Shown here in pieces: positions 1 through 64,000 of a DNA stretch of 64,000 bases. Under the pieces are notes generated by a model. It made no database searches. It was not told where the DNA came from and saw only the letters and a list, made by a program, of their open reading frames with translations. The first letter of the stretch is position 1. The number at the start of each line of letters is the position of its first letter. The stretch comes from Hyphomicrobiales bacterium. Its GTDB lineage: Bacteria > Pseudomonadota > Alphaproteobacteria > Rhizobiales > Rhizobiaceae. The stretch spans positions 1-64,000 of the forward strand of contig UCMS01000022.1 of the NCBI GenBank assembly GCA_900473805.1, read 5' to 3'. Made by a program: the position numbers and the translations under genes.

Positions 1-368
1 TGTTTTTAAAGGATAATTTCATAGGCGAGCCGGCGCGGGGCTGAAAACCGGATTGGGAATGCGGCTCAAACCTCCGGGAAACCAGGGCTTCTGGACAAGC
101 CGCCCATGGGCAGCCCCATTCTATAAGGACTTCTATCTTAAGGGCTGCCCTGCTCCCTATATAACAGCGCTGACCCTTTAAGGGATAAGCGGCTCTTTCC
201 CATCTAGGACGGCGCCCCGCATTCTCCATAATTCCGGTTCACACAGGACCCGAAATGGCCGCTGATTTGACGCCGGCGTCCAAAACATGAGACATGAGAG
301 CGCTTGACGCGCAGGCATGGGGCTTTGCGCCCCGTGATCATGATTGGCATAGGGATCGACAGACCGGC
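1..368. other. No gene seen; leader of the M23 peptidase gene
   Basis: No convincing coding frame lies here on either strand, and no tRNA-like fold with a TpsiC-type arm was seen. The stretch holds short AT-rich blocks and a small inverted repeat (CCCTT-T-AAGGG at 174-184). It probably carries the promoter and leader of the downstream peptidase gene. An in-frame upstream ATG at 294 could lengthen that gene into this stretch. Confidence 0.4.
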
Positions 369-2312
369 ATGACGGCAGACCGCGACATGATCCGCTCGCT
401 GGGAACGGAGCCTCCGATCCTGGCGGATGGTTTCCGGGCGCCGGACCGGCGCGAAATCTCGTTGCGTTGGCTGTCCGGCACCTTTCTGACCGGCATCACC
501 TCATGCATCCTCATGGGGGTGGCTCTCTTCGCCGCCCTCGACGGCCGCCAGCAACTGGCCATCCCTGCAGAAGCCTACGCAGTCGTGCCCCCCGATGGCG
601 ACGCATCCCCAGCCAAGGACACTGTAAGAGGCTCCCGACTCTTTGGCGCGAAGATCGCCGCGCGTCCGGTCGACAAGGCGATCCTTGATGTCCCCACGGT
701 CATCAAGGATGGCGAACGCGAAGTCGTGCGCAAACAGCCCTTTGCCCATGTGAAGATGGCGCTCGCCGCCGACTACGCCGTTCAGGACCGCTACCCGCCC
801 TTTGACCCGCTCTCGATCTTTGCCATCGACCAGACCACCCCGCCGGTCGCCAATCGCACCGGATCTCTCTATGGCTCGGATGTCGAGTCAGAGGTCATCC
901 TCAAGTCGAGCCCCTTCCCGAGCAGCCCGGAACTGCCCCTTGCCGGTGAGATGACCTTCGACGAAGTCGAGGAAAATGTCCGCTCGAACGGATCGGTTCT
1001 GACCGACGGCGACAGTCAGGTCGCCGCCCTCTATTACATCGACCCGCGCCGCTTCGACACCGAAGACACAGGGATCGATCTCGCCGCCGGTCTGTCCGCC
1101 CGGGTGGTCGAGGAGAACATGAGCGTCGCCGAACCCGAGGTCGTCACACCGATGACGCCGGAATTTGCTGACGACATTCTCCCGGCCCGCAGCGCCCAGT
1201 CGGTTTCGGCTTTGATGGTCGCCTCCGGATATCCTGCCTCCAAGGCCGAGGATGTGGAAGCCGCTCTTGCGCCGCACATGTCGGGCAAGCTGCTCGCGGT
1301 TGGCGATGTCCTGCGTGTCGGGCTCATCCAGCGCGGGGACGAGGTCCGTCTCGTCCGGTTTTCGCTGTATCACAATGCAGGTCATGTCGTGACGCTCGCC
1401 GTCAATGATGCCGGACGTCTGGTCGAGGGCAGCGAACCGCCGCAACTGGCCGCGATCTCGGGCGCCTTCGACGGTTCGACACCCGCCATCGTCACCGGCC
1501 GCGATCTGCCGCGAGCCTATGACGGTATTTACCGCGCCGCACTTTCCTATGGCATGAGCAAGGAACTGACCGCGCTGGTCGTTCGACTGCTCGCCTCGAA
1601 TGTCGATTTCCAGGCCCAGCTGAAGCCGACAGACATGCTGGAAGCCGTCTTCTCGGTCACAGACGAGGAAGGCAAGGCAACGCCGGATTCCGAACTCCTC
1701 TATGTGCGCGCCCGTTTCGGCGACACGATCACCCAGTTCTACCGCTTCCAGAACCCGGAAGATGGCTCGATCGATTACTTCGATGAAGAAGGCAAGTCGA
1801 TCCGCCAGTTCCTTCTGCGCAATCCCGTTCCCAACGGCCGCTTCACCTCCGGCTTCGGCATGCGCCGACATCCCATTCTGGGCTATTCGCGCATGCATAC
1901 CGGTGTCGACTGGGCAGCACCGCGCGGCACACCGATCATCGCAGCCGGCAATGGTGTCGTTGAGAAAGCTGGCTGGGCTTCGGGTTACGGCAACCAGACC
2001 CTGATCCGCCATGCCAATGGTTATGTCACCTCCTACAACCACCAGAGTGGCATCGCCAAGGGGATCGTCCCGGGCGCCAAGGTGACCCAGGGTCAGGTGA
2101 TCGGCTTTGTCGGCTCCACCGGCTCCTCCACCGGATCGCACCTGCATTACGAACTCATCGTCAACGGCACCAAGGTCGATGCGATGAAGGTGCGTCTGCC
2201 GGGTGGCAAGGCGCTCGAAGGTCAGACACTGGCCGTTTTCGAACAGGAGCGCCAGCGCATCGACACGCTCCTCGAAAGCGGCGGACGCCCGGCCCAGGTG
2301 GCGAGCCGCTAG
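369..2312 (+). CDS. M23 (LytM) family metallopeptidase, membrane anchored (RgsM-like)
   Basis: Likely a peptidoglycan endopeptidase acting in the periplasm. From the ATG at 369 the protein is 647 residues. A short cytoplasmic N-terminus is followed by one membrane segment (about residues 35-58), a long periplasmic region, and a C-terminal LytM domain (about 490-620). The zinc ligands are visible: HTGVD near residue 509 and HLHYE near 591, so the enzyme should be active. The ATG at 294 would add 25 residues, but neither start has a strong ribosome site. It lies close to clpB, as I recall for the Sinorhizobium meliloti gene rgsM (polar growth and septation); that identity is inferred from architecture and gene order. 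Confidence 0.85.
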   Translation: MTADRDMIRSLGTEPPILADGFRAPDRREISLRWLSGTFLTGITSCILMGVALFAALDGRQQLAIPAEAYAVVPPDGDASPAKDTVRGSRLFGAKIAARPVDKAILDVPTVIKDGEREVVRKQPFAHVKMALAADYAVQDRYPPFDPLSIFAIDQTTPPVANRTGSLYGSDVESEVILKSSPFPSSPELPLAGEMTFDEVEENVRSNGSVLTDGDSQVAALYYIDPRRFDTEDTGIDLAAGLSARVVEENMSVAEPEVVTPMTPEFADDILPARSAQSVSALMVASGYPASKAEDVEAALAPHMSGKLLAVGDVLRVGLIQRGDEVRLVRFSLYHNAGHVVTLAVNDAGRLVEGSEPPQLAAISGAFDGSTPAIVTGRDLPRAYDGIYRAALSYGMSKELTALVVRLLASNVDFQAQLKPTDMLEAVFSVTDEEGKATPDSELLYVRARFGDTITQFYRFQNPEDGSIDYFDEEGKSIRQFLLRNPVPNGRFTSGFGMRRHPILGYSRMHTGVDWAAPRGTPIIAAGNGVVEKAGWASGYGNQTLIRHANGYVTSYNHQSGIAKGIVPGAKVTQGQVIGFVGSTGSSTGSHLHYELIVNGTKVDAMKVRLPGGKALEGQTLAVFEQERQRIDTLLESGGRPAQVASR

Positions 2313-2478
2313 CAGAGCGTCACCCGACCCTGACCGCTTAGGCCCGCTGTCTGCCGCAACAAAGGCCCTCTGCCGCAAAGAGAAAGCCCGCGCATTTTCC
2401 TCAAATGCGAGCGTCTGCGTTTATCGAAAGGAATGAGTTGTATGGTGTCATGCGCTCAATTTCTGGCAGGGGAACATC

Positions 2479-3027
2479 ATGACCGAGACATATTTCCTGT
2501 TTGGCGGACGCCTTAACCGGTTGCAGTATTTTCTCGCGGGCCTCGTGATCAACCTTATCGGCGGCGGCTTGCTGTTCCTGGCGATCATGGAGATGGTGAA
2601 CGGCGGCGGCATGCTGATCCTGGCGTTCCTGATCGTCTTTGGGCTAATGTTTCTCTGGGTCTCGCTCAGCATGCAGGCGGCCCGCATCCGTGATATCGGC
2701 CTCAATCCCCTCTTCACCATTGTTGGCTTTGCCATCCTTTACGGCATTGTCCATTCCCTGGAGACGATGACATTAGGCAGTGACCTCGGTTCGATCCTGT
2801 CCATGTTCGACATCGGTCTGCAGATCGTCGCCACCCTCTTCATGCTGCTGGCACCCGGCGACAGTTTTTCCGGAGACGATCCGATATTGCCAGCGGCCCC
2901 TCAGGATAGGCTCGACCGCAGCACCGTCTTGACCCGCGAGGAGACGAAGGTGCGGACACACCCGGCAGCGACAGCCCCCATGGCACGGGGATATGGCAAG
3001 CCGACCTTCGGGCGTCGCGGAATGTAA
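2479..3027 (+). CDS. DUF805 family inner-membrane protein
   Basis: A 182-residue protein with the typical DUF805 opening (aromatic-rich FLFGGRLNRLQYF near the N-terminus) and about four hydrophobic segments between residues 15 and 125. The last ~45 residues are polar, basic and probably cytoplasmic. The family has no established biochemical function. The start follows a good ribosome site (AGGGGA about 7 bases upstream of the ATG). It ends just before a terminator shared with the convergent clpB gene, so it is probably a single-gene unit. Confidence 0.8.
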   Translation: MTETYFLFGGRLNRLQYFLAGLVINLIGGGLLFLAIMEMVNGGGMLILAFLIVFGLMFLWVSLSMQAARIRDIGLNPLFTIVGFAILYGIVHSLETMTLGSDLGSILSMFDIGLQIVATLFMLLAPGDSFSGDDPILPAAPQDRLDRSTVLTREETKVRTHPAATAPMARGYGKPTFGRRGM

Positions 3028-3053
3028 CCTTTCAGGCGAGGCTTGAGACGCAA

Positions 3054-3079
3054 AAAGGGCGGCCCGAAGACCGCCCTTT
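3054..3079. terminator. Bidirectional terminator between the DUF805 gene and clpB
   Basis: A perfect 9-bp stem (AAAGGGCGG at 3054-3062 pairing with CCGCCCTTT at 3071-3079) with an 8-base loop sits between two convergent genes. The A/T ends of the stem give short U runs in both directions, so it can serve both transcripts. Confidence 0.75.
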
Positions 3080-3102
3080 CCGTTTCAATCCGTATCGCGG
3101 CG

Positions 3103-5706
3103 TCAGGCCGCGGCACTCACCGCCGTCTTCGGCGAGATCAGCAGCCGGTCGCTGCCAGCTTCGATCACGATCTCCGATCCGTCCATCACCTGACCGGCGA
3201 GGATCTGCTCGGCGAGCGGGTCCTGCAGGTATTTCTGGATCACCCGCTTCAGCGGACGGGCGCCATAGACCGGATCGTAGCCCTTGTCCGCCAGCCAGTT
3301 GCGGGCATCGGGTGCGAGATCGATGGCGATCTTGCGTTCCGACAGAAGCGACAGAAGCCGCTTCATCTGGATATCCACGATCGCACCCATTTCCGAGCGA
3401 CGCAGCCGGTGGAAAAGGATGATCTCGTCGACACGGTTGAGGAATTCCGGCCGGAACGAGGCTTTCACCACGTCCATCACCTGGTCGCGCACCTGGTCGA
3501 CATCCTGATCCTCACCGAGCGAGGTCAGGTATTCGGCCCCCAGGTTCGAGGTCATGATGATGATCGTGTTCTTGAAGTCGACCGTCCGGCCCTGCCCGTC
3601 CGTCAGGCGCCCGTCATCGAGCACCTGCAGAAGAACGTTGAACACATCCGGATGTGCCTTCTCGATCTCGTCGAACAGCACGACCTGATAGGGCTTGCGC
3701 CGCACAGCTTCCGTCAGCGCCCCGCCTTCCTCGTAACCGACATAGCCGGGAGGCGCCCCGATCAGCCGCGCGACCGAGTGCTTCTCCATGAATTCCGACA
3801 TGTCGAGCCGGACCATCGCCGTCTCGTCGTCGAACAGGAAGCGCGCAAGCGACTTGGTGAGCTCGGTCTTGCCGACGCCGGTGGGCCCGAGGAAGATGAA
3901 CGAGCCGATCGGCCGGTTCGGATCCTGGAGCCCGGCCCGGGCACGGCGGACCGCACGCGAGACCGCCTGCACGGCATCACCCTGACCGACAACCGATTTC
4001 GCCAGCTCGTCTTCCATCCGGAGCAGCTTGTCCCGTTCGCCCTCGAGCATCCGGTCGACCGGAATGCCGGTCCAGCGCGACACGACATGGGCGATACCAT
4101 CGGCGGTGACCACCTCCTGCACCATGTTGCCGCCACCAGACGCATCCTGGGCTTCCGCCTCGACCAGCTGTTTTTCGAGGTTCGGGATCACGCCATAGGC
4201 AAGCTCGCCCGCCCGCTGGAATTCGCCCTGCCGCTGCGCGATCGCCAGTTCGTTACGCGCCTCGTCGAGCTGCTTCTTCAGGTCTGCGGCAAGGCCGAGC
4301 TTCTGCTTTTCCGCCTGCCAGCGGGCGGTGAGCGCATCCGCCTCTTCCTCGAGCGAGGTGAGCTCAGTTTCGAGCCGGTTCAGCCGGTCGGCAGAGGCCG
4401 CGTCGGTTTCTTTCTTCAGGGCTTCACGCTCGATCTTCAGCTGGATGATACGGCGATCGAGTTCGTCGAGCTCCTCGGGCTTCGAATCCACCTGCATGCG
4501 CAGCCGCGAGGCAGCTTCGTCCATCAGGTCGATCGCCTTGTCGGGCAGAAAACGGTCGGTGATGTAGCGGTTCGACAGGGTAGCAGCCGCCACCAGAGCC
4601 GAATCCGAGATCCGGACCTTGTGATGCTGCTCGTATTTCTCCTTCAACCCGCGCAGGATCGAGATCGTATCCTCGACCGTCGGCTCGTCGACCATGACCG
4701 GCTGGAAGCGCCGTGCGAGTGCCGCATCCTTTTCGACATGCTTGCGGTATTCATCGAGCGTGGTAGCACCGACGCAATGCAACTCGCCGCGTGCAAGCGC
4801 CGGCTTCAGGAGGTTCGAGGCGTCCATGGCCCCATCGGCTTTCCCGGCACCGACCAGCGTATGCATCTCGTCGATGAACAGGATGATCTCGCCGTTTTCG
4901 GACTGGACCTCGTTGAGCACCGCCTTCAGCCGTTCTTCGAACTCGCCGCGATATTTGGCACCCGCGATCAACGCGCCCATGTCGAGCGCCATCAGCTTCT
5001 TGTCCTTGAGGCTTTCCGGCACGTCGCCATTGACGATGCGCAGCGCCAGGCCTTCGGCGATCGCGGTCTTGCCGACGCCGGGTTCGCCGATGAGGACCGG
5101 GTTGTTCTTCGTCCGGCGCGACAGAACCTGGATCGTGCGACGGATCTCGTCGTCGCGACCAATGACAGGATCCAGCCGACCTTCGCGAGCTTCCGCCGTC
5201 AGGTCCCGGGCATATTTCTTCAGGGCATCGAAGCCGGCTTCGGCATTAGCGCCATCCGCCGTGCGCCCTTTGCGGATCTCGTTGATCACCTGGTTAAGCG
5301 CAGCCGCTGTCACGCCGCCCTTTTTCAACGATGCGGAGGTGGAGGCAGACGATTCAATGGCAAGTGCCAGCAACAGTCGCTCGACGGTGACGAAGCTGTC
5401 GCCGGCCTTCTTGGCCGCATCTTCGGCAGTCGAGAACACCTTGGCGAGCGGCTGCGCCAGATAGACCTGACCATTGCCGCCGGACACCTTCGGCAGCTTG
5501 GCAAGCGCAGCGTCATTGGCGAGCCGCACGGCTTTCGCATCCCCGCCGGCGCGGCTGATCAGCGACGACGCCATGCCCTGATCGTCGTCGAGCAGAACTT
5601 TCAAGACATGTTCGGGCGTGAACTGCTGATGCCCCTCGGAAAGGGCATAGGTCTGTGCGGATTGCAGGAACCCGCGCACGCGTTCGGAATAACTCTCGAT
5701 ATTCAT
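3103..5706 (-). CDS. clpB: ATP-dependent disaggregase chaperone ClpB (Hsp104 family)
   Basis: Cytoplasmic AAA+ hexamer that threads proteins out of aggregates together with DnaK. At 867 residues it has the family's usual length. It has the N-terminal Clp_N double repeat (1-145), NBD1 with Walker A GEPGVGKT at 207-214, a charged coiled-coil M domain (about 400-530), and NBD2 with Walker A GPTGVGKT near 605-612. The middle domain separates it from ClpA and ClpC. It appears to be transcribed alone, from a heat-shock-like promoter about 110-140 bases upstream. Confidence 0.97.
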
Positions 5707-5815
5707 GGTCTGTCTCCGTTTCCCCGCCCTGCCCGTATCGGCACAGAACGGATGCTGTGGATCGGCCCCCGGAAGCGGCGGGCCCTTGGCGCGGATCTCC
5801 GTGCCCTCGATCGAG

Positions 5816-5844
5816 ATATGGGAGTGGTTTTGTGCCCTTTAAAG
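5816..5844 (-). promoter_or_regulatory. Candidate RpoH (sigma-32) promoter of clpB
   Basis: On the minus strand, CTTTAAA (5844-5838) and CCCATAT (5822-5816) are separated by 15 bases. This resembles the heat-shock consensus CTTGAAA / CCCCATnT. Transcription would start near 5808, giving a ~100-base leader before clpB. The match was found by eye and fits clpB being a classic RpoH target. Confidence 0.4.
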
Positions 5845-5854
5845 AGGCATTTAA

Positions 5855-5886
5855 ACGAAAAAACTCCGGACTTTCGCCCGGAGTTT
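5855..5886 (-). terminator. Rho-independent terminator of the DUF4167 gene
   Basis: A perfect 9-bp stem (AAACTCCGG at 5861-5869 with CCGGAGTTT at 5878-5886) is followed on the minus strand by a run of Ts. It lies just after the DUF4167 stop and next to the candidate clpB promoter, so it insulates clpB from upstream transcription. Confidence 0.85.
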
Positions 5887-5912
5887 GCATTGGTCAAATG
5901 CTGTTGGTGAGA

Positions 5913-6701
5913 TCACTCGGTCTCGGCCGAAGCCAGCGCCGGAGCGTCTCCACCTTCGCCATTGCCGGCGCCTTCGCCACCCTCGTCTGCACCGGCGCTG
6001 CGGCGCGGCTGGCGGCGCGGGCGATTGCTGGCAGCACGACGACGCGGCTGGCGTTCGCCGCCGGCCTCGACAGCACTTTCGGCAACCGCGGCGACGACCT
6101 CAGCCGGCATGTCCTCGATCACGGGCTGGGGCCCGGAACCGGCAATCTCGGGCTGAGGCTGAGGCTGAGGCTCGACCGGCCGCTCCGGCTGACGCTGCGG
6201 GCGATTGTGCTGCTGCTGGCGGTTCTGGTGCTGGGGCCGCCCCTGCTGCTGATTGCCGCGATCACCGCCACGGTCCTGACCGCGCTCAACGTTCTGAACG
6301 TTGTTGTTGTCGTCCGAACCGTCGAAATCCTCGCCGTCACGCTCGTTGAAGTCCTGACGATCGTCGCGGTCCTCATTGCCATCGCGATCCTCGCGCTGGA
6401 AGCGTTCCTGCATCTGCGCCTGGGCGGCTGCGATGATGCGGTTGTAGTGCTCGGCGTGCTGCAGGTAGTTTTCCGCCATGACGCGGTCGCCTGCGCTCTG
6501 TGCATCTCGCGCCAGCGTCGAATACTTTTCGGCGATATGCTGTGCCGTGCCACGGATTTTGACGTCGGGACCCGAGCTGTCATAGGTCCGGGTCAGGGGG
6601 TTCTGGCCCTTGCGGTTGAAGTTGCCGCCGCCATTGCCGCCGCCACCGCCATTGTTGTTGTTACGCCCCCGACCACGCTTGTTCTGCTGTCCTGGCCTCA
6701 T
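5913..6701 (-). CDS. DUF4167 domain-containing protein, basic and low complexity
   Basis: A 262-residue protein conserved in Rhizobiales, function unknown. It starts MRPGQQNKRGRGRNNNN, the family's hallmark, which fixes the ATG at 6701 (AGGTGA upstream) over a longer in-frame extension. The DUF4167 core (about 30-115) contains a helical segment, TAQHIAEKYSTLARDAQSAG. The rest is rich in Arg, Gln, Asn, Asp and Pro and is probably disordered. The RGR- and Q-rich composition suggests RNA or DNA binding, which is inference only. It is monocistronic, with its own terminator. Confidence 0.8.
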   Translation of the reverse strand: MRPGQQNKRGRGRNNNNGGGGGNGGGNFNRKGQNPLTRTYDSSGPDVKIRGTAQHIAEKYSTLARDAQSAGDRVMAENYLQHAEHYNRIIAAAQAQMQERFQREDRDGNEDRDDRQDFNERDGEDFDGSDDNNNVQNVERGQDRGGDRGNQQQGRPQHQNRQQQHNRPQRQPERPVEPQPQPQPEIAGSGPQPVIEDMPAEVVAAVAESAVEAGGERQPRRRAASNRPRRQPRRSAGADEGGEGAGNGEGGDAPALASAETE

Positions 6702-7033
6702 AGATGATTCACCTGAATGTCTCTGTTGTGCTGAAAAAGGGCAAAGCCGCTGGTTCTGGTTAGCCCGGACCAAGTCTCCACGCGCCGCCGGCAGACCGCG
6801 CTCTCGCCTTGCTCGCCGCTGGTGAAAGTCGAGTTTACTGAGTTACGCACCGGTCTTTTTGTGCTTCGCGGGGCTCGAAAGCGAACCGTTGTCGAAGCCG
6901 GCCCAGACATGAACGAATCTTCGTTCTTTACCCCGCCGCCCGTTACGTGCCCGCAAACTATTACGCTTCCTGCGGAAAACCAAGCCTTTTTCTGTTTTTC
7001 CCGGAATTATCCTTAGCACGCGCAGCAAACACG
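6702..7033. other. Intergenic region, no gene seen
   Basis: About 330 bases between prmC and the DUF4167 gene, both on the minus strand. Short open frames here have no ribosome site or recognisable product. It presumably holds the end of the prmC transcript and the DUF4167 promoter. I could not pick out a convincing terminator or promoter motif. Confidence 0.4.
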
Positions 7034-7909
7034 TCAGTCTTGCTTGCGGCTGAAGATCAGCACCCGATCCCGCCCGCCGAGATCCCGATGCGCCTCTAGC
7101 CGCAAAAATCCCGCCTGTTCAAATACTTGCTGTACATCGCTCTGCTGGTCGAAGCCGATTTCTAGCCCGATGATGCCGCCGGAATTGAGATGAGCGCCCG
7201 CCTCTGCAGCAATGGCTCTATAGGCTTCCAGCCCGTCTTCGCCGCCATCCAGCGCCGCGACGGGATCGTGATTTGCCACTTCGGGCTCGAGCCCTTCCAT
7301 CACGGCGCTGCGGATATAGGGCGGGTTCGACACGATGATATCGAAGCTTTCGGGCGTTTGCGCGAACCACGGACCCATCCGCGGCGAAAACCGATCGGCA
7401 AGCCCGAGAGCCGCCGCATTGGCCGCAGCCGTTGCAAGTGCATCCTCGGAGATATCGACGCCGACGGCCATTGCCTCGGGACATTGCGCAAGAAGTGCGA
7501 GCGCAATCGCGCCCGTTCCCGTGCCGAGATCGACGATCTCTGCCGTCCCCTGTAAAGCAACCCTGTGTCGAAGATGCGGCAGAAGCGCATCGACGAGGAC
7601 TTCGGTATCGGGTCTCGGTTCGAGTGTACCGGGACTGAGTTTGAGGTCGAGCCCATAGAACTCGCGCGACCCGAGAATGCGATAGACCGGCTCCCTGGCC
7701 AGCCGCCGCGAGACGGCATCTTCGACCCGGATGAGATGATCTTCCGCCACCGCCCGGTCGCCGTCCAAAACCAGATCTGTATGAGTGAGCCCCAGCAATT
7801 CCATCACGAGGATGCGCGAATCCTGATCGGCATCGGCAAGGCCCGCCGCTTCAAAGCGCCGGCGGGCGTCATGGATCAGACCTCTCGCCGTCGCGCGTTT
7901 CTCGCTCAC
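7034..7909 (-). CDS. prmC: Release-factor glutamine N5-methyltransferase PrmC (HemK)
   Basis: Methylates the glutamine of the GGQ motif of release factors RF1 and RF2, using S-adenosylmethionine. The 291-residue protein has an N-terminal helical domain, the SAM-binding loop [13 protein letters not shown], and the diagnostic NPPY substrate-glutamine motif (VSNPPYIRS, near residue 195). Its start overlaps the prfA stop by 4 bases (ATGA), so it is coupled to the gene for its own substrate, as in many bacteria. Confidence 0.96.
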
Positions 7910-8985
7910 TGGGTTTCGCCCAGCTGCGCGAGCTGCCCGGCCTGATAGTCGGAGATCAGGGCATCGACCATCTCATCGATATCGCCCTCGATCATCTTGT
8001 CCAGCTTGTAGAGCGTCAGGTTGATCCGGTGGTCGGTCACACGACCCTGGGGAAAATTGTAGGTTCGAATACGTTCAGATCGGTCGCCCGAACCGACCTG
8101 GCTCTTGCGGCTCGCCGAGCGTTCGCTGTCCGCCTTCTGCCGCTCGATGTCGTAAAGACGGGAGCGCAGCACCTGCATAGCCTTGGCGCGGTTCTGGTGC
8201 TGTGACTTCTCCGAAGACGTGACGATCAATCCCGTCGGCAGATGCGTGATGCGCACGGCCGAGTCCGTCGTGTTGACGTGCTGCCCACCGGCACCGGACG
8301 AGCGCATCGTATCGATGCGGATATCCTCGAGCTTGATCTCGATGTCGATCTCTTCCGCTTCCGGCAGCACTGCCACGGTCGCAGCCGAGGTGTGGATGCG
8401 TCCGCTCGCCTCGGTCTCCGGCACGCGCTGCACCCGGTGCACACCGGATTCGAACTTCAGCTTGGAGAAAACGCCTCTTCCGCTGATCGTCGCGATGATT
8501 TCCTTGTAGCCGCCCGCTTCCCCTTCGCTGGCGGAGAGAACCTCCACCTTCCAGCCCTTGGTCGAAGCGAAACGCTCGTACATCCGGAACAGGTCGCCGG
8601 CGAACAATGCCGCCTCCGATCCGCCGGTGCCGGCGCGGATTTCGAGGATCGCACTTTTCTCGTCTGCAGCGTCCTTAGGCAAAAGCAGGATCTGCATCTC
8701 GCCTTCGAGCCCCTCGATCCGGGTCTCGATCTCGGGCAGCTCCATTTCGGCGAGATCACGCATGTCGCGATCCGTCGCCTTGTCGGCCAGCATGGTCCGC
8801 AGATCCGCCGCCTCGTCGACGGCCGACTGATATTCGCGGATCTTCTTCACCACGGGCTCGAGCTCGGAATATTCCGAAGCGAGCTTCACATAGACGTCGG
8901 CTGCGGGGCCCGCCGACATTCGCGCCTCGATCTCACCGAAACGGCGTTCGAGTTCGCGCATTTTTTCGACAGGAAGCTTCGCCAC
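7906..8985 (-). CDS. prfA: Peptide chain release factor 1 (RF1)
   Basis: Decodes UAA and UAG stop codons and triggers peptidyl-tRNA hydrolysis on the ribosome. The 359-residue protein carries the catalytic GGQ (SGAGGQHVN, near residue 233). The codon-recognition PxT tripeptide is present as P-E-T (within [14 protein letters not shown]). The RF1-type PxT rather than SPF separates it from RF2. It lies 27 bases after ptsP and overlaps prmC by 4 bases. Confidence 0.97.
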
Positions 8986-9012
8986 CCCTTACTCCGGTTT
9001 CTTCGTCGAATG

Positions 9013-11280
9013 TCAGACGGGAATATTGTTCTCGGCCGCAAAGCGGACGAGTACCTCGCGCACTGACACGCCGGGTGTGTTGTCGTCAAGCGCAGCCGTC
9101 AGCACATCCGAGAGCTGGGAGACGTCCAACCCGAGCAGCATGGCCTTCACCGGACCGATTGAGGTCGGCGACATCGAGATCGAGCGGAAGCCGATCCCGA
9201 GCAGCGCCATCGCGGAAAGCGGCTTCGACGCCATCTCGCCGCACAGCGTCACCGGCGTGTCGTTGCGCTCGGAAGCTCTCACGATGTCTCGCAGGATCCT
9301 GAGGAAGGGCCGCCCCAGTACGTCGAAGCGATCCGCCACCCGCGCATTGCCGCGGTCGACCGCCATCGAGAACTGGAACAAGTCGTTGGAGCCGACGGAC
9401 ACGAAGTCCACCTCCTCCATCAGCTCGTCGAGCTGCCACATCAGCGACGGCACTTCCAGCATCGCCCCGAACTGCAGCTTCTTCGGCAACTGGTGGCCGA
9501 ACTTCGACAGATGCTGCACTTCCTTCTGCATCAGCTCGCGCACGGCTCGGATTTCGGCGACCTCGGTCACCATCGGCAGCATCATCTTCAGCTCGGCGCC
9601 GGAAGCCGCCTTGAGCAGGGCCCGCAACTGCGTGCGTAAGAGACCCGGCCGGTCCAGCGACAGGCGGATCGCCCGCCAGCCGAGCGCTGGGTTCTCTTCT
9701 TCCTGGCTGCGGAAATAGGACACGACCTTGTCGCCGCCGATATCGAGCGTCCGGAAGGTCACCGGCCGCCCGGCCGCCTGTTTCAGCACGCTGCGATAAA
9801 AACTCTCCTGCTCCTCGCCCTTGGGCATGGTGGACGAGATCATGAACTGCAATTCGGTTCGAAACAGCCCGATGCCATCCGCGCCGGAATCCGAAAGTTG
9901 CGGCAGGTCGACCAGCAGGCCGGCATTCATCTGCAACTTGATCCGCCGCCCATCCTTGGTCACCGGTTCGACGTCGCGAAGCGCGCGGAACTGCTCCTGC
10001 CGCTTGGCCCGCAGCCGGACCTTTTCCTCATAGGCTTTCTGCAGGTCGGCAACGGGGCGCACGTGAACCTTGCCGTCGTCCCCGTCGATGATCACCGGGT
10101 CGCCGTTTTCGGCCAATGCCACGGCACCCGCCGCCTGGCCCACGACCGCAATACCCATGGCGCGCGCCACGATGACGACGTGGCTGGTGACAGCACCTTC
10201 TTCGAGCACAAGCCCACGCAAGTTGGCGCGCGGATAGTCCAGGAGTTCAGCCGCACCCATGGCGCGGGCAAAAACGATCGCGTCGTTCGGGAAACCTTCC
10301 GCCGTGCTGCGCGGCGAAAACCCGGTCAGCTGCCTGAGCAACCGGTTCGCCAGATCATCGAAGTCATGCATGCGCTCGCGCAGGTATGGGTCCGTCAACC
10401 GGATCATCCGCGCCTTGGTGTCGCTCTGCACCTTTTCGACCGCGGCTTCCGCCGTAAGCCCGTTGTGGATCGCCTCTTCCATGCGCCGCACCCAGCCCTG
10501 GTCATGGGCAAACATGCGGTAGGTCTCGAGCACGTCGCGATGCTCGCCTTCCATAGAAATCTCGCGCCGCGACAGCATGTCGTCGATCGAGATCCGAAGC
10601 GATCCGAGCGCGTCGGCAAGCCGCCGGATTTCCGTCTCGCTGTCTTCATTGAGCAGGTTGGTGACGACGATGCGCGGCTCATGCAGCACGACATAGCCGA
10701 GGCCGATGCCTTCCGAATAGCTGTCGCCGTCGATAGACACGGGGCGCGTCAGGTCGAGTTCTAGGCCAGGCCGCGTAATCTTCTTGAGTTCGCCGGTCGC
10801 GATCATTTCCGCCAAAACCATGGCGGTCGTCTCGAGCGCTTCGAGCTCGTCCTCGCGATAGTTCCGCGCAGCCTTGTTCTGCACGACGAGAACGCCGAGG
10901 CTTCGGCCGGCGCGCAGGATCGGCACGCCGAGGAAGGAGTGGTAAATCTCTTCGCCCGTTTCAGGGAGATAACGGAAAGCCGGATGCGCCTGGGCATCGG
11001 AGAGATTGAGCGACTGCGCCGACGCCGCAATCGTACCAACGAGACCCTGGCCCATCTTCAACTGTGCCAGGTGAACGGCGTCCTTGTTCAGACCCTCGGT
11101 CGCATAGAGTTCCAGCACGCCGTCCGAGCGCAGCACATAGACGGAGCACACTTCGGCGACCATATTGCTCGCGATCTGGCGAACGATCCGGTCTAGACGC
11201 TCCTGCGGCTCGAGCGGCTCCGCCATCATTTCGCGCAGCCGCTTGAGCAGGACGCGGGGACCCGCAGAAAGGTCTCTCAT
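9013..11280 (-). CDS. ptsP: Phosphoenolpyruvate-protein phosphotransferase PtsP (EI-Ntr)
   Basis: First enzyme of the nitrogen PTS relay: it takes phosphate from PEP and passes it to NPr and then EIIA-Ntr. It is 755 residues long. An N-terminal GAF domain (about 15-160, sensory) precedes the PEP-utiliser swivelling domain with the phosphorylated His (TSHVVIVARAMG, near 366) and a C-terminal PEP-binding barrel with the catalytic Cys (LCGEMASKP, near 680). The ATG at 11280 has GGAG nine bases upstream; a GTG at 11295 would add five residues. It sits between lysC and prfA, the usual rhizobial order. Confidence 0.95.
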   Translation of the reverse strand: MRDLSAGPRVLLKRLREMMAEPLEPQERLDRIVRQIASNMVAEVCSVYVLRSDGVLELYATEGLNKDAVHLAQLKMGQGLVGTIAASAQSLNLSDAQAHPAFRYLPETGEEIYHSFLGVPILRAGRSLGVLVVQNKAARNYREDELEALETTAMVLAEMIATGELKKITRPGLELDLTRPVSIDGDSYSEGIGLGYVVLHEPRIVVTNLLNEDSETEIRRLADALGSLRISIDDMLSRREISMEGEHRDVLETYRMFAHDQGWVRRMEEAIHNGLTAEAAVEKVQSDTKARMIRLTDPYLRERMHDFDDLANRLLRQLTGFSPRSTAEGFPNDAIVFARAMGAAELLDYPRANLRGLVLEEGAVTSHVVIVARAMGIAVVGQAAGAVALAENGDPVIIDGDDGKVHVRPVADLQKAYEEKVRLRAKRQEQFRALRDVEPVTKDGRRIKLQMNAGLLVDLPQLSDSGADGIGLFRTELQFMISSTMPKGEEQESFYRSVLKQAAGRPVTFRTLDIGGDKVVSYFRSQEEENPALGWRAIRLSLDRPGLLRTQLRALLKAASGAELKMMLPMVTEVAEIRAVRELMQKEVQHLSKFGHQLPKKLQFGAMLEVPSLMWQLDELMEEVDFVSVGSNDLFQFSMAVDRGNARVADRFDVLGRPFLRILRDIVRASERNDTPVTLCGEMASKPLSAMALLGIGFRSISMSPTSIGPVKAMLLGLDVSQLSDVLTAALDDNTPGVSVREVLVRFAAENNIPV

Positions 11281-11365
11281 CGCGTTTTGCTCCACTTCCC
11301 ATTGGTCAGCGGACTGTTACCCTTACCTTCTTAGGGGTCGGGCTTCGGCTCTCCGCTCTCAGGAA

Positions 11366-12640
11366 TCAATTCTTATCCAGACCGTAGCAGGAATGCAAAG
11401 TGCGAACCGCGAGCTCTGCATACGGACCGTCGATCAGGATGGAAATCTTGATCTCGGAGGTCGTGATGGCCTTGATGTTGATGCCCTTCTCGGCAAGCGC
11501 CCTAAACGCGGTCGCAGCAACACCCGCATGGCTGCGCATGCCGATGCCGATGACCGAAACCTTGACCAGGCCCTTTTCGCTCTGGACGACGTCGAAGCCG
11601 ATCTTCTCCTTGTTGGAGCCCAGAACGGCGAGCGCCTTGTCCACATCGCCCGAAGGCACCGTGAAGGTCATGTCGGTCTTCGAACCATCTTCGGAGATGT
11701 TCTGGACGATCATGTCGACATTGATATGCGCTTCGGCCAGCGGTCCGAAGATGGCGGCAGAGACGCCCGGACGGTCGGACAGACGGCGCAGCGAGATCTG
11801 CGCTTCATCCTTGGCATAGGCGATACCGGTGACGACTTCCTGTTCCACGATCTCTTCCTCATCACAAATCAGCGTACCGGGCGGGTTCAGGAGATCGCCC
11901 ATGCCCGGCGCATCGGGATCCTCAAAGCTGGAGCGCACGAAGGTGCGGACCTTGTGTACCATGGCAAGCTCGACCGAGCGGACCTGCAGCACCTTGGCGC
12001 CGAGCGATGCCATTTCCAGCATCTCTTCGAACGCAATCTTCTTCAGGCGGCGCGCCTTCGGCTCGATGCGCGGGTCGGTCGTGTAGACGCCATCGACGTC
12101 AGTGTAGATGTCGCAGCGATCCGCCTTCAGGCCGGCGGCGATCGCCACGGCCGAGGTGTCGGAGCCGCCACGGCCAAGTGTCGCGATGCGGTTATCGGGA
12201 CCGATGCCCTGGAAGCCGGCGACGACCGCGACCTGCCCCTCGCCCATGCGACGGACGATATCCGAGCCATCGATTTCCTGGATACGCGCCGCGCCATGGG
12301 CGTTGTCGGTCTTGATCGGGATCTGCCAGCCCTGCCAGGACCGCGCATTGATGCCCATCGACTGCAGCGCAATGGCAAGAAGCCCCGACGTCACCTGTTC
12401 GCCCGAGGCAACGACGGCATCATATTCCCGCGCATCGTAGAACGGCGAGTCTGCACCGGCCACCTTCGGCATGGTCTGCACCCAGTCGACCAACTCGTTG
12501 GTCTTGCCCGACATGGCGGAAACGACCACGGCCACTTCGTGACCGGCGTCCACTTCACGTTTCACATGGCGCGCCACGTTGTGGATGCGTTCCAGATTGG
12601 CGACGGAGGTCCCGCCGAATTTCATGACGATGCGAGCCAT
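11366..12640 (-). CDS. lysC: Aspartate kinase
   Basis: Phosphorylates aspartate, the first step to lysine, threonine, methionine and diaminopimelate. The start at 12640 gives MARIVMKFGGTSV, the usual opening with the KFGGTS nucleotide-binding motif, and the standard 424-residue length. A longer in-frame extension to 12754 is not supported by the family. Two C-terminal ACT domains (about 265-424) bind allosteric amino-acid effectors. It lies 85 bases upstream of ptsP and may share its transcript. Confidence 0.95.
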   Translation of the reverse strand: MARIVMKFGGTSVANLERIHNVARHVKREVDAGHEVAVVVSAMSGKTNELVDWVQTMPKVAGADSPFYDAREYDAVVASGEQVTSGLLAIALQSMGINARSWQGWQIPIKTDNAHGAARIQEIDGSDIVRRMGEGQVAVVAGFQGIGPDNRIATLGRGGSDTSAVAIAAGLKADRCDIYTDVDGVYTTDPRIEPKARRLKKIAFEEMLEMASLGAKVLQVRSVELAMVHKVRTFVRSSFEDPDAPGMGDLLNPPGTLICDEEEIVEQEVVTGIAYAKDEAQISLRRLSDRPGVSAAIFGPLAEAHINVDMIVQNISEDGSKTDMTFTVPSGDVDKALAVLGSNKEKIGFDVVQSEKGLVKVSVIGIGMRSHAGVAATAFRALAEKGINIKAITTSEIKISILIDGPYAELAVRTLHSCYGLDKN

Positions 12641-12915
12641 AGACTTGAACCATATGCCCTTGAGAACACGCCGCTCAAGCGGCGAAGAAACTGACGCCCT
12701 GCACCCGAGGCTGCAGGTTGCCGGGCTTTTAGCGAATATGTTCCTGTGGCGCAACGGTCAGGTGGGGCCGAAACGGTACGCCATGGCAGGGAAATTCGCC
12801 TGAAAACCGCATCATTTCGGCTGCCTTAATTTGGAACCAATTCAGGCGCCAACCATCGCGCCACCGGGCTGGGAGCCGGTGTTTCAAGTTAAGCCGTTAC
12901 TCCGGATAGGGTTGC

Positions 12916-15519
12916 ATGACATCCAGCGCTGAACTCTCCCCACCCCGCGACGAGGCCGACGCCGAAATCCGCGCTTCAATTCTCAACCGTTATGCCCGCC
13001 CTTTGGCCGCCATTGCCGCTCTCTTCGTCTTCGCCGCCGTGGGCTACGCCATTTACAGGCTGACGGAAGAGGTAACCTATGCCGATGTCGTAAACGGCCT
13101 GCGCTCCACGAGCCCGGGCTCGATTGCGCTCGCCATAGTCTTCACCGCATTGAGCTTCGCCACACTCTGCCTCTACGACGTCAACGCCCTCGCCTATATC
13201 GGCCGCCGCCGCCCCTGGGCCGAAGTGGCGCTCACGGCGTTCAGCGCCTATGCCGTCGGCAATGTTGCGGGCTTCGGCGCACTCTCCGGGGGCGCGATCC
13301 GTTACCGGGCCTATTCCCGCGCCGGTTTGTCGCCCGATGACATCGGCCGCATCATCGCTTTTGTCACCGTCTCTTTCTCCGTCGGCCTGGTTCTGGTCAC
13401 GGCGCTCGCCATCCTGCCGGTCGCAGGCGATATCGCCCCGCTGATCGGCCTGTCCCAGAACGTTCTCGTTGCCGGCGACGTGATCCTGCTTGCCGTGCTG
13501 GCAATCGTGCTGCTGCTCGCTAGCGGCAACGGCCTGACCATCGGCGGCCGGCGTCTGCAACTGGCCGACAGCCGCACCATGTCGCGGCAGTTCATCGTCA
13601 CGGTTCTTGACGTCGCCTTCTCCGCCTCCGTGCTTTATGCCCTGTTGCCTCAGGCCGCCGACATCAGCTGGCCGACCTTCTTTACAGTCTATGCCGTTGC
13701 CATCGGCATCGGCGTCATCAGCCACGTCCCTGCAGGCATCGGCGTTTTCGAAACCATCATGGTGGCCGCCCTCGGCAGCAAGCTGGGCACGGAGGCCGTG
13801 CTCGCGTCGCTGGTCGCCTATCGCCTGATCTATTACGTACTGCCGCTGATCGTTGCGATCGTTCTGGTCACAATCGCCGAACTTCGTCAGCTCGCCGCAA
13901 CGCCTCTCTCCGCGGGTGTCGCGCGCACCGCCGGACGCCTCGCTCCAACGCTTCTCGCAACCCTTGCGCTCCTCCTCGGCGTCATGCTGGTCCTCTCCAG
14001 CGTCACGCCGGCGCCTGACGGCAATCTCGATGCCTTGGCGCAAGTTCTTCCTCTGCCGGTCCTCGAAGGCGCCCATTTCCTCGCCAGCATTCTCGGCCTC
14101 CTGCTGGTCATCGTGGCACGCGGCCTCGCCCAGCGCCTCGACGGCGCCTGGTGGTCCGCCATTTTCATTGCGATCGCAGCGCTCATCCTGTCGCTTGCCA
14201 AGGCGGTGGCGATCTACGAAGCCGGCATGCTGGCGCTGCTGCTGGTCGGCCTCGTGGCGAGCCGCCGCCTCTTCCAACGACCGGCCTCACTCCTTCAGGC
14301 GCTGAATTCCGCCTGGCTGCTCGCCGTTGGTGTCCTTCTCGTCGGCGCCATCGCCGTCCTGCTGTTCGTCTATCGCGACGTCGAATACAGCCATGACCTC
14401 TGGTGGCAATTCGAATTCTCTGCTGAGGCCCCGCGCTCGCTGCGCGCCGTGCTCGGCCTCACGATCTCCTCCATGGCAATCAGCCTGTTCAGCCTCCTGC
14501 GCCCGGCCACCTTCGCGGTCCCGCCGGCCGACGCACCCGATGTGGACAAGGCCGTCGAGATCCTTGATGTCAACGACATCGCCGACGCCAACCTCGTCCG
14601 CACCGGCGATAAGAGCGTGATGTTCTCGCCCGATGGCCAGGCCTTCCTCATGTATGCCCGCCAGGGTCGCTCCTTCATCGCCTTTCTGGATCCGGTCGGG
14701 CCGAAAGCCTCGCGTGACGAGCTCGTGTGGCAATTCGTCGAAACGGCGCGTGCCGCGGGCTGCCGCGCCGTCTTCTACCAGGCCTCGCCGGCCCTGCTGC
14801 CCGCGATCGCCGATGCCGGTATGAAGGCCTTCAAGCTCGGCGAACTGGCCATGGTCGACCTCTCCCGCTTCGACCTCAAGGGTGGACGCTGGGCGACGCT
14901 GCGCCAGACCGCCACCCGCGGCGAACGCGACGGCCTCACCTTCGAGACCATCCCGGCGGATCAGGTGCCCGCGATCCTCGACGACCTGCGCCGCGTTTCC
15001 GACGGCTGGCTCGACCATCACCGCGCCCGGGAAAAAGGCTTCTCGCTCGGCGCCTTCACCGACGACTACATGACCGCCCAGCCGGTCGCGATCCTGCGTT
15101 GCGAAGGCCGGATTGTCGCCTTCGCGAACATTCTGCTGACCGCCACCAAGGAGGAAGCCTCGATCGACCTCATGCGCTTCTCGCCGGATGCGCCGAAAGG
15201 CTCGATGGATTTTCTCTTCGTCCGCCTGATGAGCGAGCTGCGCGACCAGGGTTATCGCCACTTCAACCTCGGCATGGCGCCCCTTTCGGGCCTCTCACGC
15301 CGACAAGTCGCGCCCGTCTGGGACCGCATCGCCAACACCTTTTACGAACACGGCGAACGCTTCTATAACTTTAAGGGGCTCAGAGCCTTCAAGGCCAAGT
15401 TCCATCCCGATTGGCAGCCGCGTTATCTCGCCGTGGCTGGCGGTCTCAACCCAGTCCTCGCGCTTCTCGACGCGACGCTTTTGATTGGCGGTGGACTGAA
15501 AGGCGTGGTGAAGAAATGA
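12916..15519 (+). CDS. lpiA: Lysyl-phosphatidylglycerol synthase/flippase LpiA (MprF family)
   Basis: Transfers lysine from lysyl-tRNA to phosphatidylglycerol and flips the product, making the membrane less anionic. At 867 residues it has the usual MprF length. Many hydrophobic segments (about residues 25-535) form the flippase, followed by the cytoplasmic synthase domain (DUF2156-like, about 540-850; for example HFNLGMAPLSGLS). In Rhizobium tropici and Agrobacterium this gene is acid-inducible and is followed by atvA/acvB, exactly as here (4-base ATGA overlap). GGATAGGG precedes the ATG. The 275-base upstream gap should hold the pH-responsive promoter, which I could not define. Confidence 0.93.
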   Translation: MTSSAELSPPRDEADAEIRASILNRYARPLAAIAALFVFAAVGYAIYRLTEEVTYADVVNGLRSTSPGSIALAIVFTALSFATLCLYDVNALAYIGRRRPWAEVALTAFSAYAVGNVAGFGALSGGAIRYRAYSRAGLSPDDIGRIIAFVTVSFSVGLVLVTALAILPVAGDIAPLIGLSQNVLVAGDVILLAVLAIVLLLASGNGLTIGGRRLQLADSRTMSRQFIVTVLDVAFSASVLYALLPQAADISWPTFFTVYAVAIGIGVISHVPAGIGVFETIMVAALGSKLGTEAVLASLVAYRLIYYVLPLIVAIVLVTIAELRQLAATPLSAGVARTAGRLAPTLLATLALLLGVMLVLSSVTPAPDGNLDALAQVLPLPVLEGAHFLASILGLLLVIVARGLAQRLDGAWWSAIFIAIAALILSLAKAVAIYEAGMLALLLVGLVASRRLFQRPASLLQALNSAWLLAVGVLLVGAIAVLLFVYRDVEYSHDLWWQFEFSAEAPRSLRAVLGLTISSMAISLFSLLRPATFAVPPADAPDVDKAVEILDVNDIADANLVRTGDKSVMFSPDGQAFLMYARQGRSFIAFLDPVGPKASRDELVWQFVETARAAGCRAVFYQASPALLPAIADAGMKAFKLGELAMVDLSRFDLKGGRWATLRQTATRGERDGLTFETIPADQVPAILDDLRRVSDGWLDHHRAREKGFSLGAFTDDYMTAQPVAILRCEGRIVAFANILLTATKEEASIDLMRFSPDAPKGSMDFLFVRLMSELRDQGYRHFNLGMAPLSGLSRRQVAPVWDRIANTFYEHGERFYNFKGLRAFKAKFHPDWQPRYLAVAGGLNPVLALLDATLLIGGGLKGVVKK

Positions 15520-16877
15520 CCTCGATCCTCAAGGCCCTCGCGCTGGTCCTCTCCTTGTCGACGGCCTCCGTCGCGCTGGCCGAAGACACCCCGCCGCTCG
15601 ACTCCGGCATGATCCCGGCACCCCTGACACTCTTGCCCGACGACACCCCGAAGGCTCTGGTGGTGCTGCTCTCCGACAAGGACGGCTGGCAGGACGCCGA
15701 TCAGCAGCAGGCCGAACGGCTGCAGGGCAACGGCGCCATCGTCGTCGGCATTGACACCCCGAAATATCTCGCATCCCTGGCCAAGGACACCGGCGACTGC
15801 ATCTACACGGTGTCGGATATCGAGGAGCTCGGCCATCAGCTGCAGCGCAAGGCCGGCAACTCCGCCTTCCTGCCGCCGATCATCGCCGGCCGCGGTCAGG
15901 GCGGCGCGCTCGCACTCGCCATCCTCGCCCAGACCCCGAAAGCCACGATCGGCCAGACCCTCGCCCTCGACCCGGAGGCAGGCATCCCCGTCACCAAACA
16001 GTTCTGCACCCCCGCCCAGAAGACGCTCACCGGTAACCGCATGGTCTACGGCCTGACAGACGGCGACCTGCCGGATCCGGCCACTGTCCTCCTGAGCCCG
16101 GCCGCGCCCGCCGATGGTCGGGACCATGTCGCGAGCCTCGTCAGCGCCCATCCGGATATCGACCAGCGCGACGTGAAGGACGACGTCGCCAAGGCCTATT
16201 CCGACGCGATCGACGAACTGATTGCCCTCGGCAACGCGGCCGACAATCCGCTCGGCCTGCCGCTGACAATCCTCGAGACAACCCCGGCCAGCGATACGAT
16301 GGCCGTCATCTATTCCGGTGATGGAGGCTGGCGAGACATCGACAGCGAAGTCGCGTCGAACCTGCAGGCAAGCGGCATTCCCGTCGTGGGTGTCGATTCG
16401 CTCCGCTACTTCTGGTCGGAGCGAACGCCTGAGGAGACCAGCAACGACCTCGCGATCATCATGCGCACCTACCAGAAGCGCTGGAAGGTCCGGCATGTCC
16501 TGCTTGTCGGTTATTCTTTCGGTGCGGACATTCTGCCCGCCGCCTATAACGGCCTGTCAGACAAGATGAAGGCGCGCATCCCGCAGGTGAGTTTGCTCGC
16601 GCTGTCGCATCAGGTCGACTACGAGATCTCCGTTTCGGGCTGGCTGGGTGCGAGCGGCGGCAAGGGTGCCGGCGATCCGTTGGACGATATCAAACGGATC
16701 GACCCCTCCAAAGTCCAGTGTTTCTATGGCGCTGATGAAGAGGACGATGCCTGCCGCGATCTCAAGGGCACGACGGTGGAAACTGTCGAGATCGACGGCG
16801 GCCATCACTTCGATGGCGACTATCCGACTTTGGCCAAGCGCATTTCTGATGGGCTCGCCAAGCGAATGACCCCTTGA
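15516..16877 (+). CDS. acvB: AcvB/AtvA (VirJ family) periplasmic lysyl-PG hydrolase
   Basis: Work on Agrobacterium AcvB shows that it hydrolyses lysyl-phosphatidylglycerol, counteracting LpiA; loss harms virulence and acid tolerance. The ATG at 15516 overlaps the lpiA stop and gives a clear Sec signal peptide (hydrophobic core, cut near ASVALA-E, residue ~22) and a 453-residue protein. It has two related halves. The C-terminal VirJ-like half has the serine-hydrolase elbow GYSFG (Ser334) and a late His (GGHHFDGD). The in-frame extension upstream of 15516 lies inside lpiA and would destroy the signal peptide. Confidence 0.92.
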   Translation: MTSILKALALVLSLSTASVALAEDTPPLDSGMIPAPLTLLPDDTPKALVVLLSDKDGWQDADQQQAERLQGNGAIVVGIDTPKYLASLAKDTGDCIYTVSDIEELGHQLQRKAGNSAFLPPIIAGRGQGGALALAILAQTPKATIGQTLALDPEAGIPVTKQFCTPAQKTLTGNRMVYGLTDGDLPDPATVLLSPAAPADGRDHVASLVSAHPDIDQRDVKDDVAKAYSDAIDELIALGNAADNPLGLPLTILETTPASDTMAVIYSGDGGWRDIDSEVASNLQASGIPVVGVDSLRYFWSERTPEETSNDLAIIMRTYQKRWKVRHVLLVGYSFGADILPAAYNGLSDKMKARIPQVSLLALSHQVDYEISVSGWLGASGGKGAGDPLDDIKRIDPSKVQCFYGADEEDDACRDLKGTTVETVEIDGGHHFDGDYPTLAKRISDGLAKRMTP

Positions 16878-16897
16878 GAATAATTCCGAAGACACAT

Positions 16898-16924
16898 GGC
16901 GGGCGGCCCTGAAGGCCGCCCGCC
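16898..16924. terminator. Hairpin terminator between acvB and the SH3 gene
   Basis: A perfect 11-bp GC-rich stem (GGCGGGCGGCC at 16898-16908 with GGCCGCCCGCC at 16914-16924) and a 5-base loop between convergent genes. U runs on both sides are weak, so termination may be partial or factor-assisted. Confidence 0.6.
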
Positions 16925-16931
16925 TCACTTG

Positions 16932-17576
16932 TTAACGGCAAGCGCTCGGATCGACCTTGCACTTTTCCTGCAGCATCTTCCTGAAGGGCAGCTGCCTGCG
17001 GTCATCATTCGAGTTTTGGGCGCGTTGCGGGCGACTGACGTCCGAATTCCGCTGGTCGTTTTTCCGCCAGAAGGGATCTCGCCGATCATCGTCATTTTGC
17101 GGACGGCTGACATTGCCGCTGGGGCGGCGATCGCGATCCCGGTCGCGCCAGTTATGATCGCGATCACGCCAGCCGTCGTTATCCCGCCAGCGATCGCGGT
17201 CACGATAAAAAGGCCGGTTGCGATAATGGTCGTCCCAGTAGCGGCCGATACTGAAGGTCACGGTCGGGATGCCAAGCGGGCGATAATACTGCGGATCGAC
17301 ATAGACGCGGCGCTGCGAGTAGCTCGCCTGCAGATAAGAACCGGAGACCCAGCCGCGATAGCCCGCATAGGCGACATCACACCAGTTGGCGCTGGACAGG
17401 CATCCGCGAATGTCGACCCGGCTGCCGGTAGGAATGACGATGACGGCGGGATAGCGGGTGCTTGGGCCGGACCGCATGTTTACGTTGCCTGTCGAGAATG
17501 CCGGCGCCGCCTCGGCAATCGCCGGCAATCCGACCGTCGACACCGCCAAGGCAGTCATGATCCAAAACTTCTTCAT
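16932..17576 (-). CDS. Secreted bacterial SH3-domain protein with Arg/Asp-rich tail
   Basis: A 214-residue protein with a Sec signal peptide ([23 protein letters not shown], mature from about residue 24). A single SH3_3 domain (about 28-85) has the motif [14 protein letters not shown] and a Cys pair that may form a disulfide. The remaining ~125 residues are dominated by Arg, Asp, Trp and Tyr (runs such as [16 protein letters not shown]) and look disordered. Such SH3 domains often bind the cell wall. The function is unknown. It is divergent from ubiG. Confidence 0.75.
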
Positions 17577-17746
17577 GTCGTATCTCCTGCTGGGTTACGG
17601 CGAACCGTATCTCGTCGCTAAACGTTTGGCCGCGCAACCGGGTTCCGCCGCAGAAACGTCCGACTGCACTGCGACCACCCATACCCTTGACTTTGGCCGT
17701 TATCAGGACGACTTGGAGACCTGAGTTTTGCCAAGGGGTATCCGTC

Positions 17747-18502
17747 ATGAGTGCAGACGCACGCACCACCATCGATCAGTCCGAGGTCGACCGCTTTTCG
17801 GCCATGGCGGCCGAGTGGTGGGATCCAACCGGCAAGTTCAAGCCTCTGCACAGGATCAATCCCGTGCGCCTCGCCTATATCCGCGACAAGGTTTCCGCCC
17901 ATTACGGGCGTGATCCGAAGGCACACCGCCCTCTCGAAGGCCTTCGCGTACTCGACATCGGCTGCGGCGGAGGATTGCTTTCGGAACCGGTCGCCCGCAT
18001 GGGCGCGAGCGTTCTGGGCGCTGATGCCTCTGAGAAGAACATCAAGATTGCCATGACCCACTCCGCCCAGAGCGGCGTCGAGGTCGATTATCGCGCCGTC
18101 ACCGCCGAAGCCCTGGCCGCAGCCGGCGAGACCTTCGACGTCGTCTTGAACATGGAAGTCGTCGAACACGTCGCCGATGTCGAGTTCTTCCTGTCGACCT
18201 GCGCCTCCATGGTGCGCCCAGGCGGCCTGATGCTGGTCTCGACTATCAACCGGACGATGAAGGCGGCAGCGCTCGCCATCGTCGGCGCGGAATACGTGCT
18301 GCGCTGGCTACCGCGCGGCACGCATCAGTATGAAAAACTGGTCCGGCCGGAAGAGATCGAGGGGCCCCTTGCGCAGAGCGGCATGGGCGTCGTCGAGATG
18401 AAAGGCGTCTTCTTCAACCCTCTGCAAAACCAGTGGAACCTCTCGTCCGATATCGACGTGAACTACATGGTTCTCGCAAGCCGACCCGGATCTGCGTCGT
18501 GA
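17747..18502 (+). CDS. ubiG: Ubiquinone biosynthesis O-methyltransferase UbiG
   Basis: Performs the two O-methylations of ubiquinone synthesis at the inner-membrane face. The ATG at 17747 (AAGGGG upstream) gives 251 residues, the family length. A longer frame from 17687 adds an unconserved stretch. The SAM-binding motif [13 protein letters not shown] and the UbiG signature [11 protein letters not shown] are present, and the N-terminal AAEWWDP is typical. It is followed by a DUF924 gene with a 4-base overlap. Confidence 0.95.
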
Positions 18503-19050
18503 CGTCGCCGCGAGACGTCATCGACTGCTGGCTGCGCCACGGTCCCGACGCTTGGTTCTCGCGCAACGCCGCGCTCGACGCGGAGATCGAGTCGGACTAT
18601 GCCGACCTGCATTTCCAGGCATCCTGCTGCGCCCTTTCCGAATGGGAACAGACGCCAGAGGGCACGCTTGCGCTGCTCCTCCTGCTCGACCAGTTCCCGA
18701 GAAACCTCTTTCGCGGCAGCGGGCATTCCTACGCCACTGATCCGCTTGCCCGTATGACGGCCCGCCGCGCGCTCGCCAAGGGCTTCGACAAGCATGTCGA
18801 GCCTATCCTTCGCCCCTTCTTCTATCTGCCCTTCGAACATTCGGAAGACATGGAGGACCAGCGCTACAGCGTTTCGTTGTTCGAGAATCATAAGGACGAG
18901 ACCGGTGATGCCGAGCCGCTGAAATGGGCGATTGTCCATCTGGAGCTGATCGAACGCTTCGGCCGCTTTCCCCACAGAAACGCCGCCTTGGGTCGTGAGA
19001 CGACAGCCGAGGAACAGGCCTATCTCGACGCCGACGGGTTCAAGGGTTGA
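18499..19050 (+). CDS. DUF924 family protein
   Basis: A 183-residue helical protein of the DUF924 family, function unknown; its fold is TPR-like in known structures. Conserved family segments are visible: [15 protein letters not shown] near the start, [15 protein letters not shown] in the middle and [13 protein letters not shown] further on. The start is chosen as the GTG at 18499, which overlaps the ubiG stop (GTGA). The only upstream ATG in frame lies within ubiG and would add unrelated residues. It is probably translated with ubiG. Confidence 0.8.
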
Positions 19051-19056
19051 ACAGCG

Positions 19057-19641
19057 TCAGACGGGCAATTTGAGGACAGCGTCGAGCAATTCGCCCTGAG
19101 CGGTTAGGTTCTCCGCCGCCAATTGCTTCATCAAGGCGCGGTCGATTTCCACGGGTCGGCCGTCCGGATCATAGGGCTCCTTGAACGTGAAGCACTGCGG
19201 CCCGCTGCCATGGTCGAACAGCATTTCGAGGCGTTTTGCCCCCTCCTCCCAATCCGGTCTCCTGCCGGCAGGCACCCAGAACAGGACCATCGGCGGCCAT
19301 TCCTGGACGACGTTCCAGTTGCGTGCGTGCTTGAGGGCATCGGCATGCACGCCGGTATACGTGAAGGCCATCAGGCTCTCGATGTCCCGCCACAAGGACA
19401 GCGACGACACGCCTTCAGCGGCGCCATGTTCGGTAAGAAAGCGTGGGAAGACGAGCGGCCCCCAACTGCGCGGACCAGGTACGCCCTTGTAGCCGGATCG
19501 CGCGATGAACCCCGGGGCACGCTCCGCAGCCGCGAAGTTCATCGGCTCCCGTAGGACGAAGCCGCGCGCGGCGGCACTGTCGGAGGCATCGACATGAATG
19601 CCGAAATTATAGATCGCGAGCTGGTGGCCCGCCGCGGTCAA
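19057..19641 (-). CDS. DUF3291 family protein
   Basis: A 194-residue cytoplasmic protein of the DUF3291 family (dimeric alpha-beta barrel type), function unknown. Family features include LAIYNFGIHVDA at the N-terminus, the SLSLWRDIESLMAFTYTGVHADALKH segment in the middle (positions about 80-105) and a Trp/Pro-rich WPPMVLFWVPAG. The start is a TTG at 19641 overlapping the DUF1178 stop (TTGA), which implies translational coupling. It is the last gene of a five-gene minus-strand run and ends 6 bases from the convergent DUF924 gene. Confidence 0.75.
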   Translation of the reverse strand: MTAAGHQLAIYNFGIHVDASDSAAARGFVLREPMNFAAAERAPGFIARSGYKGVPGPRSWGPLVFPRFLTEHGAAEGVSSLSLWRDIESLMAFTYTGVHADALKHARNWNVVQEWPPMVLFWVPAGRRPDWEEGAKRLEMLFDHGSGPQCFTFKEPYDPDGRPVEIDRALMKQLAAENLTAQGELLDAVLKLPV

Positions 19642-20066
19642 TTCACATCATCCGGCAGAACAGGAAGCGGCGCGATCTCGATCCCTTCCTCGATCAACGA
19701 CTTCACCTCGACGGGTGAAGCCTGGCCGATGATGCCGCGGGCTTCCGCCTCGCCGTAATGGATCTTGCGCGCTTCCTCGGGAAACTTCGCGCCGACATCC
19801 TCGCTGCTGGCGCGGATCTCGCGGATGGCTTCCTTGAGCTTCACGAAAGCCTGCTTCTGCGCTTCGGAGACCGCGAGCGCTTGCGTCTCGTCTTTCTGTC
19901 GCGCGGTCGCCACCGCCGGCGCCATCAGCACCTTGGACACTTCCGCCGAACCGCAGACGGGGCACGTCAGAAAGCCGGTTTCCTTCTGACGATCGAAATC
20001 GGCACTCTGCGAGAACCAGCCTTCAAACTCATGGGCCTTCTCGCAGCACAGAGAGTATCGGATCAA
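19638..20066 (-). CDS. DUF1178 family zinc-ribbon-like protein
   Basis: A 142-residue protein common in alphaproteobacteria, with no known function. The N-terminus has Cys residues arranged like a small zinc ribbon (a CC pair at residues 7-8, then CPVC near 35-38). A helical C-terminal half follows (EAQKQAFVKLKEAIREIR). It overlaps the nitrilase-family gene upstream and the DUF3291 gene downstream by 4 bases each, so the three are one translational unit. Confidence 0.8.
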   Translation of the reverse strand: MIRYSLCCEKAHEFEGWFSQSADFDRQKETGFLTCPVCGSAEVSKVLMAPAVATARQKDETQALAVSEAQKQAFVKLKEAIREIRASSEDVGAKFPEEARKIHYGEAEARGIIGQASPVEVKSLIEEGIEIAPLPVLPDDVN

Positions 20067-20920
20067 ACCGTCACGCCCCCCTTTGCGAGTTGAGGCGCCA
20101 TATCGAGCTGGAAATCGCGCCCGTTCTTCAGGTTCGGGATCTTGGCCCGGCAGGCCTTGACCGCCTCGAGATCGATATCGGCGATCACCACCGCCTCGCC
20201 GGAGCCACCAGCCGAAGCAAGCACCTTGCCCCAGGGGCCGACGATCATCGAGTGCCCGAAAGTCTCGCGGCCATCTTCATGCACGCCGGCTTGCGCCGCC
20301 GAAATGACATATGCGCCGTTCTCAATCGCACGCGCCCGCAGCAGGATCTCCCAATGCGCCTCTCCGGTCTGCTTCGTGAAGGCCGCGGGCGTCGTCAGGA
20401 TTTCCGCACCCGCCATGGCCTCGGCCCGGAAGAGATGTGGGAAGCGCACATCGTAGCAGACGCCGAAGCCGAGCTTGCCGAACGGCAGGTCCGCCACCAC
20501 GGCCCGCTCGCCGGGGCGATAGACCGCACTTTCGCGCCAGCTCTCGCCATTGTCGAGATCGACGTCGAACATGTGGATTTTGTCGTACGACGTGATCTTG
20601 TGGCCATCAGGGCCGAACAGGAACGCACGATTGGCAATTTTGCCATCGGCAAGCTTGATCGCGGTCGACCCGACATGCAGATGGATCTTCAGCTCTTTCG
20701 CCAGGTCCGACGCCGCCTTGACGATCAGGTCGCTGTCTTCGTCGCGCAGCACCGCGGCCAGGCCGGCGCGGTCCTTTTGTACGGCACCCGTCATCTCCGG
20801 CGTCTGCACATAGATCGCGCCCTTTGCGGCAGCGTCGCGCACGAGCCGGGCCATGGCTCGCGCATTCTTCTCCGGGTCTACCCCGGAACACATCTGGACA
20901 GCGGCGGCCTTGAACACCAT
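20063..20920 (-). CDS. Carbon-nitrogen hydrolase (Nit1/Nit2-type amidase)
   Basis: A nitrilase-superfamily amidase of 285 residues. The Glu-Lys-Cys triad is visible: E42 (QTPEMTG), K114 (YDKIHMFDV) and C155 (GFGVCYDVRFP). Its closest known types hydrolyse deaminated glutathione or omega-amides such as 2-oxoglutaramate. The neighbouring glutaredoxin gene would suit a glutathione-repair role, but the substrate cannot be read from the sequence. The start at 20920 (MVFKAAAVQM) has GAAGAAAG upstream; a 22-residue longer form is less likely. Confidence 0.87.
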   Translation of the reverse strand: MVFKAAAVQMCSGVDPEKNARAMARLVRDAAAKGAIYVQTPEMTGAVQKDRAGLAAVLRDEDSDLIVKAASDLAKELKIHLHVGSTAIKLADGKIANRAFLFGPDGHKITSYDKIHMFDVDLDNGESWRESAVYRPGERAVVADLPFGKLGFGVCYDVRFPHLFRAEAMAGAEILTTPAAFTKQTGEAHWEILLRARAIENGAYVISAAQAGVHEDGRETFGHSMIVGPWGKVLASAGGSGEAVVIADIDLEAVKACRAKIPNLKNGRDFQLDMAPQLAKGGVTV

Positions 20921-21035
20921 GGATCGTCTTTCTTCAGAGAAATTCCAGCAAAAACGCGTGGCAGTTTGGGTCCGAAATTTCGTCACAACAAGAGCCTAGT
21001 GCGCATTTTGTGACGAGGAGAAAAGCGGATATGCC

Positions 21036-21293
21036 TCAACCGGCGAGAAGCGGATCCAGCTTGCCGGCCCGATCGAGCGCATGCAGGTCGTCGCAGCCGC
21101 CAACATGCTGGCCGCCGATGAAGATCTGCGGAAAGGTGTTGCGGCCGGACTTGGCGATCATCTCCTCGCGCAGCTCCGGCTTGCCGGTGGCATCGTACTC
21201 GACATAGGAAACGCCCTTCTTGTCGAGCAACGCCTTTGCGCTGGCGCAATAGCCGCAGAACTGGCGAGTATAAACGGTGACATCAGCCATGGG
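21036..21293 (-). CDS. grxC: Glutaredoxin 3 (GrxC)
   Basis: A small thiol-disulfide oxidoreductase of 85 residues using glutathione. The active site is C12-G-Y-C15, a variant of the common CPYC. The glutathione-binding TFPQIFIGG and the GGCDDL motif follow. GAGGAG lies just upstream of the ATG at 21293. It is 49 bases after comF and 115 bases before the amidase gene on the same strand. Confidence 0.93.
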   Translation of the reverse strand, partial: PMADVTVYTRQFCGYCASAKALLDKKGVSYVEYDATGKPELREEMIAKSGRNTFPQIFIGGQHVGGCDDLHALDRAGKLDPLLAG

Positions 21294-21342
21294 AAACTCC
21301 TCGGGAGAGGGGCACGAAAATGTGCTGTGAAGGACAGAGCCC

Positions 21343-22119
21343 TCATATAGGCCCGGACAAAGCCCTTGCAAAGGTCAAAACAGTGACATCCGCGGCCCCT
21401 GCCTTCTTCAGGGCAGCGGAGGCTGCGCTGACCGTCGCCCCGGTCGTATAGACATCGTCGATCAGGACGAGCCGCCGCCCGAAGACAAGATCCTCCCGCC
21501 CTTCCGGCACCGCGAAGGCGCCGCGCACGTTGAGCGCCCGCTGGTTCGCCGTCAGCCCCACCTGCTGCTGCGTCCGCTTGCGCCGCACCAGCGCCTCGGC
21601 GAGAAACGGCTTGCCCGCCTGCCGCCCCACATGCCGCGCCAGTTCCGCCGACTGGTTGAACATCCGCCGGAACATCCGCATGCGATGCAGAGGCACGGCA
21701 AGCACCGCGTCGGCCGCAGCGATCTCGGCGGAGGCCGCCCGCACCATCCAGGCCGCCATCATCGGCGCGAGATCGGTCCGGTCGCGATATTTCAACCCGT
21801 GCACCAGATGCCGCGCGACCCCCTCATGCAGCGCCACGGAGCGCAGCCGGTCGAAGATCGGAGGATGAGCAATTGCCTCCGGCGACAGCATGCCCTCGCC
21901 CGGATCGTGTGCAAACGGCAGTCCCAGAACCTCGCAGAACGGCCGCTCGATCAAGCGCAGACTCGCCCAGCAATCGCTGCACAGCGCATTGTGCGCTAGG
22001 GTCTGGACATGGCAATGGGCGCAGGTCGGTGGATAGACGAGGTGAAACAGCCCGCGCAGCAACATCCCGGAACGTTCCAGGCTGACGGAGAGCGATTTCT
22101 GCACTAAGTGAGCCACCAT
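21343..22119 (-). CDS. comF: ComF family phosphoribosyltransferase-like protein
   Basis: A 258-residue ComF/GntX-type protein. An N-terminal zinc-finger-like region (CAHC near residues 33-36, CSDC near 48-51) precedes a phosphoribosyltransferase domain with the PRPP loop VLIDDVYTTGAT (near 215-226). In naturally competent bacteria ComF helps DNA uptake; in rhizobia the role is unproven. It is divergent from the methyltransferase gene and heads the minus-strand run to DUF3291. Confidence 0.88.
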   Translation of the reverse strand: MVAHLVQKSLSVSLERSGMLLRGLFHLVYPPTCAHCHVQTLAHNALCSDCWASLRLIERPFCEVLGLPFAHDPGEGMLSPEAIAHPPIFDRLRSVALHEGVARHLVHGLKYRDRTDLAPMMAAWMVRAASAEIAAADAVLAVPLHRMRMFRRMFNQSAELARHVGRQAGKPFLAEALVRRKRTQQQVGLTANQRALNVRGAFAVPEGREDLVFGRRLVLIDDVYTTGATVSAASAALKKAGAADVTVLTFARALSGPI

Positions 22120-22179
22120 GCGCTGACTTTACGCCTCAAGGGACGTCGAGCCAATCCGCGTCATCAAGGGAAGACCGCC

Positions 22180-23076
22180 ATGAACGAGATTTTCGATGAA
22201 GCTCTGATCGCCCGCAACCGCAGCCGCGCCCGGGCGCAAAAGGCGGAAGGGGCCGATTTTTTGCTGGAGTTGACGGCGCGCGAACTCGCCGACCGCCTGG
22301 CCATCGTCGAACGCCGCTTCGACCGGGCCGTCGAACTCTTTGGCGGAAGCGGGCTCACGGCAAAGGCGGCCCTCGCCACCGGGAAGATCGCAGATCTGGA
22401 GCGGATCGAAACCGATGCGATCCTGCTCGACGCGGGCAGTGGACGCGTCACCAACTTCGAAAGCGTCCCCCTGGAGCCCCAGTCGGTCAACTTGATCCTC
22501 TCGCCGCTCTCCCTGCACCTGACCAATGACACGCCGGGTATGCTGATCCAGATGCGCCGCGCGCTGAAGCCAGATGGCCTGCTGCTTGCCGCCATTCCGG
22601 GTGCGGGCACATTGGCCGAACTGCGCGACGTCCTCTTGGCAGCGGAGACCGAGATATACGGCGGTGCCAGCCCTCGCGTCGTGCCCTTCGCCGATATCCG
22701 CGACATCGGCGCGCTCATGCAGCGCTCGGGCTTTGCCCTTCCCGTCATTGATGAGGAGAGTTTTACGGTCCGCTACGACCATATCTTCGCGCTGATGCGG
22801 GACCTGAAGGCCATGGGCATGGCCAATCCCTTGATCGGCCGCAGCCGGAGACCGGTCTCACGCCGCTTCTTCCTGCGCGCAGCAGAACTCTACGCCGAGC
22901 GTTACGCTGATCCGGACGGTCGCATCCGTGCAACCTTCTCGATCGTCTTCGTCTCGGGCTGGTCACCCCATGAGAGTCAGCAAAAACCCCTGAAGCCCGG
23001 CTCCGCAAAGATGCGCCTGGCCGACGCGCTGGACCCGAACAGGGCGATACCGCTTGGCCGGGAAGGCAGCGATTAG
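22180..23076 (+). CDS. SAM-dependent methyltransferase, BioC / NDUFAF5-like
   Basis: A class I methyltransferase of 298 residues. The start at 22180 gives MNEIFDEALIARNRSRA, typical of the alphaproteobacterial family related to mitochondrial NDUFAF5 (a hydroxylase acting on complex I), with AAGGGAAG upstream. SAM-binding elements are weakened (no GxGxG in the LDAGSGRV stretch), as often in this group; LSLHLTNDTPGMLIQMRRALKPDG is the conserved post-II segment (at about 110-133). The substrate is unknown. Its stop codon overlaps that of the convergent flp gene. Confidence 0.78.
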   Translation: MNEIFDEALIARNRSRARAQKAEGADFLLELTARELADRLAIVERRFDRAVELFGGSGLTAKAALATGKIADLERIETDAILLDAGSGRVTNFESVPLEPQSVNLILSPLSLHLTNDTPGMLIQMRRALKPDGLLLAAIPGAGTLAELRDVLLAAETEIYGGASPRVVPFADIRDIGALMQRSGFALPVIDEESFTVRYDHIFALMRDLKAMGMANPLIGRSRRPVSRRFFLRAAELYAERYADPDGRIRATFSIVFVSGWSPHESQQKPLKPGSAKMRLADALDPNRAIPLGREGSD

Positions 23077-23246
23077 CTCCAGGCCGCCGTGATCGTCGTC
23101 GTCACGGTTTCGAAGACACCTTGGACGGAGCCGCTCAATGCCCCGAACCCGCTGATCAGGGCAACACTCATGATGGCGGCGATCAGGCCGTACTCGATCG
23201 CGGTTGCGCCGCTCTGGTCGGCGATCATGTCACGCAATGGACGCAT
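23073..23246 (-). CDS. Flp family type IVb pilin
   Basis: A 57-residue prepilin. A short basic leader (MRPLRDMIADQSG) is followed by the Flp signature ATAIEYGLIAAIMSVALI and a hydrophobic stalk. Cleavage by a TadV/CpaA-type peptidase would be after the Gly near residue 13. CAGGAGA lies upstream of the ATG at 23246. No tad/cpa assembly gene is nearby, so it depends on machinery encoded elsewhere. The preceding gene, 58 bases upstream, encodes another small membrane protein. Confidence 0.9.
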   Translation of the reverse strand: MRPLRDMIADQSGATAIEYGLIAAIMSVALISGFGALSGSVQGVFETVTTTITAAWS

Positions 23247-23304
23247 GCGGTCTCCTGGCGATCGAGCAGGACCCTGCCGTGCAGGGTTCCCGGCACGGTG
23301 GTGA

Positions 23305-23625
23305 TTAACAGGCCTGGCCGGAGCCGTAGCCGTCGATGATGCAAACGGAACCGGGTGTTTCCTGAAGTACGCTGCGACGGATCGTATAGCGTTTGCCCGG
23401 ATCACCCTTCGGGATCGAACCCGTGGTCATCATGTCGTAGTCGGCAGGCTCGAAAGCCAGCGTCTTGCGGTCGGTCTTTGAGGCGAGCATCGGCGTCAGG
23501 ACAAGCGAAAGGGCAATCGCAGCCGTGCCAAAAAGCAAGGCGATATTGAGTACACCAGTCCGACCGGACTTGATCGAAGACCGCTCTCTCGACCGTGCGG
23601 CCTTCCAGAAATCCTCGTTTACCAT
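23305..23625 (-). CDS. Small single-pass membrane protein, function unknown
   Basis: I do not recognise this family. From the ATG at 23625 (GGAG six bases upstream) it is 106 residues. A basic N-terminal region (1-25) precedes one hydrophobic segment (about 26-46, LNIALLFGTAAIALSLVL) and a polar outer part with two Cys residues near the C-terminus that could form a disulfide. It sits just upstream of the flp pilin gene on the same strand, so a role near the pilus is possible but unsupported otherwise. Confidence 0.6.
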   Translation of the reverse strand: MVNEDFWKAARSRERSSIKSGRTGVLNIALLFGTAAIALSLVLTPMLASKTDRKTLAFEPADYDMMTTGSIPKGDPGKRYTIRRSVLQETPGSVCIIDGYGSGQAC

Positions 23626-23723
23626 GATACGCTCCACACACGTTTACGACGCATGAACAGAGGGTATATTGCGGTGCGGTGTATAAACTTTGCGTTAACG
23701 ACGCGCCAAGAATTCGAGCCTGC

Positions 23724-24137
23724 TTACAGAAGATCCTGGAGAAACGGGATCAGCGGTTCGTCGGCCGGCGGCATGGGATAATCCCGCAGCGCCTTCGATT
23801 TCACCCATTTGATCGCCTGGCCTTCCCGCCCCTGGGGAATCCCCTCGTAACGCCGGCAGATATAAAGCGGCATCAGCAGGTGGAATTTCTCGTAGGTGTG
23901 GCTGGCAAAGGTCAGAGGAGCCAGGCATGCCACTTTGGTGACGATGCCCAATTCCTCGTTGAGTTCCCGCACTAGCGTCTCTTCCGGCGTTTCGCCGGCT
24001 TCAACCTTGCCACCGGGAAACTCCCACAGACCAGCGAGCGACTTGCCCTGCGGCCGCTGCGCCAGAAGAATGCGGTTGTCGGCATCGACGAGTGCGCAGG
24101 CAGCAACGAGCAGGATCGGCTTCTTCTCGTCGCTCAT
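23724..24137 (-). CDS. mutT: Nudix hydrolase MutT (8-oxo-dGTP diphosphatase type)
   Basis: Removes oxidised nucleotides such as 8-oxo-dGTP to prevent mutation. The 137-residue protein has the complete Nudix box at about 42-65 (G..E.GET, then RELNEELGI), with the flanking LWEFPGGK typical of MutT. It overlaps the GNAT gene upstream by 4 bases (ATGA), forming an argJ-GNAT-mutT unit. Confidence 0.92.
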   Translation of the reverse strand: MSDEKKPILLVAACALVDADNRILLAQRPQGKSLAGLWEFPGGKVEAGETPEETLVRELNEELGIVTKVACLAPLTFASHTYEKFHLLMPLYICRRYEGIPQGREGQAIKWVKSKALRDYPMPPADEPLIPFLQDLL

Positions 24138-24913
24138 GCTGCATCCATCTTTCGCCAGTAATGGTAGCGATAGGCCTCCTTGAAACCCGTTCTCGCATAA
24201 AGCGCGAGCGCCGCCTCGTTCGTGGCCACCACCTGAAGCCAGGCGGTGCGCGCGCCGCGCATCCGGGCCCAGCGCAGCGCCGTGCTCAGGATCTCGACGC
24301 CCAATCCCTGACCTCGTCTGTCGACACGCACGGCAAGCGACATGATGCCGGCGAGATCGTTGTCCTGGACGCAGAGCGTCGCGGCCAATGGCCCGCTCTG
24401 CGGATCCTCGATAATGAAGAGGCCGGTCGGTGGCTTGATGCCAGTGATGATTTCCGCCAAAGCTGGCTTCAGCGCCGGATCTGTTCTGTGGACGGTGATA
24501 TCGGCATCGACGAACCGCCCGACGTCATGGGTCGGCAAATGATCCATGGTATCGGGAAGTTCGAGCGTCGCGAGATCGCAGGTCATAGTGACCACATCCT
24601 CGAAACACTCCCAACCACTCGCCTCCAGGTGATCGATCAACTGCTTGGGCGAAAGCGGCGTCTGCCGGATCAGCAGCGGCCGGCCATGCGCTTCGAAGCG
24701 ACGGGAAGCCTTCTCGAGGCGCAGGGCAATGTCGCGATGATCGGACGGATCCAGCGCGACGACGCAGTTTAGCCGCTTCGATGGATGGCTGCCGGTCAGC
24801 CGCACCTGCCAACTGCCGTCATAGACCACGCTGCTGGCCGGCCAGGCGCGAAAGCCAACGGCCTCCAGGCGCCGAACGAGCGGCAGATTGGGCTCGGAAT
24901 ATGTCATCTGCAT
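24134..24913 (-). CDS. GNAT family N-acetyltransferase
   Basis: A 259-residue GNAT protein. The acetyl-CoA loop is VDRRGQGLGVEILSTALRWA in the C-terminal half, followed by the usual NEAALALYARTGF. The N-terminal half is a degenerate second domain. The substrate is unknown. The start at 24913 is 7 bases after the argJ stop; a frame from 24952 would overlap argJ by 32 bases and is less likely. It lies between argJ and mutT. Confidence 0.82.
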   Translation of the reverse strand: MQMTYSEPNLPLVRRLEAVGFRAWPASSVVYDGSWQVRLTGSHPSKRLNCVVALDPSDHRDIALRLEKASRRFEAHGRPLLIRQTPLSPKQLIDHLEASGWECFEDVVTMTCDLATLELPDTMDHLPTHDVGRFVDADITVHRTDPALKPALAEIITGIKPPTGLFIIEDPQSGPLAATLCVQDNDLAGIMSLAVRVDRRGQGLGVEILSTALRWARMRGARTAWLQVVATNEAALALYARTGFKEAYRYHYWRKMDAA

Positions 24914-24920
24914 TCCGGGT

Positions 24921-26162
24921 TCAGCTCCGGTAGTCGCCGTTGATCGCGACATATTCCTTGGTCAGATCGCAGGTCCACACCGTCGCCGTTCCGGATCCCA
25001 GCCCGATATCGACGGTGACCGGAATATCTTCTTTCTCCATGACCGCCGTGGTCGCGGCTTCCGAGTAATCCGGATCGCGCTCACCATTGACGGCCACGCG
25101 GACGTCGCCAAACCAGATGGCCAGACGGTCGCGGTCCGCCATTTCGCCGGACTTGCCGACGGCCATGACAATACGGCCCCAATTGGCATCTTCGCCGGCA
25201 ACGGCCGTCTTGACCAGCGGCGAATTCGCGATCGACAGAGCGATCTTTTTGGCCGCGAGATCGGTCTCGGCACCCTTGACGGTCACGGCAACCATTTTAC
25301 GGGCACCTTCGCCGTCACGCACCACCTGCAGCGCGAGATCCTTCAGCAGATCGTTGAGCGCTTGGCGGAATTCGGCAAGACGTGCATCGTCTGCGCGATC
25401 CACGCTCGCCTGGCCGTCGGCAGCAGCCGCACCGGTCGCAAACAGCAGCAGCGTGTCGGAGGTCGACGTGTCGCTGTCGACGGTGATCGAATTGAAGCTC
25501 GGCTCAACACCCTCGGAAAGAAGCGCCTGCAGCGCGGTCGAGGAAATGGCGGCATCCGTCACGACGAAAGAGAGCATCGTCGCCATATCGGGCGCGATCA
25601 TGCCGGCGCCCTTGGCAATACCGTTGATCGTGACGGCGACGCCGTCGATCGTGGCCGAACGCGTCGCGACCTTCGGATAGGTATCCGTGGTCATGATCGC
25701 CTTTGCGGCTTCGAGCCAGAAATCGCCCTTGGCGTCAGCGGCCATCTGGTCAAGCACGCCGGCAAACTTCGTCGCATCGAGCGGCTCGCCGATCACGCCG
25801 GTCGAGGCGAGATAGATCTCGTTCTCGCCGCAGCCAAGTGCGGATGCCGCAGACTTTGCTGTCAGGTCTGTCGCAGCCTTGCCCTTGATCCCGGTAAAGG
25901 CATTCGCATTGCCGGAATTGACCACCACGCCGCGCGCAACGCCATGGCCGAGATTCTGTCGGCAGAAATCGACAGGAGCCGACGGGCATTTCGACTTGGT
26001 GAAGACCCCTGCAACAGCAGCCGGGCTATCGAAGGCCATTAGCAGCACATCGGTGCGGTTCTTGTACTTGATACCGGCCGCCGCCGTTGCCATCCGCACA
26101 CCGCGGATGACGGGCATATCGACATAGGATTTCGGGGCGAGCGGAGAAATGCTGGAAGACAT
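24921..26162 (-). CDS. argJ: Bifunctional ornithine acetyltransferase / N-acetylglutamate synthase
   Basis: Transfers acetyl groups from N-acetylornithine to glutamate in the cyclic arginine pathway. The start at 26162 ([12 protein letters not shown]) gives 413 residues. The self-cleavage site is DMATMLSFV with the Thr195 nucleophile, so the precursor should split into alpha and beta chains there. [11 protein letters not shown] just before it is also diagnostic. A 10-residue longer start at 26192 is possible. Confidence 0.96.
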
Positions 26163-26181
26163 GGTGCCTGGCCTGTACTGG

Positions 26182-26206
26182 AAGGCCCGCAAACTGCGGG
26201 CCTTTT
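26182..26206. terminator. Hairpin between the parvulin gene and argJ
   Basis: A perfect 9-bp stem (AAGGCCCGC at 26182-26190 with GCGGGCCTT at 26196-26204) and a 5-base loop. It lies after the parvulin stop and only 20 bases before the argJ start. The U run is on the plus strand side only, so on the minus strand it may act as a weak terminator or processing site. Confidence 0.5.
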
Positions 26207-26238
26207 GATGATGCTATGGATGCGACGGGATCGGCAGC

Positions 26239-27090
26239 TTACTGCTGCGCCTGCTGCTTGTTGGCCTCTTCATAGCCCTTGCGCAGGGTTTCGTCGACAA
26301 TCTCGACCTTCTGCTCGGCCTTCGCCTTCTCGATCAGCGCAAGATACTTGTCGCGCATGACGAGCTGACGAACCTGCTGCTCGACCGCTTCGAATGCCGG
26401 CGGAGCGGCTTCGCGCTTGTCTTCGAGCAGGATGACGTGGAAGCCGAACTGCGTCTTCACCGGGGTCTTGGTATAGGTGCCCTTCTCCAGCGCAAAAGCA
26501 GCTTCTTCGAATTCCGGAACCATGCGGCCCTTCGTGAAGTAGCCCAGATCGCCGCCTTCCGACTTGTTCGGATCCGTCGACTTTTCCTTCGCCAGATCAA
26601 CGAAGCTCTTGCCGGCATCGAGTTCGGCGATGATCGCCTTGGCTTCGTCTTCCGTCTTCACGAGGATGTGGCGGGCACGGATTTCTTCCTGCTTCGGAAG
26701 AGCTGCCACTTCCTTGTCGTAACGCGCCTTCACCTCTTCGGGGGTGACGGCATCAACGACGTTCTTCTTGAAATAGGCATTGTGCAGTTCGCGTTCGGCG
26801 ATGAAGGCCAGGCGACGCTGGTATTCAGGATCGTCCTTCAGGCCGGCAGCCTCGGCATTGGCTGCGAGCAGCTTCACGTCGATGGCGCCGGAGAGGGCAG
26901 CAACCTTCTTCTGCTCGTCAGGCAGCTGGGAGAGCTGCGGATCGAGATTGGCAATGGCGAGATCGAGTTCGGACTGCTTGATTTCCAGCGAGCCGACCTT
27001 GGCCACGACGGCATCCTCGGCAGAGGCGACGCCCTGGAGGGCGATGAGCGACACGCAGGCGGCGAGAACGATTTTATTGAGGCGAAGCAT
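26239..27090 (-). CDS. Periplasmic parvulin-type peptidyl-prolyl isomerase
   Basis: Helps fold exported proteins. The 283-residue precursor has a signal peptide cut near VASA-E (residue 24), an N-terminal SurA-like helical region (25-130), and a parvulin rotamase domain (about 135-230; IRARHILVKTEDEAK, GGDLGYFTKGRMVPEFEEA). A charged, Gln-rich tail follows. It is divergent from secA, a conserved rhizobial arrangement that pairs export with folding. Confidence 0.92.
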   Translation of the reverse strand: MLRLNKIVLAACVSLIALQGVASAEDAVVAKVGSLEIKQSELDLAIANLDPQLSQLPDEQKKVAALSGAIDVKLLAANAEAAGLKDDPEYQRRLAFIAERELHNAYFKKNVVDAVTPEEVKARYDKEVAALPKQEEIRARHILVKTEDEAKAIIAELDAGKSFVDLAKEKSTDPNKSEGGDLGYFTKGRMVPEFEEAAFALEKGTYTKTPVKTQFGFHVILLEDKREAAPPAFEAVEQQVRQLVMRDKYLALIEKAKAEQKVEIVDETLRKGYEEANKQQAQQ

Positions 27091-27335
27091 GAAAGACCTT
27101 TCGGATGGTGAACCGTTTGAAGACCGTTCGAATCAGGCAAAAAATTGTCAGACGCCCGACAAATGCAGGTCTTTCCGATCGCCCTGCGCCGTTGACATCA
27201 TTCGACCCCCCTCTTATCTGTCACGCAACCTCGCGTCCAGAGCAGTTTCGGGACGCATTGCGCCTATTCGACTGTGCTCATAAGGGCCGGAAGACTGGGT
27301 CAACGTTATGACGAAGGTCAGAAAGGACCATCAAT

Positions 27336-30038
27336 ATGGTCAGTCTTGGTGGACTTGCGCGAAAGATTTTCGGCTCGTCGAACGAACGTCGCGTTCGCTC
27401 CTACCAGCCTCAGGTAGCCGCCATCGGCGCCCTTGAGGAGAAGATGAAGGCGCTGTCGGACGCAGAACTGGCCGCCAAGACGGTCGAATTCCGCGCCCAG
27501 CTCGCTGCCGGCAAGACGCTTCAGGACATACTCGTCCCGGCCTTTGCGGTGGCCCGCGAAGGTGCCCGTCGCGCGCTCGGCATGCGTCCTTTTGACGTAC
27601 AGCTGATCGGCGGTATGATCCTCAATGACAACTCCATCGCCGAGATGAAGACCGGCGAAGGCAAGACCCTCGTGGCGACCTTGGCCGTTTATCTGAACGC
27701 GCTGGCCGGCAAGGGCGTCCATGTCGTGACCGTCAACGACTACCTTGCCCGCCGCGACGCGGCCACCATGTCGAAGATGTATGGCTTCCTCGGCCTCACC
27801 ACTGGCGTCATCGTCCATGGTCTGTCCGATGACGAGCGCCGCGCGGCCTATGCCTGCGACATCACCTACGCGACGAACAACGAACTCGGCTTCGACTATC
27901 TCCGCGACAACATGAAGTATGAGCGCGCCCAGATGGTGCAGCGCGGCCACAACTTCGCGATCGTCGACGAAGTGGACTCGATCCTGGTCGACGAAGCCCG
28001 CACGCCGTTGATCATTTCCGGCCCACTGGACGACCGCTCGGATCTCTACAACACGATCGATGCCTTCATTCCGGTCCTCTCGGAAGAAGACTACGAGATC
28101 GATGAAAAGCAGCGTTCGGCCAACTTCTCCGAAGTCGGAACGGAAAAGCTCGAAAACCTGCTGCGTCAGGCCGGCCTTCTCAAGGGCGAGAGCCTCTACG
28201 ACGTTGAAAACGTTGCGATCGTTCACCACATCAACAACGCGCTGAAGGCCCACAAGCTCTTCCAGCGCGACAAGGACTACATCGTCCGCAACGGCGAAAT
28301 CGTCATCATCGACGAATTCACCGGCCGCATGATGCCGGGCCGCCGTTATTCGGAAGGCCAGCACCAGGCGCTTGAAGCCAAGGAAAAGGTCCAGATCCAG
28401 CCCGAGAACCAGACGCTCGCCTCGATCACCTTCCAGAACTATTTCCGCATGTACAAGAAGCTGGCCGGCATGACCGGTACGGCGGCAACCGAAGCGGAAG
28501 AATTCGCCAACATCTACGGTCTCGAAGTCGTCGAAGTCCCGACCAACCTGCCGATCAAGCGTATCGACGAGGACGACGAGGTCTACCGGACGGTCGAGGA
28601 AAAGTTCAAGGCGATCATTGAGGAGATCAAGACCGCCAATGGCCGCGGCCAGCCCGTGCTCGTCGGCACCACCTCGATCGAAAAGTCCGAACTGCTCGCC
28701 AACATGCTGAGCCAGTCCGGCTTCAAGGACTTCAAGGTCCTGAACGCCCGCTATCACGAGCAGGAAGCCTATATCGTCTCCCAGGCCGGCGTCCCCGGCG
28801 CCGTCACGATCGCGACCAACATGGCCGGCCGCGGTACTGACATCCAGCTCGGCGGCAACCTGGAAATGCGTCTCGAACACGAACTGGCCGAAATCGAGCC
28901 GGGTCCGGAGCGCGACGCCAAGGCCGAAGCCATCAAGGCCGAAATCGCTGCCCTCAAGCAGAAGTCGCTCGAAGCCGGCGGTCTCTATGTGATTGCCACC
29001 GAACGCCACGAAAGCCGCCGTATCGACAACCAGCTGCGCGGTCGCTCGGGCCGTCAGGGCGACCCTGGCCGTTCGAAGTTCTACCTGTCGCTCCAGGACG
29101 ACCTGATGCGCATCTTCGGCTCCGACCGCATGGACGGCATGCTGCAGAAGCTGGGTCTGAAGGACGGCGAAGCCATCGTCCATCCCTGGATCAACAAGGC
29201 CCTCGAACGCGCCCAGAAGAAGGTCGAAGCCCGCAACTTCGACATCCGCAAGAACCTTCTGAAGTATGACGACGTCATCAACGACCAGCGCAAGGTCATC
29301 TTCGAGCAGCGCATCGAGCTGATGGACGCGACTGACGTGTCCGCGACCGTCACCGACATGCGCCACGAAGTCATCGAGACCATGGTCGGCATCCACATTC
29401 CCGAAACCGCCTATGTCGAACAGTGGGATGTCGCCGGCCTCAAGCAGAAGGTTGCGATGACCCTCAATCTCGACCTGCCGGTCGAGGCCTGGGCGGCCGA
29501 AGAAGGCATTGCCGAAGACGACATCTACAACCGCATCATGGAAGCCGCCGACAAGGCCTATGCCGACAAGGCCGAGCGCTTCGGCGCCGAACTGATGGCC
29601 TATGTCGAGCGCTCCGTCGTGCTGCAGACCATCGACAACCTGTGGCGCGAGCACATCGTCAACCTCGATCATCTGCGCTCGGTCGTCGGTTTCCGCGGCT
29701 ACGCCCAGCGCGACCCGCTGCAGGAATACAAGGCCGAAGCCTTCGAGCTCTTCCAGGCCCTGCTCGCCAACCTGCGCGACGCGGTGACCACGCAGATGTC
29801 CCGCGTCGAGCTCGTGCGTGAAGCACCGCCGGCACCGACCCCGCCGCCGGTCATGGAAGGTCATCATCTCGACGCCACCACCGGCGAGGACGACTTTGCC
29901 GAAGGTTCCCAGGTGGCCCCGCAGAACCGCGACCCGCAGGACCCCAAGACCTGGGGCACGGTCGGCCGCAACGAGGCCTGCCCCTGCGGCTCGGGCAAGA
30001 AGTACAAGCATTGCCACGGCGCCTTCGAAAGCGCCTGA
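27336..30038 (+). CDS. secA: Preprotein translocase ATPase SecA
   Basis: Motor of the Sec pathway, driving proteins through SecYEG. It is 900 residues, the usual length. The DEAD-type Walker A MKTGEGKT (Lys110), the [15 protein letters not shown] box and the helical scaffold and wing domains follow in order. The C-terminal zinc/SecB-binding motif ([14 protein letters not shown]) is intact. AAAGGA precedes the ATG. A strong terminator follows it. Confidence 0.98.
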
Positions 30039-30064
30039 CCTCTGAGCTCATCCTGAAACGCCTG

Positions 30065-30095
30065 AAACGCCCGCGCAATGTCGCGGGCGTTTTGC
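30065..30095 (+). terminator. Rho-independent terminator of secA
   Basis: A perfect 11-bp stem (AAACGCCCGCG at 30065-30075 with CGCGGGCGTTT at 30082-30092), a 6-base loop and a following T-rich tract lie 27 bases after the secA stop. Confidence 0.9.
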
Positions 30096-30209
30096 GTTTT
30101 GGCAGCATTCTGGCAAAGCCCGGCGATCGGACCTAAAACAGATCTCGGGTGATTCCCTGGTCTTGCCAGCTGGCAGCCATAGGGGAAGCGGAACGGTCAC
30201 GGGGACAAG

Positions 30210-32351
30210 ATGGCGAAGCTGACGGCGGAACAGATCCTCTTCAAGGCAAACGCCTACGCAAAGAAGGGCGAGTTCAGCGAGGCTCGCCAGCTTTATCGCG
30301 TCGTTCTCCAGGCACAACCGAACAACAAGCCGGCCAAGCAGGGGCTGGCCCGCCTCGACGCCATGGCACCGGAAACGCCACAACCACCGGCAGACCTCAT
30401 CACTGCACTGGCTGCAGCCTACAATGCCGGCCGCATCACATCCGTCGAACCGCAGATCGCCGCCGCTCTGCGCCAGTATCCCGCCTCGTTTCTGCTCTGG
30501 AACATCGAGGGTCTGAGACTGCGTGCCGTGGCACAGTATGAGCGGGCGGCAAGCGCCTTTACCGAGGTCACGCGGCTGGAACCGGGTTATGCCGACGGCT
30601 ATAACAATCTCGGCATCACCCTCATCGATCTCGGCAAACCCCAGGCGGCGGAGGAGGCACTGGCGAGCGCCGTTGCCCTGCGCCCCGACTATCCCGAGGG
30701 CCACAACAATCTCGGCAATGCCTTGAAAGCGCAGGGTAAGCTCAGTGCGGCCATGCGCTGTTACGAAAAGGCTCTCCAGTTGCGCCCCGATTTTGCGGAA
30801 GCCCACAGCAATCTCGGCAGCGCCCACCGCGAACGCGGCAATCTCGATCCGGCCGTCGCCCACCTGCGCCGTGCGGTGGCGGAAAGGCCGGATTTTGTCG
30901 ATGCCTATGTCCATCTGGCATCCGCATTGAAAGACCAGGGCCAAATCACCGCCGCCATCGACAGTCTTGCACGCGCTGTCGAGCTCAAGCCGGACCACCA
31001 GGTGGCAAAGGGTCAGCTCCTGCATTTGCGCCAGCACGCCTGTGACTGGACCCGCACGAGCGAAATGACGGCGGCGCTACCCACCCTCGGTCTCCTCGGC
31101 GCAAGTGTGCCCCCTTTCACGACGCTCGCGATGGAAGACAATCCGGAGCGCCAGAAATTGCGCTCCATCAACTGGCGCAAGCAGACCTATCGTCAGCATC
31201 CTCAAACCCTTCCGCCTGCGGTGGCAGAACGACCCGAGAAGCTGCGCATCGGCTATTTCAGTGCCGATTTCCATGACCACGCGACCTTGTTCCTGATGGC
31301 CGGCCTGCTGCGTGAGCACGACAGATCCCGCTTCGAGGTCCGCGCCTACAGCTATGGTCGGCACAAGAAGGGCATCTGGCGGGATCAAATGCTCGGCCAC
31401 GTGGATCATTTCGCCGATGCTCATGCCCTGGACGACGATGACATCGTCCGGCTGGCACGGCAGGATCGGCTGGACATTGCAATCGATCTGAAGGGATACA
31501 CCGGCGACACCCGCAGCGAAGTCTTCGCCTCGCGCCTCGCCCCCGTCCAGATCGCCTATCTCGGCTACCCCGGCACCATGGGCGCGGATTTCATCGACTA
31601 CATGATTGCCGATCCCATCGTGATTCCGCCAAAGGAGCGCTCCGCCTACACCGAACACGTCATCTATCTGCCGCACACTTACCAGCCGACGGACGATCAG
31701 CGACACATCCCGGAAACATCCACCACCCGCGCGGATTTCGGTCTGCCCGAAGACGCCTTCGTTTTCTGCAGCTTCAACAACAACTACAAGATCGGCCCCG
31801 CGGAATTCGATGTCTGGATGCGGCTCTTGCACGCGGTGCCGACGGGCGTGCTCTGGCTGTTGCGGTCAAATCCCGCAGCCGAGGTCAATCTGCGCCGTGA
31901 AGCGCAAGCGCGCGGGATTGTCGCAGACCGCCTCGTCTTTGCCGAGAAAATGGAGCACGCGGCCCATCTCGCACGGCACCGCCATGCCGACCTCTTCCTC
32001 GACACCTTCAACTACAATGCCCATACGACTGCGAGCGACGCGCTGTGGGCCGGCCTGCCGCTGGTGACCAAACGCGGCCGCCAGTTCTCCGCTCGGGTGG
32101 CAGCAAGCCTCCTGTGTGCGATCGGCTTGGTCGATCTGGTCACGGAAACTGAAGAGGCCTACGAGACCCTGATTTTGAGCCTCGCTCAGGATCCGGCCCA
32201 TCTGAAGGACATCAAGACGAGGCTCGCCGCCAACCGGCAAAGCCATCCCCTTTTCGATACGAAGCGTTACACACGCGATTTCGAGGCCGGCCTTGAAGAG
32301 GCCCATCGACGTTACCGCGATGGTCTGCCCGCAGCCGACATTTCGCTCTGA
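30210..32351 (+). CDS. TPR glycosyltransferase family 41 (SPINDLY / O-GlcNAc-transferase type)
   Basis: A cytoplasmic 713-residue protein. Residues ~1-275 form tandem TPRs (repeats such as ADGYNNLGITLIDLGKPQAA), and ~340-705 form the GT41 catalytic region (DLKGYTGDTRS, IAYLGYPGTMGADFIDY, HTTASDALWAGLPLVT). Relatives add a single sugar to Ser/Thr of proteins; bacterial members have glycosylated substrates such as adhesins or flagellins in some species. The acceptor here is unknown. GGGGAC lies upstream of the ATG. It may be co-transcribed with the surface-modification genes that follow, after a 159-base gap. Confidence 0.87.
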   Translation: MAKLTAEQILFKANAYAKKGEFSEARQLYRVVLQAQPNNKPAKQGLARLDAMAPETPQPPADLITALAAAYNAGRITSVEPQIAAALRQYPASFLLWNIEGLRLRAVAQYERAASAFTEVTRLEPGYADGYNNLGITLIDLGKPQAAEEALASAVALRPDYPEGHNNLGNALKAQGKLSAAMRCYEKALQLRPDFAEAHSNLGSAHRERGNLDPAVAHLRRAVAERPDFVDAYVHLASALKDQGQITAAIDSLARAVELKPDHQVAKGQLLHLRQHACDWTRTSEMTAALPTLGLLGASVPPFTTLAMEDNPERQKLRSINWRKQTYRQHPQTLPPAVAERPEKLRIGYFSADFHDHATLFLMAGLLREHDRSRFEVRAYSYGRHKKGIWRDQMLGHVDHFADAHALDDDDIVRLARQDRLDIAIDLKGYTGDTRSEVFASRLAPVQIAYLGYPGTMGADFIDYMIADPIVIPPKERSAYTEHVIYLPHTYQPTDDQRHIPETSTTRADFGLPEDAFVFCSFNNNYKIGPAEFDVWMRLLHAVPTGVLWLLRSNPAAEVNLRREAQARGIVADRLVFAEKMEHAAHLARHRHADLFLDTFNYNAHTTASDALWAGLPLVTKRGRQFSARVAASLLCAIGLVDLVTETEEAYETLILSLAQDPAHLKDIKTRLAANRQSHPLFDTKRYTRDFEAGLEEAHRRYRDGLPAADISL

Positions 32352-32510
32352 CCACCCCTATGACCGATCGGGCTCCGGCATACCGGACGGTCGGTGAAGG
32401 CCGCCGTCGCGCATTCAAGCTTGAAGCTTTCTAAACCTTTGACTGCAAAAGTGCCCCGAGATCGGTGTGGTCTTCAATCCCGCCAGGTCTTCTTCCAACG
32501 GGGGCGATGC

Positions 32511-33716
32511 ATGTCAGGTGCGCCGGGGCGCGAGCATCACTGGGATTCCCTGCGAGCTCTGCTGATGCTGCTCGGCATCCCCTATCACGCCGCCATGGCC
32601 TACAACACCCGTGTCCTCTGGGACGTCCAGTCGCTGGAGAAAAGCGAAGCCCTGACCTTTCTCAGCGGTTTCCTCGTGACCTTCCGCATGCCGGCTTTCT
32701 TCATCGTCGCCGGTTATTTCGCCGCGATGCTGCTCGCGCGCCGCCCACCCCTGGCGTGGTTGCGGAGCCGCTTCATCCGCCTCGGCCTACCCTTCCTGAC
32801 AGGCCTGGTCCTGCTTGCCCCGCCACAGCTCTTCTTCATCGACCTGAAGGATGCGCTGAATGGCGTTCTGACCATGCCGCAGGCCATGAACCGGGCGGCC
32901 CATGACATCACCCATCCCGGCTTCGGCTGGATTATGCATCTCTGGTTCCTGCCGGCACTCCTCGCCTACAGCACTCTGATCGCACTTTCTGCCTTCTGGG
33001 CCGAAGCAGCCGGCCTGATGCCCCAACTTCGCCGGGCTGCAGACGCCGTTACCCGGCATCGGAGCCTCGTGCTGCCGGTCGTGCTTGTCTTCGCCATGTC
33101 CTGGGAAATCGCGATCGCTCTGACCCACACCTATTTCATGGCCCGGCCCTCCGGCTTTGCCTTTCTCGTGGCCCATGGCGTGGATCCCTATCTCCGTTAT
33201 TTGCCCTTTTTCCTGCTCGGCGTCGTCATGCGCGCCGTCCCGGATCTCCGCCCGTCCCTGATCTGGCAGGGCGGCTGGGTCTTGCCCGTGTTTGCCATAA
33301 CGGCCGCGAGCGCCGCGTCCCTCCTGCGCGGCCGAACGGGCCTCGAACTTGAGATCCTCTACAACGCTGCCGATGCCATCGCAGCGATCCTGATGAGCGC
33401 CCTGCTGATCGGCTGCGCCAACCGCTTCTGGAACCGCCAGGACCAGAGGGTCGACCGCATCGTCGATGCCTCCTTCACCATCTACCTCCTGCATCATCCG
33501 CTGATCTACGCGCTGGTTACCCTCTTCCTTCTGGTCGCCTGGCCCCCGGTCGTCGAATTCGTCATAGTGTGCCTGTCGACGCTGGCGCTCTCCTACGCGG
33601 CGCACCGGATCCTCAGGAGAAGCCGACTGGCCCTTTTTCTCTTCAACGGTCTTCCATTGCACCCGACACCCCCTTCCACGACCCCGCCCATCACCGCCGA
33701 GGGCACACTTCGTTAA
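32511..33716 (+). CDS. Integral membrane acyltransferase (acyltransferase 3 / OpgC-like)
   Basis: A 401-residue membrane protein with about ten hydrophobic segments. It opens with the family motif REHHWDSLRALLMLLGIPYHAA, where the Arg/His region carries the catalytic His. Relatives O-acylate glucans, lipopolysaccharide or exopolysaccharide, often with acetyl or succinyl groups. The start at 32511 is 6 bases after another ATG; an extension from 32394 has no support. Its place between the GT41 gene and the flippase suggests surface-glycan decoration (inference). Confidence 0.82.
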   Translation: MSGAPGREHHWDSLRALLMLLGIPYHAAMAYNTRVLWDVQSLEKSEALTFLSGFLVTFRMPAFFIVAGYFAAMLLARRPPLAWLRSRFIRLGLPFLTGLVLLAPPQLFFIDLKDALNGVLTMPQAMNRAAHDITHPGFGWIMHLWFLPALLAYSTLIALSAFWAEAAGLMPQLRRAADAVTRHRSLVLPVVLVFAMSWEIAIALTHTYFMARPSGFAFLVAHGVDPYLRYLPFFLLGVVMRAVPDLRPSLIWQGGWVLPVFAITAASAASLLRGRTGLELEILYNAADAIAAILMSALLIGCANRFWNRQDQRVDRIVDASFTIYLLHHPLIYALVTLFLLVAWPPVVEFVIVCLSTLALSYAAHRILRRSRLALFLFNGLPLHPTPPSTTPPITAEGTLR

Positions 33717-33777
33717 CCCTGATGTGTCAACACTTGGGACCACGCCCGTCCCTGTGAGAAGTATTGCGTTCGTCACG

Positions 33778-35172
33778 ATGACTGTTCTGGAAGCAGCGGA
33801 GAAATGGTTGCCCGCAGGTCAGGTTCTGGCCCGCGTGCTCCGTGCTGAAGACGACCAGTCCCGCGCCAGGCTGATGGCCATGGTCGCCTTCGCCATCCGG
33901 ATTTTGAGCGCTGCGATCGCATTCGTGTCCCAGATCATCCAGGCGCGGCTGATGGGCGAATTCGAATACGGCATCTTTGTCTTCGTCTGGGTCCTCGTGG
34001 TGCTCGCCGGCAATTTTTCCTGCCTCGGCTTCCCCACCGCCCTCATCCGCTTCCTGCCGCAATATGATCTCGACAAGGCCGAGGACGAAATCCGCGGCCT
34101 TACCATGACCGCCCGCGTCTTCGCCATGCTGAGCGCCAGCGCCTTCGTGCTGATCGGCGTCGCCGCCCTCCATTTCTTCGAAGACAAGATCGAGACCTAT
34201 TACCTCGTTCCTCTCTTCCTCGCTCTCTTTGCTTTGCCGATGATTGCGCTCGGTGACGTTCTTGACGGCACCGCACGCGCCAATCGCTGGCCGGTCGTCG
34301 CGATGAGCCCGACCTACATCATCCGCCCGACTTTGATCCTCGTCTTCATGCTGGCAGCCGTCAGCCTCGGCGCACCGGCAACCGCCGCGACAGCGCTGCA
34401 GGCCGCCTTGGCCGCCACCTATGTCACCACACTCGGCCAGTTCCTGACCATCGACCGCCGCCTGGTTCGGCGCTACGAAAAGGGTGCGCGCAAGATCGAT
34501 TTCCTCGCCTGGTTCCGGGTTGCCTTCCCGATCTTCCTGATCGAGGGCTTCGGCTTCCTGCTCACCAATTCCGACGTCATCGTTGTCGGCTTCTATCTTC
34601 CTCCCGATCAGGTCGCCGTCTATTTCGCCGCAGCCAAAACCATGGCGCTGGTGCAGTTCGTTTTCTTCGCCGTCAAAGCCGGTGCCACGCCGCGCTTTTC
34701 TGCCCTGATGGCGGAAGGGGACCGCACAGGTCTTGCCGCCTTTGCCGGGACTGCCGCCCGCTGGACCTTCTGGCCCTCGGTCGCCGTCGGTGCCCTTGTT
34801 CTGCTCCTCGGAGAATTTCTGCTCGGCATGTTCGGCCCCGCTTTCACCGCAGGCTACATGCTGATGGTCATCCTCTTTGCCGGCAATATGGCGAAAGCCA
34901 TGGTGGGTCCTGCCGAAATGCTGCTGACCATGGCCGGCCGGCAGAAGCTCTGCGTCGGCGTCTATTTCCTGGCGCTCGCCACCAATATCGGCCTCAACGT
35001 ATCGCTGATCCCGCATTTGGGCCTCGCCGGCGCCGCCATCGCGACCGCCAGTGCCATGGCTATCGAGGCCGTCCTGCTCCACTGGACGGTCCGCCGCGCG
35101 CTCGGCGTCGTCGTCTTTGCCTTTGCCGATCCGCTCGCCCTGATGCGCAGAATGGAGGCGAAAACAGCATGA
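33778..35172 (+). CDS. Polysaccharide flippase-like membrane protein (MOP superfamily)
   Basis: A 464-residue protein with 12 or more membrane segments, of the Wzx / MurJ-like oligosaccharide exporter type. A short amphipathic N-terminus precedes SRARLMAMVAFAIRILSAAI. Such proteins flip lipid-linked sugars across the inner membrane. The start is uncertain: the ATG at 33778 has a weak ribosome site, and a GTG at 33724 would add 18 residues. Its stop overlaps the next gene by 4 bases, so the two products probably work together. Confidence 0.8.
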   Translation: MTVLEAAEKWLPAGQVLARVLRAEDDQSRARLMAMVAFAIRILSAAIAFVSQIIQARLMGEFEYGIFVFVWVLVVLAGNFSCLGFPTALIRFLPQYDLDKAEDEIRGLTMTARVFAMLSASAFVLIGVAALHFFEDKIETYYLVPLFLALFALPMIALGDVLDGTARANRWPVVAMSPTYIIRPTLILVFMLAAVSLGAPATAATALQAALAATYVTTLGQFLTIDRRLVRRYEKGARKIDFLAWFRVAFPIFLIEGFGFLLTNSDVIVVGFYLPPDQVAVYFAAAKTMALVQFVFFAVKAGATPRFSALMAEGDRTGLAAFAGTAARWTFWPSVAVGALVLLLGEFLLGMFGPAFTAGYMLMVILFAGNMAKAMVGPAEMLLTMAGRQKLCVGVYFLALATNIGLNVSLIPHLGLAGAAIATASAMAIEAVLLHWTVRRALGVVVFAFADPLALMRRMEAKTA

Positions 35173-36440
35173 CCGACCGCCTCTATACGGAAAGCATGAA
35201 CAGCGGTGCAAACCGCCTGATCGGCAGTCTGACCGGTGGCGATATGCGCCAGGGCGCCGAGGCAGAATATGCGATCGGCCGCCCCGGCCGCCGTCTCAGC
35301 ATCTATCCTGGCCAGATGGGCTATGACCTCCAGGACGAACTGGAGCACCTGACCTATCGCGTCATGGAGGCCAATGTCTTCTTCGCGCCGCGCTTCCTCG
35401 CCCCAGCTATGCCGCGTCTGGAAGAGCGCCAGATCCGGCTGGCCGTGATCCGGGATGAGGACGAACGTCGCTCGCGCCTGCGCATGCTCTTTCCTTACTC
35501 GGTCGAGAAACCCGGCTTCTCCGTCGGCCCCTCGATCATGCGGGTCTGGTCGAACCCCTTCGGCCCGCTCGGCACGCCGCTTGTGGATGCAGAAGGCGCC
35601 GCCGAAACGCTGGACAACCTTCTGGACGCGATCGGCCGCCCCGAGGCCAAGCTGCCCGGCATCATCGTCTTTCCGGATCTGAGGCTCGAAGGGCGCTTCT
35701 CCCAGCTCGCTCGCGCCGTCGCCATCGGCCGCGATCTGCCGCTGACCGTCACCAACACCTATGAACGGCCCATGCTGGAGAGCCTGGAAGATGGCGAATC
35801 CTATCTGCGCGGCGCGCTCAACAAGAACCATCTGCGCGAAATGCGTAGACAGTTCCGCCTGCTCTCGGAGCTCGGCTCCGTGACCTACAATGTCGCCCGC
35901 CAGCCGGACGAAATCCGCGTGCGCATGGAGGAATTTCTGGCCCTGGAGGCGAGCGGCTGGAAGGGTCGCAAGCGCTCCGCCATGGTCAACGACCGCCTGC
36001 GCGCCGCCTTTGCACGCGAGGCGATCACCAATCTCGCCGAGGCCGACCAGGTTCGCATTCACACGCTCGATCTGGATGGTCGCGCCATCGCCTCGATGGT
36101 CGTCTTCATCATGGCCGGCGAAGCCTATACCTGGAAGACCGCCTTCGACGAAACCTATGCCCGCTACTCGCCAGGCAAGCTGCTCGTGGCCGATTTGACG
36201 GAATGGCATCTCGACGACGCCAACATCCAGCGCACGGACAGCTGCGCCATGCCCGATCACCCGATCATGGCCCGTTTCTGGAAGGAGCGGGAAGCGATGG
36301 GGACGCTGGTTGTCGGCCTGCGCTCCAATGCCGACCGCGACGTCCGTCAGGTAGGCGCGCAGCTGCACATGTATCGCAACACCCGCAACATCGCCCGCAT
36401 CCTGCGCGACAAGGTCCTCAACCGCCGTTTCGGCGGATGA
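35169..36440 (+). CDS. FemAB/GNAT-like acyltransferase (Acetyltransf_6 type)
   Basis: A cytoplasmic 423-residue protein. Its C-terminal part (about 225-375) matches the FemAB-like GNAT domain found with exopolysaccharide and cellulose genes: NHLREMRRQFRLLSEL, then LEASGWKGRKRSAM, then a late MIAxxWKTAFDE-like strand (YTWKTAFDETYARYSPG). The N-terminal half is probably a second, degenerate GNAT fold. It likely acylates a sugar or lipid-linked precursor for the flippase encoded just upstream (ATGA overlap). The actual donor and acceptor cannot be read from the sequence. Confidence 0.78.
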   Translation: MTDRLYTESMNSGANRLIGSLTGGDMRQGAEAEYAIGRPGRRLSIYPGQMGYDLQDELEHLTYRVMEANVFFAPRFLAPAMPRLEERQIRLAVIRDEDERRSRLRMLFPYSVEKPGFSVGPSIMRVWSNPFGPLGTPLVDAEGAAETLDNLLDAIGRPEAKLPGIIVFPDLRLEGRFSQLARAVAIGRDLPLTVTNTYERPMLESLEDGESYLRGALNKNHLREMRRQFRLLSELGSVTYNVARQPDEIRVRMEEFLALEASGWKGRKRSAMVNDRLRAAFAREAITNLAEADQVRIHTLDLDGRAIASMVVFIMAGEAYTWKTAFDETYARYSPGKLLVADLTEWHLDDANIQRTDSCAMPDHPIMARFWKEREAMGTLVVGLRSNADRDVRQVGAQLHMYRNTRNIARILRDKVLNRRFGG

Positions 36441-36481
36441 CGCGCTCATAAGTCGGCCGTCCGCCCGTGGATGGCGCGGTT

Positions 36482-38215
36482 TCAGCCTCGGCGCGCGCCG
36501 GCTGCGGCAATGATTGGATCGACGGCACCACCCTCCGGCGCAGCAGGGGCCCGGGTAAGCTCGCCATCCCGCAGGAAGCGTCGGATCACTTTGCCGCTGG
36601 TCGTCAGCGGAAGCTCGTCGACAAAATCGATCTCCCGTGGATACTCGTGCATCGACAGGCGATGTTTTACCCAATCGCGGATTTCGGCAGCGAGCTCGTC
36701 GCTCGGCTGGAAACCCGGCTGCAGAACAACGAAGGCCTTGACGATTTCAGTCCGCAGCGGATCCGGCTTGCCGATGACAGCCGCAAGCCGCACGGCGGGA
36801 TGGCCGTTCAGGCAGTCCTCGATCTCCGCCGGCCCGATGCGGTATCCCGATGAGGTGATCACATCGTCATCGCGGCCGAAGAACTGCACATAGCCCTCGG
36901 CATCCTGCCTCCCCAGATCGCCGGTCTTCATCCAGTCGCCGACGAATTTGCCTTCGGTGGCCTCGGGATTGTTCCAGTAACCGAGAAACATCACCGGATC
37001 GGGCCGCCGGATCGCGACCTGCCCAGTCTCACCGGCAGGCAGCTCGCGGCCCTGGTCGTCGATGATCGCGACCGTATGGCCCGGCACCGCCTTCCCGATG
37101 AAACCACCCTTCGTCACGCCGAGATGCGCTGCCGAGGAGAGCACGAAATTGCACTCGGTCTGTCCGTAGAATTCGTTAGGCACGAGGCCGAGCGCCGATT
37201 TGACCCATTCATACGTTTCACGCCCCAGCGATTCCCCCGCCGACCCGATGCTGCGCAGAACGAGATCATATTGCGCCCTGGGATTGTCGACCGCCTTCAG
37301 GAGCCGCAGCGCCGTCGGCGGAATGAAGGCGTTCTTGACCTTCATCTCCGCCATGATGCGAAAGGCCATATGCGGATCGAATTTTTGCGCTGGCGACGAG
37401 ACAACGGGCACGCCCAGCATCAAGGCGGGCAGGAGCGCGTTCAAAAGCCCTCCCGCCCAGGCCCAGTCAGACGGCGTCCAGATCTTGTCGCCGGGCTGCG
37501 GCAGGAATGCATGTGCCAGCTGAAAACCGGGAATATGGCCCGCCAGCACCCGATGTCCGTGCAGCGCGCCTTTGGGCGGCCCGGTGGTACCGGAGGTATA
37601 GATCATCAAGGCCGGATCATCGGGCCCGCTTTCCGCGACGGAGAAGACCGAAGGCCGGCCTTCGATCATCTCGGCGAAACCGGACGCGCCATCGACCGCC
37701 CCGTCGATCGACACGATGTCCTTGAGCGCCGTAAGCCGGCTCCGGATCGGCGCAAGCCGCGACAGACCGAAAGCATTGGTCACGACAACGCACGCACCCG
37801 CGTCCTTCAGTCGGTATTCGAGCGCCTCTTCCCCGAACAGCAAGGCCAGCGGCAGGGCAATCGCTCCCATCTTGTAGATCGCCACATGGGCAATCACCGT
37901 TTCGAAGCATTGCGGCAGCAGCAGCGCCACGCGATCACCGCGTCGGACACCAAAGCCGGAAAGCGCATGGGCGAACCGCGACGATTGCGCAGCAAGCGTG
38001 CCATAGCTCATGGCCAGATGGCGACCGTCCGGCGAGAAATGTTCAAGGCAGACCCGATCCGGCGCCCGCGCCGCCCAATCGTCGGCCACCACCCGACCGA
38101 TATTGAAATCGGCGGGGATATCCCAGCGGAAGTCGCGACGGAGATCATCATAGGTGTCGCGAGGTGTCAGCAGCATGGCCAGGGGGTCCGTGTCCTCATG
38201 CCGCTGTGCTAACAT
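36482..38215 (-). CDS. AMP-binding acyl-CoA synthetase (medium-chain / acetyl-CoA synthetase-like)
   Basis: Activates a carboxylic acid to its CoA thioester through an acyl-AMP. The 577-residue protein has the P-loop-like YTSGTTGPPKGALHGH (near residue 205), the A5-type EFYGQTECN motif, the hinge TGDLGRQD, and the C-terminal catalytic Lys in TSGKVIRRFLRDGE. The opening (DTYDDLRRDFRWDIPADFN) is typical of the ACSM-like group. Substrate chain length is not determined. It converges on the FemAB-like gene, with 41 bases between the stops. Confidence 0.88.
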   Translation of the reverse strand: MLAQRHEDTDPLAMLLTPRDTYDDLRRDFRWDIPADFNIGRVVADDWAARAPDRVCLEHFSPDGRHLAMSYGTLAAQSSRFAHALSGFGVRRGDRVALLLPQCFETVIAHVAIYKMGAIALPLALLFGEEALEYRLKDAGACVVVTNAFGLSRLAPIRSRLTALKDIVSIDGAVDGASGFAEMIEGRPSVFSVAESGPDDPALMIYTSGTTGPPKGALHGHRVLAGHIPGFQLAHAFLPQPGDKIWTPSDWAWAGGLLNALLPALMLGVPVVSSPAQKFDPHMAFRIMAEMKVKNAFIPPTALRLLKAVDNPRAQYDLVLRSIGSAGESLGRETYEWVKSALGLVPNEFYGQTECNFVLSSAAHLGVTKGGFIGKAVPGHTVAIIDDQGRELPAGETGQVAIRRPDPVMFLGYWNNPEATEGKFVGDWMKTGDLGRQDAEGYVQFFGRDDDVITSSGYRIGPAEIEDCLNGHPAVRLAAVIGKPDPLRTEIVKAFVVLQPGFQPSDELAAEIRDWVKHRLSMHEYPREIDFVDELPLTTSGKVIRRFLRDGELTRAPAAPEGGAVDPIIAAAGARRG

Positions 38216-38235
38216 TCATCTCGCACTTGCACAAT

Positions 38236-38271
38236 AAAAAGCCCGCATCAGCGTAAACGCCAAATGCGGGC
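38236..38271 (-). terminator. Rho-independent terminator of the small 38.4 kb gene
   Basis: An 8-bp stem (GCCCGCAT at 38241-38248 with ATGCGGGC at 38264-38271) with a 15-base loop is followed on the minus strand by TTTTTATTG. It lies downstream of the small gene at 38371-38820 and just upstream of the acyl-CoA synthetase start. Confidence 0.85.
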
Positions 38272-38370
38272 ACCGTGCCGGATCTCGGTTGCCGGATGAG
38301 CGTGCAGCCCACCCTGCCGCACGCAGAAGGGACCGCTCTTCGGGGCCCGTTGTTCCACCGGCGCGATGCT

Positions 38371-38820
38371 TCAGCCCTTCGGCTTGGAAGCCTCACCCTT
38401 CATATGCGCGACGAGTGCAGAGAGCGCTCCGGCACGCACCATCTGGGCCGGCGTGCGACCGTTAAACTCGGGCAGATGGTGGCTGCGATACCACTTCTCG
38501 GCAGCCGCGCCGGGTCCGACGCTCTTCGCAGCCAGAGCCAGCACCAGAGCCTTGGCCTCCGCCGGCGAGACGGCATTCGCCTCAATGGCCGCATCGACCC
38601 GGGCGATGGCGGCTTTGACCGACTGTTGCCGCAGGGTCTGTCGCAAGGCCACGGCCTTGGGCGCGATCGGCGCAACGATGTTGATGCGAGCCTTGCCATC
38701 CGCGGCTGCAGCCGTTGAGGTCGCTGCTGTCTTCACTGGCGACTTCGGCAGCAGGCCCGCATCGACGCTCACCTGCAGAACGGGCTGCCGGATATGGATC
38801 TTCTTGCCGGACGTCGTCAT
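38371..38820 (-). CDS. Small hypothetical protein with a ParS/MbcA-like C-terminal segment
   Basis: A 149-residue protein I do not firmly recognise. Residues 1-50 are Ala/Lys/Pro-rich and probably disordered. Residues 55-100 are Ala-rich helices. The end (about 115-142, HLPEFNGRTPAQMVRAG, then ALSALVAHM) resembles the toxin-binding segment of Xre/MbcA/ParS antitoxins, in which a GG(K/R)TP motif precedes two short helices. No RES-domain toxin gene is adjacent, so an antitoxin role is unsupported. GGAAGG lies upstream of the ATG, and a clean terminator follows the gene, supporting it as real. Confidence 0.6.
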   Translation of the reverse strand: MTTSGKKIHIRQPVLQVSVDAGLLPKSPVKTAATSTAAAADGKARINIVAPIAPKAVALRQTLRQQSVKAAIARVDAAIEANAVSPAEAKALVLALAAKSVGPGAAAEKWYRSHHLPEFNGRTPAQMVRAGALSALVAHMKGEASKPKG

Positions 38821-39353
38821 GCCAATGCCTTCCGTTGAAATCTTGTATTGCGGACCTTCGGGTCATCAGCCCAAACCGCCAGAACAGCCAGACTGCAGAG
38901 CAGGTCCGACGTCGTCTCTAGCAGCTTGCCCCCCGCCCTTCAACCGGCAGCACAACGCCGGCATAGCGTCGGCTGCTTACGCCCGCCTTGGACCCCGCGA
39001 AGCGCAAACGTCGTGACGCCATGCGAGAGAGCCAACATCGATCTATCGCCAGCCGCTGGTGATGGTCGAACCACCCCACATCCAGAGAAGCAAGGTCGAT
39101 CCAACGGTGCTCCGGACACCCACGGCAGGGTCCGTAAGGAGCCGCAGCAGCCATTCCTGAGGAGATGTGCAGTTCCCGGTGGCAACAGCGGCCCTGACCT
39201 TTGGCACCACAAAGCGAAAGCCCAGGCATGGCAGGCGAGAACGGCGAGACCGGAATACGCGCAGGTGCGGCCGGCACCGACCCGAGCTGACAGACGGTCA
39301 CGCGTCTTTAGACCCCCGACGAAAACCATCGTTCTCGCCGCTCCCCGTTCCTG
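38821..39353. other. 533-base gap with no convincing gene
   Basis: This lies between the type I secretion adaptor gene (ends 39354, minus) and the small gene at 38371-38820 (minus). Open frames exist on both strands (for example 38848-39408 plus and 38940-39329 minus) but have no ribosome site, atypical residue use (Cys-, Trp- and Arg-rich) and no recognisable motif. It may hold the promoter of the small gene, an untranslated RNA, or the remains of a lost gene. Confidence 0.35.
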
Positions 39354-40649
39354 CTATTCGGACCGGAAAGCCTTCGAGAAAAAGTCGGTAAACGGCTTGA
39401 TCAGATAAGACCCGACCGTCCGGTCCGTGGTGCGCAGAAAGGCCTCGACCGGCATGCCGGGCTTCAATGCCAGATCCTTGCCGTCATGTTCCAGCGTCAG
39501 CCGCGCCTCGTAATAGGCGGTCCGGCTTTGCGGGTCGACGACGAGATCCGGCGAGATCCGCTCGACCGTTCCCCTCAACTCTGGCGTCAGACGCTGGTTG
39601 AAGGCGGAGAAACGCAGGAAGGCCCCCTGGCCCATATGCACCTGGTCGATATCCTGCGGCGAGATCCGGACATCGGCCACCAGCAGATCGGATTGCGGCA
39701 CGATCAGCATCAGGGTTTCCTGGGCGAGAATGACCCCGCCGATCGTGTGGATGCTGAGCTGATGGATCGTGCCGTCCTGCGGCGCGCGGATATCCAGCCG
39801 TCGCAATTGATCCTCTGCCGCAACCTTGCGCTCCCTGAGTTCTGAAAGCGACGAATTGACATCGTTCAGCTCCTTGGCCACATCGCCGCGAAGCTGCTGA
39901 TCGATCTGGAAGATCTCGAGATTGGTCTCCGAAATCCGGGCTTTGGCTTGGGCGATGCTTGCACGAATTCCGGCCAGCTCGCCATCGAGGTCGGCCTTCT
40001 CTCGCTGTGCCGTGTTAAGCCGCGAATACTGCACCAGCTTCTGCGTCCACATCTTCTGGGCGAGCGCGAGGTCCTTGCGTGCCAGATCGACCTGCACATC
40101 CATCGCCGTGGCCTGCTCCTCAAGACCGGTCACCTGCTCGCTGAGCTGGACAATCCGTTCCTGCAACTGCGCCTTTTGGCCTTCCCGCGCTTCACGGCGC
40201 AGGGTGAAAGCCCGCGTTTCATTGTTGAGGATATGGTCCACGCCGTCGTCATTGGACCGCGCCAGCAATTCGCCATCGAAGGCGATCGTCGCCTGCCCGT
40301 CCCGTTCCGCAAGAAGCCGGGCCCGCTTGGCCACCAGTTCGTCCAGCGAATTGCTGACGATCGCCAAATTGGCCTTCGCCACCGTTGCATCGAGACGGGC
40401 CACGACGTCACCGGCCCGCACCCGTTGTCCGTTCGACACCAGGATTTCGGCAACCGTGCCGCCGGCTGGATGCTGGACCTTCTTCACCTCCGAATTGACC
40501 ACGACCGTCCCACCGGCAATGACCGCTCCGGAAATTTCAACCGTGGCCGCAACCCCGCCCCCGGTCGTCAGCAAAGCGAGCGCGGCGGTCGCGACCAGCA
40601 GGTTGCTCCGGATGGAGCGCGCGAGCAGAAGAGAGCGTTCCGAACTCAT
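39354..40649 (-). CDS. Type I secretion membrane-fusion protein (HlyD / PrsE-like)
   Basis: Periplasmic adaptor of 431 residues linking the ABC transporter to a TolC-type outer-membrane channel. One N-terminal membrane anchor (about 17-38), a lipoyl half-motif (VQHPAGGTVAEILVSNGQRV), a long coiled coil (about 95-280) and the C-terminal beta domain follow the HlyD order. Its start overlaps the transporter stop by 4 bases. In rhizobia PrsDE exports glycanases and adhesins of the Rap and Ply type; no substrate gene is seen in this window. No TolC gene is adjacent; rhizobia usually encode it elsewhere. Confidence 0.9.
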   Translation of the reverse strand: MSSERSLLLARSIRSNLLVATAALALLTTGGGVAATVEISGAVIAGGTVVVNSEVKKVQHPAGGTVAEILVSNGQRVRAGDVVARLDATVAKANLAIVSNSLDELVAKRARLLAERDGQATIAFDGELLARSNDDGVDHILNNETRAFTLRREAREGQKAQLQERIVQLSEQVTGLEEQATAMDVQVDLARKDLALAQKMWTQKLVQYSRLNTAQREKADLDGELAGIRASIAQAKARISETNLEIFQIDQQLRGDVAKELNDVNSSLSELRERKVAAEDQLRRLDIRAPQDGTIHQLSIHTIGGVILAQETLMLIVPQSDLLVADVRISPQDIDQVHMGQGAFLRFSAFNQRLTPELRGTVERISPDLVVDPQSRTAYYEARLTLEHDGKDLALKPGMPVEAFLRTTDRTVGSYLIKPFTDFFSKAFRSE

Positions 40650-42508
40650 GCCCGTTCTCCCATCGTGCGAAGCCGTTCGCCCGCCCCGCCTCCAAGACTG
40701 GAGGGATCAAGCCCGCCGGACGTCCCCTCATCCTGCTCGGGGCCGGCACGTTGCAGCTCTGCGATGGCCGTCCCAACGGCCGGCGCAAGCGGCGAAGCCG
40801 GCACCGGACGGATCAGGTCGCGTTTGCGCTCCAGCATCTGCGTCTGGCCCTCGCTCACCAGCATGACCTGGTCGCAGGCATCGAGCGCACTGGCCCGATG
40901 GGCGATGACGATGGCGATCCCGCCCCGCGCACGCACGCTGCGAATGGCCGATGTCAGCGCCGCCTCGCCCGCCTGGTCGAGATTGGAGTTCGGCTCATCC
41001 AGAACGACGAGGAAGGGATCGCCGTAAAGCGCTCGCGCAAGCCCGATCCGCTGTCGCTGACCGGTCGACAGCACGTTGCCGCCCTCGCCGATCTGCGTAT
41101 CGTAGCCGTCGGGCAGCCGCAGGATCATCTCGTGCACACCCGCCATCCGCGCCGCCGAAAGAATCCCCTCGCTGGTGGCAGCGCGATCGAAACGGGCGAT
41201 ATTCTCCGCGACGCTGCCGGACAAGAGTTCGAGATCCTGGGGTAGGTACCCGATGTGCCGGGAGAGCATCAGCGGATCGAAATGCTCAAGCAGCGTCCCG
41301 TCCAGCCGGATCGATCCACGCGTGGCGGGCCAGGCGCCGACGAGGACGCGGGCCAGTGTCGATTTGCCCGCAGCACTCGGACCGACCACCGCCAGCGCGG
41401 ACCCCGCCTGCAGGCAAAAGCCGGCTTTGTGCACGATCAGGCTGCTCCCGCCGGGCGCGGCCACCGCCAGGTTTTCGACGTCGAGCCGCGCAACCGGTGC
41501 CGGCAAAGCGAGGCGTTCGGCAGGCGCCTGCCCGCCGAAAGTCCGGATCAACCGCCGCCAGCTCTGGCTCGCCGCAATGAAGGTCCGCCAATGGGCGATC
41601 GACAGTTCGACCGGCGCGAGCGCCCGCGACACCAGAATGCCGCTGGCCACGATCATGCCCGAACTCACTTCCCCCTTGATGAACAGGAATGCGCTAAGCG
41701 CCAGGATCGCCGATTGCAGGAACATCCGGAACGCCTTCGACATCGCGCCGAACCCGGATGCCACATCGCTCAGCGACAGCTGCGTATCGACGAAAGCGCC
41801 GTTGAGGTTCGTCCAGCGGGACGACAGATGCGGCAGCATCCCCAGGACCCGCACAGCTTCCGCATTGCGCGAAATCGCCTCCGCCATGGTGGATTTCTGC
41901 ATCGACAGCACGGTCGCCGCAAGCGTGGTCCGCCGCGATGACAGGTCCGTCGCCAGCGTCAAGCAGAGCAGAACCAGCGCACCCGTGAGCGCCGCCATCC
42001 CGATCCAGAAATGAAAGGCAAAGCAAATCAGCATGTAAAGCGGGATCCAGGGCAGGTCGAACAGCGCACTCGGTCCCGGTCCGCCCAGGAAGGCACGGAT
42101 CTGGTCCATGTCGCGCAGCGGCTGCAACCCTTCGGCACTCGTCCGCGCCTTGAACGGCGGCGCGGCTGTCATGGCGAAACAGGCTTCGCTTGCCATGCTG
42201 TCGACATAGGCGCCGACGCGCGAGAGTATCCGGTTCCGCAGCAGATCCAGCAGCCCCTGACAGGCATAGAGGCCAATCAGGATCACCAGCAGTGACACCA
42301 GCGTCGGCACGCTGCGGCTCGGCAGCACGCGGTCATAGACCTCCAGCATGAAGAGGGGGCCGCTGAGGAAGAGCACATTGATCAGAGCACTGACCAGAGC
42401 CACACCGACAAAAGCGCTGCGGCAACGGGAAAGCGCTTCCCGCAGCCAGGGTCGCTGCAGCCCGTTGGCTGCGGAGGCCGAAAGATCTGAGGATACGGAC
42501 CGGGTCAT
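40646..42508 (-). CDS. Type I secretion ABC transporter (PrsD-like)
   Basis: An inner-membrane exporter of 620 residues. Six membrane helices (about 30-310) precede a nucleotide-binding domain with Walker A GPSAAGKST (near 376-384), signature LSTGQRQRIGLARAL and Walker B LVVLDEPNSNLD. The start at 42508 overlaps the MucR stop (ATGA) and has a GGGAGGG ribosome site; longer starts run into the regulator gene. The N-terminus lacks a C39 peptidase domain, so substrates would carry an uncleaved C-terminal signal, as for RTX proteins. Its place after the regulator and sugar-precursor genes links export to the polysaccharide locus. Confidence 0.9.
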   Translation of the reverse strand: MTRSVSSDLSASAANGLQRPWLREALSRCRSAFVGVALVSALINVLFLSGPLFMLEVYDRVLPSRSVPTLVSLLVILIGLYACQGLLDLLRNRILSRVGAYVDSMASEACFAMTAAPPFKARTSAEGLQPLRDMDQIRAFLGGPGPSALFDLPWIPLYMLICFAFHFWIGMAALTGALVLLCLTLATDLSSRRTTLAATVLSMQKSTMAEAISRNAEAVRVLGMLPHLSSRWTNLNGAFVDTQLSLSDVASGFGAMSKAFRMFLQSAILALSAFLFIKGEVSSGMIVASGILVSRALAPVELSIAHWRTFIAASQSWRRLIRTFGGQAPAERLALPAPVARLDVENLAVAAPGGSSLIVHKAGFCLQAGSALAVVGPSAAGKSTLARVLVGAWPATRGSIRLDGTLLEHFDPLMLSRHIGYLPQDLELLSGSVAENIARFDRAATSEGILSAARMAGVHEMILRLPDGYDTQIGEGGNVLSTGQRQRIGLARALYGDPFLVVLDEPNSNLDQAGEAALTSAIRSVRARGGIAIVIAHRASALDACDQVMLVSEGQTQMLERKRDLIRPVPASPLAPAVGTAIAELQRAGPEQDEGTSGGLDPSSLGGGAGERLRTMGERA

Positions 42509-42981
42509 GCCTGTCCCTCCCCGTCCTGCGCACGACTCTTTCGCGGGCGGCCCCGCTGCCGTTTTCCGAGCCCCGTCGCCTTGGCCATGGTCGAGCGCTG
42601 GGCGGCATAGGCTGGTGACGTGACCGGATGATCCGGCGGCAGGTTCCACCGCATGCGATACTCCTCCGGTGTCAGTTGGTGTTGCGCGGACAGATGCCGT
42701 TTGAGCGCTCGAAACGCCTTGCCGCATTCCAGGCAGACCAGCCGTTCCGCGCCCGGCGCAATGGACGGCACACTGCCCTCGGGAGGCTCCGGCCTGAGAT
42801 TTGCAAGGCTCAACACCGTCCTGTGCGTCTGCTCCAGAAGGCTGGCCAGTTGGGTGGGGGGCACGATATGATTGGACACATAGGCCCGTACCAGATTGAC
42901 GGTCAGCGCTACGGCACTTTCCGGGGAAATATCGTCGGAGCCTCCCTCAGGAAACGCCTCCGGCATAGGATCTCTTTGCAT
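42505..42981 (-). CDS. MucR/Ros family zinc-finger regulator with AT-hook-like tail
   Basis: A 158-residue DNA-binding protein of the MucR/Ros family, which represses or activates exopolysaccharide and motility genes by binding AT-rich DNA. The zinc finger is complete: C83-x2-C86-x9-H96-x4-H101, followed by the usual TPEEYRMRWNLP. The N-terminal part (25-60) is the oligomerisation region. Unusually, the tail contains GRPRK (144-148), an AT-hook core. The start could be the ATG at 42966 instead. It lies 29 bases after the phosphomannomutase gene and is coupled to the ABC transporter gene. Confidence 0.9.
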   Translation of the reverse strand: MQRDPMPEAFPEGGSDDISPESAVALTVNLVRAYVSNHIVPPTQLASLLEQTHRTVLSLANLRPEPPEGSVPSIAPGAERLVCLECGKAFRALKRHLSAQHQLTPEEYRMRWNLPPDHPVTSPAYAAQRSTMAKATGLGKRQRGRPRKSRAQDGEGQA

Positions 42982-43010
42982 TGTCGCACAGCATTTCTGC
43001 CGCCCCGGAA

Positions 43011-44543
43011 TTAGCGTTGAATGGGCAAGTGTCGCTTGCTGTCGAGCTGGATACGCGCGGCCTCGAGGCCCCAGGCGAGCAGTTCAAACGCGCGCTCCCT
43101 GGTCTGGGCCTCCACATAACATCGCAATTCCGGAGCATTGCCGGAGGCTCGGTAATGCACGACAGAGCCGTCATTGAGTTCGAACCGCAAGCCGTCCAGA
43201 CGGTCGATCGAGCGCATGCCGCCGACGGGATCGAAATAGCTGCGCGAGAAGCCCTCGTCCTGCGAAAGACGGCCGAGGAAATCCTGCGACTGTACGGAGG
43301 CGACATCCTTGAGCCGGTCTGCCAGGGCGTGCCCCACCGGCAGATCGCCGACGATCGCCGACAGCGGCCGTCCGGATTGCGCGACAAGCAGCAGGCTGGC
43401 GACAATCGGCAGAACCGCATCGCGCGTCGGCAGCCGAGTCAGCGTGCGCCCTTGCCAGATGCCGTCTGAGCCAAGCAGGGTGCCGCCATTGGCCTCGAAG
43501 CCGATGATGCCGGTCTTGCCGGCCAGCGCCGCGGCCTCCATCGCCGCGATGACAAAGGGCGAGCCGACCCGGGTGCGAACCACCTCGGCGGCGATCCCGC
43601 AACGCTCGATGACGCTGCCGGAGGTCACCGGTGTGATGATCGTCTGGAAACCCAGGAGCTTGGCCGCCAGCAGTCCGGCAACGTCGCCCCGCAGGATTGT
43701 CCCCGTCTCGTCCGCAACGAGGGGCCTGTCCGCATCACCATCGGTCGAGACGACGGCATCGAACCGGCCGTCCATCGCCACTTCGGCGATATAGGCCACC
43801 AGCTCCGGCTCATGCGCCTCCGTGTCCACGGGGATGAAACGTGCAGCCCGCCCCACCGGCTCCACTTCGGCGCCGATTGCCCGCAACAGCTCGACCAGCA
43901 GATCACGCGCCACCGAACTGTGCTGGTAGACGGCAACACGCCGTCCTTTAAGGCTCTGGGACCCGAAGACGTCGACATAACGTCCGATATAGGCCGAATT
44001 GACGGAAGAGCACTGCACGTCCTCAGTGACGGCAGCCCGGGCCAGGCTTTCCAGCACCGTATCGTCTAGGGATGCCACCTGCGCCGCGATCGCCGCCTCG
44101 TCGACCTTCGATATCTCGCCTTGCGGCAGATATAATTTCAATCCGTTCCGATCGTCGGGAATGTGGCTGCCCGTGACCATGATCGCCGGGCATCCGCGTC
44201 GGATCGCTTCCAGCGCCAGCGCCGGTGTCGGCACCGCACCGCAGTCCACCGCCGTCAGCCCCGCCTGCCGGATCGCGACACGGCAATCCTGCGCGATGGC
44301 CGGACTGCTGGACCGGAGATCACACCCGACCAGCACCTCCCGGGTCTGCGGCGCAAGCGACAGCGCATGACGAACAAACCCCAGCGCATAGGCTCGTGAC
44401 GGCAGCCCGACCAGTTCCGTCACCAGCCCCCGAAGGCCGGATGTACCGAATTTCAGCCCCTCGGGAAGAACCGTCGCACGCGTTTCGCTGACCGGAGAAG
44501 AAGGCGACACAGAGGAATGAGAAAGGGAGGAAACGGCGTCCAT
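43011..44543 (-). CDS. Phosphomannomutase-family protein (AlgC-type role)
   Basis: Converts mannose-6-P to mannose-1-P, the precursor step for GDP-mannose. At 510 residues it is a phosphohexomutase. The catalytic Ser126 sits in VTGSHIPDDRNG (usual form TASHNP) and the metal loop is D268-G-D-A-D272. The sugar-binding loop is GFEANGGTLLG, unlike the common GEMSGH, so substrate range may be shifted. The start overlaps the AGE gene stop by one base (TGATG). Its neighbours make a mannose role most likely, but a wider phosphoglucomutase activity is possible. Confidence 0.85.
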   Translation of the reverse strand: MDAVSSLSHSSVSPSSPVSETRATVLPEGLKFGTSGLRGLVTELVGLPSRAYALGFVRHALSLAPQTREVLVGCDLRSSSPAIAQDCRVAIRQAGLTAVDCGAVPTPALALEAIRRGCPAIMVTGSHIPDDRNGLKLYLPQGEISKVDEAAIAAQVASLDDTVLESLARAAVTEDVQCSSVNSAYIGRYVDVFGSQSLKGRRVAVYQHSSVARDLLVELLRAIGAEVEPVGRAARFIPVDTEAHEPELVAYIAEVAMDGRFDAVVSTDGDADRPLVADETGTILRGDVAGLLAAKLLGFQTIITPVTSGSVIERCGIAAEVVRTRVGSPFVIAAMEAAALAGKTGIIGFEANGGTLLGSDGIWQGRTLTRLPTRDAVLPIVASLLLVAQSGRPLSAIVGDLPVGHALADRLKDVASVQSQDFLGRLSQDEGFSRSYFDPVGGMRSIDRLDGLRFELNDGSVVHYRASGNAPELRCYVEAQTRERAFELLAWGLEAARIQLDSKRHLPIQR

Positions 44544-45850
44544 CACGACATCCCCATCACGACGCCCGCAGGCATCTGCGGCTGCACGTCACCCCGGTCG
44601 AGACCGCGGTCCAGGCCCTCGCCCAAATGACGATCCAGCACACCCATGCCCGATTGCCGCTGCAGGTAGCGCGCAAGCTCACCAAGGGCACAGATGATGT
44701 GATAGAGCGAACTGGCCGGAGCGGGCCCCGCCTTGAAGCTCCCGTCCTCAAGCATCACGTCGTGCCAGGTGCCGCGCTGATCGACATCCAGATAGGCGAG
44801 CAACCCATGGCAGGCCTCCAGCGCATTCTGCTCGGCGAGCCACCGGTCCTCGCCCTCGCGGATTTCGGCGAGCGCAAGCCAGGCCTTCAACCGTTCGGTC
44901 TGCGGCCAAAGCCGTGCCGAGCCATCCGCGATCAGACCGTCCGACCAGACCTCGTTCACGGCCACCCTGCGTCCTGGATCGACCCCGTGCTGCTCGGCAA
45001 AGGCGATCATCCGCTCTGCCCGGTCGCCGATCTTGCCGCCGGTCGCCTGCGACCAGCGGATCAGGAGCCAGGCCCATTCGAAATTGTGCCCCGGCTCGAT
45101 CCGCGAACGGCCATCCTCGTCGATCGCGTCCCAGTCTGCGGTGAAGTACTCGCGCACGACCCCGGTTTCGGCATCGTAGAAACGGCTCTTGAACAGCGCC
45201 ACGATTTCGTCTGCCAGCATCCGCCACACCGGATTGGCATCGACGGCCATCCAGGCGAGCGCCGCCTCGAGCAGATGCATGTGCGGGTTCGACCGCAACG
45301 GATAAGGCGCAGACGTATGGTCCTTGAAACCGCCCGCTTCGTGACCGAGCCGCTCGCGCAGGCTCGCCAAGGTCAGCATCGCCCGCCGCCGGTAGTCTTC
45401 ATCCTGCAGATGCGCGAAGGAATGCGCATAGGCGAACAGCAGGAAAGCCTGGTCGTAGAGGTGATGATCCTGGTCGACCAGAGTGTCGTCGTCGCTCAGT
45501 CCATGAAACAACAACCCATCCGGGGCGCTGTAATTCAAAAGGAAGCGGTAGCCGTGCCTGAGACAGGCGGCCGCTGCCGTCTTGTTCCAGCCGAGCCGTG
45601 CCGCCTCGCAGAAGCTGTAGACCTGGCGCGCCGTCACCCGGACCCGCCGCGCGGAACTCGGTATGCGCCCCTCACGGGAAATGCTTTCGCAGAACCCGCC
45701 TCGAATGCGATCGATGCCGACAGTGGACCACAGGGGGAGTATGTCTTCGAAAAGCATACGCCGAAACTGCAGGCCGGCGTCTTCGAGTGTCAGTGTAAAA
45801 TTGCTATCAGAACCAAGATTGAATCTATTCGAGACTGCATTTGTGCGCAT
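44543..45850 (-). CDS. AGE-family epimerase/isomerase, probable mannose-6-phosphate isomerase
   Basis: A 435-residue alpha/alpha-barrel protein of the N-acylglucosamine 2-epimerase family. Family motifs are present: DQDHHLYDQAFLLFAYAHS (about 127-145), NPHMHLLEA (188-196) and EPGHNFEWAWLL (252-263, catalytic His255). Relatives interconvert mannose and fructose or their phosphates. Next to phosphomannomutase, and with the AlgA-like isomerase domain apparently inactive, it is the best candidate to supply mannose-6-P (inference). GGAG nine bases upstream supports the ATG at 45850. It heads the five-gene minus arm. Confidence 0.85.
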   Translation of the reverse strand: MRTNAVSNRFNLGSDSNFTLTLEDAGLQFRRMLFEDILPLWSTVGIDRIRGGFCESISREGRIPSSARRVRVTARQVYSFCEAARLGWNKTAAAACLRHGYRFLLNYSAPDGLLFHGLSDDDTLVDQDHHLYDQAFLLFAYAHSFAHLQDEDYRRRAMLTLASLRERLGHEAGGFKDHTSAPYPLRSNPHMHLLEAALAWMAVDANPVWRMLADEIVALFKSRFYDAETGVVREYFTADWDAIDEDGRSRIEPGHNFEWAWLLIRWSQATGGKIGDRAERMIAFAEQHGVDPGRRVAVNEVWSDGLIADGSARLWPQTERLKAWLALAEIREGEDRWLAEQNALEACHGLLAYLDVDQRGTWHDVMLEDGSFKAGPAPASSLYHIICALGELARYLQRQSGMGVLDRHLGEGLDRGLDRGDVQPQMPAGVVMGMS

Positions 45851-46243
45851 GCTCTCACTCCACCCATTCGGAAGGAGCTTATCGTTACCAATGAATTAAT
45901 CGGGTCGTCGTTTACATGGGTTAATCAAACCCAAAAAACAATTCCTAAAAAATCTATTTACACACTTGTTCATATGCTCAGATTTTGTATCATCCAGTCA
46001 TTAGCAGTGCAGATGCCTGAAACGTACTTACTTATCACAATATAAAGCGCGGCTTTGATCCTGCGATCGGAGAACGCTAGAACAAACTCAGGGGAAACAT
46101 TCGAGAGAACAGGACAGAGGCGTCTCTTGATTGAGTACGTCTTGTGCCTGGGATTTTCCGTGTGTCGAGATCAGCGGCGCGCGGCCATCGTGAGAAGTGC
46201 AGTCATTTTCAGTCTGACATGTTGGCGTTGGGGACGTCGGAAA
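45851..46243. promoter_or_regulatory. AT-rich divergent control region of the polysaccharide locus
   Basis: About 390 bases between the AGE gene (minus) and the Crp/Fnr gene (plus). The part from ~45880 to ~46050 is markedly AT-rich in a GC-rich window, with A and T runs such as CCTAAAAAATCTATTTAC. MucR/Ros proteins prefer such DNA, so this is the likely site of local control. No exact -35/-10 pair was chosen. A frame reading into the Crp gene from 46055 is open but not family-like. Confidence 0.6.
45917..45933. repeat. Inverted repeat TGGGTT-N5-AACCCA, candidate operator
   Basis: A perfect 6-bp inverted repeat with a 5-base spacer lies in the AT-rich divergent region, about 70 bases upstream of the AGE start codon and about 310 upstream of the Crp/Fnr gene start. 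Its size and place suit a dimeric regulator such as the adjacent Crp/Fnr protein, but it is not a canonical Crp (TGTGA) or Fnr (TTGAT) site. Confidence 0.35.
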
Positions 46244-46942
46244 ATGCATCATGTATCACCTTTCATGCGACGAGTGGGCCAGCTCCTGCCGTCGTCGGGG
46301 CGGGCAAGTCCCGTACTCGATTCCGTCGGCTTCCGGTCGACCTGCCTGGAAAAAGGCAGCGAAATTCTCGGTGCGGGCACAACCGTCCGCCACGTTCTCA
46401 CGATCGGACATGGCCTTGCGATGCGGTACCGCCTGCTGCCCGACGGCAGCCGTCAGGTCATCATGTTCCTAACCGCCGGGGACATCTGCAATCCGCATAT
46501 CTATCCAACGGTGATTGATCACGGCATTGCCGCCGTCACCCCCGTTCGCATCGACCGCTTCGACTGTGAAAGCCTGATTGGGCTCAGCAACAGCGTGGTC
46601 GGCCTCAACCAGGCGCTTTGGACCCTGGCGGAAGAGCAGAACGCCATCATGCGCAACCACATCACCAGCCTGGGACGCGGCGACGCCAGAACCCGCGTCA
46701 TCATGCTGCTCAAGGAATTGTCGCTGCGTTTGTCGGTGTCGGCTGGCCAGGCGGGACCCGTCTTCATTCCCGTGACCCAGTCACTGCTCGCCGACGCGAT
46801 CGGCGTTACCCATATTCACTTCAACCGCATCATCGGCGACATGGGCAAGCGGGGCATCGTTGCCACCAGTCGCGGCGGCATTCTGGTAAACAGCATCTCC
46901 ATGCTGGAAAAACTCGGGGAAGATCTGATCGTCGCCGCCTGA
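46244..46942 (+). CDS. Crp/Fnr family transcriptional regulator
   Basis: A 232-residue regulator with a cyclic-nucleotide-type beta-roll (about 25-135; LPDGSRQVIMFLTAGDICN) and a C-terminal winged helix (SLLADAIGVTHIHFNRIIGDM at about 180-200). The beta-roll lacks the RxS phosphate-binding motif of Crp, and no Fnr-type Cys cluster is seen, so the signal is probably not cAMP or an iron-sulfur cluster. The start at 46244 has GGGGA upstream. It lies between the two arms, with its own strong terminator, so algD has a separate promoter. Confidence 0.87.
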   Translation: MHHVSPFMRRVGQLLPSSGRASPVLDSVGFRSTCLEKGSEILGAGTTVRHVLTIGHGLAMRYRLLPDGSRQVIMFLTAGDICNPHIYPTVIDHGIAAVTPVRIDRFDCESLIGLSNSVVGLNQALWTLAEEQNAIMRNHITSLGRGDARTRVIMLLKELSLRLSVSAGQAGPVFIPVTQSLLADAIGVTHIHFNRIIGDMGKRGIVATSRGGILVNSISMLEKLGEDLIVAA

Positions 46943-47036
46943 CAGCGCAACCGGCACCAAAACTTGCTTCGGCAACGTGCTGCGACGATCCTCCGACCGT
47001 TTGTATGAGCATCAAAAATCTGAAGAATCCGCCCCG

Positions 47037-47076
47037 GCGGCAGACAGAATTCAAAATTCCGTCTGCCGCATTTTTT
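47037..47076 (+). terminator. Strong terminator between the Crp/Fnr gene and algD
   Basis: A 9-bp stem (GCGGCAGAC at 47037-47045 with GTCTGCCGC at 47061-47069), extended after one mismatch by five more pairs (GAATT with AATTC), is followed by ATTTTTTATTT. It separates the regulator from the alg genes by about 100 bases. Confidence 0.92.
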
Positions 47077-47176
47077 ATTTGAAAAATTCACATTTTAATT
47101 CCGTTTTAGTTAACCAATGTTGATGTAGTGGCCGATTTTATTTGTTTCAGTGAGGCTCTATACAAAGGAGCTGAAC

Positions 47177-48487
47177 ATGAAGATCAGTGTATTCGGTGCC
47201 GGCTATGTCGGCGCAGTATCAGCCGCATGCCTCGTAAAGGAAGGCCACCACGTCACGGCGGTCGATCCCGATCCCAACAAGATTGGCCCTCTGATGGCCG
47301 GCAAGTCCCCGATCATCGAGCCCGGACTTGAGGACATAATTCGCGACGGCGTCGCCTCGGGCCGGCTCACCGCCACCCACGATGCCGCGGCCGCGATCGC
47401 CGCGACGGACCTGTCGCTCATCTGTGTCGGTACGCCCTCCCTGCCGGATGGCAGCCTCAACACGGAATATCTCAAGCGCGTCGCCGAAGACATCGGTGCA
47501 GCGCTGAAGCTGAAGAACACCTTCCACTCCGTCGTCGTCCGCTCGACCTGTTTGCCGGGCACCACGGAGAGCGTCGTTGTCCCGGCGCTGGAAGCCGCCT
47601 CTGGAATGAAGGCTGCGGAAGATTTCGGCATCGCCTATCTGCCGGAATTCCTGCGCGAAAGCACGGCGATCAAGGACTATTACGATCCGGGCGTCATCGT
47701 CTTCGGCGCCTCCGACAAATTCACCCTCGACCGCCTGGAATCGATCCACGCGCCGATCAACCGCCCGAAATTCGTCGTCGACATCAAGACGGCGGAAGGC
47801 ATCAAATACACCAACAATGCCTGGCACGCGCTCAAGATCAGCTTCTCCAACGAGATCGGCAACATCCTCAGCAAGGCCGGCATCGACAGCCACGTCGCCC
47901 TCGACATTCTCTGCGCGGACGATCGCCTGAACATCTCCAAGGCCTATCTGACGCCCGGCTTCGCCTTCGGCGGCTCCTGCCTGCCCAAGGACCTGCGCGC
48001 GCTCATCAGCATGTCACGCCGCCAGGGAACGCCGGCCCCGCTGCTCGAGGCGACGCTCTCGGCCAACGAAGTGCAGATCAACCGCGCCTATAGCCTGATC
48101 GCCAACCAGGGCAGCCGCAAGGTCGGCATCGTCGGCCTGAGCTTCAAGCCAGATACCGACGACCTGCGCGAAAGCCCGCTCGTCGAGCTCGCCGAACGCC
48201 TCTATGGCCGCGGTTACCAGATCAAGATCTTCGATCCGAACATCCGCATGAACCGGCTCACCGGTGCCAATGCGAGCTTTGTCAGTGCCCGCCTGCCGCA
48301 TCTGGCCGAACTGCTCAATGAAGACATCGAGTCCGTGCTTTCCGACTCCGACGTGATCGTGGTCGGCAACCGGGCCGAAATGAACGGGTCGCTGAAGCGG
48401 GTGAAACCCGAGACCCACATCATTGACCTGGTCCGCGTCGACAAGACGCTGCGCAGCGAAGGCAATTATCATGGCATCTGCTGGTGA
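47177..48487 (+). CDS. algD: GDP-mannose 6-dehydrogenase AlgD
   Basis: Oxidises GDP-mannose to GDP-mannuronate, the committed alginate step. From the ATG at 47177 (AAAGGAG upstream) it has 436 residues, the same as Pseudomonas AlgD. NAD-binding GAGYVG (7-12), PEFLRESTAIKDY, the catalytic Cys268 in FGGSCLPKDLRAL, and GLSFKPDTDDLRESPLVELAE are visible. It ends in GICW, as I recall for Pseudomonas AlgD. These features separate it from UDP-glucose dehydrogenase. It opens the plus arm and overlaps alg8 by 17 bases. Confidence 0.95.
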   Translation: MKISVFGAGYVGAVSAACLVKEGHHVTAVDPDPNKIGPLMAGKSPIIEPGLEDIIRDGVASGRLTATHDAAAAIAATDLSLICVGTPSLPDGSLNTEYLKRVAEDIGAALKLKNTFHSVVVRSTCLPGTTESVVVPALEAASGMKAAEDFGIAYLPEFLRESTAIKDYYDPGVIVFGASDKFTLDRLESIHAPINRPKFVVDIKTAEGIKYTNNAWHALKISFSNEIGNILSKAGIDSHVALDILCADDRLNISKAYLTPGFAFGGSCLPKDLRALISMSRRQGTPAPLLEATLSANEVQINRAYSLIANQGSRKVGIVGLSFKPDTDDLRESPLVELAERLYGRGYQIKIFDPNIRMNRLTGANASFVSARLPHLAELLNEDIESVLSDSDVIVVGNRAEMNGSLKRVKPETHIIDLVRVDKTLRSEGNYHGICW

Positions 48488-49970
48488 CTTCACCTACAGC
48501 CCGGCCGCGCATGTCCTGATGGTCCTGGGGATAGCTGTGGCAGCGACATCGCTGCCCAGCCAGGCCTATGCCATCATCGACAGCAAGACCGGTCTGGCCA
48601 TCGGCCTGATTGGCGCCTGGCGCTATGGCTGGGGCATCCTGCACTTCCTGCGGGGCACCCTCTACCGCGCTTACGTCTATCCGCGCATGAAGCGCGAGGC
48701 CATGGCCAGGAAGCGGGAGGGCTTCGCCTCCTACTTCCTCGTCACCAGCTTCCGCATTCCCACGGAAACGACGATCGAAGTCTACCGCGCGGCCTTCGCC
48801 GCCGCACTGAAAGCGCCCGGCCCGGCAACCGTGGTGGCGTCGATCGTCGATCTCTCTGACCAGCGCATCATCAAGAAGCTCTATGCCATGATGGTGGCGG
48901 ACTCAGATCCGGTCGATCTCGTCATCGTGCGGATCGATGGCAGCGGCAAGCGCGATGCGCTTGCCTCGGGCTTTCGCGCCATTGCCCGCCTCTTCCCTGC
49001 CCCGGATGCCATGGTGGCCGTAATCGACGGCGACAGCATCGTTCCGGAAGATCTCGTCGAACAATGCGCGCCCTTCTTCCACGATCCGAATGTCGGTGCG
49101 CTGACCACGGACGAAATTGCCGAAGTGAACGGCAAATGGATCTTCCAGCAATGGTGGGCACTGCGCTTCGCCCAGCGTCACATCCTGATGTCATCGATGG
49201 GCCTCTCGCGCCGTGTTCTGACGCTGACCGGCCGCATGTCGATGTTCCGGGCCTCGATCATCTGCAACCCCGATTTCGTCGCCCAGGTCGAGGTCGACTA
49301 CATCGATCATCCGAGGCTGGGTCGATTCAAGTTTCTGACCGGAGACGACAAGTCGAGCTGGTTCTGGTTGCTGCGCAACGGCTACCAGATGCTCTATCTG
49401 CCCGACGTGATGGTGAAGACCATTGAGGATCCGCCGGCGAAAAGTTTCTTCAGCTCCGCCGCCATGCTCATGGTCCGCTGGTACGGCAACATGCTGCGCA
49501 CAAACCGGCGGGCGCTGGCGCTCGGCCCGCGCCGGATCGGATATTTCGTCTGGTGGGCAATCCTCGATCAGCGCATGTCGATGTGGACCTGCCTGGTGGG
49601 CGTCACGAGCGCCATCCTGGCCACGCTCCTGGTCTCGCCCTTCACCATCCTCGTCTATGCCGTCTGGATTCTGGCCTCCCGCTACGCGATCACGCTGTCG
49701 CTGCTGACGGCGAGACGGCAGATCTCGATCGTCGCGCCGCTGCTGCTCTATTTCAACCAGATCTTCGGATCGGCGATGAAGGTCTTCGTCTTCTTCCATC
49801 TGGATCGCCAGAAGTGGACCCGCCAGAACACCACGCTCGCCAAGGCAGATCGCAACTGGCTCGCGACCTATCGGAAATATGAATCCAAGCTCTACCAGTC
49901 GGTCAGCATCCTCGCTCTGATCACTGCCTGCAGCTTGATGATCGGCATCACATCCATTCCCCGTCTTTGA
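48471..49970 (+). CDS. alg8: Alginate polymerase glycosyltransferase Alg8
   Basis: Inner-membrane GT2 enzyme that polymerises mannuronate from GDP-mannuronate. At 499 residues it is close to Pseudomonas Alg8 (494). Two N-terminal membrane helices (about 10-70) precede the cytoplasmic catalytic domain with DGD (186-188), an acidic TGDDKSSWFWLLRNGYQ stretch and KTIEDP, then about four C-terminal helices (360-420 and 475-495). The ATG at 48471 lies inside the end of algD, with GAAGG upstream. It should work as a complex with Alg44, encoded 21 bases downstream. Confidence 0.93.
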   Translation: MASAGDFTYSPAAHVLMVLGIAVAATSLPSQAYAIIDSKTGLAIGLIGAWRYGWGILHFLRGTLYRAYVYPRMKREAMARKREGFASYFLVTSFRIPTETTIEVYRAAFAAALKAPGPATVVASIVDLSDQRIIKKLYAMMVADSDPVDLVIVRIDGSGKRDALASGFRAIARLFPAPDAMVAVIDGDSIVPEDLVEQCAPFFHDPNVGALTTDEIAEVNGKWIFQQWWALRFAQRHILMSSMGLSRRVLTLTGRMSMFRASIICNPDFVAQVEVDYIDHPRLGRFKFLTGDDKSSWFWLLRNGYQMLYLPDVMVKTIEDPPAKSFFSSAAMLMVRWYGNMLRTNRRALALGPRRIGYFVWWAILDQRMSMWTCLVGVTSAILATLLVSPFTILVYAVWILASRYAITLSLLTARRQISIVAPLLLYFNQIFGSAMKVFVFFHLDRQKWTRQNTTLAKADRNWLATYRKYESKLYQSVSILALITACSLMIGITSIPRL

Positions 49971-49991
49971 ACACGAACCGGAGTCTCGATC

Positions 49992-51119
49992 ATGAGAGGC
50001 ATATCCTACGAAGCTGAACTGCAGCGTCAGCACCCCCGCTACGGGCTCCCATTGAAGGCCACGATCGACGGACGCGAATATGACGTGCACGACTGGTCGA
50101 TGAATGGTTTTGCCATCAATGCCAAGGGCTTCTCAGCCGGCAAGAAAGTGATGACGCATCTCACCATTCCCTTCAGTGGCTACCATTTCAGCCTCACTCA
50201 CGTGCCCGCCGAAGTGCTGTACGCCACCGATAGCGACGGCCGCACGAGCCTGGTCTTCAGCGCCCTTGAGGACAGCCAGATCAGCCTGTTGAGTTACATG
50301 ACCGACGCGATTATCGCAGGCGAAGTGGTCAGAGCCGGAGACGTGCTCGATGTCGCCCGCCGTACCGACATGGTACGCTCCAAACAGGTGCCCGCGCCGC
50401 CGCGCCTGTCCACCGGCGCCCGCATTTCCCAGATGGGACGCCGGGTGGCGTCGACCGCCGGCGTTGCGGCGATCGGCGCGGCACTGATCGCCTTTCTGTC
50501 GGCGAATGTTTATGACGAACTCTATGTCGTGCGCCCGGAAAGCGCGAGCATTGCCGCCAAGACCGTCAACGTGGCGGCTCCGGCTGTGGGCCGCATCACC
50601 TTCATCAACGACAAGCCGCAGCTTGCCTTCGGCGAACCGCTGATCACCGTGAACCCGGCCGTCGGAGACCCGATCACGGTGGAATCGCCCTGTGACTGCG
50701 TCCAGACGGAACAGCGCTTCGCCAGCGGCGATTTCGTCCGCACCGGCGATCCCGTCGTTCGGCTGATGCGGGCGGACGCGCCGATCGTGGTTTCGGCCGC
50801 TGTCAGCGACAACAAGTTGATGAGCCTCTACGGCGTCAAGACAGCCTCGCTGGTTTATCCGGACGGCACCCATGTCAGTGACGCCGAAATCCTCTGGCTG
50901 CCGGGCAAGGGCGGGTCGCAATCCGACCTGCCGCGGGATCCGCTCACCGTGCTGATCGCACCGGAGAAGGCGCTGTCGACGGATATGCTCGGCCAGCCGG
51001 TCGAAGTCCGCTTCGACCTTTTCGCCGAGAGCACGATCGGACGGATGGTCCAGGCCGTTGCTGGCGCATTCGGCGCTGAATCCGCCGCCCAGGCCGTTGC
51101 CCAGGAGATCAAGCCATGA
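49992..51119 (+). CDS. alg44: Alginate co-polymerase Alg44 (PilZ c-di-GMP receptor)
   Basis: Binds c-di-GMP and activates Alg8. The 375-residue protein has an N-terminal PilZ domain with both ligand motifs intact, R12-x3-R16 and D34-x-S36-x2-G39, one membrane helix (about 152-173), and a periplasmic HlyD-like beta domain (180-350). Length and order match Pseudomonas Alg44 (389). GGAG lies upstream of the ATG. Polymer synthesis should therefore depend on c-di-GMP. It overlaps the algA-like gene by 4 bases. Confidence 0.94.
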   Translation: MRGISYEAELQRQHPRYGLPLKATIDGREYDVHDWSMNGFAINAKGFSAGKKVMTHLTIPFSGYHFSLTHVPAEVLYATDSDGRTSLVFSALEDSQISLLSYMTDAIIAGEVVRAGDVLDVARRTDMVRSKQVPAPPRLSTGARISQMGRRVASTAGVAAIGAALIAFLSANVYDELYVVRPESASIAAKTVNVAAPAVGRITFINDKPQLAFGEPLITVNPAVGDPITVESPCDCVQTEQRFASGDFVRTGDPVVRLMRADAPIVVSAAVSDNKLMSLYGVKTASLVYPDGTHVSDAEILWLPGKGGSQSDLPRDPLTVLIAPEKALSTDMLGQPVEVRFDLFAESTIGRMVQAVAGAFGAESAAQAVAQEIKP

Positions 51120-52525
51120 CCCGGATCCGTCCCGTCATACTCTGCGGCGGCTCGGGCACTCGCCTCTGGCCGCTCTCCCGCCGCCTGGAACCCAAGCAGT
51201 TCCAGACCTTGGGTGGCGAGCATTCGCTGTTCCAGGGCACGCTCGCCCGTTTCCGCGACGCGGACTTCGGCCGCGCCACCGTGCTCGTCAACACCCTGCA
51301 GGAGCCCCGCGTCCGATATGAGTTGCAGCAGATCGACCATCCCGCTGGCCTGCCGCTGGTGCTCGTCGAACCTGCCATGCGATCCACCGCACCGGCCATT
51401 GCCGCTGCGGCCCGTGTGCTGATGGCCGAAGATCCCGAAGCCGTCATGCTGGTGGTGCCGAGCGATCATCGCATCGGCCGGCCGGACCGGCTGCAGGAGG
51501 CCTACCTGGCCGCCCTTCCTTTCGTCAACGAGGGTGGCATCGCCCTGTTCGGTATCCGCCCGACCGCTCCGGAAACGGGGTTCGGCTACATTGAGGCCGA
51601 ACCCGCTGGTGAAGGCCAGGTCACCAAAGTCCTGAGCTTCGTCGAGAAGCCGAACTTCGAGCACGCGTCCCGCCTCGTCGCCGATGGCCGCCACACCTGG
51701 AACAGCGGCATCTTCATGTTCCGTGCCGACACCATCCTTGCAGAGCTCGCCAGCCACGCGCCGGACGTTCTGGCCGCCGTCGACGCGGGCATTGCGGAGG
51801 CAAGCCGGTCGGAGAACAGCCTGCGCATGTCGCAAAGTTTCGCAACCGCGCCGGAAATTTCCATCGACCATGCGGTGATGGAGCATTCGACCCGGCTGGG
51901 CGTGCTTCCGGTCTCCCCGGAATGGAACGATCTTGGCTCGTTCGAAGCCCTTTGGGAAACCGGGCAGCACAATGGCGAGGAAAACGTCCTCAAGGGGAAT
52001 GTCCTGCTGCGTGACGTCCGCCGCAGCTATATCAGCGGTTCCCGCCGTCTGATCTCAGTCATCGGTCTCTCCAACATCGTCGTCGTCGATACCGACGACG
52101 TGGTGCTGGTGGCATCGCGTGCCCAGTCCCAAGACGTGAAGTTCATCGCGCAGCATCTGGCGAAAGCCGGCCACCCCGCAGCCGATCGTCATCTGCTGCA
52201 GCAGCAGACGGGCGGAAGCCGCCGCGTGCTCGAAGAAGGGCCAGGCTTCCGTGTCGAGCGCATCGACATTCTGCCGAACTCCACGCTGGAACTCGACCAG
52301 GAAGAAGCACCCGCCTCGGCCAGCTTTGTGGTCTTGTCCGGCGAGGCAGTGCTTGGAGAACCCGGCGCCGAAACGGTGCTGACCCAGGGGTTCGGGCTTG
52401 ATCTCCGCTCGCGCCAGCAATTGGTCCTCAGCAATCCGGGAGAAGAGGCCGCAATCTTGCTTCTGACCCTCACCCGGCCCGTGGAAGAGGTCGACAGCCT
52501 CAGCCAGCAACGAAAGGTGGGCTGA
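51116..52525 (+). CDS. algA: Mannose-1-phosphate guanylyltransferase, AlgA-like with degenerate isomerase domain
   Basis: Makes GDP-mannose from mannose-1-P and GTP. The 469-residue length and order match type II bifunctional AlgA/XanB. The pyrophosphorylase signature GGSGTRLWPLSR...PKQF is at 11-29 and sugar-binding FVEKP at 175-179. The C-terminal cupin (about 355-465) should hold the metal-binding QxHxxRxEHW motif of phosphomannose isomerase; instead residues 386-414 read LPNSTLELDQEEAPASAS and then FVVLSGEAVLG, with no His. The isomerase half is therefore probably inactive (inference). It is coupled to alg44 and to the epimerase gene. Confidence 0.9.
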   Translation: MTRIRPVILCGGSGTRLWPLSRRLEPKQFQTLGGEHSLFQGTLARFRDADFGRATVLVNTLQEPRVRYELQQIDHPAGLPLVLVEPAMRSTAPAIAAAARVLMAEDPEAVMLVVPSDHRIGRPDRLQEAYLAALPFVNEGGIALFGIRPTAPETGFGYIEAEPAGEGQVTKVLSFVEKPNFEHASRLVADGRHTWNSGIFMFRADTILAELASHAPDVLAAVDAGIAEASRSENSLRMSQSFATAPEISIDHAVMEHSTRLGVLPVSPEWNDLGSFEALWETGQHNGEENVLKGNVLLRDVRRSYISGSRRLISVIGLSNIVVVDTDDVVLVASRAQSQDVKFIAQHLAKAGHPAADRHLLQQQTGGSRRVLEEGPGFRVERIDILPNSTLELDQEEAPASASFVVLSGEAVLGEPGAETVLTQGFGLDLRSRQQLVLSNPGEEAAILLLTLTRPVEEVDSLSQQRKVG

Positions 52526-55500
52526 TGGCCACGCTCCCCTCCCCGGCGGCCGGATCCCGACTGCGAATGGTCTTGCTCTCGATCTCCTTGGCCTGGGCGG
52601 TGCCGGCCTCGGCATCGATCGAGAGCGAAGTGGACATGGCCCAGACCATCGTGACCGAAAGCACCGTGAAGCTGGACTCGGAGCGTGACCCCCATGCGCG
52701 CGTGCGTCTGCTGGACGACGCGGTGGATGCGATCAGCGTGCTCGAAGGTCTCGGACGCGACGACCGGCCGGGAACGGGCGCCAAAAAGGTCCTGCAGGAT
52801 CTCGCCGCCCAGGCGATAACGCCCGACATCCTGCGCCTCAGCCTCGTCGAGGCTCTGACCGCCCTGATCGGCCCCGGCGACGCAGGCCTTCGGGCAGACC
52901 TCGACGCCAAGGCGGCGTTGGAAGCCATTCGCGACCCCGCCTATCGGTCTGCCGGCTGGACGGCGCTGGCTGCGGCCCATGTGAGGACGGGTCAAGGCGA
53001 GGAAGCCGAACGCCTGGCGACCCTGGCGATCGAGGAAGCGCGCGGCATCGATCGCGATGCAACCCGTGACGGCGCGCTGCAGGCGGCTGTCCTCGTGTTT
53101 CCGAACGGCAAATTGCCCGAGGGCATTCTCGAGATCGCCACCAATTCCGTCGTCCTCGCCCGCACCCGCGCCGCAATGTACCAGACGGTCGCACGCGACG
53201 CGCTCAGCGCCGAAGGCATGACCGATCCTGCGGCCGAAACCCTCAAAAACCGCGCCGAAGCTGCCTTGGCTGCCAAGGATACGGCCCAGGCGCTCGTGTT
53301 CGCGCAGGCTCTCGACCGCGACGAGGACATCCGCGCCGAATACCTCGACCGCGTGCTGCGGTTGGCCCTGGACAGCGGTGACGACCGGTTGGCTCTGCGC
53401 ACGGCGAAGTCCATGTCCCGCGACCGCGACCAGAACAAGGCGCTCCGCCAGCTGATCGACGCCCGCATCGATCGCGGCAAGGCCCTGCGCGCCCGTGAGA
53501 TTGTGCCCCTGCTGCTGACTGCCAAGGCCCGGATTGATGCCGATATCGCCATCGCCAAGGATCTCCGTCGTCAGGGTTACATCGAGGCCGGGCGCGAAAT
53601 TCTGCTGCAAAACGCCGACATGAAGCTCGACGATCCCGATGCGACGGCCAACCTCGTCTCGGCGCTTGCGACGTTTGCGGAATTCGGGCCCGCCCGGACC
53701 CTTGCCGGTGCCTTGCCGGCCGGCGATCAGCGATCCTCCGCCATGGCCCGCCTGGTCAAAGGTCTGGCAGATGATGACCTGCTGGATCAGGCAAACGAAC
53801 TGCTGTCCGAAGTCTCGGGTCCGCAGGACCAGAGCTACGCCCGGTCCGCCATTGCCCGGGCCTTGGTCAAGCGTGGCGACGCGAAAGGGGCGAGCGCGAG
53901 CCTGGCCCAGATCGATGCTGGGCCGGATCGGGATCGCGTGCTGGAAGCACTGGCCGAGCACGCCGTCAAAAAGGGAGACCTGGGACTGGCCCGTGACTAC
54001 CTGACGGAGACCGCCGGCGACGAAACGCGCTGCCGTATCCTGATCGAAATCGCGCTCGCCACATCAGGCAAGGCGTCCGCCCGCGAGATCCTCGATGAAG
54101 CCGTAGCCCTGATCGCCAATGGAAAGGATGTCGACGACAGCCGTGCCGAGATCGCCGTGGCCTTTGCCCGGATCGGTGAACTCGCCCGCGCAGACAGTCT
54201 GCTCGACACGATCACCGACCAGAGTGCCCGCCGTGAAGCCGAAAGCGAGATCGCCGAACTCCTCGTAAAACAGGGCGCCCTCGAACCCGCCCGGAGCCGG
54301 CTGCAGCGTCTTCCGGCCGACAGTGCAGCGACGCTGAGCGCTGACCTCGCTTTTGCATCCTTCGAGAAAAACGGGGAGGTCGAGAGCTTTGTAAAAAGCG
54401 TGGCAGACCTCCCCTGGCAGGCGCGCGTCCCGGCCCTTCGCCGCATGGCGGAAGTCCGGGCAAAGGCGCTCGACGTCAAGGGATGGCTGAACGATCCGCA
54501 GATCGATCCCTTGGCGTCGACCACGCCGCCATCAAAGGGCCAGCAGGCCGATTTCACCATCGGGCGGCATCAGATCTTTGCGCCCGCCCCATCGACAAGG
54601 GCCCTGCCGGGCATACGCATGCCCGACATCTTCGAACATGACGCCGCCATGTTGCGCGGCCGTGTTCCCGCCCCCGCCGACGGCGTCGGCCACCTCGCCA
54701 TTCTCGGTTTCAGCCCCTTCAGTCTCGAGGCCTTCAAGCTCAGCACCGGCGGCGAGGCGGCGATCCACCAGGTTCAGCTTTCCCAGCAGATGACCTGGCC
54801 GCGCTATATTGCCGTCGAAAAGGGCGTCGTCACCCTGGGAACCCTCTTGCGCGACCTTCCGGAAACAACGGCCCGCCGCCTGCTCGTGGTCGAGGGTGAT
54901 GATCTTCTGGTCCGGGTCCCGATCATCGTCCTTCCCGGCGCAACGCTCCTGATGTCCGGCGTGGAGTTCAGCCGCTACAAGCTCGGCGTTCAGTCCGGCG
55001 CGTTCATCGCAGTTGCCGGGCGCCTCGTCGTCCAGGATGCCGAAATCCTCGGTTACGACGAAATTGCCGGCCGCCCCGCCGTCGCGACGGACAAGACGCG
55101 CGCCAATTTCCGTCCTTTCATTACCGCCTGGGGCGGCAGCGACATCCAGATCGCCGGCAGCCGGCTGGCCATGCTCGGTTACGACAGCAGCAAGGCTTTC
55201 GGCCTCACCCAGTCCAGCGGTGCCGCCGTTCAGTCGCTCTATGCCTTCGACGACAACCGTCCCACCGGCAACATCGTCGACAACAGCTTCGAGAACCTGC
55301 GGTACGGCTATTACAGCTACGAGGTCGACCATGTCCGGGTGATCGGCAACGAATATCGCGACAACATCATCTACGGTATCGACCCGCACGACCGCTCCCG
55401 CCACCTGCTGATCGCGCTCAACACCGCCTACGGCTCGCAGAAGAAGCACGGGATCATCGTCTCCCGCGAGGTCGATGACAGCTTCATCGTCGGAAACGTC

Positions 55501-56145
55501 TCCCTGCACAACAAGGGCTCGGGCATCATGCTCGACCGCACCAGCGTTCGAAACATCGTCTACGCCAACACTGCGGTTGCCAACGACGGCGATGGCCTGA
55601 CCTTCTACGAGAGCGGATGCAACATCGCCGCTGCCAATGACCTGAGCCGCAACCGCCGCGCAGGCGTGAAGATCCGCAACAGCGCCGATGTCGGCATGTA
55701 TGACAACCGCATCGATGCCAACACCCAGAGCGGGGCCGACATCTACATCGCCGATCTGCGCCAGTCGCCGGAAGGCCATGCCCGCAATTTCGAACTCGAC
55801 CCCTATCAGGCGCTCGTCACGGCCGTCATCAGCGGCAATGTTTTCTCCGAAAACGCAGACGCCATAAATGTAGCGGGCGCATCCCAGCTTCAGCTGGACG
55901 GGAACATGTATCGCCGCCAGCGCGACAATATTTTTGCCGGAGACCTGCGCCAGCTTTCCCCGTTCCTTCTGCGCCTGCGCGAGACATCCGCCCTCCTGAC
56001 AGACGACAGCTGCGAGCCGGAAGAGGCGGTCAAGAGCTGCAATTTCGGCGGCTGGCCGCATCCGCCGCGCAAGCACAACATCTGCACCGGCATGATGCTG
56101 TCCCCGGCACCGGCCGGAACCGGCGAGGCGGCACGGGATGGCTAG
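52525..56145 (+). CDS. algG: AlgG-like mannuronan C5-epimerase with large helical-repeat N-terminus
   Basis: Converts mannuronate to guluronate in the polymer within the periplasm. At 1206 residues it is over twice the size of Pseudomonas AlgG (about 543). A signal peptide (cut after about residue 30, PASA-S) is followed by about 630 residues of Ala-rich helical-hairpin repeats (TPR/HEAT-like; for example AVAFARIGELARADSLLDTI), then a right-handed beta-helix AlgG region (about 690-1190). The catalytic YGIDPHDRS has D953-P-H955-D956, followed by KKHGIIVSREVDDSFI as in AlgG. The start overlaps the AlgA-like stop by one base (TGATG), so the fusion is not a misread start. Confidence 0.92.
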   Translation: MATLPSPAAGSRLRMVLLSISLAWAVPASASIESEVDMAQTIVTESTVKLDSERDPHARVRLLDDAVDAISVLEGLGRDDRPGTGAKKVLQDLAAQAITPDILRLSLVEALTALIGPGDAGLRADLDAKAALEAIRDPAYRSAGWTALAAAHVRTGQGEEAERLATLAIEEARGIDRDATRDGALQAAVLVFPNGKLPEGILEIATNSVVLARTRAAMYQTVARDALSAEGMTDPAAETLKNRAEAALAAKDTAQALVFAQALDRDEDIRAEYLDRVLRLALDSGDDRLALRTAKSMSRDRDQNKALRQLIDARIDRGKALRAREIVPLLLTAKARIDADIAIAKDLRRQGYIEAGREILLQNADMKLDDPDATANLVSALATFAEFGPARTLAGALPAGDQRSSAMARLVKGLADDDLLDQANELLSEVSGPQDQSYARSAIARALVKRGDAKGASASLAQIDAGPDRDRVLEALAEHAVKKGDLGLARDYLTETAGDETRCRILIEIALATSGKASAREILDEAVALIANGKDVDDSRAEIAVAFARIGELARADSLLDTITDQSARREAESEIAELLVKQGALEPARSRLQRLPADSAATLSADLAFASFEKNGEVESFVKSVADLPWQARVPALRRMAEVRAKALDVKGWLNDPQIDPLASTTPPSKGQQADFTIGRHQIFAPAPSTRALPGIRMPDIFEHDAAMLRGRVPAPADGVGHLAILGFSPFSLEAFKLSTGGEAAIHQVQLSQQMTWPRYIAVEKGVVTLGTLLRDLPETTARRLLVVEGDDLLVRVPIIVLPGATLLMSGVEFSRYKLGVQSGAFIAVAGRLVVQDAEILGYDEIAGRPAVATDKTRANFRPFITAWGGSDIQIAGSRLAMLGYDSSKAFGLTQSSGAAVQSLYAFDDNRPTGNIVDNSFENLRYGYYSYEVDHVRVIGNEYRDNIIYGIDPHDRSRHLLIALNTAYGSQKKHGIIVSREVDDSFIVGNVSLHNKGSGIMLDRTSVRNIVYANTAVANDGDGLTFYESGCNIAAANDLSRNRRAGVKIRNSADVGMYDNRIDANTQSGADIYIADLRQSPEGHARNFELDPYQALVTAVISGNVFSENADAINVAGASQLQLDGNMYRRQRDNIFAGDLRQLSPFLLRLRETSALLTDDSCEPEEAVKSCNFGGWPHPPRKHNICTGMMLSPAPAGTGEAARDG

Positions 56146-57244
56146 TCACACCTCCCTCGTGATCGCCTTCTGCCTGTCTCTGAGCCTCGCCCTCCCGGCG
56201 ACGGCCTCGAGCTGGGCAGGCCTCTTCGACGTCGAGGATCGGGCGGCCAAGCTCCAGACGCCTGCCTATAACGAGATGCGGGCGCTTTGCCTGGCCGTCG
56301 CGATCGATCCCGCCTGGGACAGGCTGAAGCCGATCCGCAAACTGACGACCACCGAAGGCTACGGCTCCGACACATCCGCCGAGGATTTCTCCTGGGCCGT
56401 CATGGTGCTCTCCGGCCGGGCTCTCGCCGGAGACGCGGACGCCCGCAACCGTCTCGCCGGACTGCTCGACCGCTGGGCCGAGGCAGGCGCGTTCACTGAA
56501 ACGGAAGAGATCAACGACGCCTATTATGCGCTTAAGCGCCAGCTTCTGCCGTTGGTGGTTGCCTATGCCGTTCTCGAGCCGGGTCTGGAGGCCGAGCGTT
56601 CCAGCCGCTTGCGCGCCTGGATCGATGGGCTTGTCCGCAAGATCGACCACAACTTCGATGGGGATGTCGATCACAACAACCATCGGGTGCTGGCCGACAG
56701 CGTTCTTGCCGTCTGGGGCGCCGAGACCGGCGACAAGGCCATGATGGAAAAGGGCCTCGCCCGCTATGACACCGTGCTCGATGAAGTCCGGCCGGATGGA
56801 ACCCTTGCGCTTGAGGCCAGACGTGGCGCGCGCGCCCTCTGGTACCAACGCCAGACCCTGTCCAGCCTGACCGTCATCGCCGAGACGGCCCGCGGCCATG
56901 GTTGGGATTTTTACGGTCGAACCTCGCGTGATGGCCGCTCCTACGCCACCATGCTCGGCGCCCTCATGAACGGCATTGCATCGCCGATCCTGGTCGCCGT
57001 CTATTCCGCGGAGAACCACATTCCGGGCCCGGAAAAGGACTTCCACAATCTGGAACTCGGCTTCCTCGAAACGCGCGGCCACGGGCGACACTACATGGGC
57101 TGGGCGGAAGCGGCCATCCTCTCCGGCCAGGGCCTCGCCTTCGATCGGCTGAAGGCTCTCTTTTCCCGGCAGATCGTGGCACGGCGGCCGCTGATCGATG
57201 AATTCATTGGTGGAAATTCGACATGTTTCTGGGGGCAGCCATGA
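56138..57244 (+). CDS. algL: AlgL-like periplasmic alginate lyase (PL5)
   Basis: Cleaves polymannuronate by beta-elimination; in Pseudomonas it clears polymer stranded in the periplasm. The 368-residue protein has a signal peptide (to about 23, LPATA-S) and the PL5 alpha/alpha fold. Catalytic residues I can place: N181-H182 in HNNHRVLADSV, R229 and Y236 in ARRGARALWYQ, all at a constant offset of 20 from Pseudomonas N201/H202/R249/Y256. The usual Lys66 position is not clearly conserved (EGYGSD here). It overlaps algG by 8 bases. Confidence 0.88.
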   Translation: MASHTSLVIAFCLSLSLALPATASSWAGLFDVEDRAAKLQTPAYNEMRALCLAVAIDPAWDRLKPIRKLTTTEGYGSDTSAEDFSWAVMVLSGRALAGDADARNRLAGLLDRWAEAGAFTETEEINDAYYALKRQLLPLVVAYAVLEPGLEAERSSRLRAWIDGLVRKIDHNFDGDVDHNNHRVLADSVLAVWGAETGDKAMMEKGLARYDTVLDEVRPDGTLALEARRGARALWYQRQTLSSLTVIAETARGHGWDFYGRTSRDGRSYATMLGALMNGIASPILVAVYSAENHIPGPEKDFHNLELGFLETRGHGRHYMGWAEAAILSGQGLAFDRLKALFSRQIVARRPLIDEFIGGNSTCFWGQP

Positions 57245-59979
57245 CCAGCCTTGCACAAATTCTAGCTGTTGGCCTCATGGTCCTTGGGCTGCTTTCGTCC
57301 ACAGCCACGGCCGAGGAAACGGACACAGCCGCTCGCTTCGCAGAGGAGCAGGCTCTGGTCGAAACGCTTTCCCGCAGCACGGCCGCTGAAGATCAGCGCC
57401 ATCTCGGCGATCTCTATCGTGACGGCCTCATCTTCAGCGCCGAAAACCCGATCCGCAAAGCGGATCGTGACGCGGCGATCGCCGCCTACCGCCGCGCGAT
57501 GGAACTCGGTGACCGTTCGCCCGCCGTCACCGTTTCACTCGGCCGCCTGCTGATGCGCAAGTCGGGCGGCGACGGTTTCGCCGAGATTGAACCGACCCTG
57601 CAGGCGCTCGCGCTCGAGGGCAACGGCGACGCCGCCTATCTGCTTGCCGTCGATGCGATGGAAAACCGGCATGTACCGCTCGAACAGGCGATACCCCGGC
57701 TGGAAGCCGCCGCTATGCTCGGAAGTGCCGGTGCCGTGTCCGACCTCGTTGCAGCCGGTGTCCCGGTCGGCGAGACATTGGAGCGGGCCGTGCTCACCCG
57801 TCTGACGCAGCGCGCAGAAGCGGGCCAGGCTGCGGCTGCGCTGTCCCTGTTCCGCATTTATGCCGACGGCCTGTTGACCGGGCGCGATCCGCAAACGGCC
57901 ATGAAATGGCTGGAGCGGGCGGCTGAAGACGATCCGGTCACCGCCGTGGAGCAGTTGGCCGAGCAATATCTCACAGGTCTGAACGTGGAGGCCGATCCCG
58001 TCCGCGCCGCCGACCTCTTCCGCCAGGCCGCCCGCGCTGGCGGACGCAATGCCGCCCTGGCCCTCGGTCGCGCGGCCATTGCCGAGACCGGCATGCCCGT
58101 CTCGAACGCGGAGGCCCGCTGGTGGCTGCAGCGGGCGAGCGAAGCGGATGTGCGCACGGCAGCAGTCGAGTTGTCGAACCTCGATCTCAAGATCGCGCTC
58201 GCCTTTGAAGGTGCGCCCGCGGAACGCGAAAAGCTGATCATGGCGGCGCTTGAACCGATCGCGGACGATTCGGATGCGCTTGCCAATCTCGCCAACCAGC
58301 ATTGGCGCTCTGCCCAGGCGGAAGTCATCGGCAAGGTTTTGCTGCCGCTTCTGGAGAAACAGGCGCTGGCGGGGAAAACCGTGGCGGCGCTCGCCTACAA
58401 TGCATGGCTCGAAGCCAATGGCCGGCCGTTGCCCGATGCGGTTGCCCGTGCCCTGATCGAAAGCCTGCGCAAGACCCCCTTTGTCAGTGTCGGCTTCTCC
58501 AACTTCACGATTGCCACCCTGGCCCTTGATGGCCGCATGTCGCAAGCCGTGCTCGGCCGCAATCAAGCGATCCGCCTGCTGTTCAAGGCGGCTGACGACA
58601 ATGTCGGTCAGGCCATGCTGCGGCTCGGCCAGCTCTATCGCCAGGGCGATCAGCTTGCGCGCAGCGACAGCTTTGCCAAGCGCTGGTTCATCCGGGCGAG
58701 CGAACGCGCCGTCGAACGCGCCGGCTGGGAACTCGCCGACATGCAGGCAGGTTCGCGGGATCCCGCAGAGTGGGAAGATGCTGAGCGCTTCTATCTCGCA
58801 CAGATCGACGCCGGAGATCCACGCGGAGGTCTGGCCTTGGTTCAGGCTCGTCTGCGCCAGGACACCTTGGATGGCATCACGCTGGAGCGTGCAAAATCGG
58901 TCGTCCAGACGCCAACGGATACGATCGCTCTCGCGTCCCTGCTCTTCTCCACCGGCATTCCCGGACACGTGCAGGAAGCGGCAGCCCTTCTCACCACCCT
59001 CCGGCAGGATGAATTGGAGCCTGGCGACCTTGTGGCTCTTGGCCGTCTGAAGTCATCCATGGCCGTCACGCCGGAGCAGACGGCTGCGGCGTCTTCCATC
59101 CTCGAAAAGGCCGCTGCAACCGGTTCCCAGGTCGCCCGCACCGCGCTTGCCGCGAGCTACCTGTCGTCGGTCAAGCAGCGGGACAAGGTTCCTGCCGTCA
59201 TCGCCATGCTGCAGAAGGTGCTTGACGACAACCCCAAGGACCCCGAGGCCCGCCTCTTGCTCGCCCGTGCCTATATGCTCGGCATCGGCGTCGAGCGCGA
59301 CGCCCGCAAGGCCGCATCCCTGGTGGCCGATGTCCGCAGTGAAAATGGCATGCGCATGCCGAAGGCCACCCTTCTGGAAGCCGATTGGCTCGCCTTCTCC
59401 TCGGCTGGTCGTGATCCCGGCAAAGCGGTGGCGCTTCTCGATGCCCAGGCGGCCCGCGGCTCCTCGGCCGCCGAACGCGCCCTCGGCGAGTATTATCTCA
59501 ACGGCTTCGGCCCTGCCATCCGCCCCGATGCCGCCGCCACCCGCATGTATTCCGCGGCCCATTCCGGAGACAAGGAAGCCATGGCCGCGCTTGGCCATAT
59601 GCTGCTGAACGGCTACGGCCTCAATCAGTCGCGCGAGGCCGGCCTCGGTTGGCTGGAGCGCGCAGCCAATGCCGGCAACACCGCGGCGATGTACGAATTG
59701 TCCCGCGTCTTTGCGCTGCATCCGGAGGCACAGAGCGACACCCGCCAGGCCATCGCCTGGCTGCAGAAAGCGGCGGAACGCAATCATCCCAACGCCGCCT
59801 ACCAGCTCGGCCTCGCTTACCTGACAGGCGAATGGGTCGACAAGGATGTGGCTCAGGCATCCTTCTGGTTCGATCGTTCGGCACAATCCGGAAATCTGCT
59901 GGCCGCCCGAACGCTGAAGGCCGTCCGCGAAGGCGCCGCGCCCAAGGAGGCCGCGATCGTATCCGACACGGCAGACTGA
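57241..59979 (+). CDS. Secreted Sel1/TPR-repeat protein, AlgK-like scaffold candidate
   Basis: A 912-residue precursor. The ATG at 57241 overlaps the algL stop (ATGA) and starts a signal peptide (MTSLAQILAVGLMVLGLLSS, cut near TATA-E). Nearly all the rest is tandem ~36-residue Sel1-like repeats, clear at the end (GYGLNQSREAGLGWLERAAN; AIAWLQKAAERNHPNAAYQL). There is no lipobox Cys, unlike the AlgK lipoprotein of Pseudomonas, which is about half this size. In that system AlgK joins the export channel AlgE and AlgX. A similar scaffold role is inferred from repeats and place. Confidence 0.82.
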   Translation: MTSLAQILAVGLMVLGLLSSTATAEETDTAARFAEEQALVETLSRSTAAEDQRHLGDLYRDGLIFSAENPIRKADRDAAIAAYRRAMELGDRSPAVTVSLGRLLMRKSGGDGFAEIEPTLQALALEGNGDAAYLLAVDAMENRHVPLEQAIPRLEAAAMLGSAGAVSDLVAAGVPVGETLERAVLTRLTQRAEAGQAAAALSLFRIYADGLLTGRDPQTAMKWLERAAEDDPVTAVEQLAEQYLTGLNVEADPVRAADLFRQAARAGGRNAALALGRAAIAETGMPVSNAEARWWLQRASEADVRTAAVELSNLDLKIALAFEGAPAEREKLIMAALEPIADDSDALANLANQHWRSAQAEVIGKVLLPLLEKQALAGKTVAALAYNAWLEANGRPLPDAVARALIESLRKTPFVSVGFSNFTIATLALDGRMSQAVLGRNQAIRLLFKAADDNVGQAMLRLGQLYRQGDQLARSDSFAKRWFIRASERAVERAGWELADMQAGSRDPAEWEDAERFYLAQIDAGDPRGGLALVQARLRQDTLDGITLERAKSVVQTPTDTIALASLLFSTGIPGHVQEAAALLTTLRQDELEPGDLVALGRLKSSMAVTPEQTAAASSILEKAAATGSQVARTALAASYLSSVKQRDKVPAVIAMLQKVLDDNPKDPEARLLLARAYMLGIGVERDARKAASLVADVRSENGMRMPKATLLEADWLAFSSAGRDPGKAVALLDAQAARGSSAAERALGEYYLNGFGPAIRPDAAATRMYSAAHSGDKEAMAALGHMLLNGYGLNQSREAGLGWLERAANAGNTAAMYELSRVFALHPEAQSDTRQAIAWLQKAAERNHPNAAYQLGLAYLTGEWVDKDVAQASFWFDRSAQSGNLLAARTLKAVREGAAPKEAAIVSDTAD

Positions 59980-60044
59980 AATCTGAGCAGACGACTGCAC
60001 GATCAAGACGAATGCACACACGCAACGCGACTGGAGGATAGCAC

Positions 60045-62822
60045 ATGCAAGGGTTTCGTATCCGCCGCTTCGGAATGATGCTCGCGACCGTGGTCATGGC
60101 TACCGCCGGCCTGGGTGAGCGTGTCCACGCTGCCGCGCCGGCGATAGAGGCCCTGCCCTATCCTGCCACACCGCCGGCACTGGATTACAGCCGCATTTGC
60201 CGCAAGCCGGAGGTCCCGGCCCCGCTCGCCTTCGATTGGCAGGGCTGGACCGGCGGTCCGGTTCCCGTCTCCCAACAGCAGATCTTCGCCGATGCGATCC
60301 GCTTCGTCGACGGCGGCAGCGAGGTTGCGCGCGATTTGCCACTGGCGCGGCGCATGCTGGAGATGCTCGTCTCTGAAGGCACGGGCGGTTCGCTGGAGGC
60401 CAGGCGCCGCCTGGCACTGTTGCTGCTCGACGACCGGGCCGGACCGCAAGATCGCAAACGCGCCGCGACCCTTCTCGTCGAAGCCACGGCCTCCCAGGAA
60501 ACGGATGCCGCCCTTTCGCTCGGGCGCCTGATTGCACGTGGCGACCTTCCCGATCTCCCCCTGCAGGATGCGCCGCGTTATCTCGGGATCGCCGCCGGTT
60601 TTGGCGAGCCGATGGCCGCCTTCGAACTCTCTGCGCTGTATGCCGGTGGCGCCCTGCCTGCACCGTTCGAGGGGGCGGCGGCCCATTTCGCCAATCTCGC
60701 CACGATCAATCTGCAGACCGCGTTGGCTTCGGGCGATTGTGCCGTGGCCGCTGAAGTCGGGCAGTTCCTTCTCGACCAGAACCTGACCGATGGACCGCAA
60801 CGGGCCATCGCCTGGTTCGAGGTCGCGGCCAAGGCCGGACATCGCAATGCCCTGGAAAAACTGGCCCGCGCCTATGCGGCCGGACGCGGGGTGGAAGCCG
60901 ATCCCGCAGCCGCGCGCCGATACTGGGCGCAGGCGGTCGAGGCCGGCTCGGTAACCGGCCTCGCAGCCCTGGCCGAACAGGATCTGACGGCAGGCCTTGA
61001 TACCGAGGATCTCCGCCGCCGGCTTGAGATCGGCATGGCAAACGGTGATCCGAATGCCTTCCTCATCGCGGCCCGCCTGCATCGCGGCGATTACAATGGC
61101 ACGGCCGATTTTGCCGCCCTGCAGAACGTCCTGCAGAAGGCAGCCGCCCGCCCCGATGTCTCGATCTTCACGCTCGACATCCTCGGCAACGCCGTGCTCT
61201 CGGGCCAGGGCACCGCACCGGACCCGCAAAAGGCAAAGGACGTCTACGAGCGCATCCTGGCCGCCGGAACACCCGACGCAGACGCCATTTATGGCCGTTA
61301 CCTGTTGAAGTCTGGCGGGGGCATTGAGCCGGCCATCGCCCACCTGCGCGACGCCGAGGCTGCGGGATCGACCTTGGGAACCACTGCGCTTGCCGACATC
61401 GCCGCCTGCCGGCCGGACACCGGCCTCGACCAGCCGGCGCTGCTGCGCAAGGCCGCCGCCGCCGGCAATCCCTTGGCCTTGCGCAAGCTGGCCCGTCTGG
61501 CAAGCGACGCCGGCGACAAGGCGCAGGCATCGGCCCTGTTCGAACAGGCCGCCGGCCTCGGCGATCGGATCGCCATGATCGAACGTGCCGCCGCGATCCT
61601 GGGCGAAGGCAAGGATGCTGGCAAGAAGGGGGCCAAAGCGGCCGCAGATTTGATCGAGGCAGCCGGCGCCCCCGGTGACGGCATGATCGCTGGACGTCTG
61701 GCGCTCGTTCAGGCCCTGCGCAATGGCCGCCTCGGAGACGATGCCGGCCGCAGCAACGAACTGCTGCAGACGCTTGCGCAAAGCCTCGACCCCTCCGCCG
61801 ATGTCGAGATTATCCGCGACCGCCTGAAGGTCGGGGGGGCAAGCGCTGCCGATCCGGACATCCGACTGCGACTGGAGCGTGCCGCGAATGCCGGCAATGC
61901 AGACGCCATGCTGATGCTCGCACATCTTGCCCCAACGGACGAGGCCACCGCCGCAAAGGGCAGCGAGTGGCTCATCCGGGCCGCGGAGCGCGGCAATCCG
62001 GAGGCTCTTGCGGCGCTGCCCACGGATCAGGCTGTGCTGAGACGCGTCACGACCGGCCTCGAAACCGTCATTCTCTGCGATATCGACGCGCTGGCGCAAA
62101 AGGCGAGACTTCATCGCCTGCTCGGCGATGACAAGGCAGCATCTGCCGCTCTGATCACGGCCGAACGGGTGGCGACCGCCCGTTCGCCCCGCCACATCTT
62201 CGTCCTTGCCCAGACCGTGCTCGGCATCGCCCCGCCGGCCGCCGATGATGCAGAACGCGCCGCGCGCCTGCTGTTGAAAAGCGCTGAAGCCGGTTACGGC
62301 AAGGCGACACTGGCCCTCGCCCGGCTCTATGACGGTGGCAAGCTCGGAAGCCGGCGCGCCGAAGCGATCGATTGGTATCGCCGCGCGGCGCTCGCGGATG
62401 AGCAGACGGCCGTACCGGAACTCGCGCGTCTGACAAACGGCGGAACCGATGCGGAGGCCGTGACGGCGCTCCGATCAGTGGCCGAGGCCGGCAATGTCAC
62501 GGCCTTGCGCAGTCTCGGCATGTTGCTCGCCACCCAGAGCGGCGCCGACCGCGATGAAGGCATCCACCTGCTCGAAGAAGCCGCCCTGCGCAAGGACGTC
62601 GCGGCGATGAAGATCCTCGCCCGCTTCCATGCCTCCGGCATCGATGGACAGGTGTCGGCCGCCAAGAGCACCAGTTGGACCCGCATGGCTGCCGAACAGG
62701 GCGATCCGGAAGCCATGTTCCAATATGCCATCGCCCTCGACCTCGGCTTCGGTGTCGAGTCCGATCCGAAATCCGCAAAAACCTGGCACCAGAAGGCACT
62801 TGAAAATGGTTTCGTTCAGTAA
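60045..62822 (+). CDS. Second large secreted Sel1/TPR-repeat protein
   Basis: A 925-residue precursor with a strong ribosome site (GGAGGA) and a signal peptide (cut near VHA-A, about residue 29). The mature N-terminus has a Pro- and Trp-rich stretch with one Cys, then continuous Sel1-like repeats (RAIAWFEVAAKAGHRNALEK; SAKTWHQKALENGF). It differs from the preceding gene's product in sequence, so it is a diverged paralogue or an independent recruit rather than a recent duplicate. It lies 65 bases downstream and overlaps the next gene by 17 bases. The specific function is unknown; a periplasmic scaffold for polymer export is the best guess. Confidence 0.8.
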   Translation: MQGFRIRRFGMMLATVVMATAGLGERVHAAAPAIEALPYPATPPALDYSRICRKPEVPAPLAFDWQGWTGGPVPVSQQQIFADAIRFVDGGSEVARDLPLARRMLEMLVSEGTGGSLEARRRLALLLLDDRAGPQDRKRAATLLVEATASQETDAALSLGRLIARGDLPDLPLQDAPRYLGIAAGFGEPMAAFELSALYAGGALPAPFEGAAAHFANLATINLQTALASGDCAVAAEVGQFLLDQNLTDGPQRAIAWFEVAAKAGHRNALEKLARAYAAGRGVEADPAAARRYWAQAVEAGSVTGLAALAEQDLTAGLDTEDLRRRLEIGMANGDPNAFLIAARLHRGDYNGTADFAALQNVLQKAAARPDVSIFTLDILGNAVLSGQGTAPDPQKAKDVYERILAAGTPDADAIYGRYLLKSGGGIEPAIAHLRDAEAAGSTLGTTALADIAACRPDTGLDQPALLRKAAAAGNPLALRKLARLASDAGDKAQASALFEQAAGLGDRIAMIERAAAILGEGKDAGKKGAKAAADLIEAAGAPGDGMIAGRLALVQALRNGRLGDDAGRSNELLQTLAQSLDPSADVEIIRDRLKVGGASAADPDIRLRLERAANAGNADAMLMLAHLAPTDEATAAKGSEWLIRAAERGNPEALAALPTDQAVLRRVTTGLETVILCDIDALAQKARLHRLLGDDKAASAALITAERVATARSPRHIFVLAQTVLGIAPPAADDAERAARLLLKSAEAGYGKATLALARLYDGGKLGSRRAEAIDWYRRAALADEQTAVPELARLTNGGTDAEAVTALRSVAEAGNVTALRSLGMLLATQSGADRDEGIHLLEEAALRKDVAAMKILARFHASGIDGQVSAAKSTSWTRMAAEQGDPEAMFQYAIALDLGFGVESDPKSAKTWHQKALENGFVQ

Positions 62823-64000
62823 GTTTCAGGCTGCATCCGCGATGCTGTCAGGGCAGCTGCTCCGCGTGGCTTCCCGGTTGCTCAGCACGGCCTTCGCCCT
62901 CGGCCTCGGTTTCACCCTCGTCCTCTCTGCCCCGGTGGCGAGCCCCGCGATCGCAGCGGGCCCTGAAACCATGCTGCGCCAAAACCTGCCGGCCGCCCTG
63001 CGCGGCGATCGCACGGCCGTCCGCGAGGTCGCCCGTGCCATCGTCCGGATCGGACCACGCTCGTTCAAGGCTGCCGCCCAAATGCGCCCGCTCTTGCGCA
63101 GCGAGGCCATGCGCGGATCGAGCGCTGCGGCCAACGCCTATGGAATCCTGCTGCAATACGGCATCGGCGGGGCCAAGAATCCCAAGGAAGCGGCGAGTTG
63201 GTATGCGAAGGGCGGCGCCAACGGCAATCTCAGCGCCTCGAAGAATGCCGCACTGGCTTATGCCCTGGGTTGGGGCGTCCAGCGCAACACCAAGCGCGCC
63301 AATCAGTTGCTGGCCAAGGTGCCGTCCGATCAGCGCAGCCGCAAGATGCTCGAGATCAGCAAGGCCCTGATGCATCCCGGTCGCGAAGAACCTGAACTGG
63401 CCCTTTACTGGCTGGAACGCGCCGTATCGCTCGACAAGAGCGGCCAGTTGAACGCCGCAGGGGCCTATCGAAGCCTGGCCGGATCGATGGAGAACGGTGA
63501 CGAAAAACTGCTCGAGTGGCTGCAACCGCTTGCCGACAAGGGCAATGCGCGCGCCACGATCTTCCTCGCCCGGCACTACGAGGAAAACGGGACGGACCTC
63601 GCCCGGGCCAAGGCCGTCGACCTCTATCTTCAGGCCGCAGAAACCAAGGATGCGGATGCTTATGAAGGCCTCGGCCGGATGCTCGCCGTCACCCAGCCGC
63701 CGCTGTCGGACCGCATCCTGGCCTTCCTTGAGGAAAAGGCGCAAGCCGGCGTGCCATCCGCCAACCTGGCCCTTGGCACCCACTATCTCTTTGGCGCAAC
63801 CACATCAGGCGAGATGCGCGAAAAGGGCCTGGCTTATATGGAAGTCGCCGCCCGCGCCGGGGATCCGGAAACCCAGTATCGGCTGGCCCTTGTCCTGTTG
63901 GGCGATGCCAGCGACACCACACGGCACGACCTCGCCCGGGCCTATCTCGTCCTGTCTGCGGCGGGCGGCAACAAACGCGCCGCCCAGGCCGCAAAGCAAT
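62806..64000 (+). CDS. Third secreted Sel1/TPR-repeat protein (cut by window end)
   Basis: An open frame of 398 codons running off the window with no stop. The ATG at 62806 lies inside the previous gene's end, with AAGG upstream. An N-terminal hydrophobic segment (about 28-48) ends in a likely signal cleavage (AIAA-G). Sel1-like repeats follow (YGIGGAKNPKEAASWYAKGG; REKGLAYMEVAARAGDPETQ). It is the third such gene in a row, so the alg transcript continues beyond the window. Its full length, and whether outer-membrane export genes follow, cannot be seen. Confidence 0.8.
   Translation, partial: MVSFSKFQAASAMLSGQLLRVASRLLSTAFALGLGFTLVLSAPVASPAIAAGPETMLRQNLPAALRGDRTAVREVARAIVRIGPRSFKAAAQMRPLLRSEAMRGSSAAANAYGILLQYGIGGAKNPKEAASWYAKGGANGNLSASKNAALAYALGWGVQRNTKRANQLLAKVPSDQRSRKMLEISKALMHPGREEPELALYWLERAVSLDKSGQLNAAGAYRSLAGSMENGDEKLLEWLQPLADKGNARATIFLARHYEENGTDLARAKAVDLYLQAAETKDADAYEGLGRMLAVTQPPLSDRILAFLEEKAQAGVPSANLALGTHYLFGATTSGEMREKGLAYMEVAARAGDPETQYRLALVLLGDASDTTRHDLARAYLVLSAAGGNKRAAQAAKQ

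What the first reader, a model, noticed from the sequence alone, without database searches (positions are those of the whole stretch)
47177..64000. Alginate-type polymer operon in a rhizobial genome
algD, alg8, alg44, algA, algG and algL homologues occur in one tightly packed directon, with Cys268 of AlgD, DGD of Alg8, both PilZ motifs of Alg44 and DPHD of AlgG all intact. Characterised alginate producers are Pseudomonas and Azotobacter. A full polymerase-epimerase-lyase set next to typical rhizobial genes points to a polyuronate exopolysaccharide that is little or not described for this group. I cannot tell from sequence alone whether it has been reported.
Basis: partly seen in the sequence, partly recalled or inferred. 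Interest (0 to 1): 0.85.

Follow-up and report, generated by a model that had tools for sequence, protein, structure and literature searches.

The report
Rhizobial alginate locus without export porin
A soil bacterium related to root-nodule rhizobia carries the genes to make an alginate-like gel, and a second such gene set elsewhere in its genome, but the outer-membrane channel through which other bacteria export alginate was not found in it.

Summary
Window 47177-62822 plus the next ORF is a tightly coupled alginate-type operon (algD-alg8-alg44-algA-[solenoid]algG-algL-Sel1 genes). AlgD is GDP-mannose type by score and tree, with the genome's own UDP-glucose dehydrogenase as control; Alg8 groups beside Pseudomonas-type Alg8; Alg44 has a PilZ plus membrane-fusion fold. 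The locus is larger than reported: it runs on into a second PL5 lyase and a 1,367-residue RTX protein with an AlgE-type mannuronan-epimerase module, and divergent genes encode GDP-mannose precursor enzymes and a PrtD-type secretion system. A second, acetylation-type alginate operon lies on another contig. Differences from Pseudomonas/Azotobacter: no AlgE porin found in the genome (0 of 11 alphaproteobacterial carriers in one set against 5 of 5 Pseudomonas-type; in another set 4 of 34 carriers match the porin family, all off the alg contig), AlgG fused to a predicted alpha-solenoid, a degenerate PMI half of AlgA beside a separate AGE-family gene, and an epimerase subfamily with Asn for a conserved active-site Asp (11 of 11). 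The kind is known; I saw no description of this architecture in listings of eight open-access searches (supplements unread). Patchy: 15 of 199 genomes of the family. No chemistry was testable.

The parts
39354..40649 (-). HlyD-type periplasmic adaptor of a type I secretion system
   Evidence: NCBIfam TIGR01843 349 bits, cut-off 209; beside the operon in L006-L010, L015, L016
40646..42727 (-). PrtD-type ABC transporter of the same secretion system
   Evidence: TIGR01842 669 bits, cut-off 510
43011..44546 (-). phosphohexomutase, predicted phosphomannomutase (AlgC role)
   Evidence: Pfam PGM_PMM I-IV; position in the locus; specificity inferred
44543..45850 (-). AGE-family epimerase/isomerase, predicted mannose-6-phosphate isomerase
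   Evidence: PF07221 226 bits; present in 10 loci, in none of which an AlgA with intact PMI motif was found; specificity inferred
46055..46942 (+). Crp/Fnr-family regulator (start codon uncertain)
   Evidence: PF13545, PF00027; upstream of algD in 12 loci, L006-L017
47177..48487 (+). algD, GDP-mannose 6-dehydrogenase
   Evidence: 1mfz 441 bits over full length, UDP-glucose dehydrogenases at most 256; tree
48471..49970 (+). alg8, GT2 mannuronan synthase
   Evidence: 48-50% identity to Pseudomonas-type Alg8; tree
49992..51119 (+). alg44, PilZ c-di-GMP receptor plus periplasmic barrel
   Evidence: profile to 4xrn 1.5e-18; AlphaFold model pLDDT 84 matches Alg44 PilZ and membrane-fusion proteins
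51116..52525 (+). algA, mannose-1-phosphate guanylyltransferase with degenerate PMI half
   Evidence: TIGR01479 370 bits, just under cut-off 373; QMHHHRAEHW motif lost
52525..56145 (+). algG with N-terminal solenoid: signal-like segment (by eye), alpha-solenoid (about 28-649), mannuronan C5-epimerase (about 736-1112)
   Evidence: NF038177 302 bits; 4nk6 245 bits; model of the N-terminal part pLDDT 85
56138..57244 (+). algL, PL5 lyase
   Evidence: PF05426; 1hv6 54 bits with NNH, Arg and Tyr aligned
57223..59979 (+). Sel1-repeat protein a, 918 aa, N-terminal signal-like segment (by eye)
   Evidence: PF08238 133 bits
60045..62822 (+). Sel1-repeat protein b, 925 aa
   Evidence: PF08238 53 bits
62806..64000 (+). 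Sel1-like protein c (by eye), runs off the window (ends at contig position 64056)
   Evidence: ORF in L003, start. Beyond the window on the same contig: PL5 lyase 64164-65186 and AlgE-type RTX epimerase 65329-69432

Best explanation
This is a c-di-GMP-controlled alginate (mannuronate/guluronate) synthesis and remodelling locus. The divergent isomerase and mutase with AlgA make GDP-mannose, AlgD oxidises it to GDP-mannuronate, Alg8 with Alg44 polymerises it and pushes the chain into the periplasm, AlgG on its own solenoid scaffold epimerises some residues, and the PL5 lyases clear or trim chains. Outside the cell an RTX epimerase, secreted by the adjacent PrtD-type system, would add further guluronate. 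The chain leaves through an unknown outer-membrane route, because no AlgE porin was found. Shown here: gene identity, order, key residues, linkage, and failure of two searches to find the porin. Inferred: every enzyme activity, the product, secretion of the epimerase by this transporter, and the export route.
For: AlgD is GDP-mannose type by score and tree, while the genome's third paralogue scores 669 bits against UDP-glucose dehydrogenase and 221 against the GDP-mannose enzyme. Alg8 by tree; Alg44 by profile and fold; AlgG and both PL5 lyases. The RTX protein's A-module best matches AlgE6 and AlgE4, 289 and 281 bits. The A-module occurs in 7 of 63 genus genomes, all 7 also with Alg8; in 6 it lies 16.8-16.9 kb downstream of alg8 on the same contig and strand, in the seventh, a fragmented draft, on another contig. 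In the family sample it occurs in 5 of 199, 4 of them with Alg8 on the same contig. Secretion genes, mutase, isomerase, regulator and operon stay together in 7 loci. Gene overlaps and resident GC.
Against: No AlgE porin found. The extracellular epimerase lacks the Asp of the YG(F/I)DPH(D/E) motif and Asp119; in AlgE7 the D119A change left 0.5-2% activity (PMC8824271, passages). The A-module is not needed for carriage of Alg8: 16 of 23 genus and 11 of 15 family genomes with Alg8 lack it, and one family genome (G089) has an A-module without Alg8 at the threshold used. Alg8 gives no PDB match even as a profile. No paper seen reports alginate from this group.
Confidence: 0.85

Rival explanations
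1. The polymer is another polyuronate, such as a glucuronan, and the alginate-like enzymes have changed substrate.
For: A rhizobial (1-4)-beta-D-glucuronan is recalled from the older literature (no call). The extracellular epimerase has clade-wide active-site changes.
Against: AlgD matches GDP-mannose dehydrogenase far better than any UDP-glucose enzyme and groups apart from the genome's own UDP-glucose dehydrogenase; GDP-mannose genes are part of the locus; AlgG keeps the mannuronan-epimerase motif.
Confidence: 0.05
2. The operon is intact but its polymer stays in the periplasm or at the cell envelope, so no porin is needed.
For: No AlgE porin in 11 of 11 alphaproteobacterial carriers, with the search working in 5 of 5 Pseudomonas-type genomes; two PL5 lyases and large Sel1 proteins with signal-like N-termini (signals by eye).
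Against: An RTX epimerase with no signal-like N-terminus (by eye) in one locus with a type I secretion system points to substrate outside the cell. Another, unrelated barrel could serve.
Confidence: 0.1
3. The RTX protein is not an active epimerase: it binds or cleaves alginate, like the inactive AlgY or the bifunctional lyase AlgE7 of Azotobacter.
For: Asn152 and Ala119 in 11 of 11; D119A nearly inactivates AlgE7 (passages).
Against: Tyr149, His154, Asp173, Asp178, Arg195 and His196 are kept in 11 of 11 and the substitutions are uniform, not scattered; residue 148 is Ala, not the Arg that AlgE7 needs for cleavage; D152N kept more activity than D152E in AlgE7 (passages).
Confidence: 0.3
4. A recently acquired Pseudomonas alginate cassette.
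For: Patchy distribution: 15 of 199 genomes of the family.
Against: Alphaproteobacterial AlgD and Alg8 of this type form their own clades apart from the Pseudomonas-type ones, gene order and the fusion differ, GC is close to that of the flanks.
Confidence: 0.02

Closest known systems
Pseudomonas/Azotobacter alginate operon (algD-8-44-K-E-G-X-L-I-J-F-A; order recalled, partly seen in L114)
   Same: algD-alg8-alg44 at the head, AlgG epimerase, PL5 AlgL, AlgA guanylyltransferase, PilZ-bearing Alg44
   Different: No AlgE porin found, no separate AlgK; AlgX/I/J/F absent from this operon; algA is fourth, not last; AlgG is 1,000 residues or more in 49 of 56 loci; PMI half of AlgA degenerate; Crp/Fnr-type regulator and secretion genes attached
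AlgE1-7 secreted mannuronan epimerases of Azotobacter vinelandii and their type I exporter (EexDEF, name recalled)
   Same: A-module 281-289 bits to AlgE4/AlgE6, RTX repeats, PrtD-type exporter in the locus
   Different: His117, Ala119, Ala148 and Asn152 in 11 of 11; four Big/cadherin-type repeats between RTX blocks; gene linked to the synthase operon
'Atypical' alginate operons of the 2020 synthase-operon survey (PMC7112194, passages only)
   Same: That survey reports alginate operons that lost outer-membrane transport loci or acetylation genes
   Different: Described in its legend for deep-sea bacteria; supplementary tables could not be read, so overlap with this group is not excluded
Second alginate operon of this genome (L082) and its Rhodobacteraceae, Martelella and Ciceribacter relatives
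   Same: algD-alg8-alg44-algA-algG, a Sel1 protein and a PL5 lyase
   Different: Has algI, two AlgX-domain genes and algF; Alg44 has lost the PilZ motif pair (7 of 7) and AlgG its catalytic motif (6 of 6)

Membership tests
bacterial alginate synthesis system | GDP-mannose dehydrogenase AlgD | tested here: met
   with control
bacterial alginate synthesis system | Alg8 GT2 synthase with Alg44 PilZ co-polymerase | tested here: met
bacterial alginate synthesis system | AlgG epimerase and PL5 AlgL in the operon | tested here: met
   AlgG below the strict NCBIfam cut-off
bacterial alginate synthesis system | outer-membrane porin AlgE | tested here: not met
   PF13372 and a Pseudomonas-type AlgE query both find nothing in the genome
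bacterial alginate synthesis system | AlgK periplasmic TPR protein | tested here: inconclusive
   Solenoid on AlgG and Sel1 proteins exist; fold search gives generic solenoids, AlgK not among the 50 listed
bacterial alginate synthesis system | AlgX/I/J/F acetylation genes | tested here: not met
   none among the ORFs of this operon; AlgI, AlgF and two AlgX-domain genes in the second operon
bacterial alginate synthesis system | product made of mannuronate and guluronate | not testable with these tools
   needs chemistry
AlgE-type secreted epimerase | A-module followed by RTX modules | tested here: met
AlgE-type secreted epimerase | YG(F/I)DPH(D/E) motif said to be shared by all alginate epimerases (PMC8824271, passages) | tested here: not met
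   YG(F/I/V)NPHE in 11 of 11
AlgA bifunctional PMI-GMP | metal-binding motif of the isomerase half | tested here: not met
   intact in 19 of 44 AlgA of the genome-contig loci and 5 of 5 Pseudomonas-type

The most novel reading that the evidence does not exclude
Hyphomicrobiales have a separate lineage of alginate factories that export the polymer without an AlgE porin, through a barrel not yet recognised and a solenoid-AlgG/Sel1 periplasmic scaffold, and remodel it outside with a new subfamily of RTX epimerase that works with Asn in place of the conserved active-site Asp; some genomes run two factories, one for acetylated, non-epimerised mannuronan not controlled by c-di-GMP through Alg44 and one for epimerised, c-di-GMP-controlled alginate.
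Probability: 0.4. Interest if true: 0.78.

Novelty: new variant of a known kind. Interest (0 to 1): 0.62.

Why it matters
A review names Azotobacter and Pseudomonas as the bacterial alginate producers and adds that putative clusters exist in many other genomes (PMC4444821, passages). Relatives of this operon occur in named soil and root-nodule genera such as Rhizobium and Microvirga, so alginate may be an overlooked matrix or plant-contact polymer there. A synthase system whose known porin is missing makes the question of how such polymers cross the outer membrane in these bacteria testable, and an RTX epimerase with a changed active site may be of use for alginate engineering.

Tried and rejected
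UDP-glucose-type dehydrogenase: rejected by scores, tree and the genome's own UDP-glucose enzyme as control. AlgK fused to AlgG: not supported; the fold search returned generic solenoids. A porin hidden elsewhere in the genome: two searches negative. Recent transfer from Pseudomonas: rejected. Single-sequence PDB searches with Alg8 and Alg44 found nothing; the Alg8 profile also nothing. A regulator site: a TTAAC-N4-GTTGATGT-like block upstream of algD recurs with changes in 8 aligned sequences, not pursued. Literature: ten searches, eight of them for alginate in this group or in bacteria at large (all but 65 and 92). I saw listings with starts of abstracts (20 of 149 papers, 25 of 29, 20 of 24) and passages of ten papers, none read whole; none of this reports alginate synthesis in Rhizobiales. 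For Rhizobium sp. L01 polysaccharide the one passage seen lists mannuronate and guluronate among the standards only. That Rhizobium meliloti has an AGE-family phosphomannose isomerase is recalled; one search did not confirm it.

Rows dropped: the AlgD tree used 63 rows (61 of 85 extracted AlgD-like sequences plus two of the window's genome), the Alg8 tree 81 rows (79 of 105 plus two); near-duplicates, chiefly Microvirga, Rhizobium and Pseudomonas-type, were left out by locus number, and stretches of 330 residues or fewer were never taken. Alg44 alignment: 40 sequences, the window's and 39 of the 61 extracted; Alg8 alignment: 34; AlgG N-terminal alignment: 28, the window's and 27 of 49 fused proteins.
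Full report
What is there. Families: UDPG/GDP-mannose dehydrogenase, GT2, guanylyltransferase, beta-helix AlgG, PL5 lyase, Sel1 repeats. GC from the regulator to the window's end (0.644) is near that of the window (0.632); GC3 of eight operon genes is 0.75-0.82 against 0.83 for secA.

Which sugar. AlgD scores 441 bits over 436 residues against GDP-mannose dehydrogenase and at most 256 against any UDP-glucose enzyme in the PDB. NCBIfam's equivalog-level hits are UDP-sugar models far below their cut-offs; the GDP-mannose call rests on the PDB match and the tree. The genome has three members: both AlgDs, and a third with 37% identity that scores 669 bits against a UDP-glucose dehydrogenase and 221 against the GDP-mannose enzyme. 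In the tree of 63 sequences both AlgDs lie with Pseudomonas-type AlgD, and the third lies with Halomonadaceae enzymes across a fully supported branch (short search, SH-aLRT only, several long branches flagged). Alg8 gives the same picture: 44 alphaproteobacterial rows and a Pseudomonas-type clade join at 95 (81 rows, same cautions).

Co-polymerase. Alg44 alone hits nothing in Pfam, NCBIfam or the PDB. A profile of 40 relatives matches the Alg44 PilZ structures at 1.5e-18 and membrane-fusion proteins weakly. The predicted structure (pLDDT 84, pTM 0.53) has an N-terminal PilZ barrel, one long helix and a barrel domain; its nearest solved structures are Alg44 PilZ domains and then membrane-fusion proteins. 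Both c-di-GMP motifs are present in 52 of 61 Alg44s extracted; seven of the nine exceptions are the operon-2 clade, the others L017 and L081.

The locus is larger than the window. On the same contig the operon continues with a third Sel1-like protein, a second PL5 lyase and a 1,367-residue protein. Residues 3-391 of that protein match AlgE6 and, over 3-361, AlgE4, at 289 and 281 bits; RTX blocks and four Big/cadherin-type repeats follow. Upstream and divergent lie an AGE-family isomerase, a phosphohexomutase, and the ABC and HlyD parts of a PrtD-type secretion system. In Azotobacter a type I system exports AlgE epimerases (reference cited in PMC7385640, passages). A TolC-type partner over cut-off lies elsewhere in the genome. 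The block secretion genes-mutase-isomerase-regulator-algD recurs in seven loci (L006-L010, L015, L016; L010 is cut after alg8); L046 has secretion genes, epimerase and algD side by side in another order; four Microvirga loci have the epimerase divergent from the operon.

Linkage. The A-module occurs in 7 of 63 genomes of the genus, all among the 23 with Alg8; none of the 40 without Alg8 has it (Fisher p = 4e-4, not corrected for kinship). In six of the seven it lies 16.8-16.9 kb from alg8 on the same contig and strand; in the seventh (G259), a fragmented draft, the two are on different contigs. Sixteen of the 23 Alg8 genomes lack it, many of them with lower-scoring Alg8 types. In the family sample (GTDB family of the window's genome, by its nearest named relatives Rhizobiaceae) the A-module occurs in 5 of 199 genomes, four with Alg8 on the same contig at 14-18 kb; one (G089, 47% identity) has no Alg8 at E 1e-60, and 11 of 15 Alg8 genomes lack the A-module. 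Across a sample of the phylum, 24 of 398 genomes have Alg8 at E 1e-40.

A distinct epimerase subfamily. Eleven of eleven alphaproteobacterial A-modules read carry His117, Ala119, Ala148 and Asn152 where AlgE6 has Lys, Asp, Gly and Asp, and all keep Tyr149, His154, Glu155, Asp173, Asp178, Arg195 and His196 (those of G102, G133, G193, G089 and G259 were not read). A study of AlgE7 (PMC8824271, passages) states that all alginate epimerases share YG(F/I)DPH(D/E), takes His154 and Tyr149 as base and acid, found that D152N keeps more activity than D152E, that D119A keeps 0.5-2%, and that Arg148 is needed for cleavage. So the subfamily keeps base and acid, lacks the lyase determinant, and has changed the network around them; whether it epimerises is open.

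Periplasmic epimerase. DPHD is present in 35 of 56 AlgGs of the loci; it is D-x-H-D in 14 Microvirga, NPHD in L017 and lost in all 6 of the operon-2 clade.

Precursors. The metal motif of the isomerase half of AlgA is intact in 19 of 44 AlgAs of the loci (18 Microvirga and L042) and 5 of 5 Pseudomonas-type, and lost in both operons here. Ten loci carry the AGE-family gene; in seven AlgA's motif is lost and in three no complete AlgA was found in the DNA held, L010 being cut before it. I infer that the AGE-family enzyme takes over as mannose-6-phosphate isomerase; that Rhizobium meliloti has such an enzyme is recalled, not confirmed.

Missing porin. PF13372 finds nothing in this genome, which is 99.6% complete in 59 contigs. 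In 20 genomes searched with it and with a Pseudomonas-type AlgE (from G336), 0 of 11 alphaproteobacterial carriers match and 5 of 5 Pseudomonas-type do; of the four others, one of three of group f51 matches PF13372 only and G462 matches weakly. Among 34 carriers searched before, 4 match PF13372, all on contigs other than the one with alg8, two of the contigs being too short to exclude neighbourhood. The 14 control genomes ring only in Bacteroides. AlgK is not identified: the solenoid on AlgG (49 of 56 AlgGs have 1,000 residues or more) is predicted well (pLDDT 85) but resembles generic solenoids. A survey of 1,733 genomes found 64 alginate operons and describes atypical ones without outer-membrane loci in deep-sea bacteria (PMC7112194, passages), so a porin-less operon as such is not new.

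The second operon. Contig C16 holds algD-alg8-alg44-algA-algG-algI-AlgX-domain gene-orf-AlgX-domain gene-algF-Sel1-algL. Its AlgG lacks the catalytic motif, as in 6 of 6 of its clade read, and its Alg44 lacks the PilZ motif pair, as in 7 of 7. The simplest reading is an acetylated mannuronan without epimerisation and without c-di-GMP control by Alg44. Of 63 genus genomes, six (G000, G229, G244, G258, G259, G281) have two Alg8 genes.

Novelty. The system kind is known; the architecture is a variant. Eight literature searches for alginate in this group or in bacteria at large gave no report of it in what I saw (listings partly capped, passages only); only open-access text is held and no supplements were read, so absence from print is not established.

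Certainty. Alginate-type polymer locus: about 0.85. Secreted protein active as epimerase: about 0.7. Export by an unrecognised route to the outside: likely but unproven.

Noticed in passing
L082:1341-17533 (own genome, contig C16): A second alginate operon with acetylation genes, an AlgG without catalytic motif and an Alg44 without PilZ motifs.
   Followed up: yes
L018-L034 and L036 (18 Microvirga loci): Four loci (L018, L028, L031, L033) have both the DPHD motif in AlgG and an AlgE-type A-module; the other fourteen have D-x-H-D variants and no A-module was found in the DNA held, which is short upstream in L025.
   Followed up: partly
L065-L069, L071-L075, L064, L080: Alg8 homologues in Halomonadaceae, Enterovibrio, Marinimicrococcus and a cyanobacterium; the Halomonadaceae ones sit with a dehydrogenase that groups with UDP-glucose dehydrogenase, and in the others no AlgD was found in the DNA held, so the Alg8 family may make other polymers too.
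   Followed up: no
window 30210-32351: TPR plus glycosyltransferase family 41 (O-GlcNAc-transferase type) gene after secA, followed by an MdoC-like acyltransferase, a flippase and an acetyltransferase.
   Followed up: no
window about 47050-47180: TTAAC-N4-GTTGATGT-like block upstream of algD, conserved with changes, possible site of the Crp/Fnr-family regulator.
   Followed up: no
L040, L042: Operons with alg8-alg44-algG-algL and AlgX-domain matches but no algD found in the DNA held.
   Followed up: no
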